From: Reyranella sp. CPCC 100927
GTDB lineage: Bacteria; Pseudomonadota; Alphaproteobacteria; Reyranellales; Reyranellaceae
Length of the DNA stretch: 64,000 nt
NCBI RefSeq assembly: GCF_007859315.1
Contig: NZ_VOHA01000003.1
Span: forward strand, 434,001-498,000
Direction of reading: 5' to 3'
The position numbers and the translations under genes are program-made. The notes under the pieces were generated by a model. The model did not search any database. It had not been told where the DNA came from and saw only the letters and a list, made by a program, of their open reading frames with translations. Below, piece by piece: positions 1-64,000 of the stretch; position 1 is the first letter of the stretch, and each line of letters starts with the position of its first letter.

Positions 1-1139
1 ATGGGCGTGCCGGGCATGGAGAGCAGCAAGGCATTCATCAACTCGACCCGGCGCCGATCATGTTCCATCAGCGGCGCGAGGCGTCGGCGGATGCCGAGAT
101 TGAGGCGCGCCCGCTGGTCCGAGGCATAGGTCTGCCACAGATAGTCCCGCTCACGGTCGGTCACCATCTCCAGAGTCAGTTCATCGTGGTTGCGCAGGAA
201 GATCGCCCACTGACAGTCGGCGGGAATGGTGGGCGTCTGGCGCATGATGTCGGTGATCGGAAAACGATCTTCCTGGGCGATCGCCATGTACATCCGCGGC
301 ATCAGTGGAAAGTGGAACGCCATGTGGCATTCATCGCCGTCGCCAAAGTACTGCTGAGCGTCCTCGGGCCACTGATTCGCCTCGGCCAGCAGCATGCGCC
401 CGCTGCCATGCTCGTCGAGCTTGGCCCGGATGCGCTTCAGGACATCATGGGTTTCCGGCAGGTTCTCGTTGGACGTGCCATCGCGTTCCACGAGATAGGG
501 GACAGCATCGAGCCGCAGGCCATCGACGCCCAGATCGCACCAGAACCGCATCACGCGCAGGACTTCTTCCAGCACATGCGGATTATCGAAGTTGAGATCG
601 GGCTGGTGCGAATAGAAGCGATGCCAGAAGTACGCGCCGGCCACCGGATCCCAGGTCCAGTTGGATTTCTCCGTGTCGACGAAGATGATGCGCGTGCCGG
701 TATAACGCTGGTCATCGTTGGACCAGACGTAATAGTCCCGTGCAACGGAACCAGGTTTGGCTTGGCGAGCCCGCTGAAACCAGGCGTGTTGGTCCGATGT
801 ATGGTTGATGACGAGTTCGGTGATGACGCGCAGCCCGCGGTCGTGCGCCATGCGGATGAAGCGCCGGACGTCGGCCATGGTGCCGTAATCCGGATGGACC
901 GACCGGTAGTCGCTGATGTCGTAGCCGTCGTCGCGGCGCGGTGACGGATAGAAGGGCAGCAGCCAGATGGTATTGACACCGAGCTCCACGATATAGTCGA
1001 GCTTGGCGATCAAGCCACGGAAGTCGCCGATGCCATCGTCGTTGGCGTCGAAGAACGACTTCACGTGCAGCTGGTAGATGACCGCGTCCTTGTACCAGTC
1101 GTGGTCGATGGTCGGAGCAGGGCGTTTGCGCGTGGCCAT
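1..1139 (-). CDS. treS: Trehalose synthase / maltose alpha-D-glucosyltransferase (5' part, cut by window edge)
   Basis: Glycoside hydrolase family 13 enzyme that interconverts maltose and trehalose. Only the first 379 codons are in the window; the 3' end lies to the left. The N-terminus (WYKDAVIYQLHVKSFFDAN) is typical of TreS. The GH13 catalytic residues are present: nucleophile D211 (in GLRLDAVPYL), acid/base E253 (in LLAEANQWP) and D319 (in RNHDEL). The nucleophile-to-acid spacing of 42 residues is what I recall for mycobacterial TreS. The ATG lies 3 bases after the glgE stop, so the two are co-transcribed. With GlgE it forms the trehalose-to-maltose-1-phosphate-to-alpha-glucan route. The maltokinase that route needs is not visible here; it may be fused to the missing C-terminus or lie further left (inference). 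Confidence 0.93.
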   Translation of the reverse strand, partial: MATRKRPAPTIDHDWYKDAVIYQLHVKSFFDANDDGIGDFRGLIAKLDYIVELGVNTIWLLPFYPSPRRDDGYDISDYRSVHPDYGTMADVRRFIRMAHDRGLRVITELVINHTSDQHAWFQRARQAKPGSVARDYYVWSNDDQRYTGTRIIFVDTEKSNWTWDPVAGAYFWHRFYSHQPDLNFDNPHVLEEVLRVMRFWCDLGVDGLRLDAVPYLVERDGTSNENLPETHDVLKRIRAKLDEHGSGRMLLAEANQWPEDAQQYFGDGDECHMAFHFPLMPRMYMAIAQEDRFPITDIMRQTPTIPADCQWAIFLRNHDELTLEMVTDRERDYLWQTYASDQRARLNLGIRRRLAPLMEHDRRRVELMNALLLSMPGTP

Positions 1140-1142
1140 GGG

Positions 1143-4424
<3,282 letters not shown>

Positions 4425-4635
4425 CCCGGGCATCCTTCCGCATGACGATGTTGTTGCAACGCCCGTGTTTCGCCCCGGGCGCCAGATCAAACGTGATCGC
4501 GGATTCCAACGCCGGACAGGGGGGATGGGTTCCGCGCCGAATGCTTGACGGAAGGCGCTTGTCGGGAACAAAAACAGACACCCGGCCCCGGATGTGGGCC
4601 AAGTGGAGTCCTGTCGTCAGGCGGCCGTAAGGGCG

Positions 4636-6360
4636 TTACCGCATGCCGGCCGCGATGTAGGCGTCAACGGCGTATCGACGCATCATGCGCTGCGTGTTGA
4701 AGTAGCTGGCCACCTTGCTGATGGCCTGTTTCATCATCCAGATCCAGCGCGCACGATCCTTGTAGTAAAGGGGCAGCACGGCGATCCCCAGCTTGTCGTA
4801 GAGTGCTGCCGCGGTGGGGACATGATCGGGCCGGTCGTCGCCGATCGCCCAGCCTGTGACGCCTTCGATCCAGGCTTCGACCCACCAGCCATCCAGCACG
4901 CTGAGATTGAGTCCTCCGTTCAGTGCCGCCTTCATCCCGCTGGTGCCCGACGCTTCCATCGGCGGCACCGGCGTGTTGAGCCAGACGTCCGTGCCGGCAA
5001 CCAGCATCTGCGCCAGATTCATGTCGTAACCCGGAAGGAAGGCAACGGTGACCTTGCCCTTCAGACGCTCGATGTGGCGGTGGATGTCCTGGATCATCTG
5101 GCGCCCGGGCTCATCCGCGGGGTGCGCCTTGCCCGCCATCACGACCTGAAACGGATGCTGCTCGCCAATCGATATCAGGCGCTCGAGATCGGAAAACAGC
5201 AGGTCGGGCCGCTTGTAGGATGTCATTCGGCGTGCGAAGCCGAGGATGGGTTGATCAGGCGATAGCTTGACGTGGCTTCGCGCCCGCACCAGCGAAATCA
5301 GATCGGCCTTGGCTTCCTGGTGGGCATGCCACACGTCATCATTGGTGAGCTGGTCTGCCCGCGCCATCAGCTCCGGCTCAAGGCCCCATGACGGGAAGTG
5401 ACGATTGAACAATTTGGCGAACGACAAGTGAGCCCAGGTCGGCGCGTGGATACCGTTGGTGATCGAACGAACATGATAACCCGGAAACATGCGGGTTGTG
5501 GTCTCGGCGTGGCGACTGGCGACGCCATTGACATAGCCGCTGAGTTTCAGCGCGAGATGCGTCATGTTCATGTTGTCGGCGCCGGCCAGCAGCTTCAGCT
5601 GCGCCATGTCGACGTAGCCGTCCAACAGCCGTGACACGAGGTCGTAGGGGAAACGGTCGTGACCTGCCTCCACCGGTGTGTGGGTGGTGAAGACGCAGCG
5701 CTCGCGCACCGGCCCGACATCGTAGATGATGTCGTTCGCGTCGACCTGATCCGGCGGTCGCGGATAGCGGCGCAGCAGGTCGAGCGCGAGCAGGGCAGCG
5801 TGTCCCTCGTTGAGGTGATAGGCCTGGACGTTGAAGCCCAGCGCATCGAGGATGCGTATGCCCCCGATGCCGAGCACGATCTCCTGCTTGAGCCGATAAC
5901 CCTCGCCTGAGCCGTACAGTCGGTCGGTGATCGTGCGGTCCTCGGCATTGTTCTCCGGCAGATCCGTGTCCAGCAACAGGACCGGCACGGTGTGCTTCAA
6001 CGCGCCACGCAGGACATACAGCCACGGCCGGATCCAGATTTCACGTCCCTCGACGGGCAGCGCGATCTTGGCTCTCAGTGGGACGGCGTAGTCGGCAGGT
6101 TCCCAGGGATCGGGATGCGCCACCTGGCAGCCGTCACGATCGATCTCCTGGCGCAGATATCCCTGCCGGCTGATGAGGGTCACGAAGATCATGGGCAGTT
6201 CGAGATCGGCAGCCGATCGTGCGGTATCGCCGGCCAGCACACCCAGTCCGCCACTGTAGGTATGCATTTCCGCGCGCAGGGCGATTTCCATCGAGAAATA
6301 AGCGATCCGGGTGCGTCCGATGTAGCGGCCGATCGTCGGCGCGGACAACGTCGGTTTCAT
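4636..6360 (-). CDS. glgP: Alpha-glucan (glycogen) phosphorylase, short form
   Basis: PLP-dependent GT35 phosphorylase that releases glucose-1-phosphate from alpha-1,4-glucan. It shows the short-family N-terminus (IAYFSMEIALRAEMHTYSGG), a glucan-binding histidine region (YHLNEGHAAL) and the PLP site EASGTSGMKAALNG with the Schiff-base lysine at K477. At 574 residues it belongs to the compact alpha-glucan phosphorylase group, not the 800-residue GlgP/MalP type. The ATG has a strong GGGGGAG Shine-Dalgarno 7 bases upstream. It is the first gene of the minus-strand glgP-glgE-treS set, so turnover and synthesis of the storage glucan are encoded together. The gap to glgE is about 210 bases. Confidence 0.92.
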   Translation of the reverse strand: MKPTLSAPTIGRYIGRTRIAYFSMEIALRAEMHTYSGGLGVLAGDTARSAADLELPMIFVTLISRQGYLRQEIDRDGCQVAHPDPWEPADYAVPLRAKIALPVEGREIWIRPWLYVLRGALKHTVPVLLLDTDLPENNAEDRTITDRLYGSGEGYRLKQEIVLGIGGIRILDALGFNVQAYHLNEGHAALLALDLLRRYPRPPDQVDANDIIYDVGPVRERCVFTTHTPVEAGHDRFPYDLVSRLLDGYVDMAQLKLLAGADNMNMTHLALKLSGYVNGVASRHAETTTRMFPGYHVRSITNGIHAPTWAHLSFAKLFNRHFPSWGLEPELMARADQLTNDDVWHAHQEAKADLISLVRARSHVKLSPDQPILGFARRMTSYKRPDLLFSDLERLISIGEQHPFQVVMAGKAHPADEPGRQMIQDIHRHIERLKGKVTVAFLPGYDMNLAQMLVAGTDVWLNTPVPPMEASGTSGMKAALNGGLNLSVLDGWWVEAWIEGVTGWAIGDDRPDHVPTAAALYDKLGIAVLPLYYKDRARWIWMMKQAISKVASYFNTQRMMRRYAVDAYIAAGMR

Positions 6361-6714
6361 GCTCGAGCTCCCCCTGACTGATCATCAACGAGCGTGAGTG
6401 CGTAACGATGTGTCTGGAGTGAGGCGGGATTGCGGCCGCAGGCATGTTGCTGCAGCAAGCTGAAGACTTGCTGTTGCGGCAATGCCCGCGCAACAACTGC
6501 GTGGTCGAACTTGGAACGACTCAGTGACTCGATTTTTCCTGATGTCAATGATGCGCGGAGCATCCTCATCACCGGTCACTGTTTTGGCGCAGCCGCGAGC
6601 GGTTGCGGTGGGCACGTGAAACCTGATCCGCAATTTGCTTCCAGGTTTGGATCTGTTTTGGCTTGATCCTCGTTCGGTATTCTCCAAGCTTGTCCGGAGG
6701 AAAGCGAGCGGGCA
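6361..6714. other. Intergenic region between divergent glgP and the response regulator
   Basis: 354 bases with no convincing gene; open frames here are antisense or overlap the neighbours out of register. It must hold the promoters of glgP (leftward) and the response regulator (rightward), but I see no clear -35/-10 pair. It contains a perfect 12-base palindrome TTGCTGCAGCAA at 6447-6458. An overlapping 7-bp-stem inverted repeat follows (CAGCAAG at 6453-6459, CTTGCTG at 6467-6473, 7-base loop). Confidence 0.5.
6453..6473. repeat. Short inverted repeat in the glgP upstream region
   Basis: CAGCAAG and CTTGCTG are exact reverse complements separated by 7 bases. They overlap the palindrome TTGCTGCAGCAA, so three copies of the same 6-mer lie within about 30 bases, roughly 90-115 bases upstream of the glgP start. 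Possible regulator site or RNA hairpin; no T-run follows on either strand, so a terminator is unlikely. Confidence 0.3.
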
Positions 6715-7110
6715 GTGGTGCAGTCGATGGGCGGATTGAGCGGACGCCGTATCCTGATAGCCGAGGATGAAGCGCTGCTGGCGATGGCTCTGGAAGACTT
6801 GCTCCGTGATGCCGGGTGCGAGGACTTTGCAATCGCCGGCAGAGTGGAAGACGCACTGGAAAGCATCAGGACGCAGCGACCGGATCTGGCAACGTTGGAT
6901 CTCGACCTGCACGGTCAGCATTCCTTTGCGGTCGCTGACGCTTTGGACGATGGTGGTGTGCCATTCGTGATCGTGTCGGGCTGTAAACCGGATGTCGTTC
7001 CCGCGCGACATCGCGCCCGGCCGTACATCGGCAAGCCGTTCCAGCCCGCCGATCTGCTGCAAACCCTCTGCAATCTGCTCGCGCCGTCCACTGTCCCCGG
7101 ATTGAAGTAG
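6715..7110 (+). CDS. Stand-alone response regulator receiver protein
   Basis: A single CheY-like receiver domain of 131 residues with no output domain. It has the acidic pocket (ILIAEDEALL, E17/D18), a phospho-acceptor aspartate D62 (LATLDLDLHG), the switch serine S89 (VIVSG) and the conserved lysine K108 (YIGKPF). Stand-alone receivers act by protein-protein contact or phosphorelay with a separate histidine kinase, which is not in the window. The start is uncertain: GTG at 6715 follows GGAGG (6696-6700) by 14 bases, and GTG 6718 or ATG 6727 are alternatives. There is no sign that it belongs to the glycogen operon, which runs the other way, or to hpaE, which has its own upstream palindrome. 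Confidence 0.82.
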   Translation: MVQSMGGLSGRRILIAEDEALLAMALEDLLRDAGCEDFAIAGRVEDALESIRTQRPDLATLDLDLHGQHSFAVADALDDGGVPFVIVSGCKPDVVPARHRARPYIGKPFQPADLLQTLCNLLAPSTVPGLK

Positions 7111-7154
7111 GACCTGGTCCGTCAGGGATGGCGGCAAATGTCGTTGCAGTTTTT

Positions 7155-7170
7155 ATTTAACGTGTTAAAT
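7155..7170. promoter_or_regulatory. 16-base palindrome upstream of hpaE, candidate MarR/HpaR operator
   Basis: ATTTAA-CGTG-TTAAAT: perfect 6-base arms around a 4-base centre, ending 23 bases before the hpaE ATG in an AT-rich patch that contrasts with the GC-rich surroundings. MarR-family proteins commonly bind palindromes of this size overlapping the promoter. A half-site with the same core (GTGTTAA) occurs on the minus strand at 17428-17434, just upstream of hpaD. Assignment to the HpaR-like regulator encoded at 18.2-18.7 kb is inference. Confidence 0.45.
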
Positions 7171-7193
7171 ATTTTGGATGATCCACATTACGG

Positions 7194-8726
7194 ATGACGG
7201 CAATGACCGGTGAGCTGACGCAACGCGTGACACGTGTGAAATCAATGATCGCGGCCATCGCCGGGGGCACGCTGCCGCACTTCATCGACGGCGCGCGGAC
7301 GCCCGCCCACAACGGTCGCGACTTCGACAATCTGTGTCCCATCGACAACAGCGTCATCTGCAAGGTGAGTGCGGGTGATGCCGACGATGTCGCGACAGCC
7401 GCGGCGGCGGCCAAAGCGGCTTTTCCCGCCTGGCGGGCGATGCCGGCCGCCAGGCGCCGCGCGCTGCTGCACCGTATCGCCGATGCCATCGAGGCACGCG
7501 CCGAGGAGATCGCGCTGGTCGAGAGCTACGATACCGGCCAGGCGATTCGCTACATGAGCAAAGCGGCGGAGCGGGGCGCCGAGAATTTCCGCTTCTATGC
7601 CGACAAGGTGCCCGAGGCGCGCAACGGCCTCTCGCTGCCGGCGGAGCAGCACGTCAACTACACCGTGCGCCAGCCGATCGGGCCGGTCGGGGTGATCACC
7701 CCGTGGAACACGCCTTTCATGCTGGCAACCTGGAAGATCGCGCCGGCACTCGCCGCGGGATGCACGATCGTCCACAAGCCGGCGGAGTGGAGCCCGCTGA
7801 CGGCCGCGCTGCTGGCCGAGATCGCCTATGACGCGGGCCTGCCCAAGGGTGTCCTGAACGTGGTGCACGGTTTGGGGGAGAGCGCCGGCAAGTCGCTCAC
7901 CGAACACCCCGACATCAAGGCGATTTCCTTTGTTGGCGAATCGCTGACCGGCAGCCACATCATGGTGCAGGGCGCCCCGACCTTGAAGCGGGTGCTGTTC
8001 GAACTGGGCGGCAAGAACCCGGTGATCGTCTTCGACGACGCCAATATCGATCGCGCGGTCGACGGCGTGGCCTTCATGATCTGGAGTCTCAATGGCGAGC
8101 GCTGCACGTCGAGCAGCCGGCTGCTGGTGCAGAAGGGGATCGAGCGGGAGTTTCTCGCCGCCGTGGCGGAGCGCGCCAAGGCCCTGAAGGTGGGCCATCC
8201 GCTTGAGCCCGCGACCGAGGTCGGGCCGCTCATTCATCCCCGGCAGCACCAGAAGGTGATGAGCTACATGACCATCGCCCGCGAGGAGGGTGCCACAGTG
8301 CTGGCTGGCGGCGACCGGCCGCAGGGCCTGGAGGCCGGCAACTTCGTGTCGCCGACGCTGTTCGCGCAGGCCCGGCCGCAGATGCGCATCGCGCAGGAAG
8401 AGATCTTCGGACCTTGCCTCACCGCCCTGTCGTTCACCGACGAAGCCGAGGCCATCGCGATTGCCAACGACGTGCGGTACGGGCTTGCCGCCTATCTGTG
8501 GACCCGCGATGTGGGCCGCGCGCACCGCGTTGCCGATGCGCTGGAGGCCGGCATGATCTGGGTCAACTCGGAGAACAACCGCCATCTGCCAGCGCCGTTC
8601 GGCGGCATGAAAGCCAGCGGCATCGGCCGCGACGGCGGCGACTACGCCTTCGAGCACTACATGGAGCAGAAGAACATCTGCATCGCCTACGACACGCACG
8701 CCGTGCCGCGGATCGGCATCAAGTAG
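7194..8726 (+). CDS. hpaE: 5-carboxymethyl-2-hydroxymuconate semialdehyde dehydrogenase (HpaE-like)
   Basis: NAD-dependent aldehyde dehydrogenase of 510 residues. It has the catalytic C304 in the HpaE-type motif [14 protein letters not shown], general base E270 (FELGGKNPV) and oxyanion N172 (ITPWNTPF). In the homoprotocatechuate pathway this enzyme oxidises the ring-cleavage product (the semialdehyde) to 5-carboxymethyl-2-hydroxymuconate. The HpaE call rests on the cysteine-loop sequence and on hpaD and an HpaR-like regulator in the same block; a betaine- or other semialdehyde dehydrogenase is the alternative. It is transcribed towards the minus-strand hpaD operon and overlaps the 3' end of its last gene by 8 bases. 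A 16-base palindrome sits just upstream. Confidence 0.83.
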
Positions 8727-9600
8727 GCGGCGCGGCCGGCGGCTCCAGGAAGTCGAAACGGAAACCGCCGGGCCGGGGCATGACCCGGCCCGCGGCGCCG
8801 CGGCCGAAGTGGGTCGGCAGGATCAGGGCATCGGACTCGCAGTGGCGCTGGAGAAACGCGGTCCGTGTCCGGCCCGAATGTGCCGGGTCATGGCAGAAGC
8901 AGCTGCTCCATTGCGGCTCCCAGACCTGGATCGGGTGGTGCATCAGGTCGCCGGTGAGGACCGCATGCCGCGTGCCCTGCAGATGCAGGCAGAGGTGGCC
9001 CGGCGTATGGCCGGCCGTGAGCTCCAGATAGACACCGGGCTCGATTTCGTAGCGATCGTCGACCAGGACGGCCTGGCCGGCGTCGAGAATGGGCTGCACG
9101 CTGTCCTCGAGGATGGGACCGTCCGGATCGGGCTGGTTTGCCTGCCAGAATGCGAACTCGATGCGGCCGAAGAGATAACGGGCATTGGGGAATGTCGGCA
9201 CCCAGCGCCCGTCGGCAAGGCGCGTGTTCCAACCGACATGGTCGGCATGCAGGTGGGTACAGAAGACGACATCGACCTGCTCCGGCGCCAGGCCGAGCGC
9301 GCGGAAGTTGCCCATCCAGGGTGAGTTGAGGTGGTGCCACTGGGGCTTGGTCCGCTCCTTGTCGGCGCCGACGCAGGTATCGACCAGGATCCGGTGGTGG
9401 CGCGTTTCGATGACATAGCTGCGGCGGTCCATCCAGAGCAGGTCGCGCGCCGCATCGTACAGGTCGGGCTCCATCCAGTGGCGATGGGCGGCGACCGCTT
9501 CCGGCGTCGAATCCGGCAACAGATCGTGTGGCCGAAAGCGCGGGCCAGCGAATTCCATCACGTCGCGGATCACGATTCCGCCGAGGTCGATCGGTTTCAT
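8719..9600 (-). CDS. Metallo-beta-lactamase-fold hydrolase
   Basis: 293-residue MBL-fold protein with a complete dinuclear zinc site: H116-x-H118-x-D120-H121 (THLHADHVG), the histidines of AGHTPGH (H198), bridging D218 (LTGDLMHH) and H264 (LPTHFG). The overall sequence resembles the quorum-quenching lactonase / aryl-ester hydrolase branch of the superfamily, but the substrate cannot be read from the sequence. The AAGGA Shine-Dalgarno lies 7 bases before the ATG. It is the last gene of the minus-strand operon, 3 bases after the amidohydrolase stop. A role in opening a lactone or hydrolysing an aromatic ester or amide that feeds the dioxygenase is inference from context. Confidence 0.87.
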   Translation of the reverse strand: MKPIDLGGIVIRDVMEFAGPRFRPHDLLPDSTPEAVAAHRHWMEPDLYDAARDLLWMDRRSYVIETRHHRILVDTCVGADKERTKPQWHHLNSPWMGNFRALGLAPEQVDVVFCTHLHADHVGWNTRLADGRWVPTFPNARYLFGRIEFAFWQANQPDPDGPILEDSVQPILDAGQAVLVDDRYEIEPGVYLELTAGHTPGHLCLHLQGTRHAVLTGDLMHHPIQVWEPQWSSCFCHDPAHSGRTRTAFLQRHCESDALILPTHFGRGAAGRVMPRPGGFRFDFLEPPAAPPT

Positions 9601-9603
9601 GTC

Positions 9604-11199
9604 TTATCCTTCGCCGTGGACGATCTGGCCGCGCGCCACCGTCATGCGGGCCTTCAACCGGCCGACACGATCGGGTGTGATGGCCGTCGGGTCCTCGTCG
9701 ACCACCGCGAGGTCGGCCAGCATGCCTGGTTGCAGGCGTCCGCGATGGGTCTCATGGAACATGGTGTAGGCGCCGGCGCCCGCGTAGAGGTGAAGGGCTT
9801 CCGATGCATCAAGCGCCTCGTCGGGGCCGATGACAAGGCCCCGGGCGGTGCGGCGGTCGACGGCCGCGGCCATGCCGATGAAGGGCGATGGCGGGCCGAT
9901 CGGCCCATCCGAGCTGCCGGCAACGGCAATGCCGGCGTCCAGCAGCGAGCGGCCGGGATAGAGGCGATGGACGCGCTGGGGCCCCAGTGCCGCGGTGAAG
10001 CCGTCACCCAGATTGCGCAGGAAGCCCGGTTGCGTGATGACGACGCTGCGCGTTGCCTGCAGTGCGGCAATGGCGCCGGGGCCGGGGTAGCCCAGGTGCT
10101 CGATCCGATGCCGCGAGTCGGCACGCGGTGTGGTGCGTTGCGCTTCGGCGTAGGCATCGAGTGCCGTGGCGATCGCCACATCGCCGATCGCATGGACCGC
10201 GATCTGCCAGCCGGCCCGGTGCGCGGCGAGAAAGTCGCGTTTCAGGTCATCGCTCGGCTTCATGAGGAAGCCGCAGCCAGGGCAGTCGTGGTAGGGCTCC
10301 GAGAACGCCGCCGTGCGGGCACCGATGATTCCGTCGGCGAAGAACTTCAGCGTGCGGATCTGCCAGTCGAGATCGACCGGTCCCGGCATCAGGCCCTGCG
10401 CGGCCGCTTCCTCGGCGTCGATGCGCAGCATGAAGCCCATGCGCAGCGGAAACGCATCGGCCTGGCGCAACAGGCGCCAGACCTCCCACTCGGTGGCGAA
10501 ACCGGCAGTAAACCCGACGGCAGCCTCGACGGCCGCGGTGATGCCGAAGCCGAGGTACTCGCGCGCTGCCGCGCGGATGGCGGCTGCCAGCCGCTGCGGC
10601 GAGGGCCGCGGCGCGCGAGCATAGACGGCGTCGGCGGCAAGCTCGGCGAGGCTGCCCGTGAGGTGGCCGTCGCGCCGCTCGAACCGGCCGCCTTCGGGAT
10701 CGGGCGTCGATTCGTCGATGCCGGCGGCCGCCAGCGCGGCGCTGTTGGCGACGGCAAAGTGGCCACCGACGCGGCGGATCATCACGGGCCGGCCCGGCTG
10801 CACCCGGTCGAGCTCCTCGCGCGTGGGGACACGTTTCTCCGCGAGATTGAATTCGTTGTAGCCCGAGCCGATCACCCATTCATGGGCGGGGACGCCAGGG
10901 GCTGCGGCGGCGAGGCGATCGATGAGACGATCGATCGAATCCACCTCGGGGTCGGAGAGTGGCGTCTGCAGCCGGTCCTCGGCGATCGCCAAGAGGTGGA
11001 TGTGGGCGTCGGTCAATCCCGGGACCACGGTCGCGCCACCCAGCGCGATCCGCCGGTCGGCGGCTGGCGCTTCGGCGGCAGCCCCGATCCAGGCGATGCG
11101 ATCACCTTCCATGAGCAGCGAGTCGTGACCGGCGGGCAGCGCATCGTGGCCAACGAGCCGCCCGCCGGTCAACAGAAGGCGATAGGGCCTACTCGGCAT
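9604..11199 (-). CDS. Amidohydrolase family protein (YtcJ/AepA-like)
   Basis: 531-residue metal-dependent amidohydrolase of the YtcJ/exoenzyme-regulator AepA branch. It has the N-terminal composite beta-sandwich (LLLTGGRLVGHDALP) and the HxH metal pair H66/H68 (GLTDAHIHLL). Further histidines lie in AVHAIGDVAIA and HRIEHLGYPG, and the late aspartate is in AGSSDGPIG. Members hydrolyse C-N bonds of varied substrates; the natural substrate here is unknown. The ATG lies inside the end of the ridA gene (11-base overlap), indicating translational coupling. Beside a ring-cleavage dioxygenase and an importer, it may release an aromatic acid from an N-acyl or amide conjugate (inference). Confidence 0.87.
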   Translation of the reverse strand: MPSRPYRLLLTGGRLVGHDALPAGHDSLLMEGDRIAWIGAAAEAPAADRRIALGGATVVPGLTDAHIHLLAIAEDRLQTPLSDPEVDSIDRLIDRLAAAAPGVPAHEWVIGSGYNEFNLAEKRVPTREELDRVQPGRPVMIRRVGGHFAVANSAALAAAGIDESTPDPEGGRFERRDGHLTGSLAELAADAVYARAPRPSPQRLAAAIRAAAREYLGFGITAAVEAAVGFTAGFATEWEVWRLLRQADAFPLRMGFMLRIDAEEAAAQGLMPGPVDLDWQIRTLKFFADGIIGARTAAFSEPYHDCPGCGFLMKPSDDLKRDFLAAHRAGWQIAVHAIGDVAIATALDAYAEAQRTTPRADSRHRIEHLGYPGPGAIAALQATRSVVITQPGFLRNLGDGFTAALGPQRVHRLYPGRSLLDAGIAVAGSSDGPIGPPSPFIGMAAAVDRRTARGLVIGPDEALDASEALHLYAGAGAYTMFHETHRGRLQPGMLADLAVVDEDPTAITPDRVGRLKARMTVARGQIVHGEG

Positions 11200-11584
11200 C
11201 CTTGATGACCGCGATCATGTCGATTTCAACCTTCAGGCCCTGGCGGGCGAGGTGAGCCACGCCGACGGTGGTGCGCGCCGGCGGATCCTTGGGGAAGTAT
11301 TCGCGGAACACTTCGTTCATCGCCTGGAACTCGTTCATCATGTCGGTCATGGCGATCGAGACCTTGAGCGCGGTTGCCAGCGACGCCCCGCCGGCTTCAG
11401 CGACGGCTTTAACGTTCTCCAGCGCCTGGCGCGTCTGCGCCTTGATGTCGGCGGGGAATTCGCGGGTGACGGGATCGGAACCGGTCTGGCCGGAGACGAA
11501 GAGCAGCTTGTCCCAGCGAACGCCGGGTGAGTAGGGCACTCCCGGGCGCAGGCCCGTCTTGGGAACGACGACGCGGCGGTCCAT
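11189..11584 (-). CDS. RidA family (YjgF/YER057c) protein
   Basis: 131-residue RidA-like protein with the conserved arginine R104 (ARTTVGVAHL), matching R105 of E. coli RidA, and the early SGQTG motif. RidA hydrolyses reactive enamine/imine intermediates, while relatives in catabolic operons act on pathway-specific imines or aminoacrylates. The open frame extends upstream to 11605, but AAGGAG lies 6 bases before the ATG at 11584, which fixes the start. It sits between livF (17-base gap) and the amidohydrolase (overlap). Its place in a catabolic operon hints at a nitrogen-containing substrate that yields an enamine. Confidence 0.9.
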   Translation of the reverse strand: MDRRVVVPKTGLRPGVPYSPGVRWDKLLFVSGQTGSDPVTREFPADIKAQTRQALENVKAVAEAGGASLATALKVSIAMTDMMNEFQAMNEVFREYFPKDPPARTTVGVAHLARQGLKVEIDMIAVIKDAE

Positions 11585-11601
11585 GGCTTTCTCCTTCAGG
11601 G

Positions 11602-12351
11602 TCAATCGTCGGATGGGTCTGTCTCGGCATAGCGGTTGCCGCCGCCGAGGTAGACTTCGGTGACGCGCGGGTCGTCCCGCAGCGCCGATGCGGTGCCGGA
11701 GAGGACGATCTCACCCGCCTCCAGCACGTAGGCGCGATCGGCGATGCCGAGCGCCAGATGCGCGTTCTGTTCGACCAGGATTGCGGTGAGGCCACTCGCC
11801 TTGAGCGTGGCGATCGCGGCCAGGATCTGCTGAACGATCCGTGGTGCGAGCCCGATCGAGGGCTCGTCGAGCATGAGGATGCGCGGCTGCGCCATCAGGG
11901 CGCGGCCCAGCGCCACCATCTGTTGCTCGCCACCCGACAGCGTGCCGGCGGCCTGCCGGCGCCGTTCGGCCAGCACCGGGAAGAGATCGTAGACACGATC
12001 AAGGCCACCGCTGTTGCCACTGCGCGCGCGCGGCGTGAAGGCACCCAACCGCAGATTGTCCTCGACACTCAACCGGCCGAAAAGCTCACGCCGCTCGGGG
12101 ACGATGACCATGCCCATGGCGACCCGGCGTTCCGGCGGCTCGTGGCGCAGGGCCTGGCCGTCGAAGGTGATCGTGCCTTCGCGCGCGGGCAGCACACCCA
12201 TCGCGGCGTTCAGAAGCGTCGTCTTGCCGGCACCGTTCGGCCCGATCACGGTGACGAACTCGCCCCCGTCGACGGTCAGGCTGGCACCCGAGAGCGCTAC
12301 CGCCTCGCCATAGGCAACGGTCACGGCGTTGAACGACAGCAACGTGGTCAT
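11602..12351 (-). CDS. livF: Branched-chain amino acid-type ABC transporter ATPase LivF
   Basis: 249-residue ATPase with Walker A (GPNGAGKTT), signature LSGGEQQM, Walker B (RILMLDEPSIGLAP) and the LivF-type H-loop region (VEQNAHLAL). It energises the LIV-type importer encoded by the next three upstream genes. The ATG overlaps the stop of the livM-livG fusion by 4 bases (ATGA), so the two are translationally coupled. The open reading frame continues upstream to 13632 but only as an out-of-frame shadow of the fusion gene; the family N-terminus begins at MTTLLSFNAV. In this operon the cargo is probably an aromatic or amide-linked compound, not an amino acid. Confidence 0.93.
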   Translation of the reverse strand: MTTLLSFNAVTVAYGEAVALSGASLTVDGGEFVTVIGPNGAGKTTLLNAAMGVLPAREGTITFDGQALRHEPPERRVAMGMVIVPERRELFGRLSVEDNLRLGAFTPRARSGNSGGLDRVYDLFPVLAERRRQAAGTLSGGEQQMVALGRALMAQPRILMLDEPSIGLAPRIVQQILAAIATLKASGLTAILVEQNAHLALGIADRAYVLEAGEIVLSGTASALRDDPRVTEVYLGGGNRYAETDPSDD

Positions 12352-14096
12352 GCGACACCGCCGAGATAGGCATCGATGACCAGTGGGTCGCGTTGCACGT
12401 CTGCCGGCGTGCCACGGGCGATCACCTCGCCGCGGTTGAAGACGACCAGCCGGTCGACGACCGACATCACCAGCTCCATGTCGTGCTCGACGAGCAGGAT
12501 CGTCATGCCTTCGCGGCGCAGGCGGCGCAGCAGCTTTACCAACTCCAGCTTCTCTGAAAAGCGCAGGCCAGCCGCCGGTTCGTCCAGCAACAGCACGACC
12601 GGGTCGGCCAACAGCGCGCGGGCGATCTCGACGATCCGCTGCCGGCCCAGCGGCAGGCTGCCGGCGGCGGCGTACGCCACGTCGGCGAGACCGACGCGCT
12701 GGATGGCCTCGTGGGCTGCCGTGAAAATCGCGCGCTCCTCGGCGCCGTTGCCACCGAACAGGCCGCTGGCGATGCCACATCGCGTGCGGGCGTGTGCGCC
12801 GATCGCAACGTTTTCCAGGACGCTGAGGGTAGGCACCAGCTGCACGTGCTGGAAGGTGCGTGCCAGGCCGTCGCCCACAATGCGATCGGTGTGCCGGGCC
12901 AGCGGCCTGCCGCGAAAGCGCACGGCGCCGGCGGTCGGACGCTGCAGTCCGGTGATGACGTTGAACACGGTCGTCTTGCCGGCCCCGTTGGGTCCGATCA
13001 AGCCGACCATCTCGCCGGCGCCCAGCGTGAAGCTGACACCACGCAGCGCCTGCAGGCCGCCGAAGCTGACAGCGACGTCCTCGACCTCGAGCAGAACGCC
13101 GCCGGCATCGGCATCGTGCCCGCGCTGGGGCAGGGGCGTTCCGCCGGTGGTCGGCGGCAGTACTGTGGGCAACAGGTGCGCCGGCCACAGGCCGCCGGGC
13201 CAGCGCACCAGGACCAGGACGAGGATGGCGCCGAAGACGATGATTTCGTAGTTGCCGGAGACGCCGAGTCTGTTGGCGAACAGGTCCTGCGCGCCCCATT
13301 CGATGCCCTGGATCACAAAGGCGCCGACGATGGCGCCGGCGCTGTGCGCCGGGCCGCCCAGCACCGCCATGATCAGGAACTTGAACGACGCGCCAAGATT
13401 GAACGGAGTCGGACTGATGAAACGGATGTGATGGACGTAGAGCACACCCGCGATCGCCGCCACGATCGCGGACAGGATGAAGACGCGGCTCTTCAGGGCG
13501 GCGACGTCGATCCCGAAGCTGGTCGCCATGGTCTCGTGTGTGCGCACGGCGGCGACCGCACGACCGATCCGCGATACCTGCAGCCGGCGGAAGGCCACGA
13601 CGATACTCAGCGCCACGGCCCACACAATGCAAGCATAAAGGCGCTCGTCGCGTAGCTCGAAACCGAACAGGCTGATCGCCGGGATCTTGTCGAGACCGGA
13701 GGCACCGCCCGTCAGCTCACCCCAGGCCAGGAACACGCCGAACAGACCGATGCCCCAGGCCAGCGTCGCCAGCGGCAGGTAGTGACCGCGCAACCGTAGC
13801 GTGACTCGGCCGATGACCGCCGCAGCCAGCGCGGTGAGCAGGACGCCCGCCGGCATCGCGAGCCAAGGGCTGACGTCGTAGCGCAGGCACAGCACCGCCG
13901 ACACATAGGCGCCCAGGCCCATGAAGGCGCCATGACCCAGGGAGACCTGGCCGGCCTGCAGCAGCAGGACCAGGCCTGCGACGACCATGGCCGACAGGCC
14001 CGTGAAGGTCAGCAGGCCGACATAGAAAGGTGGCAGTACCCAGGGCGCGACAAGCAGCAGCGCGCCGACAAGCAGCGCCCAGATATGACGCGACAT
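12348..14096 (-). CDS. LivM-LivG fusion: ABC transporter permease and ATPase in one chain
   Basis: 582-residue fusion. Residues 1 to ~305 are a LivM permease with many hydrophobic helices and the family stretch GLVLLLQAGQVSLGHGAFMG. Residues ~330-582 are a LivG ATPase with Walker A (GPNGAGKTT), a LivG-type signature (LPLGRQRIVEIARAL) and Walker B (VVLLLDEPAAGL). Such fusions occur in several proteobacterial aromatic-compound importers. The start is ATG 14096, which overlaps the livH stop by one base (TGATG); the open frame extends further to 14135 but only into livH coding sequence. It forms the inner-membrane pore with LivH and binds ATP with LivF. Confidence 0.92.
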   Translation of the reverse strand: MSRHIWALLVGALLLVAPWVLPPFYVGLLTFTGLSAMVVAGLVLLLQAGQVSLGHGAFMGLGAYVSAVLCLRYDVSPWLAMPAGVLLTALAAAVIGRVTLRLRGHYLPLATLAWGIGLFGVFLAWGELTGGASGLDKIPAISLFGFELRDERLYACIVWAVALSIVVAFRRLQVSRIGRAVAAVRTHETMATSFGIDVAALKSRVFILSAIVAAIAGVLYVHHIRFISPTPFNLGASFKFLIMAVLGGPAHSAGAIVGAFVIQGIEWGAQDLFANRLGVSGNYEIIVFGAILVLVLVRWPGGLWPAHLLPTVLPPTTGGTPLPQRGHDADAGGVLLEVEDVAVSFGGLQALRGVSFTLGAGEMVGLIGPNGAGKTTVFNVITGLQRPTAGAVRFRGRPLARHTDRIVGDGLARTFQHVQLVPTLSVLENVAIGAHARTRCGIASGLFGGNGAEERAIFTAAHEAIQRVGLADVAYAAAGSLPLGRQRIVEIARALLADPVVLLLDEPAAGLRFSEKLELVKLLRRLRREGMTILLVEHDMELVMSVVDRLVVFNRGEVIARGTPADVQRDPLVIDAYLGGVA

Positions 14097-15121
14097 CACG
14101 CCTCCTGGCCGGGCTTGAGGCGATGGCTGCGCCACAGGAGGATCGGGATCAGCAAGGCGAAGACCAGAACTTCACGATAGGCGCTCCAGGCATAGGCCGA
14201 CGTCGATTCCAGAACGCCCACGGCGAACACGCCGGCGAGCGCCAGCGGGTAGTCGATCAGGCCGCCCATGGCGCTGCCGACGAAACCCTTGAGGCCGATG
14301 ACGAAGCCCATGTCGTAGTGGGCCGTCACCAGCGGGGCCAGCAGCATGCCGCTGGTGGCGCTGAAGGCGGCGCCGAGAAAGAAGGCAAGCGCCCCGGCGC
14401 GGGCAACCGGGATGCCGCAGAACTGGGCGCCCAGCCGGTTGATCGCGGTCGCCTGCAGGGCCTTGCCGTAGAGCGTGAACTCGAAGAACGCGTAGAGCGC
14501 CGCCATGATGACGATGGCGATCGCGATGATCGCGATGCTTTGCCAGGCCAGGAACAGCGGGCCGACGCTGATGCCGCCGTTCGCCAGCGGCGCCACCGAA
14601 TAGGTGCTGGAACCCCAGAACAGCAGGCCGACACCCTGCAGCACCATGTCGACGCCGACCGAGATGATGACGAGCACGACGGTGCTGGCATTGGGATTGG
14701 GTTGTACCGTGACGCGATAGACGATGGGGCCGAGGCTGGCGACCAGCAGGATCGCAGCCGGCATCGCCAGGAAAGCAGATCGTGGCGCGGCGAGAACGCC
14801 GGCCGAGATGCCGGCCAGGACAAGACAGGCCAATGCCGCGCCGCCCAACACGCGCATCATGGCGCGGCGATTATGGCGCGCGGTCCAGGCGGACGTGACG
14901 CCCCACAGTGCCAGCCCGGTGACGACGATCGCCATGGTGGCCGGCATGCGGCCATCGAGCAGGTCGGCGTAGGTGAGGGCACCCAGCATCACGTACTCGC
15001 CCTGCGCGATGTTGACCACGCGCGTCACCGAATAGACGAGCACGAGGCTGAGCGCGACCTGGGCGTAGACGGCGCCGTTGGTCAGGCCATCGGCGAGGAG
15101 GAAGAGAGCTGTGTCGAACAT
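14096..15121 (-). CDS. livH: Branched-chain amino acid-type ABC transporter permease LivH
   Basis: 341-residue integral membrane permease. It shows the LivH N-terminal motif (LADGLTNGAVYAQVALSL), VNIAQGEYVMLGA, and several further hydrophobic segments; the C-terminal part contains LKGFVGSAMGGLIDYPLALAG, typical of the family's EAA-like loop. It is slightly longer than many LivH proteins because of an insertion around residues 65-120 that carries extra hydrophobic segments. It follows the binding-protein gene by 36 bases and overlaps the downstream fusion gene by one base. It is the second pore subunit of this importer. Confidence 0.92.
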   Translation of the reverse strand: MFDTALFLLADGLTNGAVYAQVALSLVLVYSVTRVVNIAQGEYVMLGALTYADLLDGRMPATMAIVVTGLALWGVTSAWTARHNRRAMMRVLGGAALACLVLAGISAGVLAAPRSAFLAMPAAILLVASLGPIVYRVTVQPNPNASTVVLVIISVGVDMVLQGVGLLFWGSSTYSVAPLANGGISVGPLFLAWQSIAIIAIAIVIMAALYAFFEFTLYGKALQATAINRLGAQFCGIPVARAGALAFFLGAAFSATSGMLLAPLVTAHYDMGFVIGLKGFVGSAMGGLIDYPLALAGVFAVGVLESTSAYAWSAYREVLVFALLIPILLWRSHRLKPGQEA

Positions 15122-15157
15122 GGGGGATGAGCGGGCTGCGGGCCCGCTCGCCCGTTG

Positions 15158-16366
15158 TTAGCGTTGCAGGAGGGTGAACTTGCCGTTCTTCACGACGGTG
15201 AGGAACGTGCTGCGCAGGTCCAGTCCGAGATGGTCGGTCGGCGAGTAGTTGAAGACGCCATCGACGCCGGGGAAGTCCCTGGTCGCCTCGACGGCATCGC
15301 GCAGCCGCTTGCGGGTGTCCTCGACCTTGGTGAGATCGGCGCCGCCCTTGACCGCGCGCTCGGCGGCATCGACCGCGATCCGCCCGGCATCCCACGACTG
15401 GCCGGGGAAGATGTCGATCTTGTCGGCGCCGAACTTCGCGCCATAGAGCTGGGTGAAGCGCATGATCTCGGCCTTGGCGCCGTAGGCGTCAGGAAGCTCC
15501 CGATAGACCAGGAGGGGGCCGGCGCTGATGATCGTGCCTTCGGCCGCGTCCTTGGCAACGTCGATGAACGCGACGATGGCCGAACCGCCGCCGTGATAGG
15601 TCGGACCCGTGTAGCCGACGCGGCGGATCGCCTGCTGCGCCAGGGCCGACGACGGCGGGATGGCGTGGAAGTAGACGGCGTCCGGGTTGGCCTGCTTGAT
15701 CTTCAGCGCCTGGGGCGTGAAGTTCGTGTCGGTGCGCGCGAAGCGCTCGGCCGTCACGATGGTGAGGCCTTTCTCCTGGGCGACCCGTTGCAGTGCCATC
15801 CAGCCGCCTTCGCCGTAGGAATCCTCCTGGCCGAAGAAAGCGATCTTCTTGACACCGCGCGCCACCATGTCGTCGACCACGCGCGTCACCTGCAGCTTGT
15901 CGGTGCTGGGCGTCTTGAACGTCCACTTTCGCTCGGCCGCCGGTTCGATCACGCTGGCCGCCGAGGCGACCGAGATGTTGGGCACGGCACCCGAATTGAT
16001 GGTCTCGAGGATGGCCATCGACGCCGGTGTCGTCGAGCAGCAGATCACGAGATGGACCTGATCCTCGGTCACCAGCTTGCGCGTGTTGTTCACGGCCTTG
16101 GTCGGATCGGACGCATCGTCGTAGATGATGAAGCGGGGCGTGAACGGAAGGTCCGTGCGCTTGGCGAGCTGCTCTTCCAGCAGCTGAATGCCGTTCTTGG
16201 CCGGGATGCCGATCGGTGCCGCGGGTCCGGTCAGGGTGAACACCGCGCCGATCCGCAGTTCGGGCTTGGCGGTCTGCGCCTGTGCCGGGCCGCATGCCAT
16301 CGCCAGCGATGCGGCCAATCCCAGAGCCAACAGGCCGCCCTGACGGCCATTCATGTTCACGCTCAT
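15158..16366 (-). CDS. Periplasmic substrate-binding protein of the LIV-type ABC importer
   Basis: 402-residue periplasmic-binding-protein type 1 (Peripla_BP_6) protein. It has a clear Sec signal peptide (LLALGLAASLAMACGPAQAQT, cleavage probably after AQA) and the family start IGAVFTLTGPAAPIGIPAKNG. The open frame extends to 16519, but the ATG at 16366 is preceded by GGGGAAG and directly precedes the signal peptide, so it is the start. It lies 29 bases after hpaD and 36 bases before livH. The ligand is unknown. Related proteins in aromatic catabolic operons bind benzoate- or phenylacetate-like acids, and the operon context favours such a ligand (inference). Confidence 0.91.
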   Translation of the reverse strand: MSVNMNGRQGGLLALGLAASLAMACGPAQAQTAKPELRIGAVFTLTGPAAPIGIPAKNGIQLLEEQLAKRTDLPFTPRFIIYDDASDPTKAVNNTRKLVTEDQVHLVICCSTTPASMAILETINSGAVPNISVASAASVIEPAAERKWTFKTPSTDKLQVTRVVDDMVARGVKKIAFFGQEDSYGEGGWMALQRVAQEKGLTIVTAERFARTDTNFTPQALKIKQANPDAVYFHAIPPSSALAQQAIRRVGYTGPTYHGGGSAIVAFIDVAKDAAEGTIISAGPLLVYRELPDAYGAKAEIMRFTQLYGAKFGADKIDIFPGQSWDAGRIAVDAAERAVKGGADLTKVEDTRKRLRDAVEATRDFPGVDGVFNYSPTDHLGLDLRSTFLTVVKNGKFTLLQR

Positions 16367-16395
16367 CGTTGTGCTTCCCCTTCGATGTTCTTTGG

Positions 16396-17391
16396 TCAGT
16401 CGATGTAGTCCGGAATGGCTTGCAGAAGCGGCGCGCTGACAGGCAGGAGGTCGGTGCCGTCCATGCCCTCGACCCCCATGTACTCCTCGAACCAGCGGCG
16501 CGGTGGCGGCGCACCCCACAGCGTCTGCCGCCGCTTGTCGTTGAGGTGCCAGCGGATCGGCTTCATCTCCGGATCCGACGTCAGGTAGTCGCCGGTGTAG
16601 AGCTCGACGCGGTTGCCGTCGGGATCACGCACGTAGACGAAAAAGGCATTCGAGATGCCATGGCGCGCCGGGCCTCGTTCGATGGAGTCGGCGTAGCCGG
16701 CCGACGCGAGCATGTCGCAGGCGCGGATGACGTTCATCGGCTCACCCAGCGCCAGGCCGGCGTGATGCGCCGCCGGGCCGGGGCCTGTCATCACCGCGAT
16801 ATCGTGCACGGTCGACTTGCGGTACAGCCAACTCGCCCAGATCCGGTTCTCCGGCGGATCACCCTCGGTGTATTCGGCGCACTTGAAGCCGAGCTCTTCA
16901 GTGTACCAGGCGTAGCCCTTCTGGGCGTCGGGCGTGAGAACGTTCACGTGGTCCAGACGCGTGGGCGCGGCGCCGCGGTGCAGGTGCGACTTCTGCAGCA
17001 GCCACTCGACCGGCGCCATCTCGGCATAGAACTCGATCGGAAAGCCCAGAGGATCGCGGATGCGCAGGGTCGGGCCAAGTCCCAGCCGTTCGCCGCGCTG
17101 CAGCCACTTCATCGGCAGGTCGAGCGCACCGAAGCGGCGCTCAAGGATGTCGAGGTCGTCCGGCGACGCCACTTTGAAAGCCAGCGCGCCGACGCCGGCG
17201 CTGGGTGCCTTGCGCAGCGCGATGCAATGGTGCTCACGATCCTCGATCGCGCGGAGATAGATACGGTCGGCATCGCGCTCGGTCTCGTGCAGTCCCAGCA
17301 GATCGACATAGAAGTCGCGCGCCCGCTCCAGGTCGGTGACGCGGAACTCGATATGTCCCAGCCGGACGATGTTCGCCTTGGTCGCCGCCAC
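16396..17391 (-). CDS. hpaD: 3,4-dihydroxyphenylacetate (homoprotocatechuate) 2,3-dioxygenase, type I extradiol
   Basis: Two-domain vicinal-oxygen-chelate enzyme that opens the ring of homoprotocatechuate between C2 and C3. The metal ligands H148 (RLDHVNVL), H210 (AAHHAGL) and E263 (RVELYTGDY) are present, as is the second-sphere histidine H196 (TVHDIAV). The spacings H196-H210 (14) and H210-E263 (53) equal those I recall for the Brevibacterium enzyme (H200, H214, E267). GTG 17391 was chosen because GGAG lies 6 bases upstream; an ATG at 17415 without a ribosome site is the alternative. It is the first gene of the eight-gene operon ending with the MBL hydrolase. Its product is the substrate of HpaE. 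Confidence 0.88.
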   Translation of the reverse strand: MAATKANIVRLGHIEFRVTDLERARDFYVDLLGLHETERDADRIYLRAIEDREHHCIALRKAPSAGVGALAFKVASPDDLDILERRFGALDLPMKWLQRGERLGLGPTLRIRDPLGFPIEFYAEMAPVEWLLQKSHLHRGAAPTRLDHVNVLTPDAQKGYAWYTEELGFKCAEYTEGDPPENRIWASWLYRKSTVHDIAVMTGPGPAAHHAGLALGEPMNVIRACDMLASAGYADSIERGPARHGISNAFFVYVRDPDGNRVELYTGDYLTSDPEMKPIRWHLNDKRRQTLWGAPPPRRWFEEYMGVEGMDGTDLLPVSAPLLQAIPDYID

Positions 17392-17451
17392 GTCACTCTC
17401 CGCACCACACTGCATGGTGCACAGCGGTTAACACTGGCGGTGCACCAGGCT

Positions 17452-17469
17452 CTGTATCGAATGATACAG
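17452..17469. promoter_or_regulatory. Crp/Fnr-type palindrome upstream of hpaD
   Basis: CTGTATC-GAAT-GATACAG, a perfect 7-base-arm inverted repeat about 60 bases upstream of the hpaD GTG. Its core reads TGTAT-N6-ATACA, the TGT-N10-ACA geometry of Crp-family operators. A Crp/Fnr-type regulator gene ends 22 bases further upstream. A weak hairpin terminator of that gene is the alternative, but the stem is AT-rich and no T-run follows on the minus strand. Confidence 0.45.
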
Positions 17470-17491
17470 GGACGTTACGAACAGCCGGGCT

Positions 17492-18151
17492 TCACTCCGA
17501 GGCGATCAGCCGAACCCGTCCGGCGCTCGTCGCGACGACGCGCGCGGCGCGCAGCTTGTTGAGCGCACGTGTCACGGTCACCCGGCTGGCGCCGATGAGC
17601 GTGGCGATCTGCTCGTGCGTGAGGCTGAGGCTGCCGTCGCGCTCTTCGTCCGGCATCGAGCGCAGGATATAGCGCAGCAGATCGACGATACGCTTCTCGG
17701 CCGAGCTGCGGCCGATCTGCGACAGGCGGAACGCCAGCATCCGCTGCTTCAAGGCCGTGACGCGGAAGAAGGCCAACATCAGGTCGGGATCGGCGGTGAA
17801 GATGGTGCGCAGCCGGCGCGCATCGATGCGCAACACCGTGACATCGGTTGTCGCCGTTGCCGTCGAGAAACGCGGCAGACCATCGATCGCCGCGCCCTCG
17901 CCGCACAGGCCGCCGACGTCGACGACATCGAACAGCACTTCTTCGCCATCGTCGCCGAGCGCCGAGATCCTGACCTGGCCGCTGAGGATGAGGAAGAAGT
18001 CGTGACCGACCTCGCCCTGGCGGTAGAGCGTACCGCCCGGGGCGACGCGCATCTGATGGCCGACGCGCGTATCGGCGAGGCACCGCTGGATGAGGTCGGA
18101 CGGTACCCACAGCGTCTTGCTCATCTGACCGCGCGCCGCGCGCCGCGCCAT
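17492..18151 (-). CDS. Crp/Fnr-family transcriptional regulator
   Basis: 219-residue regulator with an N-terminal cyclic-nucleotide-binding-type beta-roll (GGTLYRQGEVGHDFFLILSG; GEGAAIDG in the phosphate-binding-cassette position) and a C-terminal winged helix with the recognition helix IGASRVTVTRALNKL. No cluster of four cysteines is visible, so it is not a classic Fnr. Starts: ATG 18151 with GGGAG 5 bases upstream was chosen; ATG 18178 with AAGGA is nearly as good. It lies 71 bases after the MarR-type gene and 100 bases before hpaD on the same strand. A Crp-type palindrome in that gap makes it a likely regulator of the hpaD operon (inference). The inducer is unknown. Confidence 0.88.
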   Translation of the reverse strand: MARRAARGQMSKTLWVPSDLIQRCLADTRVGHQMRVAPGGTLYRQGEVGHDFFLILSGQVRISALGDDGEEVLFDVVDVGGLCGEGAAIDGLPRFSTATATTDVTVLRIDARRLRTIFTADPDLMLAFFRVTALKQRMLAFRLSQIGRSSAEKRIVDLLRYILRSMPDEERDGSLSLTHEQIATLIGASRVTVTRALNKLRAARVVATSAGRVRLIASE

Positions 18152-18222
18152 TGCTGCTCCCTTCAGAAGGCGCTGCATCTTTTCCTTACTATAGAGCGGG
18201 TTATTGGCGTCGGCGAGAGCGC

Positions 18223-18735
18223 TCAGGAGGGATCGTCGTCGTTGGCGTCGGCACCGTTCCCGGTGGGTTTCGGCAGTTTCGCCAGCCGGTCGAGGAGGTC
18301 GTAGAGCTGCTCGAGCGCGTCCGGGCCGATGAACTGTGCGATTTCGGCGTACTGCTGCTCGGAGTGGGGCCCGACCGCGGCCAACAGACGCCGCCCGCGT
18401 GCCGTGAGGCGCACGATCGTACGGCGCTGGTCCTGCTTGGCGGCGTGCCGCTCCAGGTAACCTTGGCGCTCCAGGAGCGGGACCGTTCGTGACAGGCTTG
18501 GCAGCAGGAGGAACGTTTCCTGGGCCAGGCCCTGCATGTCCAGTTCGCCGCGCTCGGCGATGGCCCGCAGGATGCGCCACTGCTGCTCAGTGACTCCATG
18601 CGAACGCATCAACGGGCGGAAGCGGGCCATGACGGCTTCCCGTGCGATCAGCAGCCGCATTGGCAGCGAGCGCGAAAAGCTGCGCAGATGGGGTTGGGCA
18701 TGGCCTTCGTCGGGTGGGATGTCGGTCGGATCCAT
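18223..18735 (-). CDS. hpaR: MarR-family regulator, HpaR-like (homoprotocatechuate operon regulator)
   Basis: 170-residue winged-helix repressor. The N-terminal stretch LRSFSRSLPMRLLIAREAVM and the following MRSHGVTEQQWRILRAIAE are characteristic of HpaR/HpcR, the MarR-type repressors of homoprotocatechuate operons. The DNA-binding helix LLLPSLSRTVPLLERQGYL and wing DQRRTIVRLTARG follow. No Shine-Dalgarno decides between ATG 18735 and GTG 18759. It is transcribed in the same direction as the crp-like gene and hpaD, and divergently from the P450 gene. The palindrome upstream of hpaE is its most likely target (inference). HpaR proteins usually respond to the aromatic pathway substrate. Confidence 0.82.
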   Translation of the reverse strand: MDPTDIPPDEGHAQPHLRSFSRSLPMRLLIAREAVMARFRPLMRSHGVTEQQWRILRAIAERGELDMQGLAQETFLLLPSLSRTVPLLERQGYLERHAAKQDQRRTIVRLTARGRRLLAAVGPHSEQQYAEIAQFIGPDALEQLYDLLDRLAKLPKPTGNGADANDDDPS

Positions 18736-18848
18736 GGCGGCAGGCGATACCACGGACACGGTCCGGCAAAGAGGGCAAATTCTGCCGGCTCGGCGTGTGT
18801 GACCATGCTATCAGACGCCGCCCGGTTTCGCCGGCGACAGGAAGGTCG

Positions 18849-20198
18849 ATGGGGTTGTTGCGTAACAAGTTCATCCTGACGTGTGCGGTCTGGCTGGTGG
18901 TGCGGTTCGCGCGCGGGCCCTTGCGCCTGCTGCTGCCGATGCATTTCCGGCGTGAGCTGTTCAGCTATGACCTGCCGGCGCTGCAACTGGTGATCGGCAG
19001 TTCGCGCGACGTCGTGCAGCGGGTCCTGGTGCGCGGTGCGGCGCAGTATCCCAAAAGCCGGATCATGAAGCCGCTGTTGGCGCCGCTGATCGGGCGTGGC
19101 CTGTTTGCATCGGAAGAGCCTGATGTCGCCACCATCCGCCGCATGTTCGTGCGCGCCATCGCCCAGGTCGATGACCAGGCGGTGGCGGCGGTCAGCGCCC
19201 AGCTGTTGGACGCCTACCAGCTGCGCTGGCGCCAGGAGGGCACGCTGCCGCGCCTGCCGGTATCGGCAGAGATGTCGCGATTGACCGTCGATATCGTGTC
19301 CGAATGCCTCTTCCGTACCCGTTTCACGGAGGCCGAAAGCGCCGACTTCACGCGCCTGTTCTTCCGGTATCAGCTCCTCGCAAGCCCGTTGCGGCTCTTC
19401 CCCTGGGCCGGCACGCGCGTGGTGGCGCCGATCCGGCAAAGACAGCAGCGGCGTGTATCGGTGCGGATGCGGGCCTTGATTCAGACGCGCTTTGTCGACG
19501 CCCTGCGCAGTGGTGCTGAACCGATCGCCTCGAGCCCGTTCGCGCGGGCGGTGGCCGAACGCGAGCGTGCAGGCGAGGAGGTCCTGTCGGACGAACGGCT
19601 GCTGGACGAGGTGGCGGTCATGCTGCTGGCCGGCCATGAAACCAGCGCGTCGGCCCTATCCTGGCTGATGCGCGAACTGGCCGACGATGCCGATGTGCAG
19701 GCCCGGCTGCGCCAGGAAGTCCAGCCGGCGAACCAGCCCGCGACGCGGGTGGGGGCCGGTGCCGATACCTCGCTGCTGCGCTCGCTGATCAACGAGGTGC
19801 TGCGGCTCTACCCGCCGATCCCGATCTATCCGCGTGATGCGACCACGGCCGATACGCTTCAGAACGAGCCCATCAGGCCCGGTGCGCTCATGCTGGTGTC
19901 GCCCTGGATCATCCAGCGCCACGCCAAGCTGTGGGACGAGCCTTTGGCCTTCAAGGCCGACCGCTTTCGCACGCTGGCCGGCGCCGACACCAGCAACCGC
20001 TTCCTGCCGTTCGGGTCGGGGCCGCGGGCCTGTCCGGGCAGCCGGTTCGCCATGGCCGAGATGCAGGCGCTGGTGACGGGCATTGTGCGCCAATTCCAGT
20101 TGCGACCGGTAGCTGGTCCGCGCGCCACCCCGCTGGGCAATCTCACGACACGGCCTGATCGCGAAATCTATGTGGCACTCGAACCCGTGGTAGATTGA
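18849..20198 (+). CDS. Cytochrome P450
   Basis: 449-residue P450 with all the hallmark motifs: I-helix oxygen-activation motif AGHETS (A261-S266), ExxR motif (INEVLRLYPP) and heme loop FGSGPRACPGSRFA with proximal cysteine C395. The N-terminus is hydrophobic and basic (FILTCAVWLVVRFARGPLRLLLP), unusual for a soluble bacterial P450 and suggestive of membrane association. ATG 18849 follows AGGAAGG; the open frame upstream to 18642 overlaps the divergent MarR gene and is not used. The phytanoyl-CoA-dioxygenase-like gene starts 31 bases after it, so they form an operon with the GT4 gene. Substrate unknown; hydroxylation of a lipid or sugar part of the surface glycan is possible. Confidence 0.93.
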   Translation: MGLLRNKFILTCAVWLVVRFARGPLRLLLPMHFRRELFSYDLPALQLVIGSSRDVVQRVLVRGAAQYPKSRIMKPLLAPLIGRGLFASEEPDVATIRRMFVRAIAQVDDQAVAAVSAQLLDAYQLRWRQEGTLPRLPVSAEMSRLTVDIVSECLFRTRFTEAESADFTRLFFRYQLLASPLRLFPWAGTRVVAPIRQRQQRRVSVRMRALIQTRFVDALRSGAEPIASSPFARAVAERERAGEEVLSDERLLDEVAVMLLAGHETSASALSWLMRELADDADVQARLRQEVQPANQPATRVGAGADTSLLRSLINEVLRLYPPIPIYPRDATTADTLQNEPIRPGALMLVSPWIIQRHAKLWDEPLAFKADRFRTLAGADTSNRFLPFGSGPRACPGSRFAMAEMQALVTGIVRQFQLRPVAGPRATPLGNLTTRPDREIYVALEPVVD

Positions 20199-20229
20199 TG
20201 GCCGAACCGCCAACATTTGGACACTCTGC

Positions 20230-21267
20230 ATGCGCGTAGGCGCGGTCCTGGTTTCGATCCTCAAGGCGCCGCTGTGGGTCGCCGCGGTGCCCACCGGGGC
20301 GAAATCGTTTGTCGGCAACCCGGTGATCGGCAGCGCCCGGCTCAACCGCTGGGGCCTGCATGTGAGCCGCATCCGCGTGGCAGCCGTCCTGGCCGGCTGG
20401 CGCCGGCGCTGGCTGGGACGCCATGTGCCGGCCGATCAGCAGGCGGCGTTCGCGCGCGACGGCTTTGTCGTGCTGCCCGATTTCCTGCCGGCGGCGGATT
20501 TCGCACGCCTGCGCGCCGAAACGCTGGATACGCCCTGGGATGCCCACGAAATGCGCCAGGGCAGCACCGTGACCCGGCGCATCCTGCTGGACAGCGGCCC
20601 CTTGCGCCGCGACAAGCCGGTGCTGGCGGGCTTACTGCGCAGCAGGAAGGTGCTGTCGCTGCTGCGCTACATCGCTTCGCGCGGCGGGGAGCCGGCGTTT
20701 TCCATCCAGTGCATCATCGCCAACGCCCACGGCAGCGCCGACGATCCGCAATGCGTGGTGCATGCCGACACGTTCCATTCGACGGCCAAGGCGTGGTTTT
20801 TCCTGCATGACGTGGGGCCCGAGGAAGGGCCGTTCCTCTATGTGCCGGGATCTCATGCCCTGACGCCGCAACGGCTGGCCTGGGAGCGCGAGCAGAGCCT
20901 GTCGGCGCGCACCCACCCGTCGCGCGATCATGCCGAGGGTTCTTTCCGGATCTCGGCCGAGGACCGGCAGCGGCTGGGCCTGCCGGCGCCGAAATCGATC
21001 GCCGTGCGTGCCAACACGCTGATCGTGGCCGACACCTTCGGCTTCCACGGCCGCACGCCGAGCCCGACGCCGACGCGCCGCATCGAGATCTATGGCTCCC
21101 TGCGCCGCAACCCGTTCGCGCCGTGGACGGGGCTGGATCCGCTGTCGCTGCCGGGCATCAAGAGCCGGCTAGGCTCGGCGCTGGTGGTGCTGGACAAGCT
21201 GGGTATCGCCCGCATGCCGTGGCGGTCGGTCGGCCGCATCCGGCTCGACGCGCCGCCGCAAATTTAG
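20230..21267 (+). CDS. Phytanoyl-CoA dioxygenase (PhyH) family protein, copy 1
   Basis: 345-residue Fe(II)/2-oxoglutarate-dependent oxygenase-type protein. It has the metal-binding H178-x-D180 (VVHADTFHS), the distal H273 (TFGFHGRTPSP) and a downstream arginine (RRIEIYGSLRR) able to hold 2-oxoglutarate. The PhyH-typical start QQAAFARDGFVVLPDFL begins near residue 70, after a ~60-residue basic/hydrophobic extension. It lies between the P450 and a GT4 glycosyltransferase. A second PhyH-like gene lies at 54.3 kb in the same locus, but the two differ in sequence outside the motifs. It probably hydroxylates a small molecule or glycan component; substrate unknown. Confidence 0.87.
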   Translation: MRVGAVLVSILKAPLWVAAVPTGAKSFVGNPVIGSARLNRWGLHVSRIRVAAVLAGWRRRWLGRHVPADQQAAFARDGFVVLPDFLPAADFARLRAETLDTPWDAHEMRQGSTVTRRILLDSGPLRRDKPVLAGLLRSRKVLSLLRYIASRGGEPAFSIQCIIANAHGSADDPQCVVHADTFHSTAKAWFFLHDVGPEEGPFLYVPGSHALTPQRLAWEREQSLSARTHPSRDHAEGSFRISAEDRQRLGLPAPKSIAVRANTLIVADTFGFHGRTPSPTPTRRIEIYGSLRRNPFAPWTGLDPLSLPGIKSRLGSALVVLDKLGIARMPWRSVGRIRLDAPPQI

Positions 21268-21319
21268 CCCTTGGCCCTTGCCGTGTGCTAGAGCGGCCAC
21301 AGGGTCGCCAGGGAGCAGT

Positions 21320-22651
21320 GTGGGCGTGGTACGGCTGGTCGATATCTCGCGCTTGATCGAAAACATGCATCTGCGCACGCCGACCGGCATCGATCGGGTC
21401 GAGATGGCCTATGTCCAGCACGTGCTGGCGCGGGCCGCCGGCGAGCGCGAGGCGGTGCGCTTTGTCGTCACGTGGCCGCATCTGACCGGCACCCTGGACG
21501 AGGCTTATGTGCGGCCGCTGATCGAGGCCATGGCCGCGCGCTGGTCGACCGACGGCCGCGATCTGCGTGGCGATGCCGCGTTCGCGGCCCTGCGCGACGT
21601 GTTGGGCCAGCCCCTGACGCTCGACGGCCACCGCCAGGCCCAGCGCATCGGAGGCCCTGACGACAAGGCGGACGCCGCGCGCCTGCTGCGCACGGCCGAG
21701 ATCTGCCTGCGGTCGGCTGCCGGGGGTGGCTGGCTGCGCCGCCGGGCGGCGCCGGGGCAGGGCGCGGCCTGGTACTTTCACACCTCCCAATTCCGCCTTC
21801 ACCGGCCGCAGCGGTTCGCCTGGCTATCGCAGCCGGCGGTCCGCAGCCTGTTCTTTCTTCACGATATTATTCCCATCACGCATGAAGAATACTGCCGGCC
21901 GCGCGAGGCGCCGCGCCACGCACAGCGGGTGGCGACGATGGCGCGCCACGCCGACGTGATCGTGGCCAATTCGGCCTTCACCCGCGCGGCGCTGATGGCG
22001 CACCTGGATGACCTGGACGTTCCGGCGCCGCCTTGCGAGGTGGTGCCCCTGGGCCTAGCCGACATCTTCCTGGCGCCGCCGCCGACTCCGCCGATTGAAG
22101 CCGCGGTGCCGTATTTCGTGGTGATCGGCACCATCGAGCCGCGCAAGAACCTGGCGTTCCTGCTGCAGGCGTGGAACCGCTGGACCGGCGGTGGGCAGAC
22201 CCGCCAGGCGCGGCTGGTGGTCGTGGGCCGGCGCGGCTGGGAGAACGAGAACGTCATCGACCTGCTGGAGCGCAGCCCGGGACTGGCGCCCACGGTGATC
22301 GAGGTGGCCAGCCTCAGCGACGCCGGCATGATCGCCCTGCTGCGGGGCGCCCAGGCGCTGCTGGCGCCGTCGCTGGTCGAGGGCTTCGGCCTGCCCGTGG
22401 CCGAGGCCCTGGCGCTGGGGGTACCCGTGATCGCCTCCGCCATCGACGCCCACCGCGAGGTGGGCGGCGACTTCGCGGCGTACATCAACCCACTGGACGG
22501 GCCGGGTTGGGTGGCCGCGCTGGAGGCCTATGCCCGACCGGATTCGGAGCGTCGCCGGCAGCGGGCAGCCGCGCTGCATCGCTATCGCCCGCTCGCCTGG
22601 AGCGACCACATGGCGCGGGTCGAGGACATCGTTGCGGAAATTGCGGAATAG
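21320..22651 (+). CDS. GT4-family glycosyltransferase, copy 1
   Basis: 443-residue GT-B-fold glycosyltransferase. The C-terminal nucleotide-sugar domain has the GT4 motifs GTIEPRKNLAFLLQAW and LLAPSLVEGFGLPVAEALALG (E-x7-E loop). The N-terminus carries LVDISRL and RTPTGIDRVEMAYV, which recur in a close paralogue at 59.2-60.6 kb. GTG 21320 was chosen because GGGAG lies 5 bases upstream and the paralogue starts its homology at the same place; the longer frame from 21278 reads into the intergenic gap. Donor and acceptor sugars cannot be told. It ends the P450-PhyH-GT4 run at the left edge of the polysaccharide locus. Confidence 0.9.
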   Translation: MGVVRLVDISRLIENMHLRTPTGIDRVEMAYVQHVLARAAGEREAVRFVVTWPHLTGTLDEAYVRPLIEAMAARWSTDGRDLRGDAAFAALRDVLGQPLTLDGHRQAQRIGGPDDKADAARLLRTAEICLRSAAGGGWLRRRAAPGQGAAWYFHTSQFRLHRPQRFAWLSQPAVRSLFFLHDIIPITHEEYCRPREAPRHAQRVATMARHADVIVANSAFTRAALMAHLDDLDVPAPPCEVVPLGLADIFLAPPPTPPIEAAVPYFVVIGTIEPRKNLAFLLQAWNRWTGGGQTRQARLVVVGRRGWENENVIDLLERSPGLAPTVIEVASLSDAGMIALLRGAQALLAPSLVEGFGLPVAEALALGVPVIASAIDAHREVGGDFAAYINPLDGPGWVAALEAYARPDSERRRQRAAALHRYRPLAWSDHMARVEDIVAEIAE

Positions 22652-22708
22652 CGGAAATCGAGATCGATACGTCGAGTCTCGTTCAAAGTACCGTTGCGGA
22701 AATTGCGG
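22630..22708. repeat. 17-base direct repeat spanning the end of GT4 copy 1
   Basis: CGTTGCGGAAATTGCGG occurs exactly at 22630-22646 (inside the last codons of the GT4 gene) and again at 22692-22708, past its stop. Each copy itself contains two TTGCGG units, and a third partial unit (TAGCGGAAA) follows copy 1. It looks like a small duplication at the gene boundary. Confidence 0.6.
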
Positions 22709-22803
22709 GAACTGCGGGCGGACCAAGGCGCAAGAGCACCTCGGTCACCCTTTATATAAAATTCTCTATTTGAGAGCAAGAAGAACGTCGAGCCCCTCGC
22801 GCA

Positions 22804-23970
22804 TCAGTTCCGGATCGTGCTGCGCACAACGGCACCGCTGCTCACGACGCCGGTGACGGTGCCGATCATGGTCAGGATCTTCTGGACCTCGTTCAACGGC
22901 GCCGCAGAGACGTAGAGGATGTCCTTGTTCTGCATAGGGAATTGCCGGGCGTAAAAGTAGGAGCGGGCGTCGCGCATGCTCATCTTGTAGACCACGGGAA
23001 CGACCTGGGTGCCCGGCTGCACCACGCGAGCAGGGTCGATCTGCCGAGCCAACGCCACCGGTTCAAAGCGGAACAGGAAGACGCCGTCCGGGTCGGCCTG
23101 GAGGTCGAGCAGGCCACCGGCCTTGGCAATGGCTTCCTCCATCGATAGCTCGATCTGCTCGAAGGGAATCTGGGCATTGCGCGGGGCGGCGCCGAAGGCC
23201 GTGAAGGTCTGCGGCTGGCGGACCGCGGTGATGACATCGCCGGGCAGCACGAAGATGTTTTCTGACGGGTTGTTCAGAATGGCCTGCATGGGCACGGTGA
23301 CCGTACGGCCACCGCGCAGCAAGGTGATGAACGTTTCGTGCACGGGCGCGCGAATGCCGCCGGCCGAGGAGAGCACGTCGAGCAGCCGGTCGCCGCGGAC
23401 CGTGAGCGGGATGCGGGCGCCTTGGGTGACCTCGCCGGTGACGGTGGCGGTGTTGCTGATGTTGCGCGAAATGGTGACCAGCGCTTGAGGCTCGATGGCC
23501 TTTCCGGTGAGCTGGGCGACGATCTGCTCCTCGATCTGCGGCGGCGTAAGCCCCAGCACGCGCACGCGGCCGGCATAGGGGACGGTGATGGAGCCGTCCT
23601 GTGCCACCGTCTGGTCAGGGATGTTGACCGAACGCGAGCCGGTGCTGGCGCGGTCCACGATGGGCGAGGAGAAGAGGCCGCCGGCGGCGGCTTCCCAGAT
23701 GGTGACGGCAATACCGTCGCCGACGCCGACGCGCTGCAGGGGGGCCGGGCGACCATCGCCGAAGCGGCCGCGGAAGCTGTCGCCGCGGCGCTGTTGCACC
23801 AGCTGGGCGATGCGTTCATCGACGTCGACGATCAGGAAGCGGGACAGCTCGTCGCGTGAGACCTGCGAGACGACATCGGATGCCAGGGGACCTTGGGTCG
23901 GCAGGGTGCCGCAGGCCGCCAGGCTGAGAGAAAGGCCGGCCGCGGCCAGAACCGTCGCTACGCGCTGCAT
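22804..23970 (-). CDS. Wza-like polysaccharide export lipoprotein
   Basis: 388-residue outer-membrane polysaccharide-export protein. A lipoprotein signal (LAAAGLSLSLAAC, lipidated C20) is followed by a Poly_export domain (GVGDGIAVTIWEAA to GSITVPYAGRVRVLGLTPPQIEE) and two SLBB-like beta-grasp segments (VTGEVTQGARIPLTV; the later TFTAFGAAPRNAQIPF). It would form the periplasm-to-surface channel, partnering with the KpsE-like and KpsM/KpsT proteins. The frame runs upstream to 24087, but the signal peptide fixes ATG 23970. It stands alone on the minus strand, divergent from rfbC, with 209 bases between them; a TTGACA at 24103-24108 is the only promoter-like hexamer I see there. Confidence 0.93.
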   Translation of the reverse strand: MQRVATVLAAAGLSLSLAACGTLPTQGPLASDVVSQVSRDELSRFLIVDVDERIAQLVQQRRGDSFRGRFGDGRPAPLQRVGVGDGIAVTIWEAAAGGLFSSPIVDRASTGSRSVNIPDQTVAQDGSITVPYAGRVRVLGLTPPQIEEQIVAQLTGKAIEPQALVTISRNISNTATVTGEVTQGARIPLTVRGDRLLDVLSSAGGIRAPVHETFITLLRGGRTVTVPMQAILNNPSENIFVLPGDVITAVRQPQTFTAFGAAPRNAQIPFEQIELSMEEAIAKAGGLLDLQADPDGVFLFRFEPVALARQIDPARVVQPGTQVVPVVYKMSMRDARSYFYARQFPMQNKDILYVSAAPLNEVQKILTMIGTVTGVVSSGAVVRSTIRN

Positions 23971-24179
23971 CTTGAACTCGTTTTTGTTCCCCAAGGGCGG
24001 CGCAATGTACTGAGGCGACAGGGGGATTGACAAGGAAGGGGGCTGCACCGCCGGCAGTAAAAAGCTGGGACAAATCCTCAGGGGCATGCGGTCGGTCGCC
24101 TCTTGACACTGACGGGGCCGGGTGGTGCATCTCTCGCTGCGTCGAGCGCCGAGGGCAGTATGGCAAGAGGCATTGATCC

Positions 24180-24779
24180 ATGAATTTTGCAGTAGAGCGA
24201 CTGAAAATCGAAGATCTTCTGCTGATCCGCACGAAGCGCTTCGAGGATCCGCGCGGTTACTTCATGGAGACATGGTCGCAGGACGCTTTCGAGCAGCTGG
24301 GTATCAAGGCGACCTTCGTGCAGGATAACCAGTCGCTCTCGGCAAAGCCGGGCACCGTGCGCGGGCTCCATTTCCAGACGCCGCCTTATGCTCAAGCCAA
24401 GCTCGTCAGGGTGTTGCAGGGATCAATATTCGACGTGGCGGTGGATGTGCGGCTGGGCTCACCGACGTTCGGCGAGTGGTGCGGCCTGACACTGACGGCC
24501 GACAGGCCGGAGCAGTTCTATATCCCGGCAGGGTTCGCGCACGGCTTTGTCACCCTGGCGCCAGATACAATCGTGTCCTACCGGGTGGATGCGCCTTATG
24601 CGCCCGCATGCGATGGCGGCATCCAGTGGAACGATCCGGCGCTCAAGATCGAATGGCCATTCAACGTGGCGGACGCGGTGTTGTCGGCCAAAGACGCCGC
24701 CCTGCCGCGACTGGCCATATTTAAGAGCCCATTTCGGTGGCAGAAGGTCGCTGACGCGAAGGCAGCGGCACTGGCCTGA
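24180..24779 (+). CDS. rfbC: dTDP-4-dehydrorhamnose 3,5-epimerase
   Basis: 199-residue RmlC-type cupin that epimerises dTDP-4-keto-6-deoxyglucose at C3 and C5. It has the catalytic histidine H64 (VRGLHFQTPP), the family start DPRGYFMETW, QDNQSLS, IPAGFAHGF and Y134/Y140 in VSYRVDAPYAP, followed by GGIQWNDPAL. Full family length. It begins the plus-strand run rfbC-rfbD-rfbA; rfbD follows after 23 bases. A second RmlC-like gene lies at 39.65 kb, but this copy keeps the canonical active-site wording and sits with the other rhamnose genes. Confidence 0.95.
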   Translation: MNFAVERLKIEDLLLIRTKRFEDPRGYFMETWSQDAFEQLGIKATFVQDNQSLSAKPGTVRGLHFQTPPYAQAKLVRVLQGSIFDVAVDVRLGSPTFGEWCGLTLTADRPEQFYIPAGFAHGFVTLAPDTIVSYRVDAPYAPACDGGIQWNDPALKIEWPFNVADAVLSAKDAALPRLAIFKSPFRWQKVADAKAAALA

Positions 24780-24802
24780 CGGCCGGTAGGGGTTCGGGAG
24801 CA

Positions 24803-25690
24803 ATGACTCTTCTAGTGTTTGGCGCCAGCGGCCAGCTAGGCCATGAAATCGGTGGCGCTGTCGCCAGCCGCAATCTGGCGGCCGTGCTGTTGTCCCGGGC
24901 GGATGCCGACATTGCCGATCGGGCGGCCGTCGTGTCGGCTGTGGAAGAGGCTCGGCCCAGCGTGGTGATCAACGCGGCGGCGTACACCAAGGTCGACAAG
25001 GCGGAGGATGAGTCCGAGCAGGCTTACCGGGAGAACCGCGACGGGCCAGCGTTGCTGGCCGAGGTCTGCGCCACCCGTGGCTTGCCGTTGATTCATGTCT
25101 CGACCGACTACGTCTTCGACGGCAGCAAGCCGACGCCTTACATCGAGACGGACCCCGTCGCGCCGCTGGGCGTTTACGGGACGTCGAAAGAAGCGGGCGA
25201 GCGCGCGATCCGGGAGCGGCTGGAGCGCCATGTCATCCTGCGCACAGCCTGGGTCTACGGCGTTCACGGCAACAATTTCCTGAAGACCATGCTCAATCTG
25301 GCGCGCACCAAGGAGAGCTGGGGCGTGGTGGCAGACCAGCGCGGCAACCCGACCGCGACCGCGGATCTGGCTGACGCGATCCTGATAGCGGCGGTGCGCG
25401 CTGATGGGCGATCCAACGGTGTTTGGGGTACGTACCATTTCGCCGGCTCGGGTGCTGCGACGTGGCATGATTTCGCCAGCGAGATCGTATCCGCCCAGGC
25501 GGCCGTCACAGGCCGGCAGCCAGAGGTGCGTGCGATCACCACGGCCGACTATCCGACCAGGGCACGGCGGCCGGCGAATTCTTGTCTCGACAGCACGCGC
25601 TTCGAGACGGTTTTTGGTATGAAAGCCAGGCCATGGGCCGAGCGAACCCGCGAGGTGGTGGCGGCGCTGTTGTCGACATCGACCAGGTGA
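24803..25690 (+). CDS. rfbD: dTDP-4-dehydrorhamnose reductase
   Basis: 295-residue SDR-type reductase making dTDP-L-rhamnose. It has the Rossmann motif ([11 protein letters not shown]), [14 protein letters not shown], and the catalytic tyrosine-lysine in [10 protein letters not shown]. The RmlD-specific segments [12 protein letters not shown] and [19 protein letters not shown] are also present. The stop is followed 25 bases later by the rfbA start, confirming an operon. The enzyme is cytosolic and supplies donor for the rhamnosyl-type transferases of the locus. A second, divergent RmlD-like protein is encoded at 41.2-42.1 kb. Confidence 0.95.
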
Positions 25691-25715
25691 GATGGGGCGG
25701 CGAAGGACACACTGT

Positions 25716-26588
25716 ATGAAAGGCATCATTCTGGCCGGCGGTTCGGGAACAAGATTGGCCCCGATCACGACGGTGCTCTCCAAGCAGCTGTTGCCCGTCT
25801 ATGACAAGCCGATGATCTACTATCCGCTGTCGACCTTGATGCTGGCAGGGATCACGGAGATCCTGATCATTACTACGCCACGCGATCAGGCGCTGTTCCG
25901 GGAGTTGCTGGGGGACGGCTCCCGGATTGGGCTGTCGCTCTCTTACGCGGTGCAGGCCGAACCACGGGGATTGGCGGACGCCTTTATTGTTGGGCGCACG
26001 TTCGTCGGCAACGAAAGCGTCGCGCTGATTCTCGGTGACAACCTCTTCTACGGTGAAGGTCTGACCGACCTGATGCGAGGAGCCGCAATCAGACCCGCGG
26101 GCGCGACGGTGTTCGCCTATCGGGTAGCCGACCCCGAGCGCTATGGCGTGGTCGAACTGGGCCAGGACGGGCGCGCGCTTTCCATCGAGGAGAAGCCGAC
26201 GCGGCCGAAGTCGAACTATGCCGTGACGGGTCTGTATTTCTATGACAACCGCGTGCTCGAGATCGCAGCGTCGCTGAAACCCTCGCCACGCGGCGAGATC
26301 GAAATCACCGATGTGAATCGGGCGTACATCGAGGCAGGGGCTCTCTACGTTGAGATGATGGGCCGCGGCTTCGCCTGGCTGGACACCGGGACTTGTGATT
26401 CGTTGCTCGATGCAGCGCAATTCGTGCAACTGTTCGAGCGCCGACAAGGCATGCGTATCGGCTGCATCGAGGAGGTGGCGTTCCGATGTGGGCTGATCGG
26501 CGCTGAGCAGCTGCGCGTGCTGGCGCACGGTTGCGGGAAGTCCGGCTATGGACAGTATCTCCTCGGCGTTGCCGACGGCATGGCGTGA
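25716..26588 (+). CDS. rfbA: Glucose-1-phosphate thymidylyltransferase
   Basis: 290-residue nucleotidyltransferase that makes dTDP-glucose from dTTP and glucose-1-phosphate. It has the signature start [18 protein letters not shown], the substrate-binding [31 protein letters not shown] and [17 protein letters not shown] 25716 is preceded by GAAGGA; the frame upstream to 25692 lacks support. It completes three of the four rhamnose genes; the dTDP-glucose 4,6-dehydratase (rfbB) is not in this window and must be supplied from elsewhere. Confidence 0.95.
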
Positions 26589-26606
26589 GCGCGGCGGGCA
26601 ACGACG

Positions 26607-27647
26607 ATGTTGTTCAACATGGAGGCGGATCACGGGCATGTGGTGACGGGCTATTTTGTCTCGGACAGGTTCACCGGCACGTCCGTGATCAGGATCGTGG
26701 GCAGCGGCATCGAACCGATTACGTTCGAATGTAATGAAACGCGGCCCCAGTTGGTCACTGCCGGTCGCCACGAGACCGGTTGGTGCGGATTCAGCTTCGA
26801 CCAGAACCTGATCCCGGGCCTGGCCGACATGCAGGACCTTGAGCTCCACGACCCCGAGACCGGGCTCGTTCTTTACCGCCGGCGGCCGGCCGAATCTGTC
26901 ATCAAGCAGAAGCTTCTTCGGCTGGAGACACACCTCGTACCGCTATCGCAGCTGGACGATGCGCTCGATGGTTCCTTCAGGTTCTTCTACAAGGGGATGG
27001 AGCAGTTCGGCCGCGAGACGACGGCCCAGATCATTCTGTTGGACTACGCCGACTCGATCTACGCCAGTGGACGGATACTCTACAAGCAGTACGAGTATTT
27101 CCTCGAAGATCGTGGATTCCGCGCCATCTGCCTGCTGCACGACCCGTATGACGAACTCGCAGAGCGCCTTCTCATGTTGACTGACGCTGCGCACGGCGAC
27201 ATGGGGGCGCTCGATGAGCGGGACAGCATGTCTTTCGAGGCAGCGATCGAGTTCGCTGCCTCGCTTGATCTTTCCGACGAAAGACAGCTGCGACGCGCTT
27301 TCCGCAACATATCCGCCGAGGACGCCTTCACCTTCGCCGACCCTGCCGTGCGCAGCCTGGGTGCGCGCACGCCCGACGAAACGCCGCAGGATTCGACCAT
27401 GGCCGCGGCGCTGGAGGTGCTGTCCAACTGCGCCGTGGTCGGTCTGCGCGAGTACCCTGACTTGTTCCTGGAGGGATTGGGCGCGCAGCTCGGCATCGAT
27501 CCGGCGGCTCTACCGCCCATTCCCCGGTCGAGCGCCGTGACTGCTTTGGGGCGGGTTCTCCGCGAGATCAAGGCCGTCAAGAATCTGATCGAGCGCGACC
27601 TGGAATTGTATGGTCACGTCAAAGCTGCAGTGGAAAAAACGTTGTGA
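26607..27647 (+). CDS. Uncharacterised protein of polysaccharide loci
   Basis: I do not recognise a named family. The 346-residue protein has an N-terminal ~90-residue beta-rich part (VTGYFVSDRFTGTSVIRIV; MQDLELHDPETGLVLYRRRP). An alpha/beta part follows (RETTAQIILLDYADSIYASG; GFRAICLLHDPYDELAERLL), then a helical C-terminus ending KNLIERDLELYGHVKAAVEKTL. It has no signal peptide and no membrane helix, so it is probably cytosolic. The DPYDELAERLL stretch and the middle domain are loosely reminiscent of sulfotransferase-like proteins of capsule clusters, but no phosphosulfate-binding motif is evident. It lies 18 bases after rfbA and 49 bases before the KpsE-like gene, so it is part of this operon. 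Confidence 0.72.
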   Translation: MLFNMEADHGHVVTGYFVSDRFTGTSVIRIVGSGIEPITFECNETRPQLVTAGRHETGWCGFSFDQNLIPGLADMQDLELHDPETGLVLYRRRPAESVIKQKLLRLETHLVPLSQLDDALDGSFRFFYKGMEQFGRETTAQIILLDYADSIYASGRILYKQYEYFLEDRGFRAICLLHDPYDELAERLLMLTDAAHGDMGALDERDSMSFEAAIEFAASLDLSDERQLRRAFRNISAEDAFTFADPAVRSLGARTPDETPQDSTMAAALEVLSNCAVVGLREYPDLFLEGLGAQLGIDPAALPPIPRSSAVTALGRVLREIKAVKNLIERDLELYGHVKAAVEKTL

Positions 27648-27696
27648 TTCCAATAGGTTTCACGCTAGTTAGCTGGAAGCGGTAACCCGGGAACGG

Positions 27697-29016
27697 ATGG
27701 CGATGGACGGTGACATCGGACAACAGCCGCGCGCCCGGCGACGGCAGGAGCGCCTCGTCACCGACGTGACTCCGGCGTCGGGAATCGTGGCGCGAGCCTA
27801 CCGGAGCATGCGCAGCCTGATGCCGCTGCGCCAGCGTCAGCTCGAGATCGACGCGGAATCGGGCCTGGCGCCGTTTCCCACGACACGGGGGCGTTTTCCG
27901 CTGGTGCTGGTCAGCTTCATCGCCTGCGTTGTCCTGCCGGCCTTGGCCGCTCAGATCTATTTCATCTTCATCGCGTCGGATCAGTACGTCGCCGAGGCGC
28001 ACGCCGTGGTGCGGTCGGCCGAGCAGGAATCGGCCGTCCAATCCGCCATGGCAAAGTCGGGATCGTCGGGAGCAGGGGCCAATTCCACGTCGGCGCTCTC
28101 GATGTCGACGCTCGGTCCCAACGCCTATGTCGTCACCAACTACATTCGCAGTCGCGCCGTAGTGGACGATCTTGCCAAGACGATGGATCTCCGCGCGATC
28201 TTCCGACGGCCGGAGGCCGATTTCTGGGCGCGATTGAAGAGCGACGCCAAGGTCGAGGATCTGGTCGATTATTGGAAGGACATGGTCACGACATATGTCG
28301 ATGGTCCCTCCGGCATCGTCACGGTGAAGATCCGCGCCTTTCGGCCTGATGATGCGCTGGCGCTGACGCGGGCCGTCCTCCAACTCAGCGAGCAGCTCGT
28401 CAACGAAATGTCGGATCGGGCGCGGCAAGACGCCATGCGCTTTGCCGAGCGCGAGGTGGAACGTGCGGATGGCCGGGTTCGTACGGCGCTGACGGACCTG
28501 CGCCGCTATCGGGATGACGAAGGCCTGATTGACCCGATCAAGACCGCCGATGAGACCGGGAAGCTGTTGTTGCAGCTTCTGGCGGAAAAGATACGGCTGG
28601 AAAGCGATCTCTTCGTCGCCTCACGATCATTGACCAGGAACGCTCCGTCGATCCAGAACATGACAGCTCGCCTCGAGATCACCGACGTGCAGATCGCGCA
28701 GCTGAAAGAGAAGATGACGGGGCAGAGCTCCGAGATCCGAAACATCGCGGCCAAACTGTCGAAGTTCGAGGAACTCGAGGTCCAGCGGCAGTTCTCGGAG
28801 CGGCTGTTCACCATGGCGCAGGATGGACTCGAACGGGCGCGCATGTCAGCCGAGCGACAAGCCGTCTATCTCACCGTTTTCGTGCCACCGTCACTGCCGG
28901 AAGATTCGCTCTATCCCCGCCGTGTCGCTTTCTCGATCCTGGCGCCGCTGGCGCTATTCGTTGTGTGGAGCATCGTCGCGCTGATCTGGGCCTCGGTGGA
29001 GGATCATCGGGTGTGA
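27697..29016 (+). CDS. KpsE-like capsule polysaccharide export inner-membrane protein, copy 1
   Basis: 439-residue polysaccharide co-polymerase of the KpsE/BexC type. It has a cytoplasmic basic N-terminus, a first membrane helix around residues 68-92 (LVLVSFIACVVLPALAAQIYF) and a large periplasmic part with long coiled-coil helices (~240-370). A second helix lies near the C-terminus (FSILAPLALFVVWSIVALIW). The conserved DQYVAEAHAVVR after helix 1 and PSLPEDSLYPRRVAF before helix 2 are family hallmarks. Such proteins bridge the KpsM/KpsT transporter and the outer-membrane exporter. It is separated from kpsM/kpsT by 20 kb; a paralogue lies next to them at 48.1-49.4 kb. Confidence 0.9.
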   Translation: MAMDGDIGQQPRARRRQERLVTDVTPASGIVARAYRSMRSLMPLRQRQLEIDAESGLAPFPTTRGRFPLVLVSFIACVVLPALAAQIYFIFIASDQYVAEAHAVVRSAEQESAVQSAMAKSGSSGAGANSTSALSMSTLGPNAYVVTNYIRSRAVVDDLAKTMDLRAIFRRPEADFWARLKSDAKVEDLVDYWKDMVTTYVDGPSGIVTVKIRAFRPDDALALTRAVLQLSEQLVNEMSDRARQDAMRFAEREVERADGRVRTALTDLRRYRDDEGLIDPIKTADETGKLLLQLLAEKIRLESDLFVASRSLTRNAPSIQNMTARLEITDVQIAQLKEKMTGQSSEIRNIAAKLSKFEELEVQRQFSERLFTMAQDGLERARMSAERQAVYLTVFVPPSLPEDSLYPRRVAFSILAPLALFVVWSIVALIWASVEDHRV

Positions 29017-29032
29017 GAAATTGGCGAGTGGA

Positions 29033-31684
29033 ATGTCCACGCAAGTTAAAGCCATGAAACTCCCGTCCACCCTATCTTCGCTGCGACGGATCGGGCAGCG
29101 CATCAAGCTGTCGCAAGAGCAACGGCTGATTGACGGGAGTGGCCTGTTCGACCGGACGTTCTACCGCGCGTCATATCCTGATGTAGCGCAGTCCGATCTC
29201 GATCCGGTACTTCACTACGCACTGCACGGTCATGAGGAGGGACGCAACCCATCCGCCGCATTCAATACGAAACAGTACAGACGACGGCACCGGTTGGCGG
29301 AGACCCAAAATCCGTTGATCCACTACATCAAGACCCGCCGTCGACGGAGAATCTCCAAGGCGCCATCCAGTCTGGAAGACATTGCGGCGTGGCAACTCGA
29401 GTCGGACGAGATCGAGCTCGCGACGCTTCCGCCGCCGGGTGAAATCGGCGTTTTCATTCACTTGTTCTACGATGATCTCGCCAAGGAAATACTCGCGCTT
29501 CTCGACAACATTCCGTATCCATATCGAGTCTATATTTCGACGGACACGACAGCGAAACAGCGCAGCATAGAAGTGGTCCTGGCTGAGCTTTCGTTAACCG
29601 AGAAAGCAGTCATCAAGGTTTTGCCCAATCGAGGATGGGACATTGGTCCTTTCCTTGTCGGTTTCGCCAGCGAGATCGCAAGCCATGACATTTGCCTCAG
29701 GCTGCAGGGCAAGAAGTCGACTTCCGAAGATCCGAAGTATGGCATCGAGTGGAGACGGCATATTTTCTCCGAACTCGTGGGGCATCCCATCCTCGTTCGC
29801 CGGATCGTATCGCTGTTGATGAGCTACGCCGACCTCGGCATCGTCATGCCGAGCCACTGGGACGGCATTTCGAGATGGCTGAGCGTCGGGAGCAATGTTG
29901 ATGCCATGCAATCCGTGCTCAGGCGACTGTCGGTGGACGTTCGGCTGCGCCGGGACCAGAAGGTCGAGTTTGCGAGCGGCTCGATGTACTGGTTCCGATC
30001 ACGGGCGCTTGGCCCGTTGCTCGACCTCAAGCTTGGCTGGGATGATTTTTCGCCGCCCGATGAAGGCGTGCGTGATGCAACGTTTGCGCACGGGATAGAG
30101 CGATCGCTGCTGTTCTGTGTCGCGAAAGGTGGCCTCCGCTGGTCGTTTTCGCCTGTGAAGCGGCTGTTGTCCGAGATGACAGAGCAGGTGTGCCAACAGA
30201 TTATCGAGCAGAGTGGCGCCTTCGACAAAGGCTACTACCTGGAGAAATACCGTGACGTCGCTCGCAATCAGTGGGATCCCGTCAAGCATTACGTCCACGA
30301 AGGTTGGAAAGATAACAGAAATCCTGCGCCTGATTTCAATGGGAGATACTACAAAGACCTGATCGAAAAGGCCGGCTATGTTGATGTCAATCCTTTGGTC
30401 CACTTTTTGATGGTGGGTCGCGCGCGCGGCCTTAGTGCACAGCGCAGGCTCGTGGGCCAGGCGACGATCGTCGTCGACGATCTGTACGGCGCCTACAGGC
30501 GTGCGGAGGATGCACCGACATACGTGCAGGAAACGACTCCCTCGATTCACCCCAGTGCTGTCAAGGCGATCGCCTTTTACCTGCCTCAGTTTCATCCCTT
30601 CGAGGAGAACAACCGCTTCTGGGGACGCGGATTTACCGAGTGGACCAATACGACCAAGGCGCAACCGATGTTCGAAGGGCATTACCAGCCGAGGTTGCCC
30701 GGTGAGCTTGGGTTCTATGATACGCGCATCAAGGACGTCATCAAACGGCAGATGGAATTGGCGCGACAGTACGGTATCCACGGCTTCTGCCTTCACCACT
30801 ATTTCCTGGAGGGCAGGCCCGTCATGCGCGTGCCCTACAATCACATCCTCGCGGACAAAAGCCTTGATCTGCCGTTTTGTTTACATTGGGCCAACGAGCC
30901 GTGGACGGCGCAATGGGACGGTGAAGCGCGGCAGCAGGGGACGCTTCTGACACAGCGTCATACGCCGGAAGACGATCTGGCCTTCTTCAAAGACATTGAG
31001 CCGGCGATCACCGATTCGAGATACATCACCGTGGACGGCAGACCGTTGCTGCTGATCTACCGGCCCAGCCTGTTTCCGAACATTAGGGCGACGGTCGAGC
31101 GATGGCAGGCATGTTGTCGGGCCATCGGTCTGCCGCCTCTATTCCTTGCCGCCATGCAGACGATATTCGACGGCGATGTGGATCCGCGGGCGTTCGGCTT
31201 CGATGCGGCTGTGGAGTTTCCACCGCACAACCTGCCAATCCCGAATGTTTCCGGATCAGTCAGTCTCTACGATCCAGGTTTCGAGGGAGCGATCTTCGAT
31301 TATCGGGCGGCCGTCGAAAAGGCTTTGGCCCGGCAGGCACCTTCGTACCCCTGTTTCCGGGGCATCGTGCCGGACTGGGATTGCACGCCGCGGCGTTCGA
31401 CCCCCGCCATGTTCATCAACAGTCACCCCGCGGTGTACAGGGAATGGTTGGAAAAGATCTGCGTGCAGACACATGACCGGCTTCCGGTTGACCGACAGTT
31501 CGTTTTCATCAACGCGTGGAACGAGTGGGCAGAGGGCGCATATCTTGAGCCCGACCGGAAGTACGGATATGCCTATCTACAAGCGACTGCTGATGCGTTG
31601 AACGGAGCGTCAAGGGCACCGCCGCGCATCGGCGCCGGGCGTGATCGGCCCGGCGTCGTACTGTCTGCTCAAGCTGGGGAGTAG
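29033..31684 (+). CDS. Multidomain glycosyltransferase: YPDV repeats, RgpF domain, WbsX domain
   Basis: 883-residue modular protein. Residues ~39-106: two copies of the 38-residue YPDV repeat. Residues ~135-370: rhamnan-synthesis protein F (RgpF) domain (GVFIHLFYDDLAKEIL; LPNRGWDIGPFLVGF). Residues ~397-470: two more repeats. Residues ~510-865: WbsX (GH99-like) domain with IAFYLPQFHPFEENNRFWG, GFTEWTNTTKAQP, HWANEPWTAQWDG and FINAWNEWAEGAYLEP. RgpF and WbsX proteins occur in rhamnose-rich glycan assembly, but their exact reactions are not settled. ATG 29033 was chosen over the TTG at 29021, with a weak GAGTGG upstream. It lies directly after the KpsE-like gene in the same operon. Confidence 0.88.
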   Translation: MSTQVKAMKLPSTLSSLRRIGQRIKLSQEQRLIDGSGLFDRTFYRASYPDVAQSDLDPVLHYALHGHEEGRNPSAAFNTKQYRRRHRLAETQNPLIHYIKTRRRRRISKAPSSLEDIAAWQLESDEIELATLPPPGEIGVFIHLFYDDLAKEILALLDNIPYPYRVYISTDTTAKQRSIEVVLAELSLTEKAVIKVLPNRGWDIGPFLVGFASEIASHDICLRLQGKKSTSEDPKYGIEWRRHIFSELVGHPILVRRIVSLLMSYADLGIVMPSHWDGISRWLSVGSNVDAMQSVLRRLSVDVRLRRDQKVEFASGSMYWFRSRALGPLLDLKLGWDDFSPPDEGVRDATFAHGIERSLLFCVAKGGLRWSFSPVKRLLSEMTEQVCQQIIEQSGAFDKGYYLEKYRDVARNQWDPVKHYVHEGWKDNRNPAPDFNGRYYKDLIEKAGYVDVNPLVHFLMVGRARGLSAQRRLVGQATIVVDDLYGAYRRAEDAPTYVQETTPSIHPSAVKAIAFYLPQFHPFEENNRFWGRGFTEWTNTTKAQPMFEGHYQPRLPGELGFYDTRIKDVIKRQMELARQYGIHGFCLHHYFLEGRPVMRVPYNHILADKSLDLPFCLHWANEPWTAQWDGEARQQGTLLTQRHTPEDDLAFFKDIEPAITDSRYITVDGRPLLLIYRPSLFPNIRATVERWQACCRAIGLPPLFLAAMQTIFDGDVDPRAFGFDAAVEFPPHNLPIPNVSGSVSLYDPGFEGAIFDYRAAVEKALARQAPSYPCFRGIVPDWDCTPRRSTPAMFINSHPAVYREWLEKICVQTHDRLPVDRQFVFINAWNEWAEGAYLEPDRKYGYAYLQATADALNGASRAPPRIGAGRDRPGVVLSAQAGE
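29147..29350 (+). repeat. YPDV repeats, two copies (second degenerate), N-terminal to RgpF
   Basis: Repeat 1 covers residues 39-76 (FDRTFYRASYPDVAQ, then DLDPVLHYALHGHEEGRNP). Repeat 2 (residues 77-106) keeps FNTKQY and NPLIHYI but loses the glycine-rich end. The unit is 38 residues (114 bases). Confidence 0.7.
30221..30442 (+). repeat. YPDV repeats, two copies, between the RgpF and WbsX domains
   Basis: FDKGYYLEKYRDVARNQWDP with HYVHEGWKDNRNPAP, then FNGRYYKDLIEKAGYVDVNP with HFLMVGRARG. Same unit as in the proteins at 31.7, 44.3 and 55.3 kb, here used as a linker between two catalytic-type domains. Confidence 0.7.
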
Positions 31685-31722
31685 TCCGCGATGCTGACTG
31701 CGCCCTCGCATCGGAGCAAGCG

Positions 31723-34173
31723 ATGACGGCAGTACTGAGTCACCTGCTTGCGCCGTTCCGCAGACCCGACGTCGTAGACAATCCGCTCCTCGACAATGCC
31801 ATTGGCCGGCCACTCGCCAGCGCCCTGCATCGGCTCGCCAGCAGATACTGGTTGCGGCAGCAACGCCATTTGCTGTCACGTACGACTGCGCCGCTTCGTT
31901 TTGATGCCGAATGGTACTTGGCGCGCTATCGCGACGTACAGATGGCACGCGTTGATCCGCTCGTTCACTATCTTGAGCACGGCGTATCGGAAGGCCGCGA
32001 TCCTCATCCGCTGTTTCATGCTCCTTGGTATCTCTTTCAGACGGAGGCATCCGAGGAAATCAAGGCTAATCCGCTGGGACACTATTTGAAGGAAGGTGCA
32101 GCTCAGGGGCTTTCTCCCCATCCGCTCTTCGATCGCGAATACTATCGAAAGTCAAATCCGGACGTGGCCGCGAGCGGCATGGATCCGTTGACTCACTTTC
32201 TGCTTCATGGCGACAAGGAGAGGCGCTCGCCTCATCCGCTGTTCAATGCTGAATTCTACTTGAGAACCAATCCGGATATACGCGCGGAATCCGGTGCATT
32301 GCGTCACTACCTGACCAGTGGCGGTGCAGAAGGACGCTGGCCTCATCCAGTATTTGATGCACAGTACTATTTTCGGCTGTATCCGGAACTCGAGCGGGCG
32401 GCGAATCCGCTTGTTCACTATCTGATGCAATCGCTGGAGTTGCGGCGCCTACCGCATCCGCTCTTCGATGGGGGATATTTTCGGATGCTGTCTGCTCTCT
32501 CTCCGAGAGCGGCAATAGATCCGTTGGTGGACTACGTCGAGTGGCTTTCAAATGTTGATCCTGCTCTTGCCCGGGGCGGAATGACCTACAGCCTGCCCCC
32601 GATGCGAGAGTCGGTTCGTGACGATTCGCGATCCCCGCTCCAGAAGCAGCCACTCGTCTCCATCCTGATACCAACCTACAACTCAGACCGAGAGCTGCTG
32701 ACGGTGGCAGTGGACAGCGTGCGCGCGCAGACCTATCGGAACTGGGAGTTGGTCATCGTGGACGATGGTTCCCCGGCGGCGCACATGGGGCCGTTGCTGG
32801 AGATGCTCGCGGCCCGCGATCCGCGCATCAGGACAGCCAGGTTGTCACGCAACAGCGGCATCTCGGAGGCGACGAATGAGGCCCTCCGCCTGGCGAAGGG
32901 GGACTACATAGCCCTGGTTGATCACGATGACTTGCTGGTGCCGGAGGCGATCGAGGAGGTGCTGTACGCAATGGATGGCCAAGGTGCCGATGTGGCGTAC
33001 AGCGATCAGGCGTATAGCTCAGCCGAAGGAACCTTCGAGTCACCGTTCTATAAGCCAGACTGGTCTCCAACGCTGTTTGCCGGCGTCATGTATGTCGGGC
33101 ATCTCCTTGTTGTGCGTCGCGCGTTGGCCGTGGCAGTCGGCGGCTTCGACAAGGCTTATGATCGCGTGCAGGACTTCGAGTTCATGTTACGGGTCAGCGA
33201 GCGCGCCGACGAGATCGTCCATGTGCCAAGAATGCTGTATCACTGGCGACGCGCGCCGGGCAGCGTCGCCGCCGACGCCAACGCCAAGGGCAAGGTTGAG
33301 CCGGTACAGTGCAAGGCGGTCAATGCCCATTTCATGCGGACTGGCTTTCCCGCAGAGGCGACACCGCATCCGGACCTGCCACATCGCCTCACGATCAAGC
33401 CGAACAGTCGCCTGTCGTACCCGGACATAGAGGCCCTCGTTTGTGGCTGGAAGCGCCCATCAAACGCTGTTGCCGCGTGCGTCGCTCGACTCGAAGACAA
33501 GAGATCGCGGCTGGCAAATGTCCGCGTGATTTCCCCTCGGTCCGCTAGGGGGGCGCTGGAAAGTGGCGGCAGCCTGAACGCGCCGCTGGCCGATGCGCTG
33601 GCTGAAGCTCTCGACACTATGTCGTCTCGCTACCTCCTTTGGATCGATCCGCTCGTTCAGATCGATAATCCGCGTTGGCTGGACTATCTACTGCTGTATG
33701 CGGAACAGCCGGACGTCGCGTTCGTCGGTCCTCATTTGTATCACCGCGATGGTCGGGTCGGTGCCGCCGGGCTTGTGCTCGACAAAGCCGGGCTCTTGCC
33801 TGCCATGCCGGGTTTTCGGCTAGGTGACGACGGCTACGCGGGTGCGCTCGCCTGTGATCGGGAAGTATTCGCGTTGTATCCGGCCCTGATGATGATCGAT
33901 ACCGCCGTTCTGCGGACGCTTGGTGGGTTCGATCGGGCTTTCGTCTCGCCATACTATCTTTTCGGCGAGGCGGCTGCCCGCGCCGTATGGGCGGGCTATC
34001 GTAACATCGGAATCGCTACGGCGCTCACGACCGTGGATGGCGACTACCTGGCCATGCCGGCGGAGGCGGCCATCGATGCCATGCTTTTCCTGGAGAAGCA
34101 CGGAAGCAACAAGAACCTCGTTGATCCACGCTACAGTCCGAACTTTGCGTCCGGGAGAGCCGATTACACCTAG
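31723..34173 (+). CDS. GT2-family glycosyltransferase with N-terminal YPDV repeats
   Basis: 816 residues. Residues 60-247 hold five tandem YPDV repeats (a sixth is degenerate to ~280). Residues ~308-530 form a GT2 (GT-A fold) domain with VSILIPTYNSDRELL, LVIVDDGSP, the nucleotide-binding VDHDD and a C-terminal EFMLRVSERADEIVHVPRMLYHWR acceptor region. The last ~250 residues resemble a second, incomplete GT2 segment (LLWIDPLVQIDNPRWLDYLL; GPHLYHRDGRVGAAGLVL) without the first half of the fold. CGGAG lies 6 bases before the ATG. It follows the WbsX protein by 38 bases. Sugar specificity unknown. Confidence 0.9.
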   Translation: MTAVLSHLLAPFRRPDVVDNPLLDNAIGRPLASALHRLASRYWLRQQRHLLSRTTAPLRFDAEWYLARYRDVQMARVDPLVHYLEHGVSEGRDPHPLFHAPWYLFQTEASEEIKANPLGHYLKEGAAQGLSPHPLFDREYYRKSNPDVAASGMDPLTHFLLHGDKERRSPHPLFNAEFYLRTNPDIRAESGALRHYLTSGGAEGRWPHPVFDAQYYFRLYPELERAANPLVHYLMQSLELRRLPHPLFDGGYFRMLSALSPRAAIDPLVDYVEWLSNVDPALARGGMTYSLPPMRESVRDDSRSPLQKQPLVSILIPTYNSDRELLTVAVDSVRAQTYRNWELVIVDDGSPAAHMGPLLEMLAARDPRIRTARLSRNSGISEATNEALRLAKGDYIALVDHDDLLVPEAIEEVLYAMDGQGADVAYSDQAYSSAEGTFESPFYKPDWSPTLFAGVMYVGHLLVVRRALAVAVGGFDKAYDRVQDFEFMLRVSERADEIVHVPRMLYHWRRAPGSVAADANAKGKVEPVQCKAVNAHFMRTGFPAEATPHPDLPHRLTIKPNSRLSYPDIEALVCGWKRPSNAVAACVARLEDKRSRLANVRVISPRSARGALESGGSLNAPLADALAEALDTMSSRYLLWIDPLVQIDNPRWLDYLLLYAEQPDVAFVGPHLYHRDGRVGAAGLVLDKAGLLPAMPGFRLGDDGYAGALACDREVFALYPALMMIDTAVLRTLGGFDRAFVSPYYLFGEAAARAVWAGYRNIGIATALTTVDGDYLAMPAEAAIDAMLFLEKHGSNKNLVDPRYSPNFASGRADYT
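31900..32463 (+). repeat. Five tandem YPDV repeats in the GT2 protein
   Basis: Units of 38, 38, 38, 37 and 37 residues starting at F60, F98, F136, F174 and F211, each ending P-H-P-L/V. The best copy is FDREYYRKSNPDVAASGMDP with HFLLHGDKERRSPHPL. DNA copies have diverged, so the repetition is old at the nucleotide level. Confidence 0.85.
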
Positions 34174-34218
34174 CTGCCAACAGACAATGTCTCGCCGGCA
34201 GTCGGAGAACCAGGGCCC

Positions 34219-36474
34219 ATGAATCTTTGTTTCGTCGCGCATTGCAACTTCCGCGGTAACAGCGCGATGCATGTTTTCAGTCTGGCGACCGAGCTTACCA
34301 AGCTGGGACATGAGTGCGTGATTGTGGTGCCTGACAGCCCCGAAACCGTTCATGAGCACGGCGAGCCAAGCTTTGGTGTGCTGGACTATGAAACTGCGTG
34401 GAAGAAGGGCATCGCCTTCTCCAACACGCAGGGACCAGATCTGGTGCATGCCTGGACGCCACGCGAGCACGTCCGTCAGATCACGACGAAGATGACGCGA
34501 CGATACCGCTGTCGGCATGTCGTCCACATGGAGGACAACGAGGAGCAGGTCGTCCGGGACGAACTGCGGGGATTTAGCGATACCGATATCCTGTCCCTGC
34601 CGCACGATGTGATAGACGGACTGATCGGCCCGCACCGATCCCATCCGTATCGTTACCGCCGTTTCATGGAAGCGGCCGCGGGTTACTCTTGCTTGATCGA
34701 CAATCTACTGGAATTCAAGCCGGCGGATGTTCCCGGCATGGTTTTCTGGCCGGGCTTTGATACGCCGTTCGAGAATGTCTCTGCGGAGGATCGCCGCGCG
34801 CGCGCCAAGTACGGTATCGACGAACGCGACATCGTGATTCTCTACTCGGGAAACGTCCATCCCTCCATCGCGACCGATATCCAGAAACTCTATGCCACAG
34901 TCGGCTTGCTCAGACATTACGGCCTGCCGGTCAAACTGGTGAGAACCGGCTGGACCTATGCTTCTCTGGGTTTTGCCGATGCGGCGGATCTTTCGGACTA
35001 CGTGATCGATCTTGGGTTTGCGCCAAGAGCGGACATCCCGGTTCTGGTCGGGATGTCCGATATCCTGATTCAGCCGGGACGCAGCGATCCATTCAATGAT
35101 TACCGTTTCCCGTCGAAACTTCCTGAATATCTGGTTTCCGGCCGGCCCGTGATTCTGCCTGATACCAATATTGGCAAGGCTCTTGAGGACGGCAAGCACG
35201 TCCTCAAGCTCTACGACGGTTCAATCGCTGAACTGCTGCGTGCCGTTCGAGCGTTAATCGAGTCCCCATCGTTGGGGCAGGAACTGGGCCGCAACGCACG
35301 GGCCTTTGCGCAGCGTTTTCTGACGTGGCCGCGCGCGGCGGCGGCGCTCGACGAGCTGTACCGGCGCATCCCGGCATCGCCGCCCGCAACGGCGGTGCCG
35401 GGAGACGAGCTTTCTCGGAAAGCATCGGATAGGAGCGTGTACGGCGAAGAAGCGACGACAGACCATGGTAATACGACCGCCAAGGCGCTGCCGCTCGTAC
35501 GGTTTCCTGTCAAATTGATAGCATTCCGGCATCCACATTCCCGCCAAGGCGATAGAGTTGGCCAACAGACGACAACCAACCCGCTTGTCATGCATGAAGA
35601 GACTTCTCTCGCGAGGGAGCACGGGATACACGGCTTCTGCTTCCATGAATGGGCTCACGCTGACCGCGGATCAGAAGACGATTCCCTGCTCGGCGAATGG
35701 ATCTCGGCGCAAGGCCTCGATTTTCCGTTCTGCGTCTGCTGGAACCTGGAGCCAGATCCTGCAATCGACCGGTCCGGAACGATCACCACGGCTCCATGGT
35801 TCGAAAGGCAATTCGTCGAGCGGCTTCTGCCCATACTCGATGATCGGCGGTACATTCGGGTAGACGGCGCTCCGCTGCTGCTCGTGCGTGACAGCGCCCC
35901 TGCCCGCGACCGTGTCGGGGCAACGCAGGCATGGCGGCAGCTTGCCAGGGACCATGGCATCGATCGACTCCATCTGTGCGCGATTGAGTCCATCGGTACC
36001 CGCTGTCAGAGGCCGCTTGGGTTCGATGCCGCAGTTGAAGCGCCGTCGGCAGGAGGCAGCAAGCTGCCATCGGCGACGTGGTCGAATGACTATATTGCCG
36101 TTGCCCTGAGAAGCATGAACCAGCCACCGATCGATCACGTCAGGTACAGGTGCGTGCTCCCTCCTGGAGATGGCGTCCGGGACAATATGGTCGATCCGCG
36201 TCTCATCAACGATAGCCCGAAAGCCTACGGCCAATGGCTCCGCTACGGGGTGCGCGAAGCGATGCGGCGGCGCCAGCAACAGGAACCGCTTGTGTTCATC
36301 GACGGATGGAACCAAGGAGCGATCGGGACATGTCTGCAGCCCAACGGACGGCACGATCGATCATTGCTCAAGGTAACGTACGACGCCTTGTCTGAAGGCA
36401 TCATCGACTGTGGAAGGGGGCCGACGCCCGAGAGGGAACGGGAGTTTGCAGCACGGATCGCACGTCTGGCCTGA
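34219..36474 (+). CDS. GT4-like glycosyltransferase fused to a degenerate WbsX domain
   Basis: 751 residues. Residues 1 to ~395 form a GT-B glycosyltransferase of the GT4 type (CFVAHCNFRGNSAMHVFSLA; ILYSGNVHPSIATDIQKLYA; SDILIQPGRSDPFNDYRFPSKLPEYLVSG). After a linker, residues ~435-751 follow the WbsX layout (LAREHGIHGFCFHEW; FPFCVCWNLEPDP; IRVDGAPLLLVRD). The signature NAWNEWAEGAYLEP of the 29.0-kb protein has become DGWNQGAIGTCLQP here, and the GFTEW motif and much of the first third are missing. The WbsX part is therefore probably inactive or repurposed. The ATG follows the repeat-GT2 gene by 45 bases. Specificity unknown. Confidence 0.82.
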   Translation: MNLCFVAHCNFRGNSAMHVFSLATELTKLGHECVIVVPDSPETVHEHGEPSFGVLDYETAWKKGIAFSNTQGPDLVHAWTPREHVRQITTKMTRRYRCRHVVHMEDNEEQVVRDELRGFSDTDILSLPHDVIDGLIGPHRSHPYRYRRFMEAAAGYSCLIDNLLEFKPADVPGMVFWPGFDTPFENVSAEDRRARAKYGIDERDIVILYSGNVHPSIATDIQKLYATVGLLRHYGLPVKLVRTGWTYASLGFADAADLSDYVIDLGFAPRADIPVLVGMSDILIQPGRSDPFNDYRFPSKLPEYLVSGRPVILPDTNIGKALEDGKHVLKLYDGSIAELLRAVRALIESPSLGQELGRNARAFAQRFLTWPRAAAALDELYRRIPASPPATAVPGDELSRKASDRSVYGEEATTDHGNTTAKALPLVRFPVKLIAFRHPHSRQGDRVGQQTTTNPLVMHEETSLAREHGIHGFCFHEWAHADRGSEDDSLLGEWISAQGLDFPFCVCWNLEPDPAIDRSGTITTAPWFERQFVERLLPILDDRRYIRVDGAPLLLVRDSAPARDRVGATQAWRQLARDHGIDRLHLCAIESIGTRCQRPLGFDAAVEAPSAGGSKLPSATWSNDYIAVALRSMNQPPIDHVRYRCVLPPGDGVRDNMVDPRLINDSPKAYGQWLRYGVREAMRRRQQQEPLVFIDGWNQGAIGTCLQPNGRHDRSLLKVTYDALSEGIIDCGRGPTPEREREFAARIARLA

Positions 36475-36547
36475 GTGGATTCAGTCGACTGTGCGCCGTG
36501 AATTCGCGTTAACGGGATGACGACCACGACGGAGAAGCAAGGCAACG

Positions 36548-37633
36548 ATGACCAACAAAACCGCACTGATTACAGGCGTGACGGGCCAGGACGGCGCTTT
36601 TCTTTCCGAGTTTCTCCTCGGGAAGGGGTATACGGTGCACGGCGTGAAGAGGCGTTCGTCGTCGTTCAACACCCAGCGGGTTGATCACCTCTACAAGGAT
36701 CCGCACGAGGGGGATGCGCGGTTCCTCATGCACTATGGCGACATGACCGATACGTCCAACCTTGTGCGCATTATCGCGGAAGTTCGGCCGGATGAAATCT
36801 ACAACCTGGCAGCCCAGAGTCATGTGAAGGTTTCGTTCGAAACGCCGGAGTACACCGCCAACGCGGATGGCCTCGGAACGCTGCGCCTGCTGGAGGCGAT
36901 CCGGCTCCTGGGATTGACCCGCCACACGCGGTTCTACCAAGCATCCACCTCAGAGCTTTACGGTCTGGTCCGGGAGGTTCCGCAGCGGGAGACAACACCA
37001 TTCTATCCTCGGTCTCCCTACGGCGCCGCGAAGCTCTATGCCTACTGGATCACGGTGAACTACCGCGAAGCCTATGGAATCCATGCGTCGAACGGCATCC
37101 TGTTCAACCACGAAAGCCACCTTCGTGGCGAAACGTTCGTGACCCGCAAGATCACCCGTGCCGTGGCAGCCATAGAACTCGGGCGTCAGGAGTGCCTGTA
37201 CATGGGCAATCTGGATGCGAAACGGGACTGGGGACACGCCCGGGATTACGTCGACGGAATCTGGCGCATCCTGCAGCAGGACCAGCCGGATGATTATGTA
37301 CTGGCGACTGGTGAAGCGCATTCGGTGCGGGAGTTTATCGAGCTTGCCTTTGCACAGATCGGACGCCGCATCGAATGGCAAGGCAAAGGTGTGGATGAGC
37401 GCGGCGTCGAGACCGGTACGGGGCGGGTGCTGGTGCGCATCGATCCGACCTACTTCCGACCGACGGAAGTTGACCTCCTGATTGGCGATGCGTCCAAAGC
37501 GCATGCCAAGCTGGGGTGGACCCACAAAACCAGCTTCCTGGATCTGGTTCGGGAGATGGTCGCCGCAGACCTGGATCTCATGAAGCGCAGCGATTCCGCC
37601 AGCAGCTCCGTTCGAGCAAAGGAAGCGCCGTGA
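36548..37633 (+). CDS. gmd: GDP-mannose 4,6-dehydratase
   Basis: 361-residue SDR-family enzyme making GDP-4-keto-6-deoxymannose. It has the Rossmann motif [24 protein letters not shown], the active-site T134/E136 in QASTSELYG, and Y158/K162 in YGAAK. The numbering runs two ahead of E. coli Gmd (T132, E134, Y156, K160). The cofactor/tetramer loop reads [15 protein letters not shown], where almost all Gmd proteins I know have SPRRGE, so one of the two arginines is lost. AAGG lies 5 bases before the ATG. Its stop overlaps the start of fcl (GTGA), so they are coupled. It supplies the GDP-fucose branch. Confidence 0.95.
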
Positions 37634-38589
37634 TAGGGACGCCGCCCTTCGCGCTGTCAGGGCGCCGCGTCTTCGTCGCCGGCCATCGTGGCATGGCCGG
37701 TTCGGCGCTGGTGCGCAGGCTGACACGCGAGGGATGCGAGATCATCACCGCCGACCGCAAGACCCTGGACTTGAGACGGCAGGCCGACACTGAACACTTC
37801 TTCAATCGCGAAAAGCCTGACATCGTCATTGTGGCCGCCGCCCGCGTTGGCGGGATAAAGGCTAATAATGATCTTCCGGTGGACTTCCTCGCCGACAATC
37901 TCGCGATCGAACTCAATACCATCAGGTCCAGCTTTGATGCCGGCGTCAGGCAGCTGCTTTTCCTTGGCTCGACGTGCATCTATCCACGCTTGGCTCAGCA
38001 GCCGATGGGCGAGGATCAGCTTCTGACAGGACCTCTGGAGCCGACCAACGAATGGTATGCGGTCGCCAAGATTGCCGGAATCAAGTTGTGCCAAGCCTAC
38101 AGGCGCCAATATGGAGTGCGGTACGTTTCGGTGATGCCAACCAACCTCTATGGGCCGGGAGACAACTATCATCCGGAGCACAGCCACGTCGTCGCTGCTC
38201 TCATCCGGCGGTTTCACGAGGCCAAAGTGTCCGGAGCCGACTCGGTGACGGTTTGGGGAACCGGCACGCCGCGACGAGAGTTCCTTTACGTTGACGATTT
38301 CGCCGATGCGTGCGTTCACGTGTTGAAGAATTATGACGATGAACAGATTCTCAACATCGGCGTTGGCAAGGACATCTCGATTGCCGAGTTTGCAAGGACT
38401 GTCGCCACGGTCGTAGGATTCGGAGGCACGCTGGCTTTCGATTTGTCGAAGCCGGACGGAACGCCGCGAAAGCTGGTCGATGTCACGCGGTTATCAGAGT
38501 TGGGCTGGCGTGCCTCGACGAGGCTCAAGGAAGGCGTGGCCCTCGCCTATGCCGACTTTCTGAGAGGCAGGGCGACGACTGCAGCTTGA
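37630..38589 (+). CDS. fcl: GDP-L-fucose synthase (GDP-4-keto-6-deoxymannose 3,5-epimerase/4-reductase)
   Basis: 319-residue bifunctional SDR enzyme. It has the cofactor motif [29 protein letters not shown], the catalytic S114 ([10 protein letters not shown]) and Y143/K147 ([10 protein letters not shown]), and [25 protein letters not shown] 37630 overlaps the gmd stop by 4 bases; the open frame upstream to 37516 lies inside gmd out of register. It completes GDP-L-fucose synthesis from GDP-mannose, so fucose (or a derivative) is very likely in the polymer. Confidence 0.95.
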
Positions 38590-38644
38590 CCAACAACGCA
38601 AGGTGCGGTGCCTCGTGCCTGTACACACGCGGAGATCCGAACGC

Positions 38645-39424
38645 ATGGCCAGGTTTCCTTCGAAGAGCAGCATGTTCCGCTTCATGCGTGAGGCAGGCGT
38701 CGAGATCGGGACGGTGCTGGACGTCGGTGCTCAGGAGGATACAGCGGAACTCCGCCTGGCCTTTCCCGACAAGCGCCATATCCTGTTCGAGCCGGCTGTG
38801 GAGTTCCATGCGGCGCTGAAAAGGAACTATGGCGCCCTGGATCACGTGCTTGTTCCGGCGGCGCTGTCCGACAGCGACGGGCAGGGGATGCTTCGCAAGG
38901 CGTCGATCGACGGAGGCGCTGTCAGCCATTCGAGTCTGGTTGACTCGGCCGACGGCGGGCCGATCGAACCCGTCGCCCAGATGCGGCTCGATACCTTCAT
39001 GAAAGGCCAGGATTGCCCCAAGCCGTATCTGCTCAAGGTCGATGTCGACGGCTATGAACTCCCCATCCTGCGCGGTGCCGAGGGCATTTGGAACGACATT
39101 GCCTGCATCATTGTCGAAGCGCCTGTCGACACGTTCTTCGAGAGAACAAGCTTCATCATGGCGCGGGCGTTTCGGGTGTTCGATATTGTCGACCACTGCT
39201 ACTACCATGACATGCTGTCGCAGGTTGACATGGTATTTGTCGCCGAGAGGGTGATGCAAAATCCCAATTTGCGACCTTGGCAGACAAAACCGTTTGCATG
39301 GAGCCATTGGGAGCCAGTCGCGGGCCTGGAGAGCAGGATCAAGGAACGACCGGCGGCTTCAGCAAAACCGGCGCGGGGCATAGCGCATCTCATTGCCAAG
39401 GCAAGATCATTTGCCGGCCGGTAG
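38645..39424 (+). CDS. FkbM-family methyltransferase
   Basis: 259-residue SAM-dependent methyltransferase of the FkbM type. It has VGTVLDVGAQED-like motif I (here IGTVLDVGAQED), HILFEPAVEFHAALKRNY, and MRLDTFMKGQDCPKPYLLKVDVDGYELPILRGAE, the FkbM hallmark (LKIDVEGxE variant). FkbM proteins O-methylate sugars and polyketides. The ATG at 38645 lies 55 bases after fcl; the frame upstream to 38603 lacks support. In this locus it probably methylates a glycan residue. Confidence 0.88.
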   Translation: MARFPSKSSMFRFMREAGVEIGTVLDVGAQEDTAELRLAFPDKRHILFEPAVEFHAALKRNYGALDHVLVPAALSDSDGQGMLRKASIDGGAVSHSSLVDSADGGPIEPVAQMRLDTFMKGQDCPKPYLLKVDVDGYELPILRGAEGIWNDIACIIVEAPVDTFFERTSFIMARAFRVFDIVDHCYYHDMLSQVDMVFVAERVMQNPNLRPWQTKPFAWSHWEPVAGLESRIKERPAASAKPARGIAHLIAKARSFAGR

Positions 39425-39649
39425 CGTCCATCTATTGCAGTAACGTCAAATGCTTCAAGAGAATGCTGATTAAATCCGGATTCGAAGGATTCGGGTGTCC
39501 ATCAGCGGGACGATTTGGTACGCACGTGGATGGGTATTGGTCTATGTTGTTCCGTCGTTTAAGTGCATGGGCATGCGACGTTTTTGCGAGCGCCGACAAG
39601 GGCCGCGACGGGTGCTGAGCGGTGGAACGTCCTGGTGGGAGGGCCACAG

Positions 39650-40216
39650 GTGAAGGTGACAGTCGAAAAAACGGAGATCGCGGATCTCGTCGTTGTCAGT
39701 CCTGAAGTATTCGAAGATGCACGCGGCTTCTTTATGGAAGTCTACAAGGATAGCGAGTATGCCCCTTTAGGGCTGCCCTCGCAGTTCGTGCAGTTCAATC
39801 ACTCCGGGTCAGTCAAGAATACCGTGCGGGGCCTGCACTTCCAGTGGGACCCTCCGATGGGCAAGTTGATGCGCGTCGCGCGCGGAACGGCATTTCTGGT
39901 GGCCGTCGATATCCGCAAGGGATCGCCAACGCTGGGGAAGCACAAAGCGTTCACTTTTTCGGAGCGTGACCGCAAGCTGGTCTGGGCACCGGCAGGCTTC
40001 GCTCGGGGTTTCGCCGTGCTCAGCGATTTCGCCGAGATCGAGTACCTGACCACGGGCGCATACAACTCAAAGGGTGAGTCGGGAATCCTGTGGGACGATC
40101 CAGCCCTGGGAATTGCCTGGCCCGTAAACGAACCAATCCTGTCGGGCAAGGATCAGAAGGCCCAGACCCTGGCGCAGTGGCTGGATCGGTCCGAGTCATC
40201 GTTTTTCAAGGTGTAG
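39650..40216 (+). CDS. RmlC-like dTDP-sugar 3,5-epimerase family protein, copy 2
   Basis: 188-residue RmlC-type cupin: FEDARGFFMEVYKDSEY, the catalytic-type H63 (VRGLHFQWDPPMGKL), VWAPAGFARGFAVLSD, and EYLTTGAYNSKGESGILWDDP in place of the usual YYxP segment. GTG 39650 was chosen because GGGAGG lies about 7 bases upstream; the longer frame from 39563 looks non-coding. The next gene starts 12 bases downstream. With the SDR protein and the second RmlD-like protein it forms a three-gene set that probably makes a deoxysugar other than rhamnose; the substrate is unknown. Confidence 0.85.
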   Translation: MKVTVEKTEIADLVVVSPEVFEDARGFFMEVYKDSEYAPLGLPSQFVQFNHSGSVKNTVRGLHFQWDPPMGKLMRVARGTAFLVAVDIRKGSPTLGKHKAFTFSERDRKLVWAPAGFARGFAVLSDFAEIEYLTTGAYNSKGESGILWDDPALGIAWPVNEPILSGKDQKAQTLAQWLDRSESSFFKV

Positions 40217-40228
40217 ACGGAGCTTGTC

Positions 40229-41203
40229 ATGAAGGTCGTTGTTGCGGGGGGCGCCGGGTACATCGGTTCGTTGCTCGTGCCTCGTCTGCTGTCGCGGGGT
40301 TACGAAGTCCGCGTGGTCGATTTGCTCTGGTTCGGCAACGAGCTTCCGGCGCAGACCGAAGTCATCAAGAAGGGCGTTCTGGACATCACGGAGGCGGATC
40401 TCAAGGGGGTTGATGCTGTCATCTTCATCGCCGGACTCTCGAACGACCCAATGGCGGAGTATTCGCCATCGCAGAACTTCATCGAGAACGCTTCCAGTCC
40501 GGCATATCTGGCCTACACAGCCAAGCGAGCCGGTGTGCGGCGCTTCATTCATGGCGGATCGTGTTCGGTCTACGGGTACACGGTCAACGAGCTCTATGAT
40601 GAGACGTCACCAGCAGTCTGCGGCTATCCCTACGGCATTTCCAAGTTGCAGGGCGAGTTCGGGTGCACGCAGCTTGCCGATGACAAGTTCTCCGTCATCG
40701 CTATGCGCAAGGGTACAGTCTGCGGCTACAGTCCGCGCATGCGCTTGGATCTCGTGATCAACACGATGTTCAAGAGTGCGATGAAGGACAAGGTTATCAT
40801 CGTCAACAACCCCTCGATCTGGCGACCCATCCTCGCCATCCGTGACGCCGTGGACGGCTACATCCGGGCGCTCGAGGCAAGCCCGGAGATTTCCGGGATC
40901 TTCAATATTGCGTCCGGCAACTACACCATCGGCGAGGTCGCGGACTATGTCGCCGAGGGCGTCAAAGATTACGCCGGTGTCGAGGCGAACATTCTGGTTC
41001 GGAATGTGCAGGATTTTCGAAATTACAAAGTGACCTGGGAAAAAGCGACCAAGGTCTTGGGCTTCAAGCCACGGTTTGACGCCAAGGACATCGTCAAGGA
41101 ATTGGCTGAGAACGTCAGTAAGTTTTCTGACTTCGACAATCCGCGCTACTACAATATCCGGACCTTCCAATCACTCGGTCGGAAGCCGGAGGAGGGTATG
41201 TGA
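40229..41203 (+). CDS. NAD(P)-dependent epimerase/dehydratase (extended SDR)
   Basis: 324-residue extended short-chain dehydrogenase. It has the cofactor motif VVAGGAGYIGSLLVPRLL, an active-site serine in IHGGSCSVYGYTVNELYD, Y-x-x-x-K in GYPYGISKLQGE, and C-terminal IFNIASGNYTIGEVADYVAEG. It differs from RfbB, Gmd and GalE in its core (FIAGLSNDPMAEYSPSQNFIEN), so a nucleotide-sugar 4-reductase, epimerase or dehydratase role is open. Its TGA overlaps the ATG of the next RmlD-like gene (TGATG). The tight three-gene arrangement 39.65-42.06 kb points to one pathway. Confidence 0.87.
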   Translation: MKVVVAGGAGYIGSLLVPRLLSRGYEVRVVDLLWFGNELPAQTEVIKKGVLDITEADLKGVDAVIFIAGLSNDPMAEYSPSQNFIENASSPAYLAYTAKRAGVRRFIHGGSCSVYGYTVNELYDETSPAVCGYPYGISKLQGEFGCTQLADDKFSVIAMRKGTVCGYSPRMRLDLVINTMFKSAMKDKVIIVNNPSIWRPILAIRDAVDGYIRALEASPEISGIFNIASGNYTIGEVADYVAEGVKDYAGVEANILVRNVQDFRNYKVTWEKATKVLGFKPRFDAKDIVKELAENVSKFSDFDNPRYYNIRTFQSLGRKPEEGM

Positions 41204-42060
41204 TGAAGGCGGCAGTCATAGGGGCTAACGGCCAACTGGGTACGGATCTGGCCGCCGCCCTCGAGCAGGAAAGCTATGATGTTGCCCGGATCACGCATGC
41301 CGATCTGGAGATCGGCGATCCTGCGGCTGTTCGCACGGTGCTGGGTCAGGTTCGTCCAAACATCGTGATCAACACGGCCGCCATGCACAATGTGGAAGCC
41401 TGTGAACAGGAGCCGGAAAGAGCTTACCAGGTCAACAGTATCGGCGCTCGCGCGCTGGCTCAGTATTGCGCCGAGAACGGCGTATACCTGCTTCACGTCA
41501 GCACCGACTACGTGTTCGACGGCAAGAAGAAGAAGCCCTACGTGGAGACAGATGCGCCATTGCCCCTGAATGTTTATGGCAACAGCAAGGTGGCGGGTGA
41601 GTCTTTTGTCCTTTCGACTGGCGATACTGGCGCGGTGCTGCGTGTGTCAGGCATCTATGGCACCAACAAATGTCGCGCCAAGGGCGGGCTCAATTTTGTG
41701 CAGTTGATGTTGAAGCTAGCGGACGAGCGTGAAGAAGTCAGGGTCGTCGACGATGAGATCCTAACTCCAACCAATACGATCGACATCGCTCGGCAGGTTG
41801 TACGCCTGTGTGATGCGCGGGCGCCGGGACTTTTCCACGGCACCGCTCATGGTCAGTGTTCATGGTACAGGTTCGCGCAGGAGATATTCTCATTGGCGGG
41901 AAAGGGAGTGCGGTTGCTGCCGGCCCGTCCCGGGGAGTTTCCGGCCAAAGTTCCCCGGCCAAGCTATTCCGTTCTGGAGAACCAGGCGCTCAAGTCGCTC
42001 GGGCTGGATGTCATGTCGGACTGGGAGAGTGGGCTGAAGCGCTACCTATCCACCAGGTAA
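41203..42060 (+). CDS. RmlD-like nucleotide-sugar reductase, copy 2
   Basis: 285-residue RmlD_sub_bind protein: [57 protein letters not shown] and the catalytic VYGNSKVAGE. It is distinct from rfbD at 24.8 kb, e.g. GTNKCRAKGGLNFVQLML and VVDDEILTPTNTIDIARQ. ATG 41203 overlaps the preceding stop; GTG 41200 is an alternative, and GGAGGAGGG lies upstream. It probably performs the final keto reduction of the sugar prepared by the two genes before it. Whether it is a second rhamnose route or makes a 6-deoxytalose-like or other sugar cannot be read from the sequence. Confidence 0.87.
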   Translation: MKAAVIGANGQLGTDLAAALEQESYDVARITHADLEIGDPAAVRTVLGQVRPNIVINTAAMHNVEACEQEPERAYQVNSIGARALAQYCAENGVYLLHVSTDYVFDGKKKKPYVETDAPLPLNVYGNSKVAGESFVLSTGDTGAVLRVSGIYGTNKCRAKGGLNFVQLMLKLADEREEVRVVDDEILTPTNTIDIARQVVRLCDARAPGLFHGTAHGQCSWYRFAQEIFSLAGKGVRLLPARPGEFPAKVPRPSYSVLENQALKSLGLDVMSDWESGLKRYLSTR

Positions 42061-42136
42061 GGAGTCATGGGTTTTAGCGCACGCCTGTTGGTGTGGCGCT
42101 ACGGCGAGCTAACGGGCTGTCTTCGGGATCTGAGGA

Positions 42137-44269
42137 ATGAAAGAGTTCTTCGACATCGATTTGGGATACGTCGGGCTTCATGGAGCAATACCGTCTTCCC
42201 GTGTCCGCCACATTCATGATCCCGTTCTCAGTGTGCCCTTTCCCTTCTCTCGAGAGGTCAAGCTTCGCTCCTGTACGATAGGGGTGTTTGCTCACATATT
42301 TGATGTCGAGGCCGCCGAAGAAATTGCCCGGTATCTCGGCAATATTCCGGTGTCATTCGATGTCTGGGCCACGACGTCTTCCGATAGTAAGGCTGATGTG
42401 ATCCGTAACCTCTTTCGGTCGGTCCCGCATGGCAAACTCGAAGTCCGCGTGGTGGAGAATCGCGGGCGGGACCTCGCTGGGTTTCTTGTGGGTTGTGCCG
42501 ACAAGATCACGCTGTACGACCACGTCCTGCATGTGCATTCCAAGCACTCGAAACATGACTCGGATCTAGCCGGGTGGCGTACCTATCTTTTTGATCATCT
42601 TCTTGGATCTCCTGAAATAGTCACGTCAAACCTGCTTGTCCTGCAAAACAGTGATGTTGGTCTTCTTTTTCCAGATCATTTCAAGCCGGTGCGGAGGGTC
42701 CTGAATTTTGGCGGGAACTATTCTCACATGCGCCATCTCCTGAAGCGCATGGGAGTCCAATACTCAAAGGACATCCTACTGGAATTTCCTTCCGGATCGA
42801 TGTTCTGGGCGAACTCGGCCGCACTCAAGCCAATCATGGATCTCAAGCTCACGTTGGCCGATTTCCCCCCCGAGGCAGGGCAGATCGACGGAGAGATTCA
42901 GCACGCTATCGAGCGGAGCCTGGTTTATGCGGCGGAAATATCCGGGAAGACATGGACCCGGGTCGTCCGGCCGGGAGACTGTGAAATCAAACGACGCCTG
43001 ATCACGGTCAACCAGCCAAAGGATATCCAACCAGCCGCGCAAAGAAGCACACGTCGGCTTCTGGGCAACCGGATGGCCCTGGGATCGAAAGTGGAATACT
43101 TTCCGGAAATCAACAGGACAGGCTTCCGCCCCGATTTCTCTGAGAAGCCTCGCTTGACCCTGCTGACGCCAACCCTCAGGCCTGACAAGCTGTTTGGAGG
43201 CGTTGCGACGTCGTTGAAGGTGTTTCGCGATATCCAGGAAGAAATGCCTGATGTGCAGGTGCGCATTGTCTCGTTGACCGACACCATCGACCAGGAATGC
43301 ATGCGTCTCATTCCCGACCATGTTTTGACCTGGATGGATGCATACAATTCTGAGGCAAAGTTCGATGCAGTTGATTTGGGCGACAACAGGCAGTTGAACC
43401 AACTGTCTATTCGGCGGAATGAAGTCTTCATGGCGACGGCCTGGTGGACAGCCCGATTCGCCATTCGTGCTCAGTTGCAGCAGCGGAACTTTTTTGGCTC
43501 AGAGAGGCCGTTCATTTATCTTATTCAAGATCATGAACCGGATTTCTACGGGTGGTCATCGCGCTACGCGCTAGCGAAATCTACATACCACGCTCCGAAC
43601 ATGATCGGCATTGTAAACTCGGAAGAGCTTTCCAATTATTTTGATGCTAATTACTCGATCGAAGAGAAGTACTGCCTGCCATATTCCATCAGTACATCTG
43701 TCAGGGCACATTTCAAAACTACAGCTCTCAAAGAGAGAATCATTCTGATCTATGGGCGCCCTGATACACCCCGGAATGCGTTCGAGTTGCTGATGGACGG
43801 AATTTGTTTATGGCAGCAGGAAGATGTCGAGATCGCAAAGAAGTGGCGGATCGTCTCCGCTGGCACGAAGTTTGAGCATTCGGCAGCGCCGCACGTTCAG
43901 AACCTGACGATCCACGGCAAGCTGAGCCTCCAAGATTATGGCGAGATTCTTTCCCGGTCGGCCGTAGGAATATCGTTGATGCTGTCGCCGCATCCGAGCT
44001 ATCCCCCGTTGGAGATGGCTGAGGCCGGAGCCATAACCATCACGAATTCGTATCAGTTCAAGGATTTGCGTCAACGCAGTCCCAATATCGTATCCATGGA
44101 TGCCGTGACCCCGGAATCGTTGGCGCAATGCCTTGGAGAGGCCGTTCGCAGGGGAGAGGAGAGAATCGGCAAGACAACCGAGTTTCTGCCCGTCCGATCC
44201 ATCGCGACAGGCGTGCCGGAATTCGACGCGGCAAAGATCGCCCAGAGGTTGGGGCGTTTTCCTAGTTGA
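42137..44269 (+). CDS. Glycosyltransferase: RgpF-type N-terminus plus WsaF-type rhamnosyltransferase
   Basis: 710 residues. Residues ~45-290 form an RgpF domain (IGVFAHIFDVEAAEEIARYL; VVENRGRDLAGFLVG; HVLHVHSKHSKHDSDLAGWR). Residues ~335-700 match the WsaF rhamnosyltransferase family: RLTLLTPTLRPDKLFGGVATSL, the signature FIYLIQDHEPDFYGWSSRYALA, LIYGRPDTPRNAFELLMDG, and SLMLSPHPSYPPLEMAEAGA. WsaF of Geobacillus adds rhamnose in an S-layer glycan, so a rhamnosyl role is likely. The only Shine-Dalgarno-like GAGG abuts the ATG, so the start is uncertain. The gene is noticeably more AT-rich than the flanking genes. Confidence 0.87.
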   Translation: MKEFFDIDLGYVGLHGAIPSSRVRHIHDPVLSVPFPFSREVKLRSCTIGVFAHIFDVEAAEEIARYLGNIPVSFDVWATTSSDSKADVIRNLFRSVPHGKLEVRVVENRGRDLAGFLVGCADKITLYDHVLHVHSKHSKHDSDLAGWRTYLFDHLLGSPEIVTSNLLVLQNSDVGLLFPDHFKPVRRVLNFGGNYSHMRHLLKRMGVQYSKDILLEFPSGSMFWANSAALKPIMDLKLTLADFPPEAGQIDGEIQHAIERSLVYAAEISGKTWTRVVRPGDCEIKRRLITVNQPKDIQPAAQRSTRRLLGNRMALGSKVEYFPEINRTGFRPDFSEKPRLTLLTPTLRPDKLFGGVATSLKVFRDIQEEMPDVQVRIVSLTDTIDQECMRLIPDHVLTWMDAYNSEAKFDAVDLGDNRQLNQLSIRRNEVFMATAWWTARFAIRAQLQQRNFFGSERPFIYLIQDHEPDFYGWSSRYALAKSTYHAPNMIGIVNSEELSNYFDANYSIEEKYCLPYSISTSVRAHFKTTALKERIILIYGRPDTPRNAFELLMDGICLWQQEDVEIAKKWRIVSAGTKFEHSAAPHVQNLTIHGKLSLQDYGEILSRSAVGISLMLSPHPSYPPLEMAEAGAITITNSYQFKDLRQRSPNIVSMDAVTPESLAQCLGEAVRRGEERIGKTTEFLPVRSIATGVPEFDAAKIAQRLGRFPS

Positions 44270-44329
44270 AATGCGCAAAGGACGACTATTCACAGGCTTC
44301 CCTGGGCGCCTATGGGCAGAGGCATATCC

Positions 44330-46135
44330 ATGATTGCCGTTGATCGCTCGAAACCTTCGAAGCATGGAGGCTGGTTGGGACGGCATCTGCGGGAAATTCG
44401 TGCTCGGCGCCGACAGCGCGCTCTGTTCGATGCGGGCTGGTACCTTGAACAGAATGAGGATGTTGCCGCGGCTGGCGTGGACCCGTTTGCTCACTATCTG
44501 GAACACGGCTGGCGGGAGCAACGAGCCCCTCATCCCCTGTTTAGTACGAGTTGGTACCTCAGTAGAAATGAGGATGTTCTCTCTGCACGCTTGGAGCCAT
44601 TACGCCACTATCTGATGCATGGCTGGCGGGAAGGGCGGTCCCCCCATCCGCTCTTCGACGTGGGATGGTATTTGTCCCAGAACCCAGATGTTGCCGCATC
44701 CGGCGCTGAACCCTTGTTGCACTATCTGAAGCGCGGGTGGCGAGAGGCCCGTGCGCCACACCCATTGTTCGACGTTGCTCGGTACCTCGAGCGGTATCCA
44801 GACGTTGCTGCAGCGGGCCGCGAGCCCTTGTCCCACTATCTCCAGATGGGGTGGCGGGAAGGACGCGATCCTTGTGCCTTCTTTTTTCCGGCTTGGTACA
44901 GGAGTCAAAATCCGGACGTGATGTCGGCGGACACCGAGCCCTTTTCTCACTACCTCGCGACAGGCTGGAGGAAGGGGAGGGCACCACACCCCCTGTTCGA
45001 TGTTGAGTGGTACCTTGACCGGAACAAGGACGTTGCTATGGCGGGCAAGGAACCGCTGGCACATTATGTGACAAGTGGCTGGCTGGAGAAACGGCAGCCG
45101 AGCGCAGTGTATTCCCGTGTAGCGCCACGGGCGCTTGAAGTTGCCGGAAGCGCCGGGGTACGGCACCCAGTGGAGGATGTTTTCGAATACTTCCGAAGCC
45201 ACCGCGAGCTTCTCGAAGCTGAAACGTGGGCGATGCACGAAAATCATCCGGTGACGCGCTTGCGCTACGAGTTGATCGGATGTCGCAATGATTTCCGCGG
45301 CAAGAACGTTTGCCTGTTTGCCTGTCACTGTCCGGACGGGCGCATGGATCCGACGACGAATTTGATGCTGCGGTGGATCAGGAATTCAGGGTTCTCGGTG
45401 GTTTGCATTGTGGCGAACGGAAGCACGGTGAGCTTCGAGTACCCGGGTGACGATCCGGATCTTTGCTTTATCGTACGAGACAATGTCGGATACGACTTTG
45501 CTGGTTGGGCACTTGCGCTGTCTGTCTTGCCGACATTGTGGCTGGCAAACGCCGTCCTGTTTGCCAACGACAGTGTCTTCGGCCCGGTTGATTCACCGAC
45601 GAATGGGCTGATCCGTGATTCGCTTGCCTCGCCAGCAGATTGCGTAGCACTGACGGCGTCCCAACAGGAATCTCTTCATTTTCAGAGTTACTTCTTCCTG
45701 GTTAAGAGAAAGGTTCTGGAATCCTCCCACTTTCGGGCGTTTTGGGCCGCGGTTCGCGTCGTCAACGACCAGAGAAGAATTATCATGCAATACGAGATCA
45801 AATTACTCTCGGTTGTGATCATGTCCGGTGCGTCGTGCCATGTCGTTTTTCAGTCGCTTTGTGACAACTACGCGGACCCCATAAACCCTACACTGTATCA
45901 CTGGCGTGAGCTCATTGATGCAGGTTTCCCTTTCCTGAAGAAGCGTGTCGTAACGGACGACTTAGAGGTAGTTGATCGAAAAGGATGGCTCGACGTTATT
46001 CAGAATCCCGAATTGAGAAAACATCTGATGACCCATCTCACGCGGGGAGAGCAAGACGCACCATCAGCGAGTCTGCTTCGTACGCGGTCAGTGCACTCAC
46101 GACGCCAGAATGCTTCAGCGGCGACGGGGTACTGA
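44330..46135 (+). CDS. RgpF-domain protein with six tandem YPDV repeats
   Basis: 601 residues. A short basic N-terminus is followed by six perfect-length 38-residue YPDV repeats (residues 33-260). A linker and a C-terminal RgpF-type domain (~325-560) follow: NVCLFACHCPDGRMDPTTNL; FIVRDNVGYDFAGWALAL; LANAVLFANDSVFGPV. RgpF proteins are linked to rhamnan glycan synthesis but the reaction is not firmly established. ATG 44330 has AGAGG 7 bases upstream; ATG 44312 is in frame but less supported. The 3' end overlaps the convergent methyltransferase gene by 21 bases. This protein has the cleanest repeat array of the locus. Confidence 0.88.
   Translation: MIAVDRSKPSKHGGWLGRHLREIRARRRQRALFDAGWYLEQNEDVAAAGVDPFAHYLEHGWREQRAPHPLFSTSWYLSRNEDVLSARLEPLRHYLMHGWREGRSPHPLFDVGWYLSQNPDVAASGAEPLLHYLKRGWREARAPHPLFDVARYLERYPDVAAAGREPLSHYLQMGWREGRDPCAFFFPAWYRSQNPDVMSADTEPFSHYLATGWRKGRAPHPLFDVEWYLDRNKDVAMAGKEPLAHYVTSGWLEKRQPSAVYSRVAPRALEVAGSAGVRHPVEDVFEYFRSHRELLEAETWAMHENHPVTRLRYELIGCRNDFRGKNVCLFACHCPDGRMDPTTNLMLRWIRNSGFSVVCIVANGSTVSFEYPGDDPDLCFIVRDNVGYDFAGWALALSVLPTLWLANAVLFANDSVFGPVDSPTNGLIRDSLASPADCVALTASQQESLHFQSYFFLVKRKVLESSHFRAFWAAVRVVNDQRRIIMQYEIKLLSVVIMSGASCHVVFQSLCDNYADPINPTLYHWRELIDAGFPFLKKRVVTDDLEVVDRKGWLDVIQNPELRKHLMTHLTRGEQDAPSASLLRTRSVHSRRQNASAATGY
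44426..45109 (+). repeat. Six tandem 114-base units coding the YPDV repeat
   Basis: Six units of exactly 38 codons starting at F33, F71, F109, F147, F185 and F223. A typical unit reads FDVGWYLSQNPDVAASGAEP followed by LLHYLKRGWREARAPHPL. Period and reading frame are perfectly kept while the DNA copies differ at many positions, indicating selection on the protein. Confidence 0.92.
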
Positions 46136-46810
46136 CAGAAGCTGGCGCAGAAATTGCGTGGGCTTACGATGAGCCTCACTCGGCGCGCCGCTGGGCTGTG
46201 GATTTAATTGATCAGTTTCGATCGGCGTGTTCCTGTTACCTACTGTGTATCGTCTATTCGGTATTTGTACTCCTGGTGCGCGGGGGAGGTCTTTTCTGAC
46301 CCGTAGATATACGCCCCATTCGAGGCCGATGTTCATCATGTGATCAAGCGCTAACTCGATCGGCGTCTTCATGATGCTGAGCCGTTCGACAACATTAGGA
46401 TGGAGAACATAGTGCGTTTCATACCACTCGAAGAACCCGTGCCTGTCTTCAAGGTATGCACGATCATACTCGTAGCAGATATGCTTGAATGATGTTTCCG
46501 TGAAAAAGGTCAGGTGCCCGAACAGGAGTCCGTCATTTGACTTTCCATATGGTGTCCAGATCTCAGCCAGCGCGCCCGGTTTGCACACTCGGAAGACCTC
46601 GCGCCAAGCGTGCTGTTGGTAGGTAAGATGTTCGAACATGTGACTGCTGTACAGATGCTCTACCGAATTGTCGGGGAACGGCAGTCGATCGCGTTCGACG
46701 TTTACGACAAGGTCGACCTGTGGTCCCGGTGCGAAGTCGATGCCGAAAAAACCGGTTCGCTTGTTGTTGCCGCAGCCGAGTTCGACATGGGTTCTTACAA
46801 TGTCTTCCAT
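46115..46810 (-). CDS. Class I SAM-dependent methyltransferase
   Basis: 231-residue methyltransferase. Motif I reads HVELGCGNNKRTGFFGID, the acidic ribose-binding region is LVVNVERDRLPFPDNSVEHLYSSHMFEHL, and post-motif VFRVCKPGALAEIWTPYG follows. The sequence resembles small sugar/glycan methyltransferases with the EHL motif. The C-terminal tail (after ~residue 190) is basic and low in structure and overlaps the 3' end of the plus-strand RgpF gene by 21 bases. It is transcribed alone on the minus strand; a terminator-like hairpin lies upstream of it at 46977-47002. Probable glycan O-methylation. Confidence 0.87.
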   Translation of the reverse strand: MEDIVRTHVELGCGNNKRTGFFGIDFAPGPQVDLVVNVERDRLPFPDNSVEHLYSSHMFEHLTYQQHAWREVFRVCKPGALAEIWTPYGKSNDGLLFGHLTFFTETSFKHICYEYDRAYLEDRHGFFEWYETHYVLHPNVVERLSIMKTPIELALDHMMNIGLEWGVYLRVRKDLPRAPGVQIPNRRYTVGNRNTPIETDQLNPQPSGAPSEAHRKPTQFLRQLLSVPRRR

Positions 46811-47128
46811 TGAAATCCTCTCGTGCTAGGCCCGATTTTCATTGCTGCGGGTGGAATATGCCCCGAAATCCGAGACCTCAGCGTTGGCTTTAAACCAGGG
46901 AAGCGGTCCGCCTCCAAACGTAATCGACATGCAACGAGTATGACGCCCTGGCGTGTTCGATGCCAAGTCATTAAAAGAAGCGACAGTAACGCCTGTCGCT
47001 TCATGGCTTCGTGATTGACGGATATCAGTACGACACTTGCTGAGGCATGGATTCGGCAGTTTCAAATGCGATCATCCCCGAAGTGAGCCTATTGACCGCT
47101 ACATGCGGAAGCCGATACAAACGGCCAC
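46811..47128. other. Intergenic region between two divergent methyltransferase genes
   Basis: 318 bases with no convincing gene; the short open frames here lack family sequence and ribosome sites. It should carry promoters for the leftward gene (start 46810) and the rightward gene (start 47129). Its one clear structure is the 10-bp-stem hairpin at 46977-47002. Confidence 0.5.
46977..47002 (-). terminator. Intrinsic-terminator-like hairpin reading leftwards
   Basis: GAAGCGACAG and CTGTCGCTTC are exact 10-base reverse complements around a 6-base loop (TAACGC). On the minus strand the stem is followed by TTTTAAT, as in a rho-independent terminator. No minus-strand gene lies immediately upstream of it: the next, the KpsE-like gene, ends at 48104. 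It could therefore end a leader or small RNA, block antisense readthrough, or attenuate the methyltransferase gene. Confidence 0.5.
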
Positions 47129-47929
47129 ATGGAGTATTTTTCGTACGCAGGCTATGAGATTCCGATCCACCTGATCAATATGACAGGCGGTGGTCCAGAG
47201 ACTTTCGGACCTGTGGCCGAGCATCACATGAGTGACTTGCGTACGACCGTTGGGGTTGAGCCGTCTTACTCGATGGTCGAAATTGGTTGCGGCATCGGGA
47301 AAGACGCCATCACGTTGACGCAGATACTGTCGGATGAAGGCCGCTATGTCGGCATCGACATCATCAAGCCGTCGATCGACTGGTGTCAGGCAAATATCGC
47401 GAAGCGTCATCCGAATTTTTCATTTCTGCATTTCGACGTACGCGACCAGCTCCATAATCCGAATGGAACAACATCTACGCTCGACATTCGGGTGCCGGTG
47501 CCAGCGGGCTCGGTTGACAGAATTTTCCTTTGGTCAGTCTTCACCCACATGCTCCGGCCTGAAATTATTCATTACATGCGAGAGTTCGCGCGCATTCTGA
47601 AGCCCGAAGGGCTCGTATTTGCCACCTGCTTTGTTTACAATGATGAAGTACTTGCGACTGCTCGAAAGACGGACCGCACTCCTTGGAGACTTTTCTTTGA
47701 GCACGAGCATGAGCCGGGATGCAGGATTAACGATCCGGCCTCTCCATTAAGTGCAGTGGCCTTCACGCAAGACGCTTTACAATCGATGGTGAAGGCAAGC
47801 GGATTGGTTTTTGATCGTCCAGTAGGGCAAGGCGTATGGTCTGGTCTGCCAGGAAAACATTCTCAAGATGTCATGGTGCTGCGCCGTCGGCGGCGGACGT
47901 GGCTCGGGCGCCTCATGGGACTTAAGTAG
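47129..47929 (+). CDS. Class I SAM-dependent methyltransferase
   Basis: 266-residue methyltransferase. Motif I reads YSMVEIGCGIGKDAITLTQIL, followed by YVGIDIIKPSIDWCQANIAKRHP, FLHFDVRDQLHNPNG, a motif-III-like IFLWSVFTHMLRPEIIHYMREFARILKP with LVFATCFV, and a basic C-terminal tail. The WSVFTHM segment is common in sugar-modifying methyltransferases next to glycan export genes. It stands alone between a hairpin-bearing intergenic region and the convergent KpsE-like gene, so it may be transcribed by itself. Base composition is lower in GC than at the locus ends. Target unknown; probably a glycan hydroxyl. Confidence 0.86.
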   Translation: MEYFSYAGYEIPIHLINMTGGGPETFGPVAEHHMSDLRTTVGVEPSYSMVEIGCGIGKDAITLTQILSDEGRYVGIDIIKPSIDWCQANIAKRHPNFSFLHFDVRDQLHNPNGTTSTLDIRVPVPAGSVDRIFLWSVFTHMLRPEIIHYMREFARILKPEGLVFATCFVYNDEVLATARKTDRTPWRLFFEHEHEPGCRINDPASPLSAVAFTQDALQSMVKASGLVFDRPVGQGVWSGLPGKHSQDVMVLRRRRRTWLGRLMGLK

Positions 47930-48103
47930 TCAGTCCTGCGAGATATCGGCACGCGGCGAAGGAGGCGGTCTGCCATTCGAATCCTTTCCGTGCTGCGACG
48001 ACTTTCAAGCGCTACCCGCCGAGAGCGGAAGAATGGGTGCGCGCTAGCATTGGCCGCATGGGGAACCACTCTTGCTGCTTGTCGGCCCAGCTTGGATGAT
48101 TTT

Positions 48104-49375
48104 CTACGCCATGTGATTGCGTACAAGGCTAATCGCCCCGCAGAAGGCGGCCCACACGACGAACCCCCCGCCAAGCGCCAGCGCAGTGAACAGGATCGGC
48201 CTGGGATAACGCGAGTCTTGCGGCACTGACGGGCGCACAAAGGTGGCGAGGTAGACGAGCTGCCGCTCACTCGTGATGCGCGCCACTTCGAGGGCGGCGG
48301 CGGCGGTCGCGTAGTGACGCTCTGCGATCCGGCGTTCCAGGTCCTGCTGGGCGAACTTGGTCAGGGATTCGGAGAGGACCTTGTCGTTGGGTGCCGTCGT
48401 GCTTGCCCGCTGGGTCGTCAGCCGGGCTTCCAGTTCCGCGATCTGGTCCGCCATCGCGTTGAGACGAGCGGTGAGGGTACGCATCTGTGGTGCGGATGCC
48501 GAGACGTACTTGCGCTGCGTCTCGTACTCTTGCTGCAGACGCAGGCGCTCGCCTTGCAGGGCCGTGATGAGGTCTGCCAAGGCCTTGCCCTGCTGGCCGG
48601 CATCGAGGGTTCCTTCGGTGTTGCGCACCTTCTGGAATTCGATGCGCGCCCGGCTGAGGCGTTCGGCGCTGCGCTCGAACTCGCGCTCGGCGTCAGCCAC
48701 GGTCGCCCGCATCATGCGGCCGTTCATATCGTTGACCAGCGCCTCGCTGAGCTCGATCACGGCATCGGCAATGCGCTTGGCGTCCTCGGGACTGAAAGCG
48801 CGCACGGTGAAATCCACGATGCCCGACTGGAGCTGGATGTTGAAATGCGTCTTGGACACCCAGTAGTCCACGACCTTCTCGATCGGCTTCTCGCGATTGA
48901 GGCGGGAGAACCAGTCGATATCGTCAGCACCGTAGAGGTTGCGCAAACCCAGTCGCTCTTCCAGGGCCTCCACGAGCGCGCGGCTCTCCATGTAGCTCGT
49001 CACCACCTGGGTGTCCTGGGCGATCTTGGCCAGGGGTATGCCCGTCAACGCGCCGACGCCATCGATCTTGGGGAGTTCGCCCGTGCGCACAGCAAACTTT
49101 GCTTCGGCGACATACTGCGGCGTGGCGATGAAGCCGAAATAGACTCCCGCTACCACGGTAGGCGCGACAACCAGCAATCCAAAGCTGACCAGGAAGACCA
49201 TCCGGAACAGGCGCGCATGGCGTCGCATCCGAATGGAGCCGGTTCCGAACGCCCGCCGGCTGCGCTTGGACATTTTGAGGCGGCGGGCGGTCTCGGCCAA
49301 GGAGCGCGACATCAGCTCCGCCCGGCGCACGGCAGGCGCCCTTTCGTCAGGGGGCGAAACCTCGTTGTCGCTCAT
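48104..49375 (-). CDS. KpsE-like capsule polysaccharide export inner-membrane protein, copy 2
   Basis: 423-residue polysaccharide co-polymerase of the KpsE type. It has a basic N-terminus, a first membrane helix at ~57-80 (FRMVFLVSFGLLVVAPTVVAG), the post-helix motif TPQYVAEAKFAVRTGEL, and long coiled-coil helices at ~210-355. RPSVPQDSRYPRPILF and a final helix (ALALGGGFVVWAAFCGAISLV) follow. It lies upstream of kpsT on the same strand in reading order (kpsT starts at 50200, ends 49547; this gene starts 172 bases further on), so it is probably the partner of this ABC exporter. It shares layout and several motifs with the copy at 27.7-29.0 kb. Confidence 0.9.
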   Translation of the reverse strand: MSDNEVSPPDERAPAVRRAELMSRSLAETARRLKMSKRSRRAFGTGSIRMRRHARLFRMVFLVSFGLLVVAPTVVAGVYFGFIATPQYVAEAKFAVRTGELPKIDGVGALTGIPLAKIAQDTQVVTSYMESRALVEALEERLGLRNLYGADDIDWFSRLNREKPIEKVVDYWVSKTHFNIQLQSGIVDFTVRAFSPEDAKRIADAVIELSEALVNDMNGRMMRATVADAEREFERSAERLSRARIEFQKVRNTEGTLDAGQQGKALADLITALQGERLRLQQEYETQRKYVSASAPQMRTLTARLNAMADQIAELEARLTTQRASTTAPNDKVLSESLTKFAQQDLERRIAERHYATAAAALEVARITSERQLVYLATFVRPSVPQDSRYPRPILFTALALGGGFVVWAAFCGAISLVRNHMA

Positions 49376-49470
49376 ACGCTATAACCCTTCCGCTCTGATG
49401 CTGAGATCGCTAGTGCCGCCGTGCCGGTGCGGAGGGTTATCCGTGCCTATGGGCCCTGGTCACACCACCG

Positions 49471-49499
49471 CAAGATCCTTCGCGACGCTCAGGATGACC
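49471..49499. repeat. Dispersed AT/GC hairpin element of the 'SFATLRMT' type
   Basis: The sequence around GATCCTTCGCGACGCTCAGG resembles a short element scattered through intergenic regions of many bacterial genomes. Its spurious translations read SFASLRMT or ILRxAQDD; here they read SFATLRMT and ILRDAQDD. It contains ATCCT/AGGAT inverted arms. Recognition is from memory of such translations; no genome comparison was possible. Confidence 0.4.
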
Positions 49500-49546
49500 G
49501 TGGAACAATCCACACCAAACATCCGCACTCTTTTCCGGACAATGCA

Positions 49547-50200
49547 CTAGCGATTCAGCCGATTGTACACTTCAATGGCCTTGTCCACGGTATCAAACTG
49601 CATCAGGTGCCCGTCAACCAGGACAGCACCACGGCTACAGTAAGCCTTAATCGTGGCCATGGTATGTGAGACGACAATGACATCGGCTTTGGCGCGCCGC
49701 GCGGCGAAGGCCTCCTCGCAGCGTCGCTGGAAACGCATATCGCCGACGCCGGTGATCTCGTCGACCAGGTAGCATTCGAACTCGATGGCCATTGAGACGC
49801 CAAACGCCAAACGCGCCGCCATGCCTGAGGAATACGTGAGGACGGGGGCGTCGAGATAGTCGCCGAGCTCCGAGAAGTCCTCGACGAAACGCACCACCCG
49901 GCGGACATCTTCGCCATAAATGCGTGCGATGAATTTTATATTGTCCCGGCCGCTGACGTGGCCATGGAAACTGCCGCCGAAGCCCAGCGGCCAGGACACC
50001 CGGACATTGCTCCTAATGCGGCCGGCATTGGGCAGTTCGGTCCCCGCGATCAGCCGCAGCGTTGTCGATTTCCCGGCGCCATTCACGCCCAGCAGGCCAT
50101 ACGACCACCCGCTTTCGAAGACGGCCGAAACATGGTCGAGCACCACCTTCATGTGCTGCGGCGTCTTGTAGAACTTGTATACGTTCTGGAGCTGGATCAT
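49547..50200 (-). CDS. kpsT: Capsule polysaccharide ABC transporter ATPase KpsT
   Basis: 217-residue ATPase, the usual KpsT length: IQLQNVYKFYKTPQHMKVVLD, Walker A (GVNGAGKST), Q-loop region WPLGFGGSFHGHVSGRDN, signature YSSGMAARLAFGVSM and Walker B (ECYLVDEITGVGD). WPLGFGGSF is typical of capsule/O-antigen exporters. The frame continues upstream to 50269, but family homology begins at ATG 50200. Unlike the usual kpsM-kpsT operon, its permease partner is encoded divergently, 63 bases away. It powers export of the finished polysaccharide across the inner membrane. Confidence 0.95.
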   Translation of the reverse strand: MIQLQNVYKFYKTPQHMKVVLDHVSAVFESGWSYGLLGVNGAGKSTTLRLIAGTELPNAGRIRSNVRVSWPLGFGGSFHGHVSGRDNIKFIARIYGEDVRRVVRFVEDFSELGDYLDAPVLTYSSGMAARLAFGVSMAIEFECYLVDEITGVGDMRFQRRCEEAFAARRAKADVIVVSHTMATIKAYCSRGAVLVDGHLMQFDTVDKAIEVYNRLNR

Positions 50201-50263
50201 TTTCCCAGGAAATCTCGGTCGGCTTTCTGGCACGGCAGAACGCTGACCTAATACGGTAGGTCG

Positions 50264-51067
50264 ATGCACATCTCAACCGGTACCCATCAGTCGACACTCG
50301 CACTGCTGCGACTCCAGTTCCGTGTGATCGTCGCCATCATGCTGCGGGACATCCGGACCCGCTTCTTCGGGCATGGTTTGGGCTACCTGGTCATGATCGG
50401 ATGGCCCCTGGTTCACATCCTGATCCTGCTGGGCATCTACACACTGCTCGGCCGCGCCACGCCGTATGGCGAAAGCATGGCGCTGTTCTTTGCCACCGGA
50501 TTGGTGCCTTTCATGGCGTACAATTACATGTCCCGGTGGACGATGATCGCGTTGCTCTTCAACAAGTCGCTGCTGGCATTTCCGGTGATCAAGACCCTGG
50601 ATGTGCTACTGGCGCGTACAGTGCTCGAAGCGCTGGGCAATTTCTGCTCCGTGATCCTGCTGATATTCATTCTCTGGATGGTCGACATCGATTGCATGCC
50701 CATGGACATGGTCCAGGCGTGTTATGCGCTCGGCGCTGCGATGTTGCTGGGTGCCGGGTTCGGCATCGTGCACGGCATCATTGCCATGGCCATTCCCACG
50801 TGGGCGACCGGCTATGCGTTGGTCATTGTCTTCATGTACATGATCTCGGGCGTCTTCTTCGTGCCCAGCGCAATGCCAGAGACCCTGCGGTACCTCCTGT
50901 CGTTCAATCCCGTGCTCCAGACCGTCGAATGGATGCGCTCGGCGTATTATGAGGGCTATTCGACGATCCTCGACAGAAGCTACGCTGTCTGGTTCGGGCT
51001 GGTGCACGTTTCGCTGGGCCTGATCATCGAGCGCCTTGTTCGGGGTCACCTGCTGATGGCCCGATAG
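50264..51067 (+). CDS. kpsM: Capsule polysaccharide ABC transporter permease KpsM
   Basis: 267-residue ABC-2-type permease with about six hydrophobic segments and the KpsM-type motifs IMLRDIRTRFFGHGLGYLVMI, FFATGLVPFMAYN and YMISGVFFVPSAMPETLRYLLSFNPVLQTVEWMR-like C-terminal region (two consecutive segments). It forms the membrane channel for KpsT. It is divergent from kpsT with only 63 bases between the coding regions, so both promoters must overlap there. A two-domain GT2 gene follows 15 bases after its stop. Confidence 0.95.
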   Translation: MHISTGTHQSTLALLRLQFRVIVAIMLRDIRTRFFGHGLGYLVMIGWPLVHILILLGIYTLLGRATPYGESMALFFATGLVPFMAYNYMSRWTMIALLFNKSLLAFPVIKTLDVLLARTVLEALGNFCSVILLIFILWMVDIDCMPMDMVQACYALGAAMLLGAGFGIVHGIIAMAIPTWATGYALVIVFMYMISGVFFVPSAMPETLRYLLSFNPVLQTVEWMRSAYYEGYSTILDRSYAVWFGLVHVSLGLIIERLVRGHLLMAR

Positions 51068-51082
51068 TCCCGCCAGCCGCTG

Positions 51083-53266
51083 ATGTTCCGCTTTTTCAGC
51101 CTGTCGGCCGTTGGCGCCCGGCGGATCGGGCTGTCGACGTGGCGGACGACCGCGGAGACGGCGGCCTTCACGGTCCGCCCGCGCCTCGGGCGTCCGCGCT
51201 ATGCCGTGCTGTTTCTTGCTGCCGCGGACAGTCCGCTGAAGCCACGGCTGGAAGTGGACTACGGGCCTGGTCGAGCGCCCGAGGTGCACGTGGTGGGCCA
51301 CGACGGCCTCGGCATTTATGCAATCGACCTGATTGGCAACCCCGACGTCCGGGAGGTCAGGCTGGTTGTGCCGGGTCCAGCGCGCCGGCTCGGAGTCTGG
51401 GCTCGCGGGGCGAGCAGCCGGCGCGTCCTGCAGCGGATGATCGCCCGGTCGATCGAGCGCACGATGGCCGGGAAGGGGCCCCCTCCGGTCTTCGAGATCG
51501 TCGGTGCCGGCGCGGAGCGACACACCATCGCTGTGCCCGCGAAGCGGCGCTTCAAGGGCAATGGTCAGCATTTTGTCAGGATGCTGACGATGGCAGCCAT
51601 GACGCCCGTCGAGCGAGGGACGCTGGCCGCCGGGGATGGCGCGCCGCCATTGTCGTTTGTCGTGCCCGTCTACAACACCGCCACGCGGTACCTGGACGAT
51701 CTCTATGCATCGTTCCGGGCTCAGCCGACGGGGACAGCCGAACTGGTTCTGACCGACGACGGCTCGACGTCCCAGGAGACCCGCGCCTGGCTCGCGGCTC
51801 ATGCGGCGGCGCCGTTTGTCACGGTGGTCACCGGCCGCCAGAACGGCGGGATCGCGGCGGCGACAAACGCCGGCATCGCGGCTTCGCGCGGCGCCTGGGT
51901 CGGCTTGGTCGATCACGACGATGCGCTGTCGCCATACGCAGTGCCGCGCATTCTCGAGGCCCTGCGACAGCACCCCGACGCGGCCTTCCTGTACACCGAC
52001 GAGCTGATTACCAACGAAGCCCTGAAACCTGTCCACTACCACCTCAAGCCGGCCTACGATCCGGTGCTGTTGTCCGGCGTCAACTACATCAACCATCTCT
52101 CGCTCTACCGCCGGGACCGGCTGCTGGCGCTGGGCGGGCTGCGCCAGGGCTACGAAGGCTCGCAGGACTACGACCTCCTGCTGCGCTACCTGAGCGGCCT
52201 GCAGCGGCACGAGATCCTGCACCTGCCGTACCCGGCCTATCTCTGGCGTCGGCACGCCCAGAGCTTCTCGACGACGGCGCTGGATCAGGCGCTGGCGAAC
52301 GCGCGCCGCGCGCTGGGCGAGCAATACGGATCGGCCGAGGCGCCGGTGCCGGTCGAGGGCGCGCTGGCGCCGACCCAGCACCGCGTGCGCTTCGACACGG
52401 CGGTGAAGACGTGGCCGAAGGTGTCCATCATCGTTCCCAGCCGCGATTCGTATGACCTGATATCGCGCCTGCTCGAGGATCTCACGACCCGCACCGACTA
52501 TCCCGACCGCGAGATCATCGTGGTCGACAACGGTACGACGGATGCGCGGGTATTGGCGCTCTACGAGCGGGCGCGGGCGCAGCTCCCAGGCTTCCGGGTC
52601 GAGATCACCCCGGAGGCCTTCAACTTCTCGCGTCAGGTCAATCGCGGCATCCGTCTGAGCACGGGCGAGCATGTCCTGCTCTTGAACAATGACGTCGAGG
52701 TGATGGATTCGCAGTGGCTGCGCGAAATGGTGTCGTGCCTGGCCTATCCCGGTGCCGGCATTGTCGGCGTGCGCCTGCTTTATCCCGACCGGACGCTGCA
52801 GCATGCGGGCGTCATTGTGGGGTTGGCGGACCTGGCCGGGCACTGGTATCACGCCAAGCCGGAAGCATTTGCCGGGATGATGGGCCGGCTCAACGTGCGG
52901 CAGTCGCTGTCGGCGGTGACGGCGGCCTGCATGCTGATCTCGCGATCATGCCTGGACGCGGTCGGCGCGTTCGACGAGGAAGCCTTCGCGGTCGCCTACA
53001 ATGATGTCGATTATTGCCTGCGTGCCGTGAAGCAGGGCTACCGGATCGTGTGGACGCCGTTCGCCACGCTGATCCACCACGAGTCGGCCTCGCGCGGCAG
53101 CGACGAGCTTCCCGCCAACCGGGCTCGCTTCGCGCGCGAGAAGGTCGCCCTGCGCGAACGCCACGGAACGGACAAATTCAGCGATCCCGCGTTCAGTCCG
53201 TGGTTCGACCGCGGTCATTCGGAGCCGCGTCTCATCCTGTTGGACCGGCTCCCCGAAGCGCGCTAG
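51083..53266 (+). CDS. Bifunctional GT2 glycosyltransferase (two GT-A domains)
   Basis: 727 residues with two GT2 domains. The first (~190-420) contains LSFVVPVYNTATRYLDDLY, LVLTDDGSTS and VDHDDALSP. The second (~445-690) contains VSIIVPSRDSYDLISRLLED, EIIVVDNGTTD, LLLNNDVEVMDSQWL and IHHESASRGSDE. Both keep the aspartate-rich nucleotide-binding motif, so both are probably active, as in polymerases that add alternating sugars. The ~180-residue N-terminal part has no recognised family. It is co-transcribed with kpsM. The relative at 57.0-59.1 kb has the same layout but a degraded first domain. Confidence 0.92.
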   Translation: MFRFFSLSAVGARRIGLSTWRTTAETAAFTVRPRLGRPRYAVLFLAAADSPLKPRLEVDYGPGRAPEVHVVGHDGLGIYAIDLIGNPDVREVRLVVPGPARRLGVWARGASSRRVLQRMIARSIERTMAGKGPPPVFEIVGAGAERHTIAVPAKRRFKGNGQHFVRMLTMAAMTPVERGTLAAGDGAPPLSFVVPVYNTATRYLDDLYASFRAQPTGTAELVLTDDGSTSQETRAWLAAHAAAPFVTVVTGRQNGGIAAATNAGIAASRGAWVGLVDHDDALSPYAVPRILEALRQHPDAAFLYTDELITNEALKPVHYHLKPAYDPVLLSGVNYINHLSLYRRDRLLALGGLRQGYEGSQDYDLLLRYLSGLQRHEILHLPYPAYLWRRHAQSFSTTALDQALANARRALGEQYGSAEAPVPVEGALAPTQHRVRFDTAVKTWPKVSIIVPSRDSYDLISRLLEDLTTRTDYPDREIIVVDNGTTDARVLALYERARAQLPGFRVEITPEAFNFSRQVNRGIRLSTGEHVLLLNNDVEVMDSQWLREMVSCLAYPGAGIVGVRLLYPDRTLQHAGVIVGLADLAGHWYHAKPEAFAGMMGRLNVRQSLSAVTAACMLISRSCLDAVGAFDEEAFAVAYNDVDYCLRAVKQGYRIVWTPFATLIHHESASRGSDELPANRARFAREKVALRERHGTDKFSDPAFSPWFDRGHSEPRLILLDRLPEAR

Positions 53267-53309
53267 GAAGCGCGCATCAACGTCGCCGCCATCCTTCGGG
53301 AGATGCCTC

Positions 53310-54209
53310 TTGTTCGCCAAGCTGTTTCGCACCGCGTCGAGTCTGGTGGGGCTTCCAGTCCAGCCTGACAGCGGTTCAGACAGGAAGCAGCATTCCTCCC
53401 GCGTTTCGCGATCCGGCACCGACGTGGTGTTGGACTCATATGTCGATGCCGTGCCCAGCGCGCAGAACGCCATCGATATCGTGCCGGGTTGGAATCACGC
53501 GATGCCGCCCCATGTCGGCGCGACGGCCGGCGACACACCGCTCTACGAGGACATCAGGATTCCATGGTGCCTGGAGCAGTTCGGATCCGTCAGTGGCCGC
53601 AAGATCCTGGAGCTCGGACCGCTTGAAGGCATCCACACCTACCTGCTGGATCAGCAGGGGCCGGCGTTCATCCATGCCATCGAGGCCAACAGGCTGGCGT
53701 TCCTGCGCTGCCTGATCACCAAGGAGCTGCTGGAGATCAAGCACGCCAAGTTCATGCTCGGCAACTTCCTGCCCTGGCTCGAACGGACCGACGTCAAATA
53801 CGATCTGATCATTGCATCGGGTGTGCTCTACCACATGAGCGATCCGGTGCACCTGCTGGAGCTGATCGGCCGGCGCTCCGATGCTGTCTATCTATGGACG
53901 CACTATTTCAGCGAACAGGCGATGCCCCCTGGCGATGAACGACGCGAGGCTCTGTCCGGCGATGTCGAAACCATAGCGTTTCGCGGCCTGACCGTGCCCC
54001 TGTATCGCCGCGGCTACCACAATGCGTGGAAGGCCAAGGCGTTCTGCGGCGGAATGCATGACCGCCACTACTGGATGGAAAGGGAGGATATCATGAGAGT
54101 CCTGGGTTTGCTCGGGTTCGACGACATCCGCATTGCGCACGATCAGCCCGACCACTCCAATGGTCCGGCATTCTCGGTCTTCGCCAGGCGATCCGCAGCC
54201 GGGGCTTGA
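53310..54209 (+). CDS. SAM-dependent methyltransferase (CmoB/DUF1698-like)
   Basis: 299-residue methyltransferase. Motif I reads KILELGPLEGIHTYLLDQQG, then IHAIEANRLAFLRCLITKELL and the catalytic-region YDLIIASGVLYHMSDPVHLLELIG. GVLYHM-x-DP is characteristic of the DUF1698/CmoB-like branch. A C-terminal part with HDRHYWMEREDIMRVLGLLGF follows. The start codon is TTG at 53310, supported by GGGAG 7 bases upstream; no ATG lies near. It is 43 bases after the two-domain GT2 gene and 51 bases before the PhyH-like gene. Probable sugar or lipid-carrier methylation. Confidence 0.87.
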   Translation: MFAKLFRTASSLVGLPVQPDSGSDRKQHSSRVSRSGTDVVLDSYVDAVPSAQNAIDIVPGWNHAMPPHVGATAGDTPLYEDIRIPWCLEQFGSVSGRKILELGPLEGIHTYLLDQQGPAFIHAIEANRLAFLRCLITKELLEIKHAKFMLGNFLPWLERTDVKYDLIIASGVLYHMSDPVHLLELIGRRSDAVYLWTHYFSEQAMPPGDERREALSGDVETIAFRGLTVPLYRRGYHNAWKAKAFCGGMHDRHYWMEREDIMRVLGLLGFDDIRIAHDQPDHSNGPAFSVFARRSAAGA

Positions 54210-54260
54210 CCGGCACCGTGAACTCGGCATGACTCGGTCTGGTATCTCGATGGAACGGAA

Positions 54261-55247
54261 ATGCTGACGATCGGCAGTCTGCGACGAAAGGTTGTTCGCC
54301 TGAACGGCGATTTCCGCCGCCATTATTTTGCCGACGTGCCGGTCGACCTGGACGCGATCGGCGAATTGCGCGGCGACGCCTTTCCCGCCAGCGGTCCGGC
54401 GCCCTGGCTGGACAGGCCCGATGCGCTGCTGGCCGTGGATCGTCGCCTTGCCGAGGGAACGATCACGGCAGGCGATGCGGAGCTTTGCCGCCAATGGATC
54501 GTCGACGGCTACCTCATCGTCGAGAACCTGATCGAGCACGACCTGTTGGACCGGACGTGGGAAGCCTATGAGCAGGCCATCCGGGACGGGCGCGTGACGC
54601 TCGATCCGGAGAGCCATGGCGAGGGGGATCCGTATCCGGGTCGGAACCTTGATCCGCACGTGCAGCTACCGGCGATCGCCGCGTTGCAGAGCCATCCGAC
54701 GATCCTGCGCATCACCAACCTGCTGTTCGGCCGGGAGACAATTCCGTTTCAGACCATCATGGGGCACAAGAGCAGCGCGCAGCGCCCGCATTCCGATGCC
54801 ATCCACATGACGACGTATCCGCTGGGATACCTGATCGCCAACTGGATCGCCTTCGAGGACATCCATCCCGACAGCGGACCGCTCGAGTATTATCCCCGGA
54901 GCCATCGGTTGCTGCCCTATCTGCTGAGCGGGGACATCGGCATCGCGCCGCGGGCGTTCAAAGAGAAGGGCTACGCCCTCTACAATGAACGGTACGAGCC
55001 GACGATCGAGCGGTACCTGAATGCCCATCGGCTGGAGCCGCAGTTCTTTTGCCCGCGCAAAGGCGACGTACTGTTCTGGCACGCCAACCTGGTGCACGGT
55101 GGATCGCTTCGGAAAGATCTGCGTCATTCGAGGCGGGCACTGGTGTGCCACTACTTCGCCCGGGGTGCGGTGACCTATCACGACCTTTCCGGCAATCCAT
55201 CGCGGCTGCACCGCGATGGGCTATATACCGCACCGCATCCCGACTGA
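54261..55247 (+). CDS. Phytanoyl-CoA dioxygenase (PhyH) family protein, copy 2
   Basis: 328-residue Fe(II)/2-oxoglutarate oxygenase-type protein. It has the metal ligands H177-x-D179 (RPHSDAIHM) and H279 (NLVHGGS), followed by arginines (RHSRRALVCHYF) that may hold 2-oxoglutarate. The family start CRQWIVDGYLIVENL and the mid-domain NWIAFEDIHPDSGPLEYYPRSH are clear. It follows the methyltransferase and converges with the methyltransferase-repeat gene, 8 bases apart. Likely hydroxylates a glycan or lipid component; substrate unknown. It shares only the fold motifs with the copy at 20.2-21.3 kb. Confidence 0.89.
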   Translation: MLTIGSLRRKVVRLNGDFRRHYFADVPVDLDAIGELRGDAFPASGPAPWLDRPDALLAVDRRLAEGTITAGDAELCRQWIVDGYLIVENLIEHDLLDRTWEAYEQAIRDGRVTLDPESHGEGDPYPGRNLDPHVQLPAIAALQSHPTILRITNLLFGRETIPFQTIMGHKSSAQRPHSDAIHMTTYPLGYLIANWIAFEDIHPDSGPLEYYPRSHRLLPYLLSGDIGIAPRAFKEKGYALYNERYEPTIERYLNAHRLEPQFFCPRKGDVLFWHANLVHGGSLRKDLRHSRRALVCHYFARGAVTYHDLSGNPSRLHRDGLYTAPHPD

Positions 55248-55255
55248 CGGCATAC

Positions 55256-56893
55256 TCAGCCGAGGCAAGCAACCTCGACGTGAGGGCCCGGCCTCCGACC
55301 CTCGCGGGCACCGTGACAGAGATAGTGCTCCAACGGATTGAGGCCGGCCTGCAGGACGTCAGGGTACGTCTCAAGATACCAGTGGCAGTCGAATAGCGGG
55401 TGAGGGTTGCGCAATTCGCGGGCGCCGAACTCCACGAAGTGGACGAGGGGGTTGCAGCCATTACCCGCGACGTCGGGATTTGTGGCGAGATACCACGACG
55501 TGTCGAACAATGGATGCGGATCACAGCCGGCCTGTGCCCCGTCGTGCAGGTAGTGCAGTAGCGGATTGTCGTCGGATTCGATCATGCTCTGCTCTGCGTA
55601 CCATTCGCAGTCGAATAGGGGATGCGGCGAGCGCCGCTCCCTGGCCCCGAAACGCAGAAAGTGCACCAGAGGATTGACGCCGCTTGCCGCAACGTCGGGA
55701 TTGCACTGGAGGTACCACGACGTGTCGAACAACGGGTGCGAGTCATATCCTTGGGCGGCGCCCATAAGGACATAGTGACGAAACGGATCGGCGCTCGACC
55801 GAGCGACGTCAGGGTACTTCTTCAGATACCAATCCCGGTCAAACAATGGCGCGACAGGGCCATGGCGCAGGCGCCGGTACATTGAGTTGCACTGGCGCCG
55901 CGCGACGAGAAGGGTATTGCCTGCCTTGTAGGACCAAGACCCTTTCAGAAAGCTCACCTCAGCGTCCAGCACGCCCTGCCGGCTGGACGTTTCCTTGAGA
56001 TCGCGGGTCAGGATGGCGATGTTTACATCTCTTTGCCCAATGACGCTGCGCTGCTGCTCGATTTCCTTCGACCGCGCCTCGATCTCCGCCGATTGACGCT
56101 CGATCTCCTTCAGCTGCCGATTGATCTCATGTGATTGTTGATGACTTTGTTCTTGGGCCGCATGCAGTGATGCCTCGAGTTGCCCGATGCGCGAATCGCG
56201 ATCGGTAACCTCCGCAACCCTCCGAGCTTCCAGGTGCCCGATGCTTGCGGTGCAATCGGTGAGAAGGCGCATGTCTTCCGTAAACTCTTCCGCCTTGATC
56301 CGTTGATGGTTGATTCCATCGTATATGTTCCGGCAAGGAGTGCTGTCGTATACACGCCCTGGGGGCACCGGATGGGGGTGGTCGCCGTCCCGGCGGAACA
56401 CGGCCGCGAAGTCATTCCAGGTATCGCTTGCACGTTCTGCGATAAACGACTCGATTAACGTGGCTGGCCAGCGCTCACTCTTCGTGAGCGCCTCCAATGC
56501 CGTGCCCGCATCAGGATAGAATCGCCAGCAGTCGACCGGGAAGCCGTGAACCTTCCCGTTTGATGGCGCATTGATGTAGATGTAGCCGCCCGGCTTCGTG
56601 ATACGGCACAGATTGTTGAATGTCCGCCAGAACTGCGGGTCGTGTTCAAAGACCGAGCTTGCCATCGCGACGTCAGCGACGCCGTCCCTCAGTGGCATGT
56701 CTGCGCCCGGGGCCGTCACAAGATCAACACCGCGGCCGGGTTCGATATCGATGCCAATGTAGTGGGACCCTGGTGGCGCAACGGCTCGCAATGACCCGTT
56801 GACGTCCATCGATCCGATTTCGACGATCGTGCAGCGCTGCGGCGCATATACCTCGAAGAACAGTTTCCCGATTGCGAGGGCGGTATCATGCAT
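55256..56893 (-). CDS. Methyltransferase with coiled coil and five YPDV repeats
   Basis: 545-residue chimera. The N-terminal ~200 residues are a SAM-dependent methyltransferase (CTIVEIGSMDVNGSLRAVAP; YIGIDIEPGRGVDLV; VAMASSVFEHDPQFWRTFNNL; GGYIYINAPSNG). Residues ~215-330 are highly charged heptad-type helices rich in E, Q, R and S (EINRQLKEIERQSAEIEAR), a coiled coil. The last ~190 residues are five YPDV repeats. A methyltransferase carried on a coiled coil recalls WbdD, the capping and chain-length ruler of ABC-exported O-antigens, although no kinase domain is seen. ATG 56893 was chosen; GTG 56914 is in frame upstream. It is the only repeat protein on the minus strand. Confidence 0.87.
   Translation of the reverse strand: MHDTALAIGKLFFEVYAPQRCTIVEIGSMDVNGSLRAVAPPGSHYIGIDIEPGRGVDLVTAPGADMPLRDGVADVAMASSVFEHDPQFWRTFNNLCRITKPGGYIYINAPSNGKVHGFPVDCWRFYPDAGTALEALTKSERWPATLIESFIAERASDTWNDFAAVFRRDGDHPHPVPPGRVYDSTPCRNIYDGINHQRIKAEEFTEDMRLLTDCTASIGHLEARRVAEVTDRDSRIGQLEASLHAAQEQSHQQSHEINRQLKEIERQSAEIEARSKEIEQQRSVIGQRDVNIAILTRDLKETSSRQGVLDAEVSFLKGSWSYKAGNTLLVARRQCNSMYRRLRHGPVAPLFDRDWYLKKYPDVARSSADPFRHYVLMGAAQGYDSHPLFDTSWYLQCNPDVAASGVNPLVHFLRFGARERRSPHPLFDCEWYAEQSMIESDDNPLLHYLHDGAQAGCDPHPLFDTSWYLATNPDVAGNGCNPLVHFVEFGARELRNPHPLFDCHWYLETYPDVLQAGLNPLEHYLCHGAREGRRPGPHVEVACLG
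55280..55843 (-). repeat. Five tandem YPDV repeats at the C-terminus of the methyltransferase
   Basis: Units of 38, 38, 36, 38 and 38 residues. Examples: FDTSWYLQCNPDVAASGVNP with LVHFLRFGARERRSPHPL, and FDCHWYLETYPDVLQAGLNP with LEHYLCHGAREGRRPGPH. The third unit lacks two residues and its PDV motif. Confidence 0.88.
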
Positions 56894-56973
56894 CGTTCTG
56901 CTCGCCAGTTGCACGTCTCAAGGTGATGAAAAGCTAATGTGTTCGACGGCTTGCGACCAGTAGCACCGAAACG

Positions 56974-59055
56974 CTACTCGAGGGCCGTTCGAATCGACAT
57001 CAGCGACAGCGCGGTATGGAACGCGAAATCGCCCCGCGGGCAGGATCCCCAGCGGCGTCGGAAAAACGCCCACTCTCGCGTATACCGCTCATCATCGGGC
57101 GTCGAGCGACCACGGCTCGCCGATTCGTGGTGAACGAGCACGCTTTGCGGCGTGAAGATCGTCCGCCAGCGGCGCTCGGCGAGGCGCAAGCAGAGGTCGA
57201 TGTCGTTCAATTCGACGGGTAGGTTTTCGGCGTCGAAGCCGTCCACCGCATCGAACTTCCGCTTCTCGACGGCGAGGCACGCAGCGGTCACGGCCGCGAC
57301 TTCGTGTGGCACCAGGCGACGTTGCAAATAGCCGGGATCATCTGCTGGTGTGCCGCTGTCGATATGACCCGCTACGCCGCCCAGACCGATCACGACACCG
57401 CCATGCTGCAGGCGGCCCGAGGGATAGAGCAGATTGGCACCGACGGCGCCGATGTCAGAGTGCGATGCCCATGACCGCAATGGTTCGAGCCAGGCGCCGT
57501 CGCGCGCCGTGACATCGTTGTTGAGGAACACCAGGATTGTCCCGCGCGCCTCGCGTGCGGCCTCGTTGCACAAGAACGAGAAATTGAACGGGCCCGGGCG
57601 GTGGATCAAGCGATAGCGGTCGTCTGTTGTCAGCGCTTCGTAGAGGCGTTGCGTCTTGGCTTCGACGCTGCCGTTGTCGACGATGACCACCTCGTCGTCG
57701 GGGGTGAGCGCCATGTTCAAACTGCGCACACAGGCCGACAACAGGTCGGCTCGATCCTTAGAGGGAATAATGATCGTGGCGCGCGGCCGCTTGGTGCTGA
57801 GATCGTTGCTGCGCCTGTTGTCGCTGCGGCCTGCGCTTCGCTCAGTACGGTGAATAGTATCCCGCTTGGGATGAATTGCCCGAGTCAGAATCACGCGTCG
57901 AATGTGCTCGACATCATCGACACTGACATCAGCAAGCAGTTCACCCAGGCCGCTGTCATCATCGGTGAGCATTCCGAGCCGTGGCACATCGCGCTGGGCG
58001 AGCCATCGACGGCGGACGAACAGTGCAGAGCCCACGTAGCGAGCAGCAGCTTGGAAGGTTGGGCTCCAGTCGGGCTTCAGCCGTGGATCGATGTACCGGC
58101 CGCGGGCATCGATCGCTTCGTCATCGCCGTAGAAGACGGATGCTGCCGCATGCCGCATTGCGTGCTCGGCCAGAACGGCGAGGGCGTAAGCCGGCAGGCG
58201 ATCGCTGCCATCGATGACGCCGATGAGATCCTCGCCCGACAGATCGCTGCACAGCGCCGCGACATTGGCGTTCGCATCAAACAACCGCAGGCGTCCGGAT
58301 GATATCGCTGTGTCGAAGTCAGCCATGTGGCGCGCCGGCATGGGCAGGGTGGGGGCCACAGCCGCCACCGACCACTGTGGATACGGTTGCTGCGCCAGCT
58401 GATCGAGGAGGGCATGAAGATGAGCGATGTGCTGATCGTCGACGCTGACGACGATCCGGACGTGCGGGCCTTGCGACCAGTCCGTGCGTGGCGCATCGAG
58501 CCCAGCAGGATCGAAGTCGCGCCAACGCTCGGCACGCCAGGCATGGTAATTCTCGAAGGCAGTGCTGCCAAACGTGATGGTCAGCTGGCGATGGGCTTCT
58601 CGGCGCCGGCCGATGCACCGCAAGGCAATCGCTTCCAGCGTGCGGCCGGGGTGTCGCGACAATGCTTTGGTGACAAGCGTTGCTCGCGTGATCGGCCGGC
58701 AATCGTCCACTTCGAAGCCGAACGGACCGGCTGTGTTGACGGGCGAAATCAGGATCTCTTGTGTGTCGTGTGGCACGGGCCCGATCCACGTCGCGCGGCC
58801 GAACAGTGGCGCTGGCGCCAGCCGGTCATCGTGGCCACCGGGCGTGACGAACCGAATGATCGGCCGCGCTAACGGATCGAAGAAGCTCGCCCGATAGGCC
58901 AAACTGATCCACCGGCCCGCCGGCAGACAATCGGCAAACCGCAGCCTCAGCCAGGGCGTTGCGGTCTTCGCCACGTAGCGACCGTCCGCGCAGTACACGT
59001 TTTCTCCCGCTTCCAATTGGACGGTGTTCGACGCCTTTCTTGTCGTGCAGGTCAT
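56974..59055 (-). CDS. GT2-family glycosyltransferase, two-domain layout with degenerate first domain
   Basis: 693 residues. The second GT2 domain (~425-670) is intact: ATIIIPSKDRADLLSACVRSL, DDEVVIVDNGS, LVFLNNDVTARDGAWLEPL, VAAVTAACLAVEKRKFDAV and VHHESASRGRS. The first (~200-400) keeps the outline (VRIVVSVDDQHIAHLHALLDQL; LIGVIDGSDRLPAYALAVLAEHA; FYGDDEAIDARGRYIDPRLKPDWSP). The aspartate-rich loop is altered to IDGSD, so its activity is doubtful. The ~190-residue N-terminal part is unassigned beta-rich sequence. It is the first gene of a two-gene minus-strand unit with the methyltransferase-repeat gene (80 bases apart) and is divergent from GT4 copy 2. Confidence 0.9.
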   Translation of the reverse strand: MTCTTRKASNTVQLEAGENVYCADGRYVAKTATPWLRLRFADCLPAGRWISLAYRASFFDPLARPIIRFVTPGGHDDRLAPAPLFGRATWIGPVPHDTQEILISPVNTAGPFGFEVDDCRPITRATLVTKALSRHPGRTLEAIALRCIGRRREAHRQLTITFGSTAFENYHAWRAERWRDFDPAGLDAPRTDWSQGPHVRIVVSVDDQHIAHLHALLDQLAQQPYPQWSVAAVAPTLPMPARHMADFDTAISSGRLRLFDANANVAALCSDLSGEDLIGVIDGSDRLPAYALAVLAEHAMRHAAASVFYGDDEAIDARGRYIDPRLKPDWSPTFQAAARYVGSALFVRRRWLAQRDVPRLGMLTDDDSGLGELLADVSVDDVEHIRRVILTRAIHPKRDTIHRTERSAGRSDNRRSNDLSTKRPRATIIIPSKDRADLLSACVRSLNMALTPDDEVVIVDNGSVEAKTQRLYEALTTDDRYRLIHRPGPFNFSFLCNEAAREARGTILVFLNNDVTARDGAWLEPLRSWASHSDIGAVGANLLYPSGRLQHGGVVIGLGGVAGHIDSGTPADDPGYLQRRLVPHEVAAVTAACLAVEKRKFDAVDGFDAENLPVELNDIDLCLRLAERRWRTIFTPQSVLVHHESASRGRSTPDDERYTREWAFFRRRWGSCPRGDFAFHTALSLMSIRTALE

Positions 59056-59188
59056 CTCGGGTCAGGCAATTGTGGACGCGCGCCGGGCTCGGTGAGTGAT
59101 GTTGCGAGCACGATACATACATGCGCGCCGTCCGCCGCGCATCCCACCCCTTGCAATTCCGCTCCCGGCGCCGTAACCGCGAGCCGGC

Positions 59189-60574
59189 ATGACCGTGCCC
59201 AATCGCCCCACGAGCCCGCGTACAGGGCGCCTGCTCGACATATCGCGCCTGCTGACCCGGCTGCACCGGCGGACGCCGACGGGGATCGACCGGGCGGAGC
59301 TTGCCTATGTGCGGCACTACCTCGAGAACGGCGCCGGCGGGGATGTGCGTTTCGTGCTGACCACGCCGCTCAATACCGGGCTGCTGGCGCCGCGGCTGGG
59401 GGCGCATGTGGTGCGCAGCGCCATCGAACGCTGGTGCGCGCCGGCGGTCGACCCCACGGCGGAGCCGGCCTATCGCCGGCTGTGCGATATCCTGGCCGCA
59501 CCGCTGGGCGCCGACCAGGTACACCAGGCCATTCGCAGCCCGCGGGCCGCGCCCGACATCCAGGACAAGCGCACCGAAGCCCTGATCGCCACCGTCTATG
59601 CGCTGGGCGCGGCGGCCGGCATCGCCGACCCGCGCCAGTCGGCCCTGCGCCGATCCACCCTGCGCACTGTCGGTGGCGGGGCAGGGGGGTGGTACCTGCA
59701 GGCCTCGCATATGAACCTCGATCAGCCGCGGCGCCTGGCATGGCTGAAAGCGTCCGGCCTGCGCAGCGCCTTCCTGCTGCACGACCTGATCCCGATCAGC
59801 CACCCCGAGCACTTCCTGCCCGGCGAGGATGCCCACCACCATCGCCGTATGCAGACCCTGGCCCATGCCGCCGACCTCGTGATCTTCAATTCCCGGATGA
59901 CGGGCGATGCCTGGCACACCCATCTCGCGGCCACAGATTGGCCACAGCCCCGCAGCGCCGTGGTGCCGCTGGGCATCGAGGACGTCTTCCTGGCCGGCCG
60001 GGACGGCCCGTCGCCGGAGGCGGTGGCGGTGCCCTACTTCGTGGCCGTGGGGACCATCGAGGCGCGCAAGAACATCGCCTTCCTGCTGCAGGTGTGGCGG
60101 CAATGGACACAGGACGGCCATGCGCCGCCCGCACGGCTGGTGATCGTGGGCCGGCGCGGCTGGGAGAGCGAAAACGCCTTCGATCTGCTGGACCGCTGCA
60201 GCGCGATCGCTCCCTCGGTGGTCGAGGTCGCCGAACTGGGGGATGCGTCCCTGGCGGCCCTATTGCGCGGTGCGCGCGCCTTGCTGGCGCCGTCCCTGGT
60301 CGAAGGGTTCGGGCTGCCGGTGGTCGAGGCCCTGGCTCTGGGTGTGCCCGTCATCGCCTCGGATATCGGCGCGCACCGTGAAGTGGGGGCTGCTGCCGCA
60401 GATTATGTCGATCCTCTCGACGGGCCCGGTTGGATCGCCGCGCTGGATGATTACGCACATGACTCGCCGCGACGCGACGCCGCACGACAACGCGCCCGCG
60501 TGTACCGGGCGATGCCGTGGTCAGATCACATCCGCGCCGTGGAGGAACTCCTCACGGGCGAATATTGTCCATAA
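59189..60574 (+). CDS. GT4-family glycosyltransferase, copy 2
   Basis: 461-residue GT-B glycosyltransferase, a close paralogue of the protein at 21.3-22.7 kb. It shares LLDISRLLTRLHRRTPTGID, FLLHDLIPISHPEH, GTIEARKNIAFLLQVWRQW, LVIVGRRGWESENAFDLLDR, LLAPSLVEGFGLPVVEALALG and EVGAAAADYVDPLDGPGW. The GT4 E-x7-E loop (EGFGLPVVE) is intact. It is transcribed towards the polyketide synthase, separated by about 247 AT-rich bases, and diverges from the GT2 gene with 133 bases between. The two copies bracket the polysaccharide locus. Confidence 0.92.
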   Translation: MTVPNRPTSPRTGRLLDISRLLTRLHRRTPTGIDRAELAYVRHYLENGAGGDVRFVLTTPLNTGLLAPRLGAHVVRSAIERWCAPAVDPTAEPAYRRLCDILAAPLGADQVHQAIRSPRAAPDIQDKRTEALIATVYALGAAAGIADPRQSALRRSTLRTVGGGAGGWYLQASHMNLDQPRRLAWLKASGLRSAFLLHDLIPISHPEHFLPGEDAHHHRRMQTLAHAADLVIFNSRMTGDAWHTHLAATDWPQPRSAVVPLGIEDVFLAGRDGPSPEAVAVPYFVAVGTIEARKNIAFLLQVWRQWTQDGHAPPARLVIVGRRGWESENAFDLLDRCSAIAPSVVEVAELGDASLAALLRGARALLAPSLVEGFGLPVVEALALGVPVIASDIGAHREVGAAAADYVDPLDGPGWIAALDDYAHDSPRRDAARQRARVYRAMPWSDHIRAVEELLTGEYCP

Positions 60575-60821
60575 TGCTACAACCAGTATGCTGCCAAAAA
60601 AATATAAAAAAGCCTGTCAACAGCCTGAATTGTTTGTTCAGCGCTTCGCCAAAAGGCCCAAGGATTACACAAGATTACAAATGACTTGCACCACGAAAGT
60701 GGTCTATGACGAATCCGGCTTGCACATTTTTTGCACCCCGCAACTGCATTCTTAAAACTGCATCCATCGCGGGGGCGCCTGATAGCGGACTTCGAATGGC
60801 GCCGACAGATTTGGAGCGATC
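60575..60821. other. AT-rich upstream region of the polyketide synthase
   Basis: 247 bases, clearly more AT-rich than either neighbour, with no gene. It holds runs of A (around 60596-60610), a small GNRA-type hairpin (ACCAC-GAAA-GTGGT, 60690-60703), three copies of TTGCAC (60686, 60720, 60731) and the sigma-54-like element at 60719-60735. Confidence 0.55.
60719..60735 (+). promoter_or_regulatory. Sigma-54-like -24/-12 promoter before the polyketide synthase
   Basis: CTTGCAC-ATTTT-TTGCA aligns with the sigma-54 consensus YTGGCAC-N5-TTGCW with exact spacing. The single serious mismatch is T for the first G of the -24 GG pair. The predicted transcription start is near 60746, about 75 bases before the PKS start codon, leaving a normal leader. 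A chance direct repeat of TTGCAC 11 bases apart is the alternative reading. Confidence 0.38.
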
Positions 60822-63800
60822 GTGAGAAAAAAAACAGATCGCACGTCGAAGCAACGCCAGGTTGCTGTCATTGGTTACGCGCTACGGGTTCCCGGAGCGT
60901 CCGATCGTCAAGCCTTCTGGCGGCTGTTGTCGGAAGGGCGGTGTGCTGTCACGCGCGTACCGGCCGATCGCTTTCCGCTCGACACGTTCTACCATCCCAA
61001 GGCCAGCGCCGACATTCCGGGGCGCACCTACACTTTTGCCGCCGGCGTGCTTGACGACGTCTGGTCGTTCGACCCGGCGGTATTCGGCATCAGCCCGCGC
61101 GAGGCGGCGCAGATGGACCCGCAGCAGCGGCATCTGCTGCAGGTCGTCTACGAGGCGGTCGAGCATGCCGGGCTGCGGCCCTCACAGCTGGCCGGCAGCC
61201 GCACCGGCGTTTATGTCGGGGCGTCGTCATCCGACTACGCGACCCGCTTCATGTTCGACCCCAGCGCGGTCGACGTGCACATGATGACCGGCAACACGCT
61301 GAGCATCATCTCCAACCGCCTGTCCTACGTTTTCGACCTGCGCGGCCCCAGCTTCACGGTCGACACCGCGTGCTCCTCGTCGCTGGTCGCCATGCACGTG
61401 GCGCTCGATGCGATCCGCGATGGCAAGATCGACACGGCCATCGTGGGTGGCGTCAACTTGCTGCTGTCGCCGTTCTCGTTCGTCGGTTTCGCGCGCGCCT
61501 CGATGCTGTCGCCATCGGGCCTGTGCAAGGCATTCGATGCGTCGGGCGACGGCTACGTGCGGGCCGAAGGTGCATTGGCGCTGGTGCTGCGCGCGGCCGA
61601 TGCGGCCGAGCGCAACGGCGATCGCGTCCACGCCATGGTCGTTGGCTCGGGCATCAACCAGGATGGCCGCACGACGGGCCTGTCCCTGCCGTCGTCCGAC
61701 GCCCAGGCGGCGCTGCTCGACCAGGTCTACAGCGAGAGCAATATCGCCGCCGACGACATCGCCTTCATCGAGGCGCATGGCACCGGCACGCGGGTGGGCG
61801 ATCCGGCCGAAGCGGAAGCGCTGGGCACGATCCTCGGGCAGAAGCGATCGGCGCCCCTGCCGATCGGCTCGGTGAAGACCAATATCGGCCACCTCGAGCC
61901 AGGCTCCGGTCTGGCCGGCGTGATCAAGTCGATCATGGCGCTGAACGAAGGCGTGCTGCCGCCGTCGTTGCATTTCAACGAACCCAATCCGGATATCCGT
62001 TTCGCGGAGCTGAATCTTCAGGTCGCGGCCCAGCCTACACCGTTGGCGAAGGGCAAGGGACTGCGCCACGCCGGCATCAACTCCTTCGGCTTCGGCGGTG
62101 CCAACGCGCACGTCGTGCTGCGCGAGGCCGACCGCAAGGCGGCGGAGAAGGCCAAGGCGAACGGCGCGGCGCCGACGCCGTTGATCCTGTCGGCCTACGG
62201 CGCCGATGCGCTCAAGGCGCTGGCCGATCGTTACGCAACGCGCCTGCCCAAGGGCAACCGTGCCGAAGCCCATGCCGTCGCCAATGCGGCAGCGCATACG
62301 CGCGACCTGTTGCCCGAGCGCATGGTTGTTGCCGGCGGCGATCCGCGCGCCGCGTTGAGCGCGCACGTCAACGGCGAAGCCGTACCGGCCGTTTGGCGCG
62401 GCAAGGCATTGGGCAGCGACCTGGATGTCGGCTTCGTCTTTGCCGGCAACGGTACGCAATGGGCCGGCATGGGGCTGGCCGCCTACCAGAGCAATGCCGC
62501 CTTTCGCGATGCGCTGAGGGCCTTCGATGCACGGTTCAAGGACATGGCCGGCTGGTCGGCGGTCGAGGCCCTGCAGTCGTCGGAGCTTGCGGTCGACATC
62601 CGCCGCGCCAGCCGCGCGCAGCCGCTGATCCTGGCGCTGCAGGTCGCGACCGTCGAGGCGCTGGCGGCGCACGGATTGAAGCCGTCGGTGGCCATCGGAC
62701 ACAGCGTCGGCGAGATCGGTGCCGCCTGGTGCGCCGGCAGCCTCGATCTCGAGGGTGCCATCCGCGTCGTGCTGGCGCGCAGCCAGTTGCAGGAGATCAC
62801 GCGGTACCAGGGCGGCATGGCCGCCGTCCTGGTCTCGGCGACCGAGATGCAGGCGCTGCTGGAGCGCCAGACATTCGACGGACTGGAGACCGCCGCCATC
62901 AACAGCGCCCGCAGCGTGACGGTGGCTGGTCCGAATGCGGCGCTCGAGGCGTTCATCAAGTACGCCGAGCAGGAGCGCTGGGGCGTCAAGCGGTTGGACC
63001 TCGACTATCCGTTCCACTGTGCCCTGGTCGATCCGATTCGCGATCGCCTGCTGGAGGAACTGGCCACCATCAAGCCGTCGGCCACACGCATTCCGCTGAT
63101 CTCGACAGTGACCGGCGAGGAGATCGACGGTACAACCCTCAACGCCGACTACTGGTGGCGCAATGTACGGCGGCCGGTGGCGTTCGAAGCCGGCCTGCGC
63201 AGTGTCGGCCAGCGCGGCGTGCGCATCCTGGTCGAGGTCAGCGCGCGGCAGGTGTTGGGCGGCTATCTGAACGACTCGTTGCGCCGCCAGAGCATCGACG
63301 GCGCGGTGATCGATACGCTGGGCCGCGACGGCAAGGAACAGGCCGACGAGATCCAGGCCACGGTAGCGCGCACATTGGTGGTCGGTGGCCGTGTCGATCT
63401 TGATTGCTTCGTGGGCCCGCGCGTGCAACCGACGGCCGAACTGCCGAACTACGCCTGGCAGCGCCGCCAGATCGGATTCCCCGACACCGGCGAGGCCTTC
63501 CGCACCTATGCCGCGCTGCCGCATCCACTGCTGGGATCCAGCGTGCGCGCGCAGTCACATGAATGGTACACGGCGATCGATCCTGGGCTCTTCCCATGGC
63601 TCGACGATCACCGCGTCGAAGACGCGGCTGTGTTCCCGGCTGCCGGGTTCATCGAAATGGCGCTGGCCGCCGCGCGCGAGACGTTCGACCAGGAAGCGCT
63701 GGAGGTTCGTGACCTCGAGATCCTGCAGCCGCTGGTGTTCGATTCCGAGCGCTCCTTCGAGGTGATGACCCGCGTGTCACACGACACCGGCGTGCTGGAA

Positions 63801-64000
63801 ATCCGCTCGCGGCCGCGGCCGGGCGAGGACGACTGGTCGCTGCACGTGAAGGCCACCATCGCCCAGGCGCCGGTGAGCGACGTGGTTGCCGATCCGCTGT
63901 CGGATCCGGCGTGCGACGTGTTCGACGCCGACCGTCTCTATGCGTTGGCACGACGCCGGGGCCTCATGTACGGGCCGGCTTTCCGCAAGGTCGATTCGAT
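60822..64000 (+). CDS. Type I polyketide synthase (KS-AT-DH..., 3' part beyond the window)
   Basis: At least 1,059 residues, running off the right edge. Ketosynthase (~13-430): C184 (VDTACSSSL), H319 (EAHGTGT), H357 (KTNIGHLE). Acyltransferase (~545-840): catalytic S628 (GHSVGEIG), with YPFH at the position where malonyl-specific domains have HAFH and methylmalonyl ones YASH, so malonyl is favoured. Dehydratase start (~905 on): H930 in DDHRVEDAAVFPAAGF, where the usual HxxxGxxxxP has D for G. GTG 60822 follows GGAG by 5 bases. The remaining modules, chain-release domain and partners lie to the right. Whether it serves the polysaccharide (e.g. a lipid anchor) or makes a separate metabolite is unknown. 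Confidence 0.95.
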   Translation, partial: MRKKTDRTSKQRQVAVIGYALRVPGASDRQAFWRLLSEGRCAVTRVPADRFPLDTFYHPKASADIPGRTYTFAAGVLDDVWSFDPAVFGISPREAAQMDPQQRHLLQVVYEAVEHAGLRPSQLAGSRTGVYVGASSSDYATRFMFDPSAVDVHMMTGNTLSIISNRLSYVFDLRGPSFTVDTACSSSLVAMHVALDAIRDGKIDTAIVGGVNLLLSPFSFVGFARASMLSPSGLCKAFDASGDGYVRAEGALALVLRAADAAERNGDRVHAMVVGSGINQDGRTTGLSLPSSDAQAALLDQVYSESNIAADDIAFIEAHGTGTRVGDPAEAEALGTILGQKRSAPLPIGSVKTNIGHLEPGSGLAGVIKSIMALNEGVLPPSLHFNEPNPDIRFAELNLQVAAQPTPLAKGKGLRHAGINSFGFGGANAHVVLREADRKAAEKAKANGAAPTPLILSAYGADALKALADRYATRLPKGNRAEAHAVANAAAHTRDLLPERMVVAGGDPRAALSAHVNGEAVPAVWRGKALGSDLDVGFVFAGNGTQWAGMGLAAYQSNAAFRDALRAFDARFKDMAGWSAVEALQSSELAVDIRRASRAQPLILALQVATVEALAAHGLKPSVAIGHSVGEIGAAWCAGSLDLEGAIRVVLARSQLQEITRYQGGMAAVLVSATEMQALLERQTFDGLETAAINSARSVTVAGPNAALEAFIKYAEQERWGVKRLDLDYPFHCALVDPIRDRLLEELATIKPSATRIPLISTVTGEEIDGTTLNADYWWRNVRRPVAFEAGLRSVGQRGVRILVEVSARQVLGGYLNDSLRRQSIDGAVIDTLGRDGKEQADEIQATVARTLVVGGRVDLDCFVGPRVQPTAELPNYAWQRRQIGFPDTGEAFRTYAALPHPLLGSSVRAQSHEWYTAIDPGLFPWLDDHRVEDAAVFPAAGFIEMALAAARETFDQEALEVRDLEILQPLVFDSERSFEVMTRVSHDTGVLEIRSRPRPGEDDWSLHVKATIAQAPVSDVVADPLSDPACDVFDADRLYALARRRGLMYGPAFRKVDS

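Follow-up and report, generated by a model that had tools for sequence, protein, structure and literature searches.

Chain terminators of the WbdD type (E. coli O8/O9a; K. pneumoniae O7 ORF6) are among the known systems closest to the one presented here. According to two sources (PMC3482155, PMC11231755), these proteins are encoded in ABC-transporter loci and have an N-terminal methyltransferase followed by a coiled coil, and their membrane-near part recruits, or is fused to, the glycosyltransferase (GT) modules of the polymerase. WbdD brings the WbdA polymerase to the membrane through its C-terminal region (PMC3482155), and the K. pneumoniae O7 protein carries two GT modules fused after its coil (PMC11231755).

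The DNA analysed here, in the following called the window, is a stretch of 64,000 nucleotides from Reyranella sp. CPCC 100927 (contig NZ_VOHA01000003.1, positions 434,001 to 498,000). Judged by its genes, it contains what looks like a Kps-type capsule locus. The gene set of Group 2 (Kps) systems was found together: an outer-membrane polysaccharide export protein (OPX; Poly_export and SLBB in Pfam; 22804..24087, minus strand), a KpsT-like ABC ATPase recognised by motif patterns (Walker A and SSGM; 49547..50269, minus strand), with an internal Met as the probable start (217 aa), a KpsM-like ABC permease (ABC2_membrane in Pfam; 50264..51067, plus strand) and, 6.7 kb past the window end, a Capsule_synth gene of the KpsC/S family (Pfam; G000:C23:504722-505642). 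The protein at 48104..49375 (minus strand), which we take to be a KpsE/Wzz-like inner-membrane protein from the look of its sequence, had no Pfam match at 1e-3. The protein at 27697-29016 (plus strand) resembles it in look. The locus further holds sugar-nucleotide genes (RmlC, RmlD, nucleotidyl transferase, GDP-mannose dehydratase), glycosyltransferases and methyltransferases. To our knowledge, how capsule and O-antigen enzymes are held together and how the length of a Kps-type chain is set are open questions.

Four enzymes of this one capsule cluster carry the same repeat, which may keep chain builders and a chain modifier together at the membrane. An earlier note on this DNA had claimed a 38-residue 'YPDV' repeat in four window proteins, and 21 units of it were counted by profile search. 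The 21-unit profile matches exactly 4 of the 1108 window frames (stop-to-stop, at least 30 codons), namely P0001, P0002, P0003 and P0004, having 4, 6, 6 and 5 units, respectively. Profiles built with one protein left out recovered the omitted protein with E-values of 1.1e-30 (P0001), 2.3e-57 (P0002), 9.8e-89 (P0003) and 1.3e-72 (P0004). When all frames were shuffled 20 times at constant composition, the lowest E-value was 0.001, reached in one shuffle, and at least four of the others were without any match. The repeat is therefore far beyond chance, and chance or low complexity was ruled out as its source.

P0001 (29021..31684, plus strand, 887 aa; start codon TTG as listed, with an ATG four codons downstream) begins with units 1-2 (29147..29374), which follow a basic stretch with a net charge of +5 over 40 aa, and units 3-4 (30221..30448) separate its RgpF domain from its WbsX domain. 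P0002 (31723..34173, plus strand, 816 aa) has a six-unit array (31900..32565; the 40 aa preceding it carry net +6) followed by a GT2 domain. P0003 (44312..46135, plus strand, 607 aa) has a basic N-terminus (+9), a six-unit array (44426..45109) and an RgpF domain. These orders were assigned from Pfam and profile matches. P0004 (55256..56914, minus strand, 552 aa) starts with a methyltransferase (Methyltransf_11 in Pfam, E-value 4.6e-8 at residues 56-114), followed by a coiled coil predicted by a home-made heptad detector (frame residues 202-313; 55979..56314), a GSWSYKAGN junction, a basic stretch and five C-terminal units (55280..55843). No kinase match was found for P0004 in Pfam, and weak NCBIfam matches of SMC type accord with the coiled coil. 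A GT4-WbsX enzyme (34219-36474) and an RgpF-WsaF enzyme (42137-44269) share the locus and are free of the repeat, so not every participant requires an array.

The exact register of 38 codons put forward in the earlier note holds for most steps, including all those of P0003, but not for two steps of 37 in P0002 (38, 38, 38, 37, 37, with a short last unit) and one of 36 in P0004 (38, 38, 36, 38, with a degenerate third unit). Some units are degenerate, lacking both PDV and EGR. Its further claim, that the DNA copies have diverged while the protein unit is under selection, is in line with codon-position identity and codon usage. Among 16 full-length window units, the mean pairwise DNA identity is 49% between proteins and 56% within them, and the identity at codon positions 1, 2 and 3 is 55, 61 and 36%. 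An identical residue is encoded by an identical codon in 779 of 1937 cases in the window units. Synonymous drift together with a kept protein pattern therefore fits selection on the protein.

Neither Pfam nor NCBIfam has a model reaching its cut-off over the four window arrays, and a known repeat of these libraries (TPR, Sel1, PPR or other) was rejected for the window proteins on that ground. Inside the P0003 array, matches of NTP_transf_5 and DUF3201 in Pfam stay below the cut-off. A 19-residue TmoB match in the array of a relative (L135; 25.6 bits against a cut-off of 25) is taken as chance. A sequence search of the PDB gave no match to the repeat, and no mention of a 38-residue YPDV repeat was found in the open PMC literature. 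The 38-residue helical repeat is undescribed and is modelled by no library used here.

Structure prediction with AlphaFold2 was run on the P0003 array (44384-45166, 31 alignment rows), giving a mean pLDDT of 93.6 and a pTM of 0.88. The model is a solenoid having three short helices per unit. The array of an exported trypsin-like protein (L044), which has steps of 42-43 residues, was added and modelled with a pLDDT of 91.0 (22 rows). It repeats the helix pattern of P0003, with a longer second helix in two of the three units. From this predicted pattern and the sequences, enzyme arrays and exported arrays would have a common fold. Foldseek gave no match in the PDB at an E-value of 0.001 for either model, which for an array model does not prove a new fold, and VIA-align against four chains gave none at Z 2. 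Against predicted viral structures, 2 of 16 Foldseek rows pass an E-value of 0.001, both being glycosyltransferases of giant viruses (Fadolivirus and Hyperionvirus; E-values 4.5e-6 and 4.9e-4; 21 and 26% identity). Their likeness to the array model is one of predicted structure alone, and the TM-scores are low (0.16 by query).

Profile search with the repeat units found relatives of the four window proteins across several phyla. At an E-value of 1e-4 the repeat is present in 22 of 289 genomes of the class, 35 of 299 genomes of the phylum and 10 of 61 relatives, each count including the own genome. Scoring took in the top 25-150 first-look candidates of each genome, which makes the numbers of repeats per genome lower bounds. 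The 22 named loci belong to Acidobacteriota, alpha- and gammaproteobacteria, Sulfurovum and Bacillota. The repeat also occurs in 127 of 72,556 plasmid records, including Bacteroides and the cyanobacterium Trichormus. Among the 60 plasmid matches listed there are 35 polysaccharide-type enzymes (5 of these being near-identical Bradyrhizobium rows), 8 exported-type proteins, 10 hypothetical proteins and 7 without annotation. Viral contigs gave one locus (L175), with three good units in a 325-aa frame that had no domain match in a limited query set, and a single record, without annotation, came from phages. The repeat thus has a broad yet patchy distribution. At least two more repeat proteins are encoded in the same 9.08-Mb genome: L009, with the order Methyltransf_24, coiled coil (predicted) and six units, and L010, with eight units before a GT4 domain. 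No second repeat protein was found on the 193 kb contig of L009.

A set of 111 non-redundant repeat proteins was taken from loci of at least 4 kb, and 12 proteins were classed by hand from Pfam matches and one plasmid annotation; alignment A4 took in 40 of the 46 proteins without class at that stage. The set comprises 49 glycan-assembly enzymes (mostly GT2, GT4, RgpF, WbsX and methyltransferase), 29 exported proteins (RTX, trypsin-like, CAP-like, Ig-like) and 33 unassigned proteins, the RTX label meaning a Pfam match or two or more GGxGxD motifs. Counting steps of 30-60 residues, enzyme arrays have exactly 38 in 130 of 181, and exported arrays have 41-50 in 60 of 81 and 38 in 19. A C-terminal array is found in 22 of 29 exported proteins versus 5 of the 49 enzymes. 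However, three genomes supply 24 of these 29 (G271 with 9, G175 with 8 and G035 with 7), and two of them, G271 and G175, are of the same genus; the exported-protein statistics are therefore not independent and the contrasts are weaker than they appear.

The earlier note had interpreted the repeat as a docking or glycan-binding module gathering assembly enzymes into one complex or onto the growing chain. This is supported in part: one homologous module on different catalytic domains agrees with it, as does the helix pattern predicted alike for an enzyme array and an exported one, and the domain orders suggest that polymerase and terminator modules are brought together. Against it, 29 of the 111 repeat proteins are of exported type, and a second array protein occurs in only 8 of 42 enzyme loci within the stretch fetched. 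Hits outside polysaccharide loci, which the note had named as evidence against its idea, were found in part, namely the exported RTX, trypsin-like, CAP-like and Ig-like proteins, several of which have no adjoining polysaccharide gene (limited query set). Judging from these sequences, the repeat module is not confined to polysaccharide assembly, and its presence on secreted proteins suggests that it may be used more widely.

Glycan binding, in which the module would hold the nascent capsule or O-polysaccharide on enzymes and anchor exported proteins to the surface polysaccharide, is a serious rival because it would cover the exported proteins too, even if we consider it rather unlikely. It is consistent with a helix pattern predicted alike for glycan enzymes of the cytoplasm and for an exported protein, and the polysaccharide would be the one partner visiting both compartments. 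RTX/type I secretion genes adjoin the repeat proteins of three polysaccharide loci (L066, L067, L068). Rhizobial Rap proteins are a precedent, as these T1SS-exported proteins interact with the rhizobium's own exopolysaccharide (PMC9298526). In genome G271, at least ten array ORFs were found (8 RTX, 1 CAP-like, 1 without class), and nine of the ten arrays are C-terminal, as expected for a shared surface anchor. On the other hand, no enzyme-type protein is found among these ten or among the ten array ORFs of G175 (two without class), therefore exported arrays need no glycan from repeat enzymes. Furthermore, no carbohydrate-binding or SLH model of Pfam matched the window proteins, and the units are acidic on average, with a mean charge of -1.0 in enzymes and -2.0 in exported proteins.

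The sequence in front of the array divides the two protein contexts. In enzymes, the 40 residues before the array have a mean charge of +4.7 versus -0.6 elsewhere in the same proteins (Wilcoxon p 8e-10; 43 of 49 enzymes, the other six being too short or having no control stretch), and the same holds whether the array is N-terminal (26), internal (12) or C-terminal (5). The 26 unassigned proteins compared in this way have a weaker stretch (+1.9 versus -0.2, p 0.019), and 25 exported proteins have none (-2.6 versus -3.4, p 0.37). The basic stretch thus marks enzymes, not exported proteins. In P0003 a helix before the array is predicted by AlphaFold2; in the other proteins the stretch was judged from charge alone.

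Coiled coils and fusion proteins recur next to the enzyme arrays. The acidobacterial L053 combines methyltransferase, array, GT2 and GT4 in a single polypeptide (Pfam), and L055 and L056 have the same domain set by phmmer, with a coiled coil detected immediately before the array. A detected coiled coil precedes each of the five C-terminal arrays of enzymes (P0004, L009, L058, L063, L150) and 5 of the 12 internal ones, and in three methyltransferase proteins the array closes a coiled-coil protein, at the end by which rulers of the WbdD type recruit their polymerase. The coil lies before the array in 13 of the 15 proteins with a detected coiled coil and after it in two, counts that are inflated by four related acidobacterial proteins (L053-L056). 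The detector is home-made, and N-terminal arrays could hardly score with it. L059, L061 and L152, which are unassigned, likewise have a coiled coil and then a C-terminal array. Between coil and array, a junction (S/A)W(R/K)(L/I)xAPxR is found in L053-L056 and in the gammaproteobacterial L059 and L063, and a looser SW motif in P0004 and L009; a basic linker stands between junction and array.

Methyltransferase - coil - array and array - GT are separate chains both in the window and in L063, a locus on an E. coli plasmid. The export genes of L063 (OPX, ABC permease, ABC ATPase, KpsE-type) are followed by a methyltransferase - coiled coil - two-unit protein and by a second protein with one unit before GT2. 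A second array protein is present in 4 of 8 loci having a C-terminal coiled-coil array versus 4 of 37 other enzyme loci (p 0.024).

We tentatively propose, at a little short of an even chance, that the array is a membrane-proximal scaffold joining the polymerase and terminator modules of a capsule synthase. The basic stretch would probably lie against the cytoplasmic membrane from the inside, with the solenoid placing the glycosyltransferase modules at the foot of a coiled-coil 'ruler', the far end of which would bear the chain-modifying methyltransferase. In the window these parts lie on separate chains: P0004 has methyltransferase - coiled coil - array, and its counterparts are P0002 (array - GT2), P0003 (array - RgpF) and P0001 (array - RgpF - array - WbsX). 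The ruler may control chain length, with a capsule as the presumed product; since we know of no coiled-coil terminator in Kps-type capsules, a ruler in such a system is proposed by analogy. The one-chain fusion in L053, L055 and L056 of parts that the window splits argues for the scaffold, together with the coil before C-terminal arrays, the junction motif, the basic stretch, the split loci, the layout of L063, the WbdD precedent, the export genes within the window and the Capsule_synth gene beyond its end. The single repeat protein in most enzyme loci, L009 alone on its contig, the two repeat-free enzymes of the window locus, and the many arrays on exported proteins without a polymerase argue against it.

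Covariation within the repeat was measured on 374 of 446 aligned units, taken from 105 non-redundant proteins and having at most 8 gaps per unit. D12 and R33 are both present in 244 units and both absent in 88, with D only in 29 and R only in 13 (odds ratio 57, p 2e-45). Drawing one unit per protein, the median p is 5e-14 over 200 draws. V13 and E31 join this cluster. Between neighbouring units D12 and R33 show no link or a marginal one (p 0.54 and 0.04; 234 pairs). PDV and EGR therefore probably touch within one unit, as D12 and R33 covary within, not clearly across, units. Both residues are kept in 97% of 29 RTX-labelled units, 65% of 187 enzyme units and 59% of 158 others.

These data bear on a homotypic docking tag, by which arrays of different proteins would stack into one complex. 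The four array proteins of the window locus and the two to three in each of L058, L063, L066, L067, L129, L145 and L150 are what such stacking would give, but 34 of the 42 enzyme loci have one array protein within the stretch fetched (mostly 5-30 kb). With lone array proteins and the strong covariation lying within units, docking is unsupported as a general rule, and we consider it very unlikely. Still less credence is given to a rigid spacer or stabiliser without a partner, the unit number of which drifts by slippage. The unit number does range from 1 to 35 per protein among the 111, and degenerate units without PDV and EGR are tolerated; however, third codon positions diverge while the protein is conserved, the within-unit covariation is strong, and the array recurs at one position, following the basic stretch and also the coiled coil in proteins that have one. 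Codon divergence, recurrent place and covariation thus point to lasting selection, on structure or on function.

If the membrane-proximal scaffold is the right reading, a module marking the enzymes that work in one complex would make it possible to predict these complexes from sequence. A wider version, which we regard as improbable, is that the solenoid family with its basic stretch would be a general assembly platform for capsule and O-polysaccharide synthases in several phyla, linking terminators and polymerases also in Kps systems and serving RTX proteins as a surface anchor.

TPR, Sel1 and PPR alpha-solenoids are built of tandem helical units of approximately 34-38 residues. The YPDV array is similar in its tandem helical units and differs in having three short helices in each unit of the model, no Pfam match and no Foldseek match in the PDB at the threshold given above. 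SLH domains anchor exported proteins to surface polysaccharide in Gram-positives. Like SLH domains and Rap proteins, which are modules of exported proteins binding surface polysaccharide, YPDV arrays occur on exported proteins. Unlike SLH domains, they have no Pfam SLH match and are also found on cytoplasmic enzymes, and their glycan binding is putative.

P0004 shares with the WbdD-type terminators an N-terminal methyltransferase, a long predicted coiled coil and an ABC-transporter locus, and without a kinase match it is like the methyl-only O8 type. The ABC ATPase of the window has no C-terminal extension, unlike the WbdD-type systems. As regards the C-terminal membrane-associated helix of the WbdD type, P0004 has a net charge of +6 over the 40 residues before the array, judged from charge only, and its C-terminal part, compared with the WbdD type as described, is a predicted YPDV solenoid. 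By analogy with the WbdD type, P0004 is thus a candidate chain terminator.

The window locus contains two KpsE-like proteins, one at 27697-29016 on the forward strand and one at 48104-49375 on the reverse strand, the latter so named from its look, and a Pfam search at 1e-3 gave no match for either of them. Two other proteins of this locus, GT4-WbsX (34219-36474) and RgpF-WsaF (42137-44269), lack the repeat. The locus further encodes two PhyH-type dioxygenases, at 20230-21267 and 54261-55247; outside the window, a PhyH-cupin protein (L146:3657-7493) itself bears repeat units.

Using Foldseek, the AlphaFold2 model of the P0003 array was compared with the viral models in BFVD, where glycosyltransferases of Fadolivirus and Hyperionvirus were matched. 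Weaker matches included an FkbM-type methyltransferase and others.

An IncY plasmid of E. coli (NZ_AP027623.1, locus L063) carries a Kps-type export set. One protein encoded at this locus joins a methyltransferase, a predicted coiled coil and 2 units, and another repeat protein is a GT2 with one unit. Among 5426 E. coli genomes, 17 contain a match to the methyltransferase gene, and plasmids account for 15 of the 18 places matched.

The Azospirillum sp. B510 protein at L068:13563-18878, annotated as GT4, has about 35 unit matches with a pitch of mostly 36 residues. This is likewise a plasmid locus, with type I secretion genes present beside the repeat protein.

Ten array ORFs were found in each of two genomes of one genus, G271 and G175 (L115-L124, L155-L159). 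Eight of the ten are RTX-type in either genome, and the array is C-terminal in 9/10 (G271) and 10/10 (G175). In this the arrays resemble a common anchor or sorting module.

What the first reader, a model, noticed from the sequence alone, without database searches (positions are those of the whole stretch)
55256..56893. Methyltransferase + coiled coil + repeats: a possible WbdD-like chain-length ruler without a kinase
In E. coli O9a the WbdD protein caps the glycan by methyl/phosphate transfer and its coiled coil sets chain length before ABC export. Here an ABC-exported polysaccharide locus encodes a methyltransferase on a charged ~115-residue helical stalk, followed by five repeat units shared with the glycosyltransferases. 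The parallel in architecture and context is inference; the kinase domain of WbdD is not seen, so capping would be methyl only.
Basis: partly seen in the sequence, partly recalled or inferred. Interest (0 to 1): 0.65.

Follow-up and report, generated by a model that had tools for sequence, protein, structure and literature searches.

The report
Stalked methyltransferase in capsule export locus
This bacterial gene encodes a methyl-adding enzyme on a rigid stalk with a repeat tail, a layout also found beside capsule exporters in E. coli, Burkholderia and sphingomonads, and it may act as a cap-and-ruler that sets the length of capsule chains, a pathway for which I found no such ruler described.

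Summary
The ORF (55256-56893, minus strand, 545 aa) is a class I SAM methyltransferase, one continuous helix (residues 206-302, coiled-coil core 238-288), a short SW helix, and five 38-residue repeats shared with locus glycosyltransferases. There is no kinase.

The WbdD reading is partly supported. The head has no specific homology to WbdD. The exporter is Kps-type: KpsT lacks the carbohydrate-binding domain of characterised terminator systems, no Wzt_C exists in the genome, and a KpsS gene lies 6.6 kb beyond the window. "Without a kinase" is not new: E. coli O8 WbdD is methyl-only.

What I found: methyltransferase-stalk-repeat proteins recur next to kps genes in Erythrobacter, Novosphingobium, Sphingomonas, Burkholderia and E. 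coli group 3 capsule clusters. Heads are swapped (two methyltransferase families, a sulfotransferase); stalks vary (136-454 aa in this head family, 448-544 in E. coli) even where heads are 83-99% identical; the SW[RK]xT motif ending the stalk in several also ends WbdD's coiled coil. A published E. coli K96 screen implies the gene in that position is needed for capsule. Most likely a terminator/ruler-like protein of Kps capsules (0.45); a tethered decorating methyltransferase is the main rival (0.35).

The parts
55256..56893 (-). ORF of the finding, 545 aa from ATG (552 aa if GTG at 56914)
56294..56893 (-). class I SAM-dependent methyltransferase head, residues 1-200
   Evidence: Pfam PF08241 34 bits; AlphaFold; Foldseek/VIA
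55988..56278 (-). stalk: one continuous predicted helix, residues 206-302 (about 14 nm)
   Evidence: AlphaFold
56030..56182 (-). coiled-coil core, residues 238-288
   Evidence: COILS-type score with shuffle control
55862..55945 (-). stalk-end SW region and helix 329-344 (degenerate form of the SW[RK]xT motif that ends the stalk in several relatives and in WbdD)
55730..55843 (-). repeat unit 1 (residues 351-388)
55616..55729 (-). repeat unit 2 (389-426)
55508..55615 (-). repeat unit 3 (427-462, two residues short)
55394..55507 (-). repeat unit 4 (463-500)
55280..55393 (-). repeat unit 5 (501-538)
49547..50269 (-). KpsT-type ABC ATPase, 240 aa, no C-terminal carbohydrate-binding domain
50264..51067 (+). 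KpsM-type ABC permease
48104..49375 (-). KpsE/BexC/CtrB family protein
   Evidence: NCBIfam TIGR01010
27697..29016 (+). second KpsE/BexC/CtrB family protein
   Evidence: NCBIfam TIGR01010
22804..24087 (-). polysaccharide export outer-membrane protein (Wza/KpsD/VexA type)
31723..34173 (+). GT2 protein with N-terminal repeats of the same family: candidate docking partner
29021..31684 (+). RgpF + WbsX (GH99-like) protein with the same repeats
44312..46135 (+). six repeats + RgpF domain

Best explanation
The protein is a head-stalk-anchor-repeat component of a KpsMT-type capsule assembly machine. The head is a SAM-dependent methyltransferase (shown by sequence and predicted fold). The stalk is a long coiled-coil helix (predicted) that holds the head roughly 14 nm from a short helix near the membrane (inferred). 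The C-terminal 38-residue repeats dock the protein to glycosyltransferases of the same locus that carry the same repeats (inferred from distribution and from a natural fusion). I think it most likely that the head methylates the non-reducing end of the growing chain once the chain can reach it, so that stalk length sets a minimum chain length, as in WbdD. Unlike in WbdD systems, the exporter lacks a module to recognise the cap, so capping would stop elongation or release the chain rather than act as an export ticket. Substrate, terminal position and ruler action are all inference.
For: Methyltransferase, coiled coil and repeats confirmed. The architecture recurs: same head plus coiled coil plus one terminal repeat in Erythrobacter, Novosphingobium, Sphingomonas and Burkholderia. 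In all eight genomes checked with head plus coiled coil (seven with the terminal repeat), KpsC/KpsS-family genes lie on the same contig, about 6-23 kb away; a kpsT homologue lies in the fetched DNA of seven of the eight, and in B. seminalis the gene starts 29 bp after the kpsT match. E. coli group 3 clusters have kpsD-M-T-E followed by a methyltransferase of another family with a 448-544-aa stalk, SW[KR]xTAPVR and two repeats, then a dual-GT2 or WbsX/RgpF protein, three of which were seen to have N-terminal repeats. Azospirillum fuses a methyltransferase, a stalk, eight repeats and a GT2-type domain in one chain next to Wzt. Rhizobiales PAR1 splits it: a coiled-coil-plus-two-repeats ORF abuts a head-only ORF, next to kpsM/T/E. 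Stalk length is labile while heads are not: Burkholderia heads 83% identical with stalks of 454 and 381 aa, E. coli heads 99% identical with stalks of 448 and 544 aa. WbdD itself ends its coiled coil with SWRMT. The coiled-coil length variation of E. coli group 3 methyltransferases is noted in PMC13171606. In a K96 TnSeq screen all kps-locus genes except k96-09 and rmlB appeared needed for capsule (PMC13410964); by gene order k96-05 is the methyltransferase (my inference from L049), while K96 is described as glucuronic acid and rhamnose.
Against: No Wzt_C carbohydrate-binding domain in this genome or in the genomes of the seven repeat-bearing relatives, whereas the characterised terminator systems have one (PMC11231755). 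The Haemophilus influenzae b capsule, also ABC-exported, has no terminating residue (PMC11231755). Several relatives of the head have no stalk. The window encodes several other methyltransferases, which fits ordinary decoration. A stalk-repeat paralogue in this genome (contig C5) stands outside any evident polysaccharide locus. The repeats also occur in plasmid proteins annotated M10 metallopeptidase and Ig-like, so they are not specific to glycan assembly. The TnSeq result may reflect polarity in a long operon. Variable stalk length is also what an unconstrained tether would show.
Confidence: 0.45

Rival explanations
1. A tethered decorating methyltransferase: it O-methylates internal sugars of the repeat unit. 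The coiled coil and repeats only hold it in the glycosyltransferase complex and give it reach; stalk length has no effect on chain length.
For: The locus encodes several methyltransferases; head-only relatives occur, one of them next to KpsM/KpsT/KpsE; no cap-recognition module exists; stalk length drifts freely.
Against: The same stalk-and-repeat layout carries unrelated heads, including a sulfotransferase; the K96 polymer is described as glucuronic acid and rhamnose, yet the gene in this position appears needed for encapsulation (PMC13410964; gene identity inferred).
Confidence: 0.35
2. A scaffold in which the methyltransferase is secondary: an oligomeric coiled coil with repeats that gathers glycosyltransferases under the ABC transporter. 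Loss abolishes capsule because the complex falls apart.
For: Stalk-plus-repeat ORF without a recognised head in PAR1; fused stalk-repeat-GT proteins; TnSeq requirement in K96 (PMC13410964).
Against: Head residues are conserved: 32 invariant columns across 20 sequences, and PAR1 keeps the head as the adjacent gene. Scaffolding need not exclude a terminator role.
Confidence: 0.14
3. A true WbdD orthologue that caps an O-antigen for CBM-gated export.
For: Methyltransferase plus coiled coil near ABC transporter genes; in Pseudomonas sp. Bc-h a relative with the same head and a coiled coil lies within 50 bp of a Wzt_C domain.
Against: No specific homology to WbdD; KpsT without CBM and no Wzt_C in the genome; KpsS present.
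Confidence: 0.03

Closest known systems
WbdD of E. coli O9a / O8 (Klebsiella O3 / O5)
   Same: N-terminal class I methyltransferase, coiled coil of about 120 residues in O9a-type HS WbdD, SW motif at the stalk end, then a tail that in WbdD recruits the polymerase; the O8 form is methyl-only
   Different: Head not specifically homologous; no kinase; tail made of 38-residue repeats; exporter is KpsMT without a CBM; capsule-type locus with KpsS
Putative coiled-coil methyltransferases of E. coli group 3 capsule clusters (K96-like and plasmid-borne types)
   Same: Methyltransferase head, coiled coil of variable length, SW motif (degenerate here), same 38-residue repeats, neighbours KpsD/E/M/T and repeat-bearing GT2 or WbsX/RgpF proteins
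   Different: Their head is Methyltransf_24, here Methyltransf_11 type. Their stalk is 448-544 aa with two repeats; here 97-136 aa with five repeats. In this genome a Methyltransf_24 version exists as an orphan on contig C5
WbbB (Klebsiella O12) and ORF6 of Klebsiella O7
   Same: Terminator-coiled coil-polymerase order in one chain, as in the Azospirillum fusion of methyltransferase, stalk, repeats and GT2-type domain
   Different: Different heads; no 38-residue repeats are described in the passages I read

Membership tests
WbdD terminators | Methyltransferase head homologous to WbdD | tested here: not met
   BLASTP E 0.067 over general methyltransferase motifs; hhalign probability 4.5; both are class I methyltransferases
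WbdD terminators | Kinase domain (O9a type) | tested here: not met
   No kinase in the Pfam scan of the ORF, whereas HS WbdD scores APH/Pkinase. The O8 homologue is methyltransferase-only (PMC3482155), so this alone does not exclude
WbdD terminators | Extended coiled coil after the catalytic domain | tested here: met
   WbdD coil for comparison
WbdD terminators | Membrane-associated helix and polymerase recruitment site after the coil | tested here: inconclusive
   Helix 329-344 and SW region predicted; motif shared by relatives and WbdD; membrane binding and recruitment not testable here
WbdD terminators | Partner ABC ATPase with C-terminal carbohydrate-binding module | tested here: not met
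   KpsT is 240 aa with ABC_tran only; no PF14524 match in the genome
WbdD terminators | Caps the non-reducing end and sets chain length | not testable with these tools
   Needs mutants and glycan analysis
KpsMT/KpsCS capsule (group 2/3 type) locus | KpsM, KpsT, KpsE and an outer-membrane export protein | tested here: met
KpsMT/KpsCS capsule (group 2/3 type) locus | KpsS | tested here: met
   G000:C23:504722-505642, 6.7 kb right of the window; NCBIfam KpsS model E 7.6e-67 over its full length, though below its curated cut-off
KpsMT/KpsCS capsule (group 2/3 type) locus | KpsC | tested here: not met
   Only one PF05159 match in the 99.3%-complete genome, and it fits KpsS
E. coli group 3 capsule methyltransferase architecture | Methyltransferase + coiled coil + 38-residue repeats near kpsD/E/M/T | tested here: met
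E. coli group 3 capsule methyltransferase architecture | Methyltransf_24 head | tested here: not met
   Target head is Methyltransf_11 type; the C5 paralogue has the Methyltransf_24 head

The most novel reading that the evidence does not exclude
KpsMT/KpsCS capsule pathways, including E. coli group 3, use a stalked terminator with an interchangeable head (methyl or sulfo transfer) whose coiled-coil length sets capsule chain length and whose C-terminal repeats dock it to repeat-bearing polymerases, without any cap-recognition module on the exporter.
Probability: 0.35. Interest if true: 0.8.

Novelty: new variant of a known kind. Interest (0 to 1): 0.58.

Why it matters
How ABC-exported capsules of the Kps type control chain length is not explained in the sources I could read: a 2025 review of capsule chain length describes KpsS/KpsC anchoring for these systems, and the passages I read offer no ruler (PMC12220298). 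If this protein class is a ruler, the coiled-coil length differences already present between near-identical E. coli and Burkholderia alleles are a natural experiment, and the repeat module becomes a recognisable tag for members of the assembly complex. The repeat itself has no Pfam name and no PDB fold match in the searches run here.

Tried and rejected
WbdD orthology by BLASTP and hhalign: rejected. A PDB relative of the repeats by sequence and by fold: none found, which does not prove a new fold. A profile of the head family found only a generic methyltransferase in the PDB (3l8d). The first full alignment mixed repeats with heads and was replaced by separate alignments. The ruler paper for WbdD (PMC4650267) is not held; its result is taken from PMC11231755. 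A literature search for the repeat by motif found nothing; searches for a ruler in Kps capsules found no such proposal in the held library. In several next-gene reads the position I gave fell in another frame, so N-terminal repeats are claimed only where they were seen. The SW motif count is small and taken from loci chosen for such proteins, so it is a lead, not a statistic.

Full report
The observation. Its first 200 residues score as a SAM methyltransferase in Pfam, AlphaFold models them mostly with high confidence apart from a dip near residues 111-130, and Foldseek and VIA-align return ordinary class I methyltransferases. Across 20 relatives 32 columns are invariant, so the head is probably an active enzyme; its substrate is unknown. 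AlphaFold extends this to one helix, 206-302, followed by a low-confidence linker and a second helix at 329-344. Five repeats of 38 residues follow (one of 36), 49% identical on average against 23% for shuffled units. A separate model of the repeats is confident (pLDDT 90.7): each unit is mainly short helices with small bridges. No PDB chain matches by sequence or fold, and the Pfam scan gives them no name.

The locus. The transporter genes are of the Kps type: KpsT (49547-50269) is 240 aa with nothing after the ATPase domain, KpsM (50264-51067), two KpsE-family proteins and a Wza/KpsD/VexA-type protein. A KpsS-like gene lies 6.6 kb right of the window, next to polyketide-synthase-type and aminotransferase-type genes. 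There is no Wzt_C domain anywhere in the genome, and only one PF05159 match, so KpsC was not found. In this genome the repeats occur in six proteins: the target, three further window proteins with glycosyltransferase-type domains, a glycosyltransferase-like protein on contig C2, and a Methyltransf_24-stalk-repeat protein on contig C5.

Relatives. A scan of GTDB genomes with the head found 21 loci. Some encode the head alone, some head plus short coil, and seven encode head, long coil and one terminal repeat: Erythrobacter (two), Novosphingobium (two), Sphingomonas montana and Burkholderia (two). Those seven and one head-plus-coil genome (Sphingomonas vulcanisoli) all carry KpsC/KpsS-family genes on the same contig within about 6-23 kb and no Wzt_C. 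The fetched DNA holds kpsT and kpsE homologues close by in six of the seven repeat-bearing loci, and kpsD, kpsM and kpsT in the seventh (L025); in S. vulcanisoli the fetched DNA shows no such neighbour. The one relative in this set whose genome has Wzt_C is Pseudomonas sp. Bc-h; there the domain lies within 50 bp of a protein that joins the same head and a coiled coil to RgpF-type sequence. So the head-and-coil pair is found beside both kinds of exporter.

E. coli. A tblastn of plasmid records led to E. coli capsule clusters of the group 3 layout. Directly after kpsD-M-T-E they encode a methyltransferase with a Methyltransf_24 head, a stalk of 448-544 residues, SW[KR]xTAPVR and two repeats; chromosomal clusters next to the type II secretion genes have the same layout. 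Similar DNA is found in 66 of 5,426 E. coli genomes. The following gene is a dual GT2 protein or a WbsX-RgpF protein, with N-terminal repeats seen directly in three of the four. PMC13171606 remarks in its methods that the coiled-coil regions of the putative methyltransferases in many group 3 clusters vary in length. In the K96 screen of PMC13410964 all locus genes except k96-09 and rmlB appeared to be needed for capsule; counting genes in the matching locus L049 makes k96-05 the methyltransferase. That identification, and the exclusion of polar effects, are inference and not shown.

Modularity. In Azospirillum a Methyltransf_24 head, a stalk, eight repeats and a GT2-type domain form one chain next to a Wzt with Wzt_C. 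In E. coli KTa005 a sulfotransferase head, a stalk with heptad-like repeats (by inspection; the coil score did not flag it), SWRITKPLR, repeats, WbsX, GT2 and GT4 domains form one chain next to a 461-aa ABC ATPase that I take by its length to be Wzt-like. In Rhizobiales PAR1 the stalk with two repeats is one gene and the head is the adjacent one. Heads change; the stalk-plus-repeat part stays. WbdD of E. coli HS, fetched for comparison, has its own SWRMT exactly at the end of its second coil segment. In the loci held here the motif occurs in 4 of 60 distinct ORFs with a predicted coil, always at the coil end, and in 5 of 639 without; the numbers are small and the loci were chosen for such proteins.

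Stalk length. From the end of the head to the first repeat the target has 136 residues; relatives have 246-454. Two Burkholderia proteins with heads 83% identical differ by 73 residues, and two E. coli plasmid proteins with heads 99% identical differ by 96. A ruler predicts different chain lengths for these; a passive tether predicts nothing. No chain-length data are available to me.

Interpretation. The layout - catalytic head, coiled coil, stalk-end helix, then a tail shared with or fused to the polymerases - is that of the terminator proteins described in PMC11231755 and PMC3482155, and I rate a terminator/ruler role most likely (0.45). Two facts hold it back. In all terminated O-antigens discussed in PMC11231755 the exporter carries a module that reads the cap, and here it does not; and the same source states that the H. 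influenzae b capsule, also ABC-exported, has no terminating residue. A decorating methyltransferase tethered to the complex explains most observations too (0.35). It is not a member of the WbdD family by homology. What is new, as far as the held literature shows, is the recurrence of the architecture in Kps-type capsule loci and its link to a shared repeat.

Limits. The COILS matrix came from memory. The repeat-docking idea rests on distribution and fusions only, and the same repeats occur in plasmid proteins annotated M10 metallopeptidase and Ig-like, so a glycan-binding or other role is open.

Noticed in passing
L002:730-2550 (G000:C5:176142-177083); L013: Orphan paralogue: Methyltransf_24 head, coiled coil and six repeats, with no polysaccharide genes recognised nearby.
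   Followed up: partly
L008/L003 (G000:C27:17220-18187): Second copy of the head plus short coil in this genome appears split between two frames (frameshift or sequencing error).
   Followed up: no
L012:6623-7942 and L012:2-5814: KpsS-like gene beside polyketide-synthase-type and aminotransferase-type genes just right of the window, resembling rkp-1/Wcb-type lipid-anchor clusters (from memory).
   Followed up: partly
whole genome G000: KpsS family present but no KpsC found with PF05159, unlike the repeat-bearing relatives checked.
   Followed up: partly
window 27697-29016 and 48104-49375: Two KpsE/BexC/CtrB family genes in one locus.
   Followed up: no
L046:10588-15951: E. coli plasmid protein of 1787 aa: sulfotransferase head, heptad-like stalk, SWRITKPLR, repeats, WbsX, GT2 and GT4, next to a 461-aa ABC ATPase.
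   Followed up: partly
L062:4687-6597; L063:4750-6660: The 38-residue repeats also occur in proteins annotated M10 metallopeptidase and Ig-like.
   Followed up: no
L029:7895-9001: PAR1: coiled coil plus two repeats as a separate ORF abutting the head-only methyltransferase and kpsM/T/E.
   Followed up: yes
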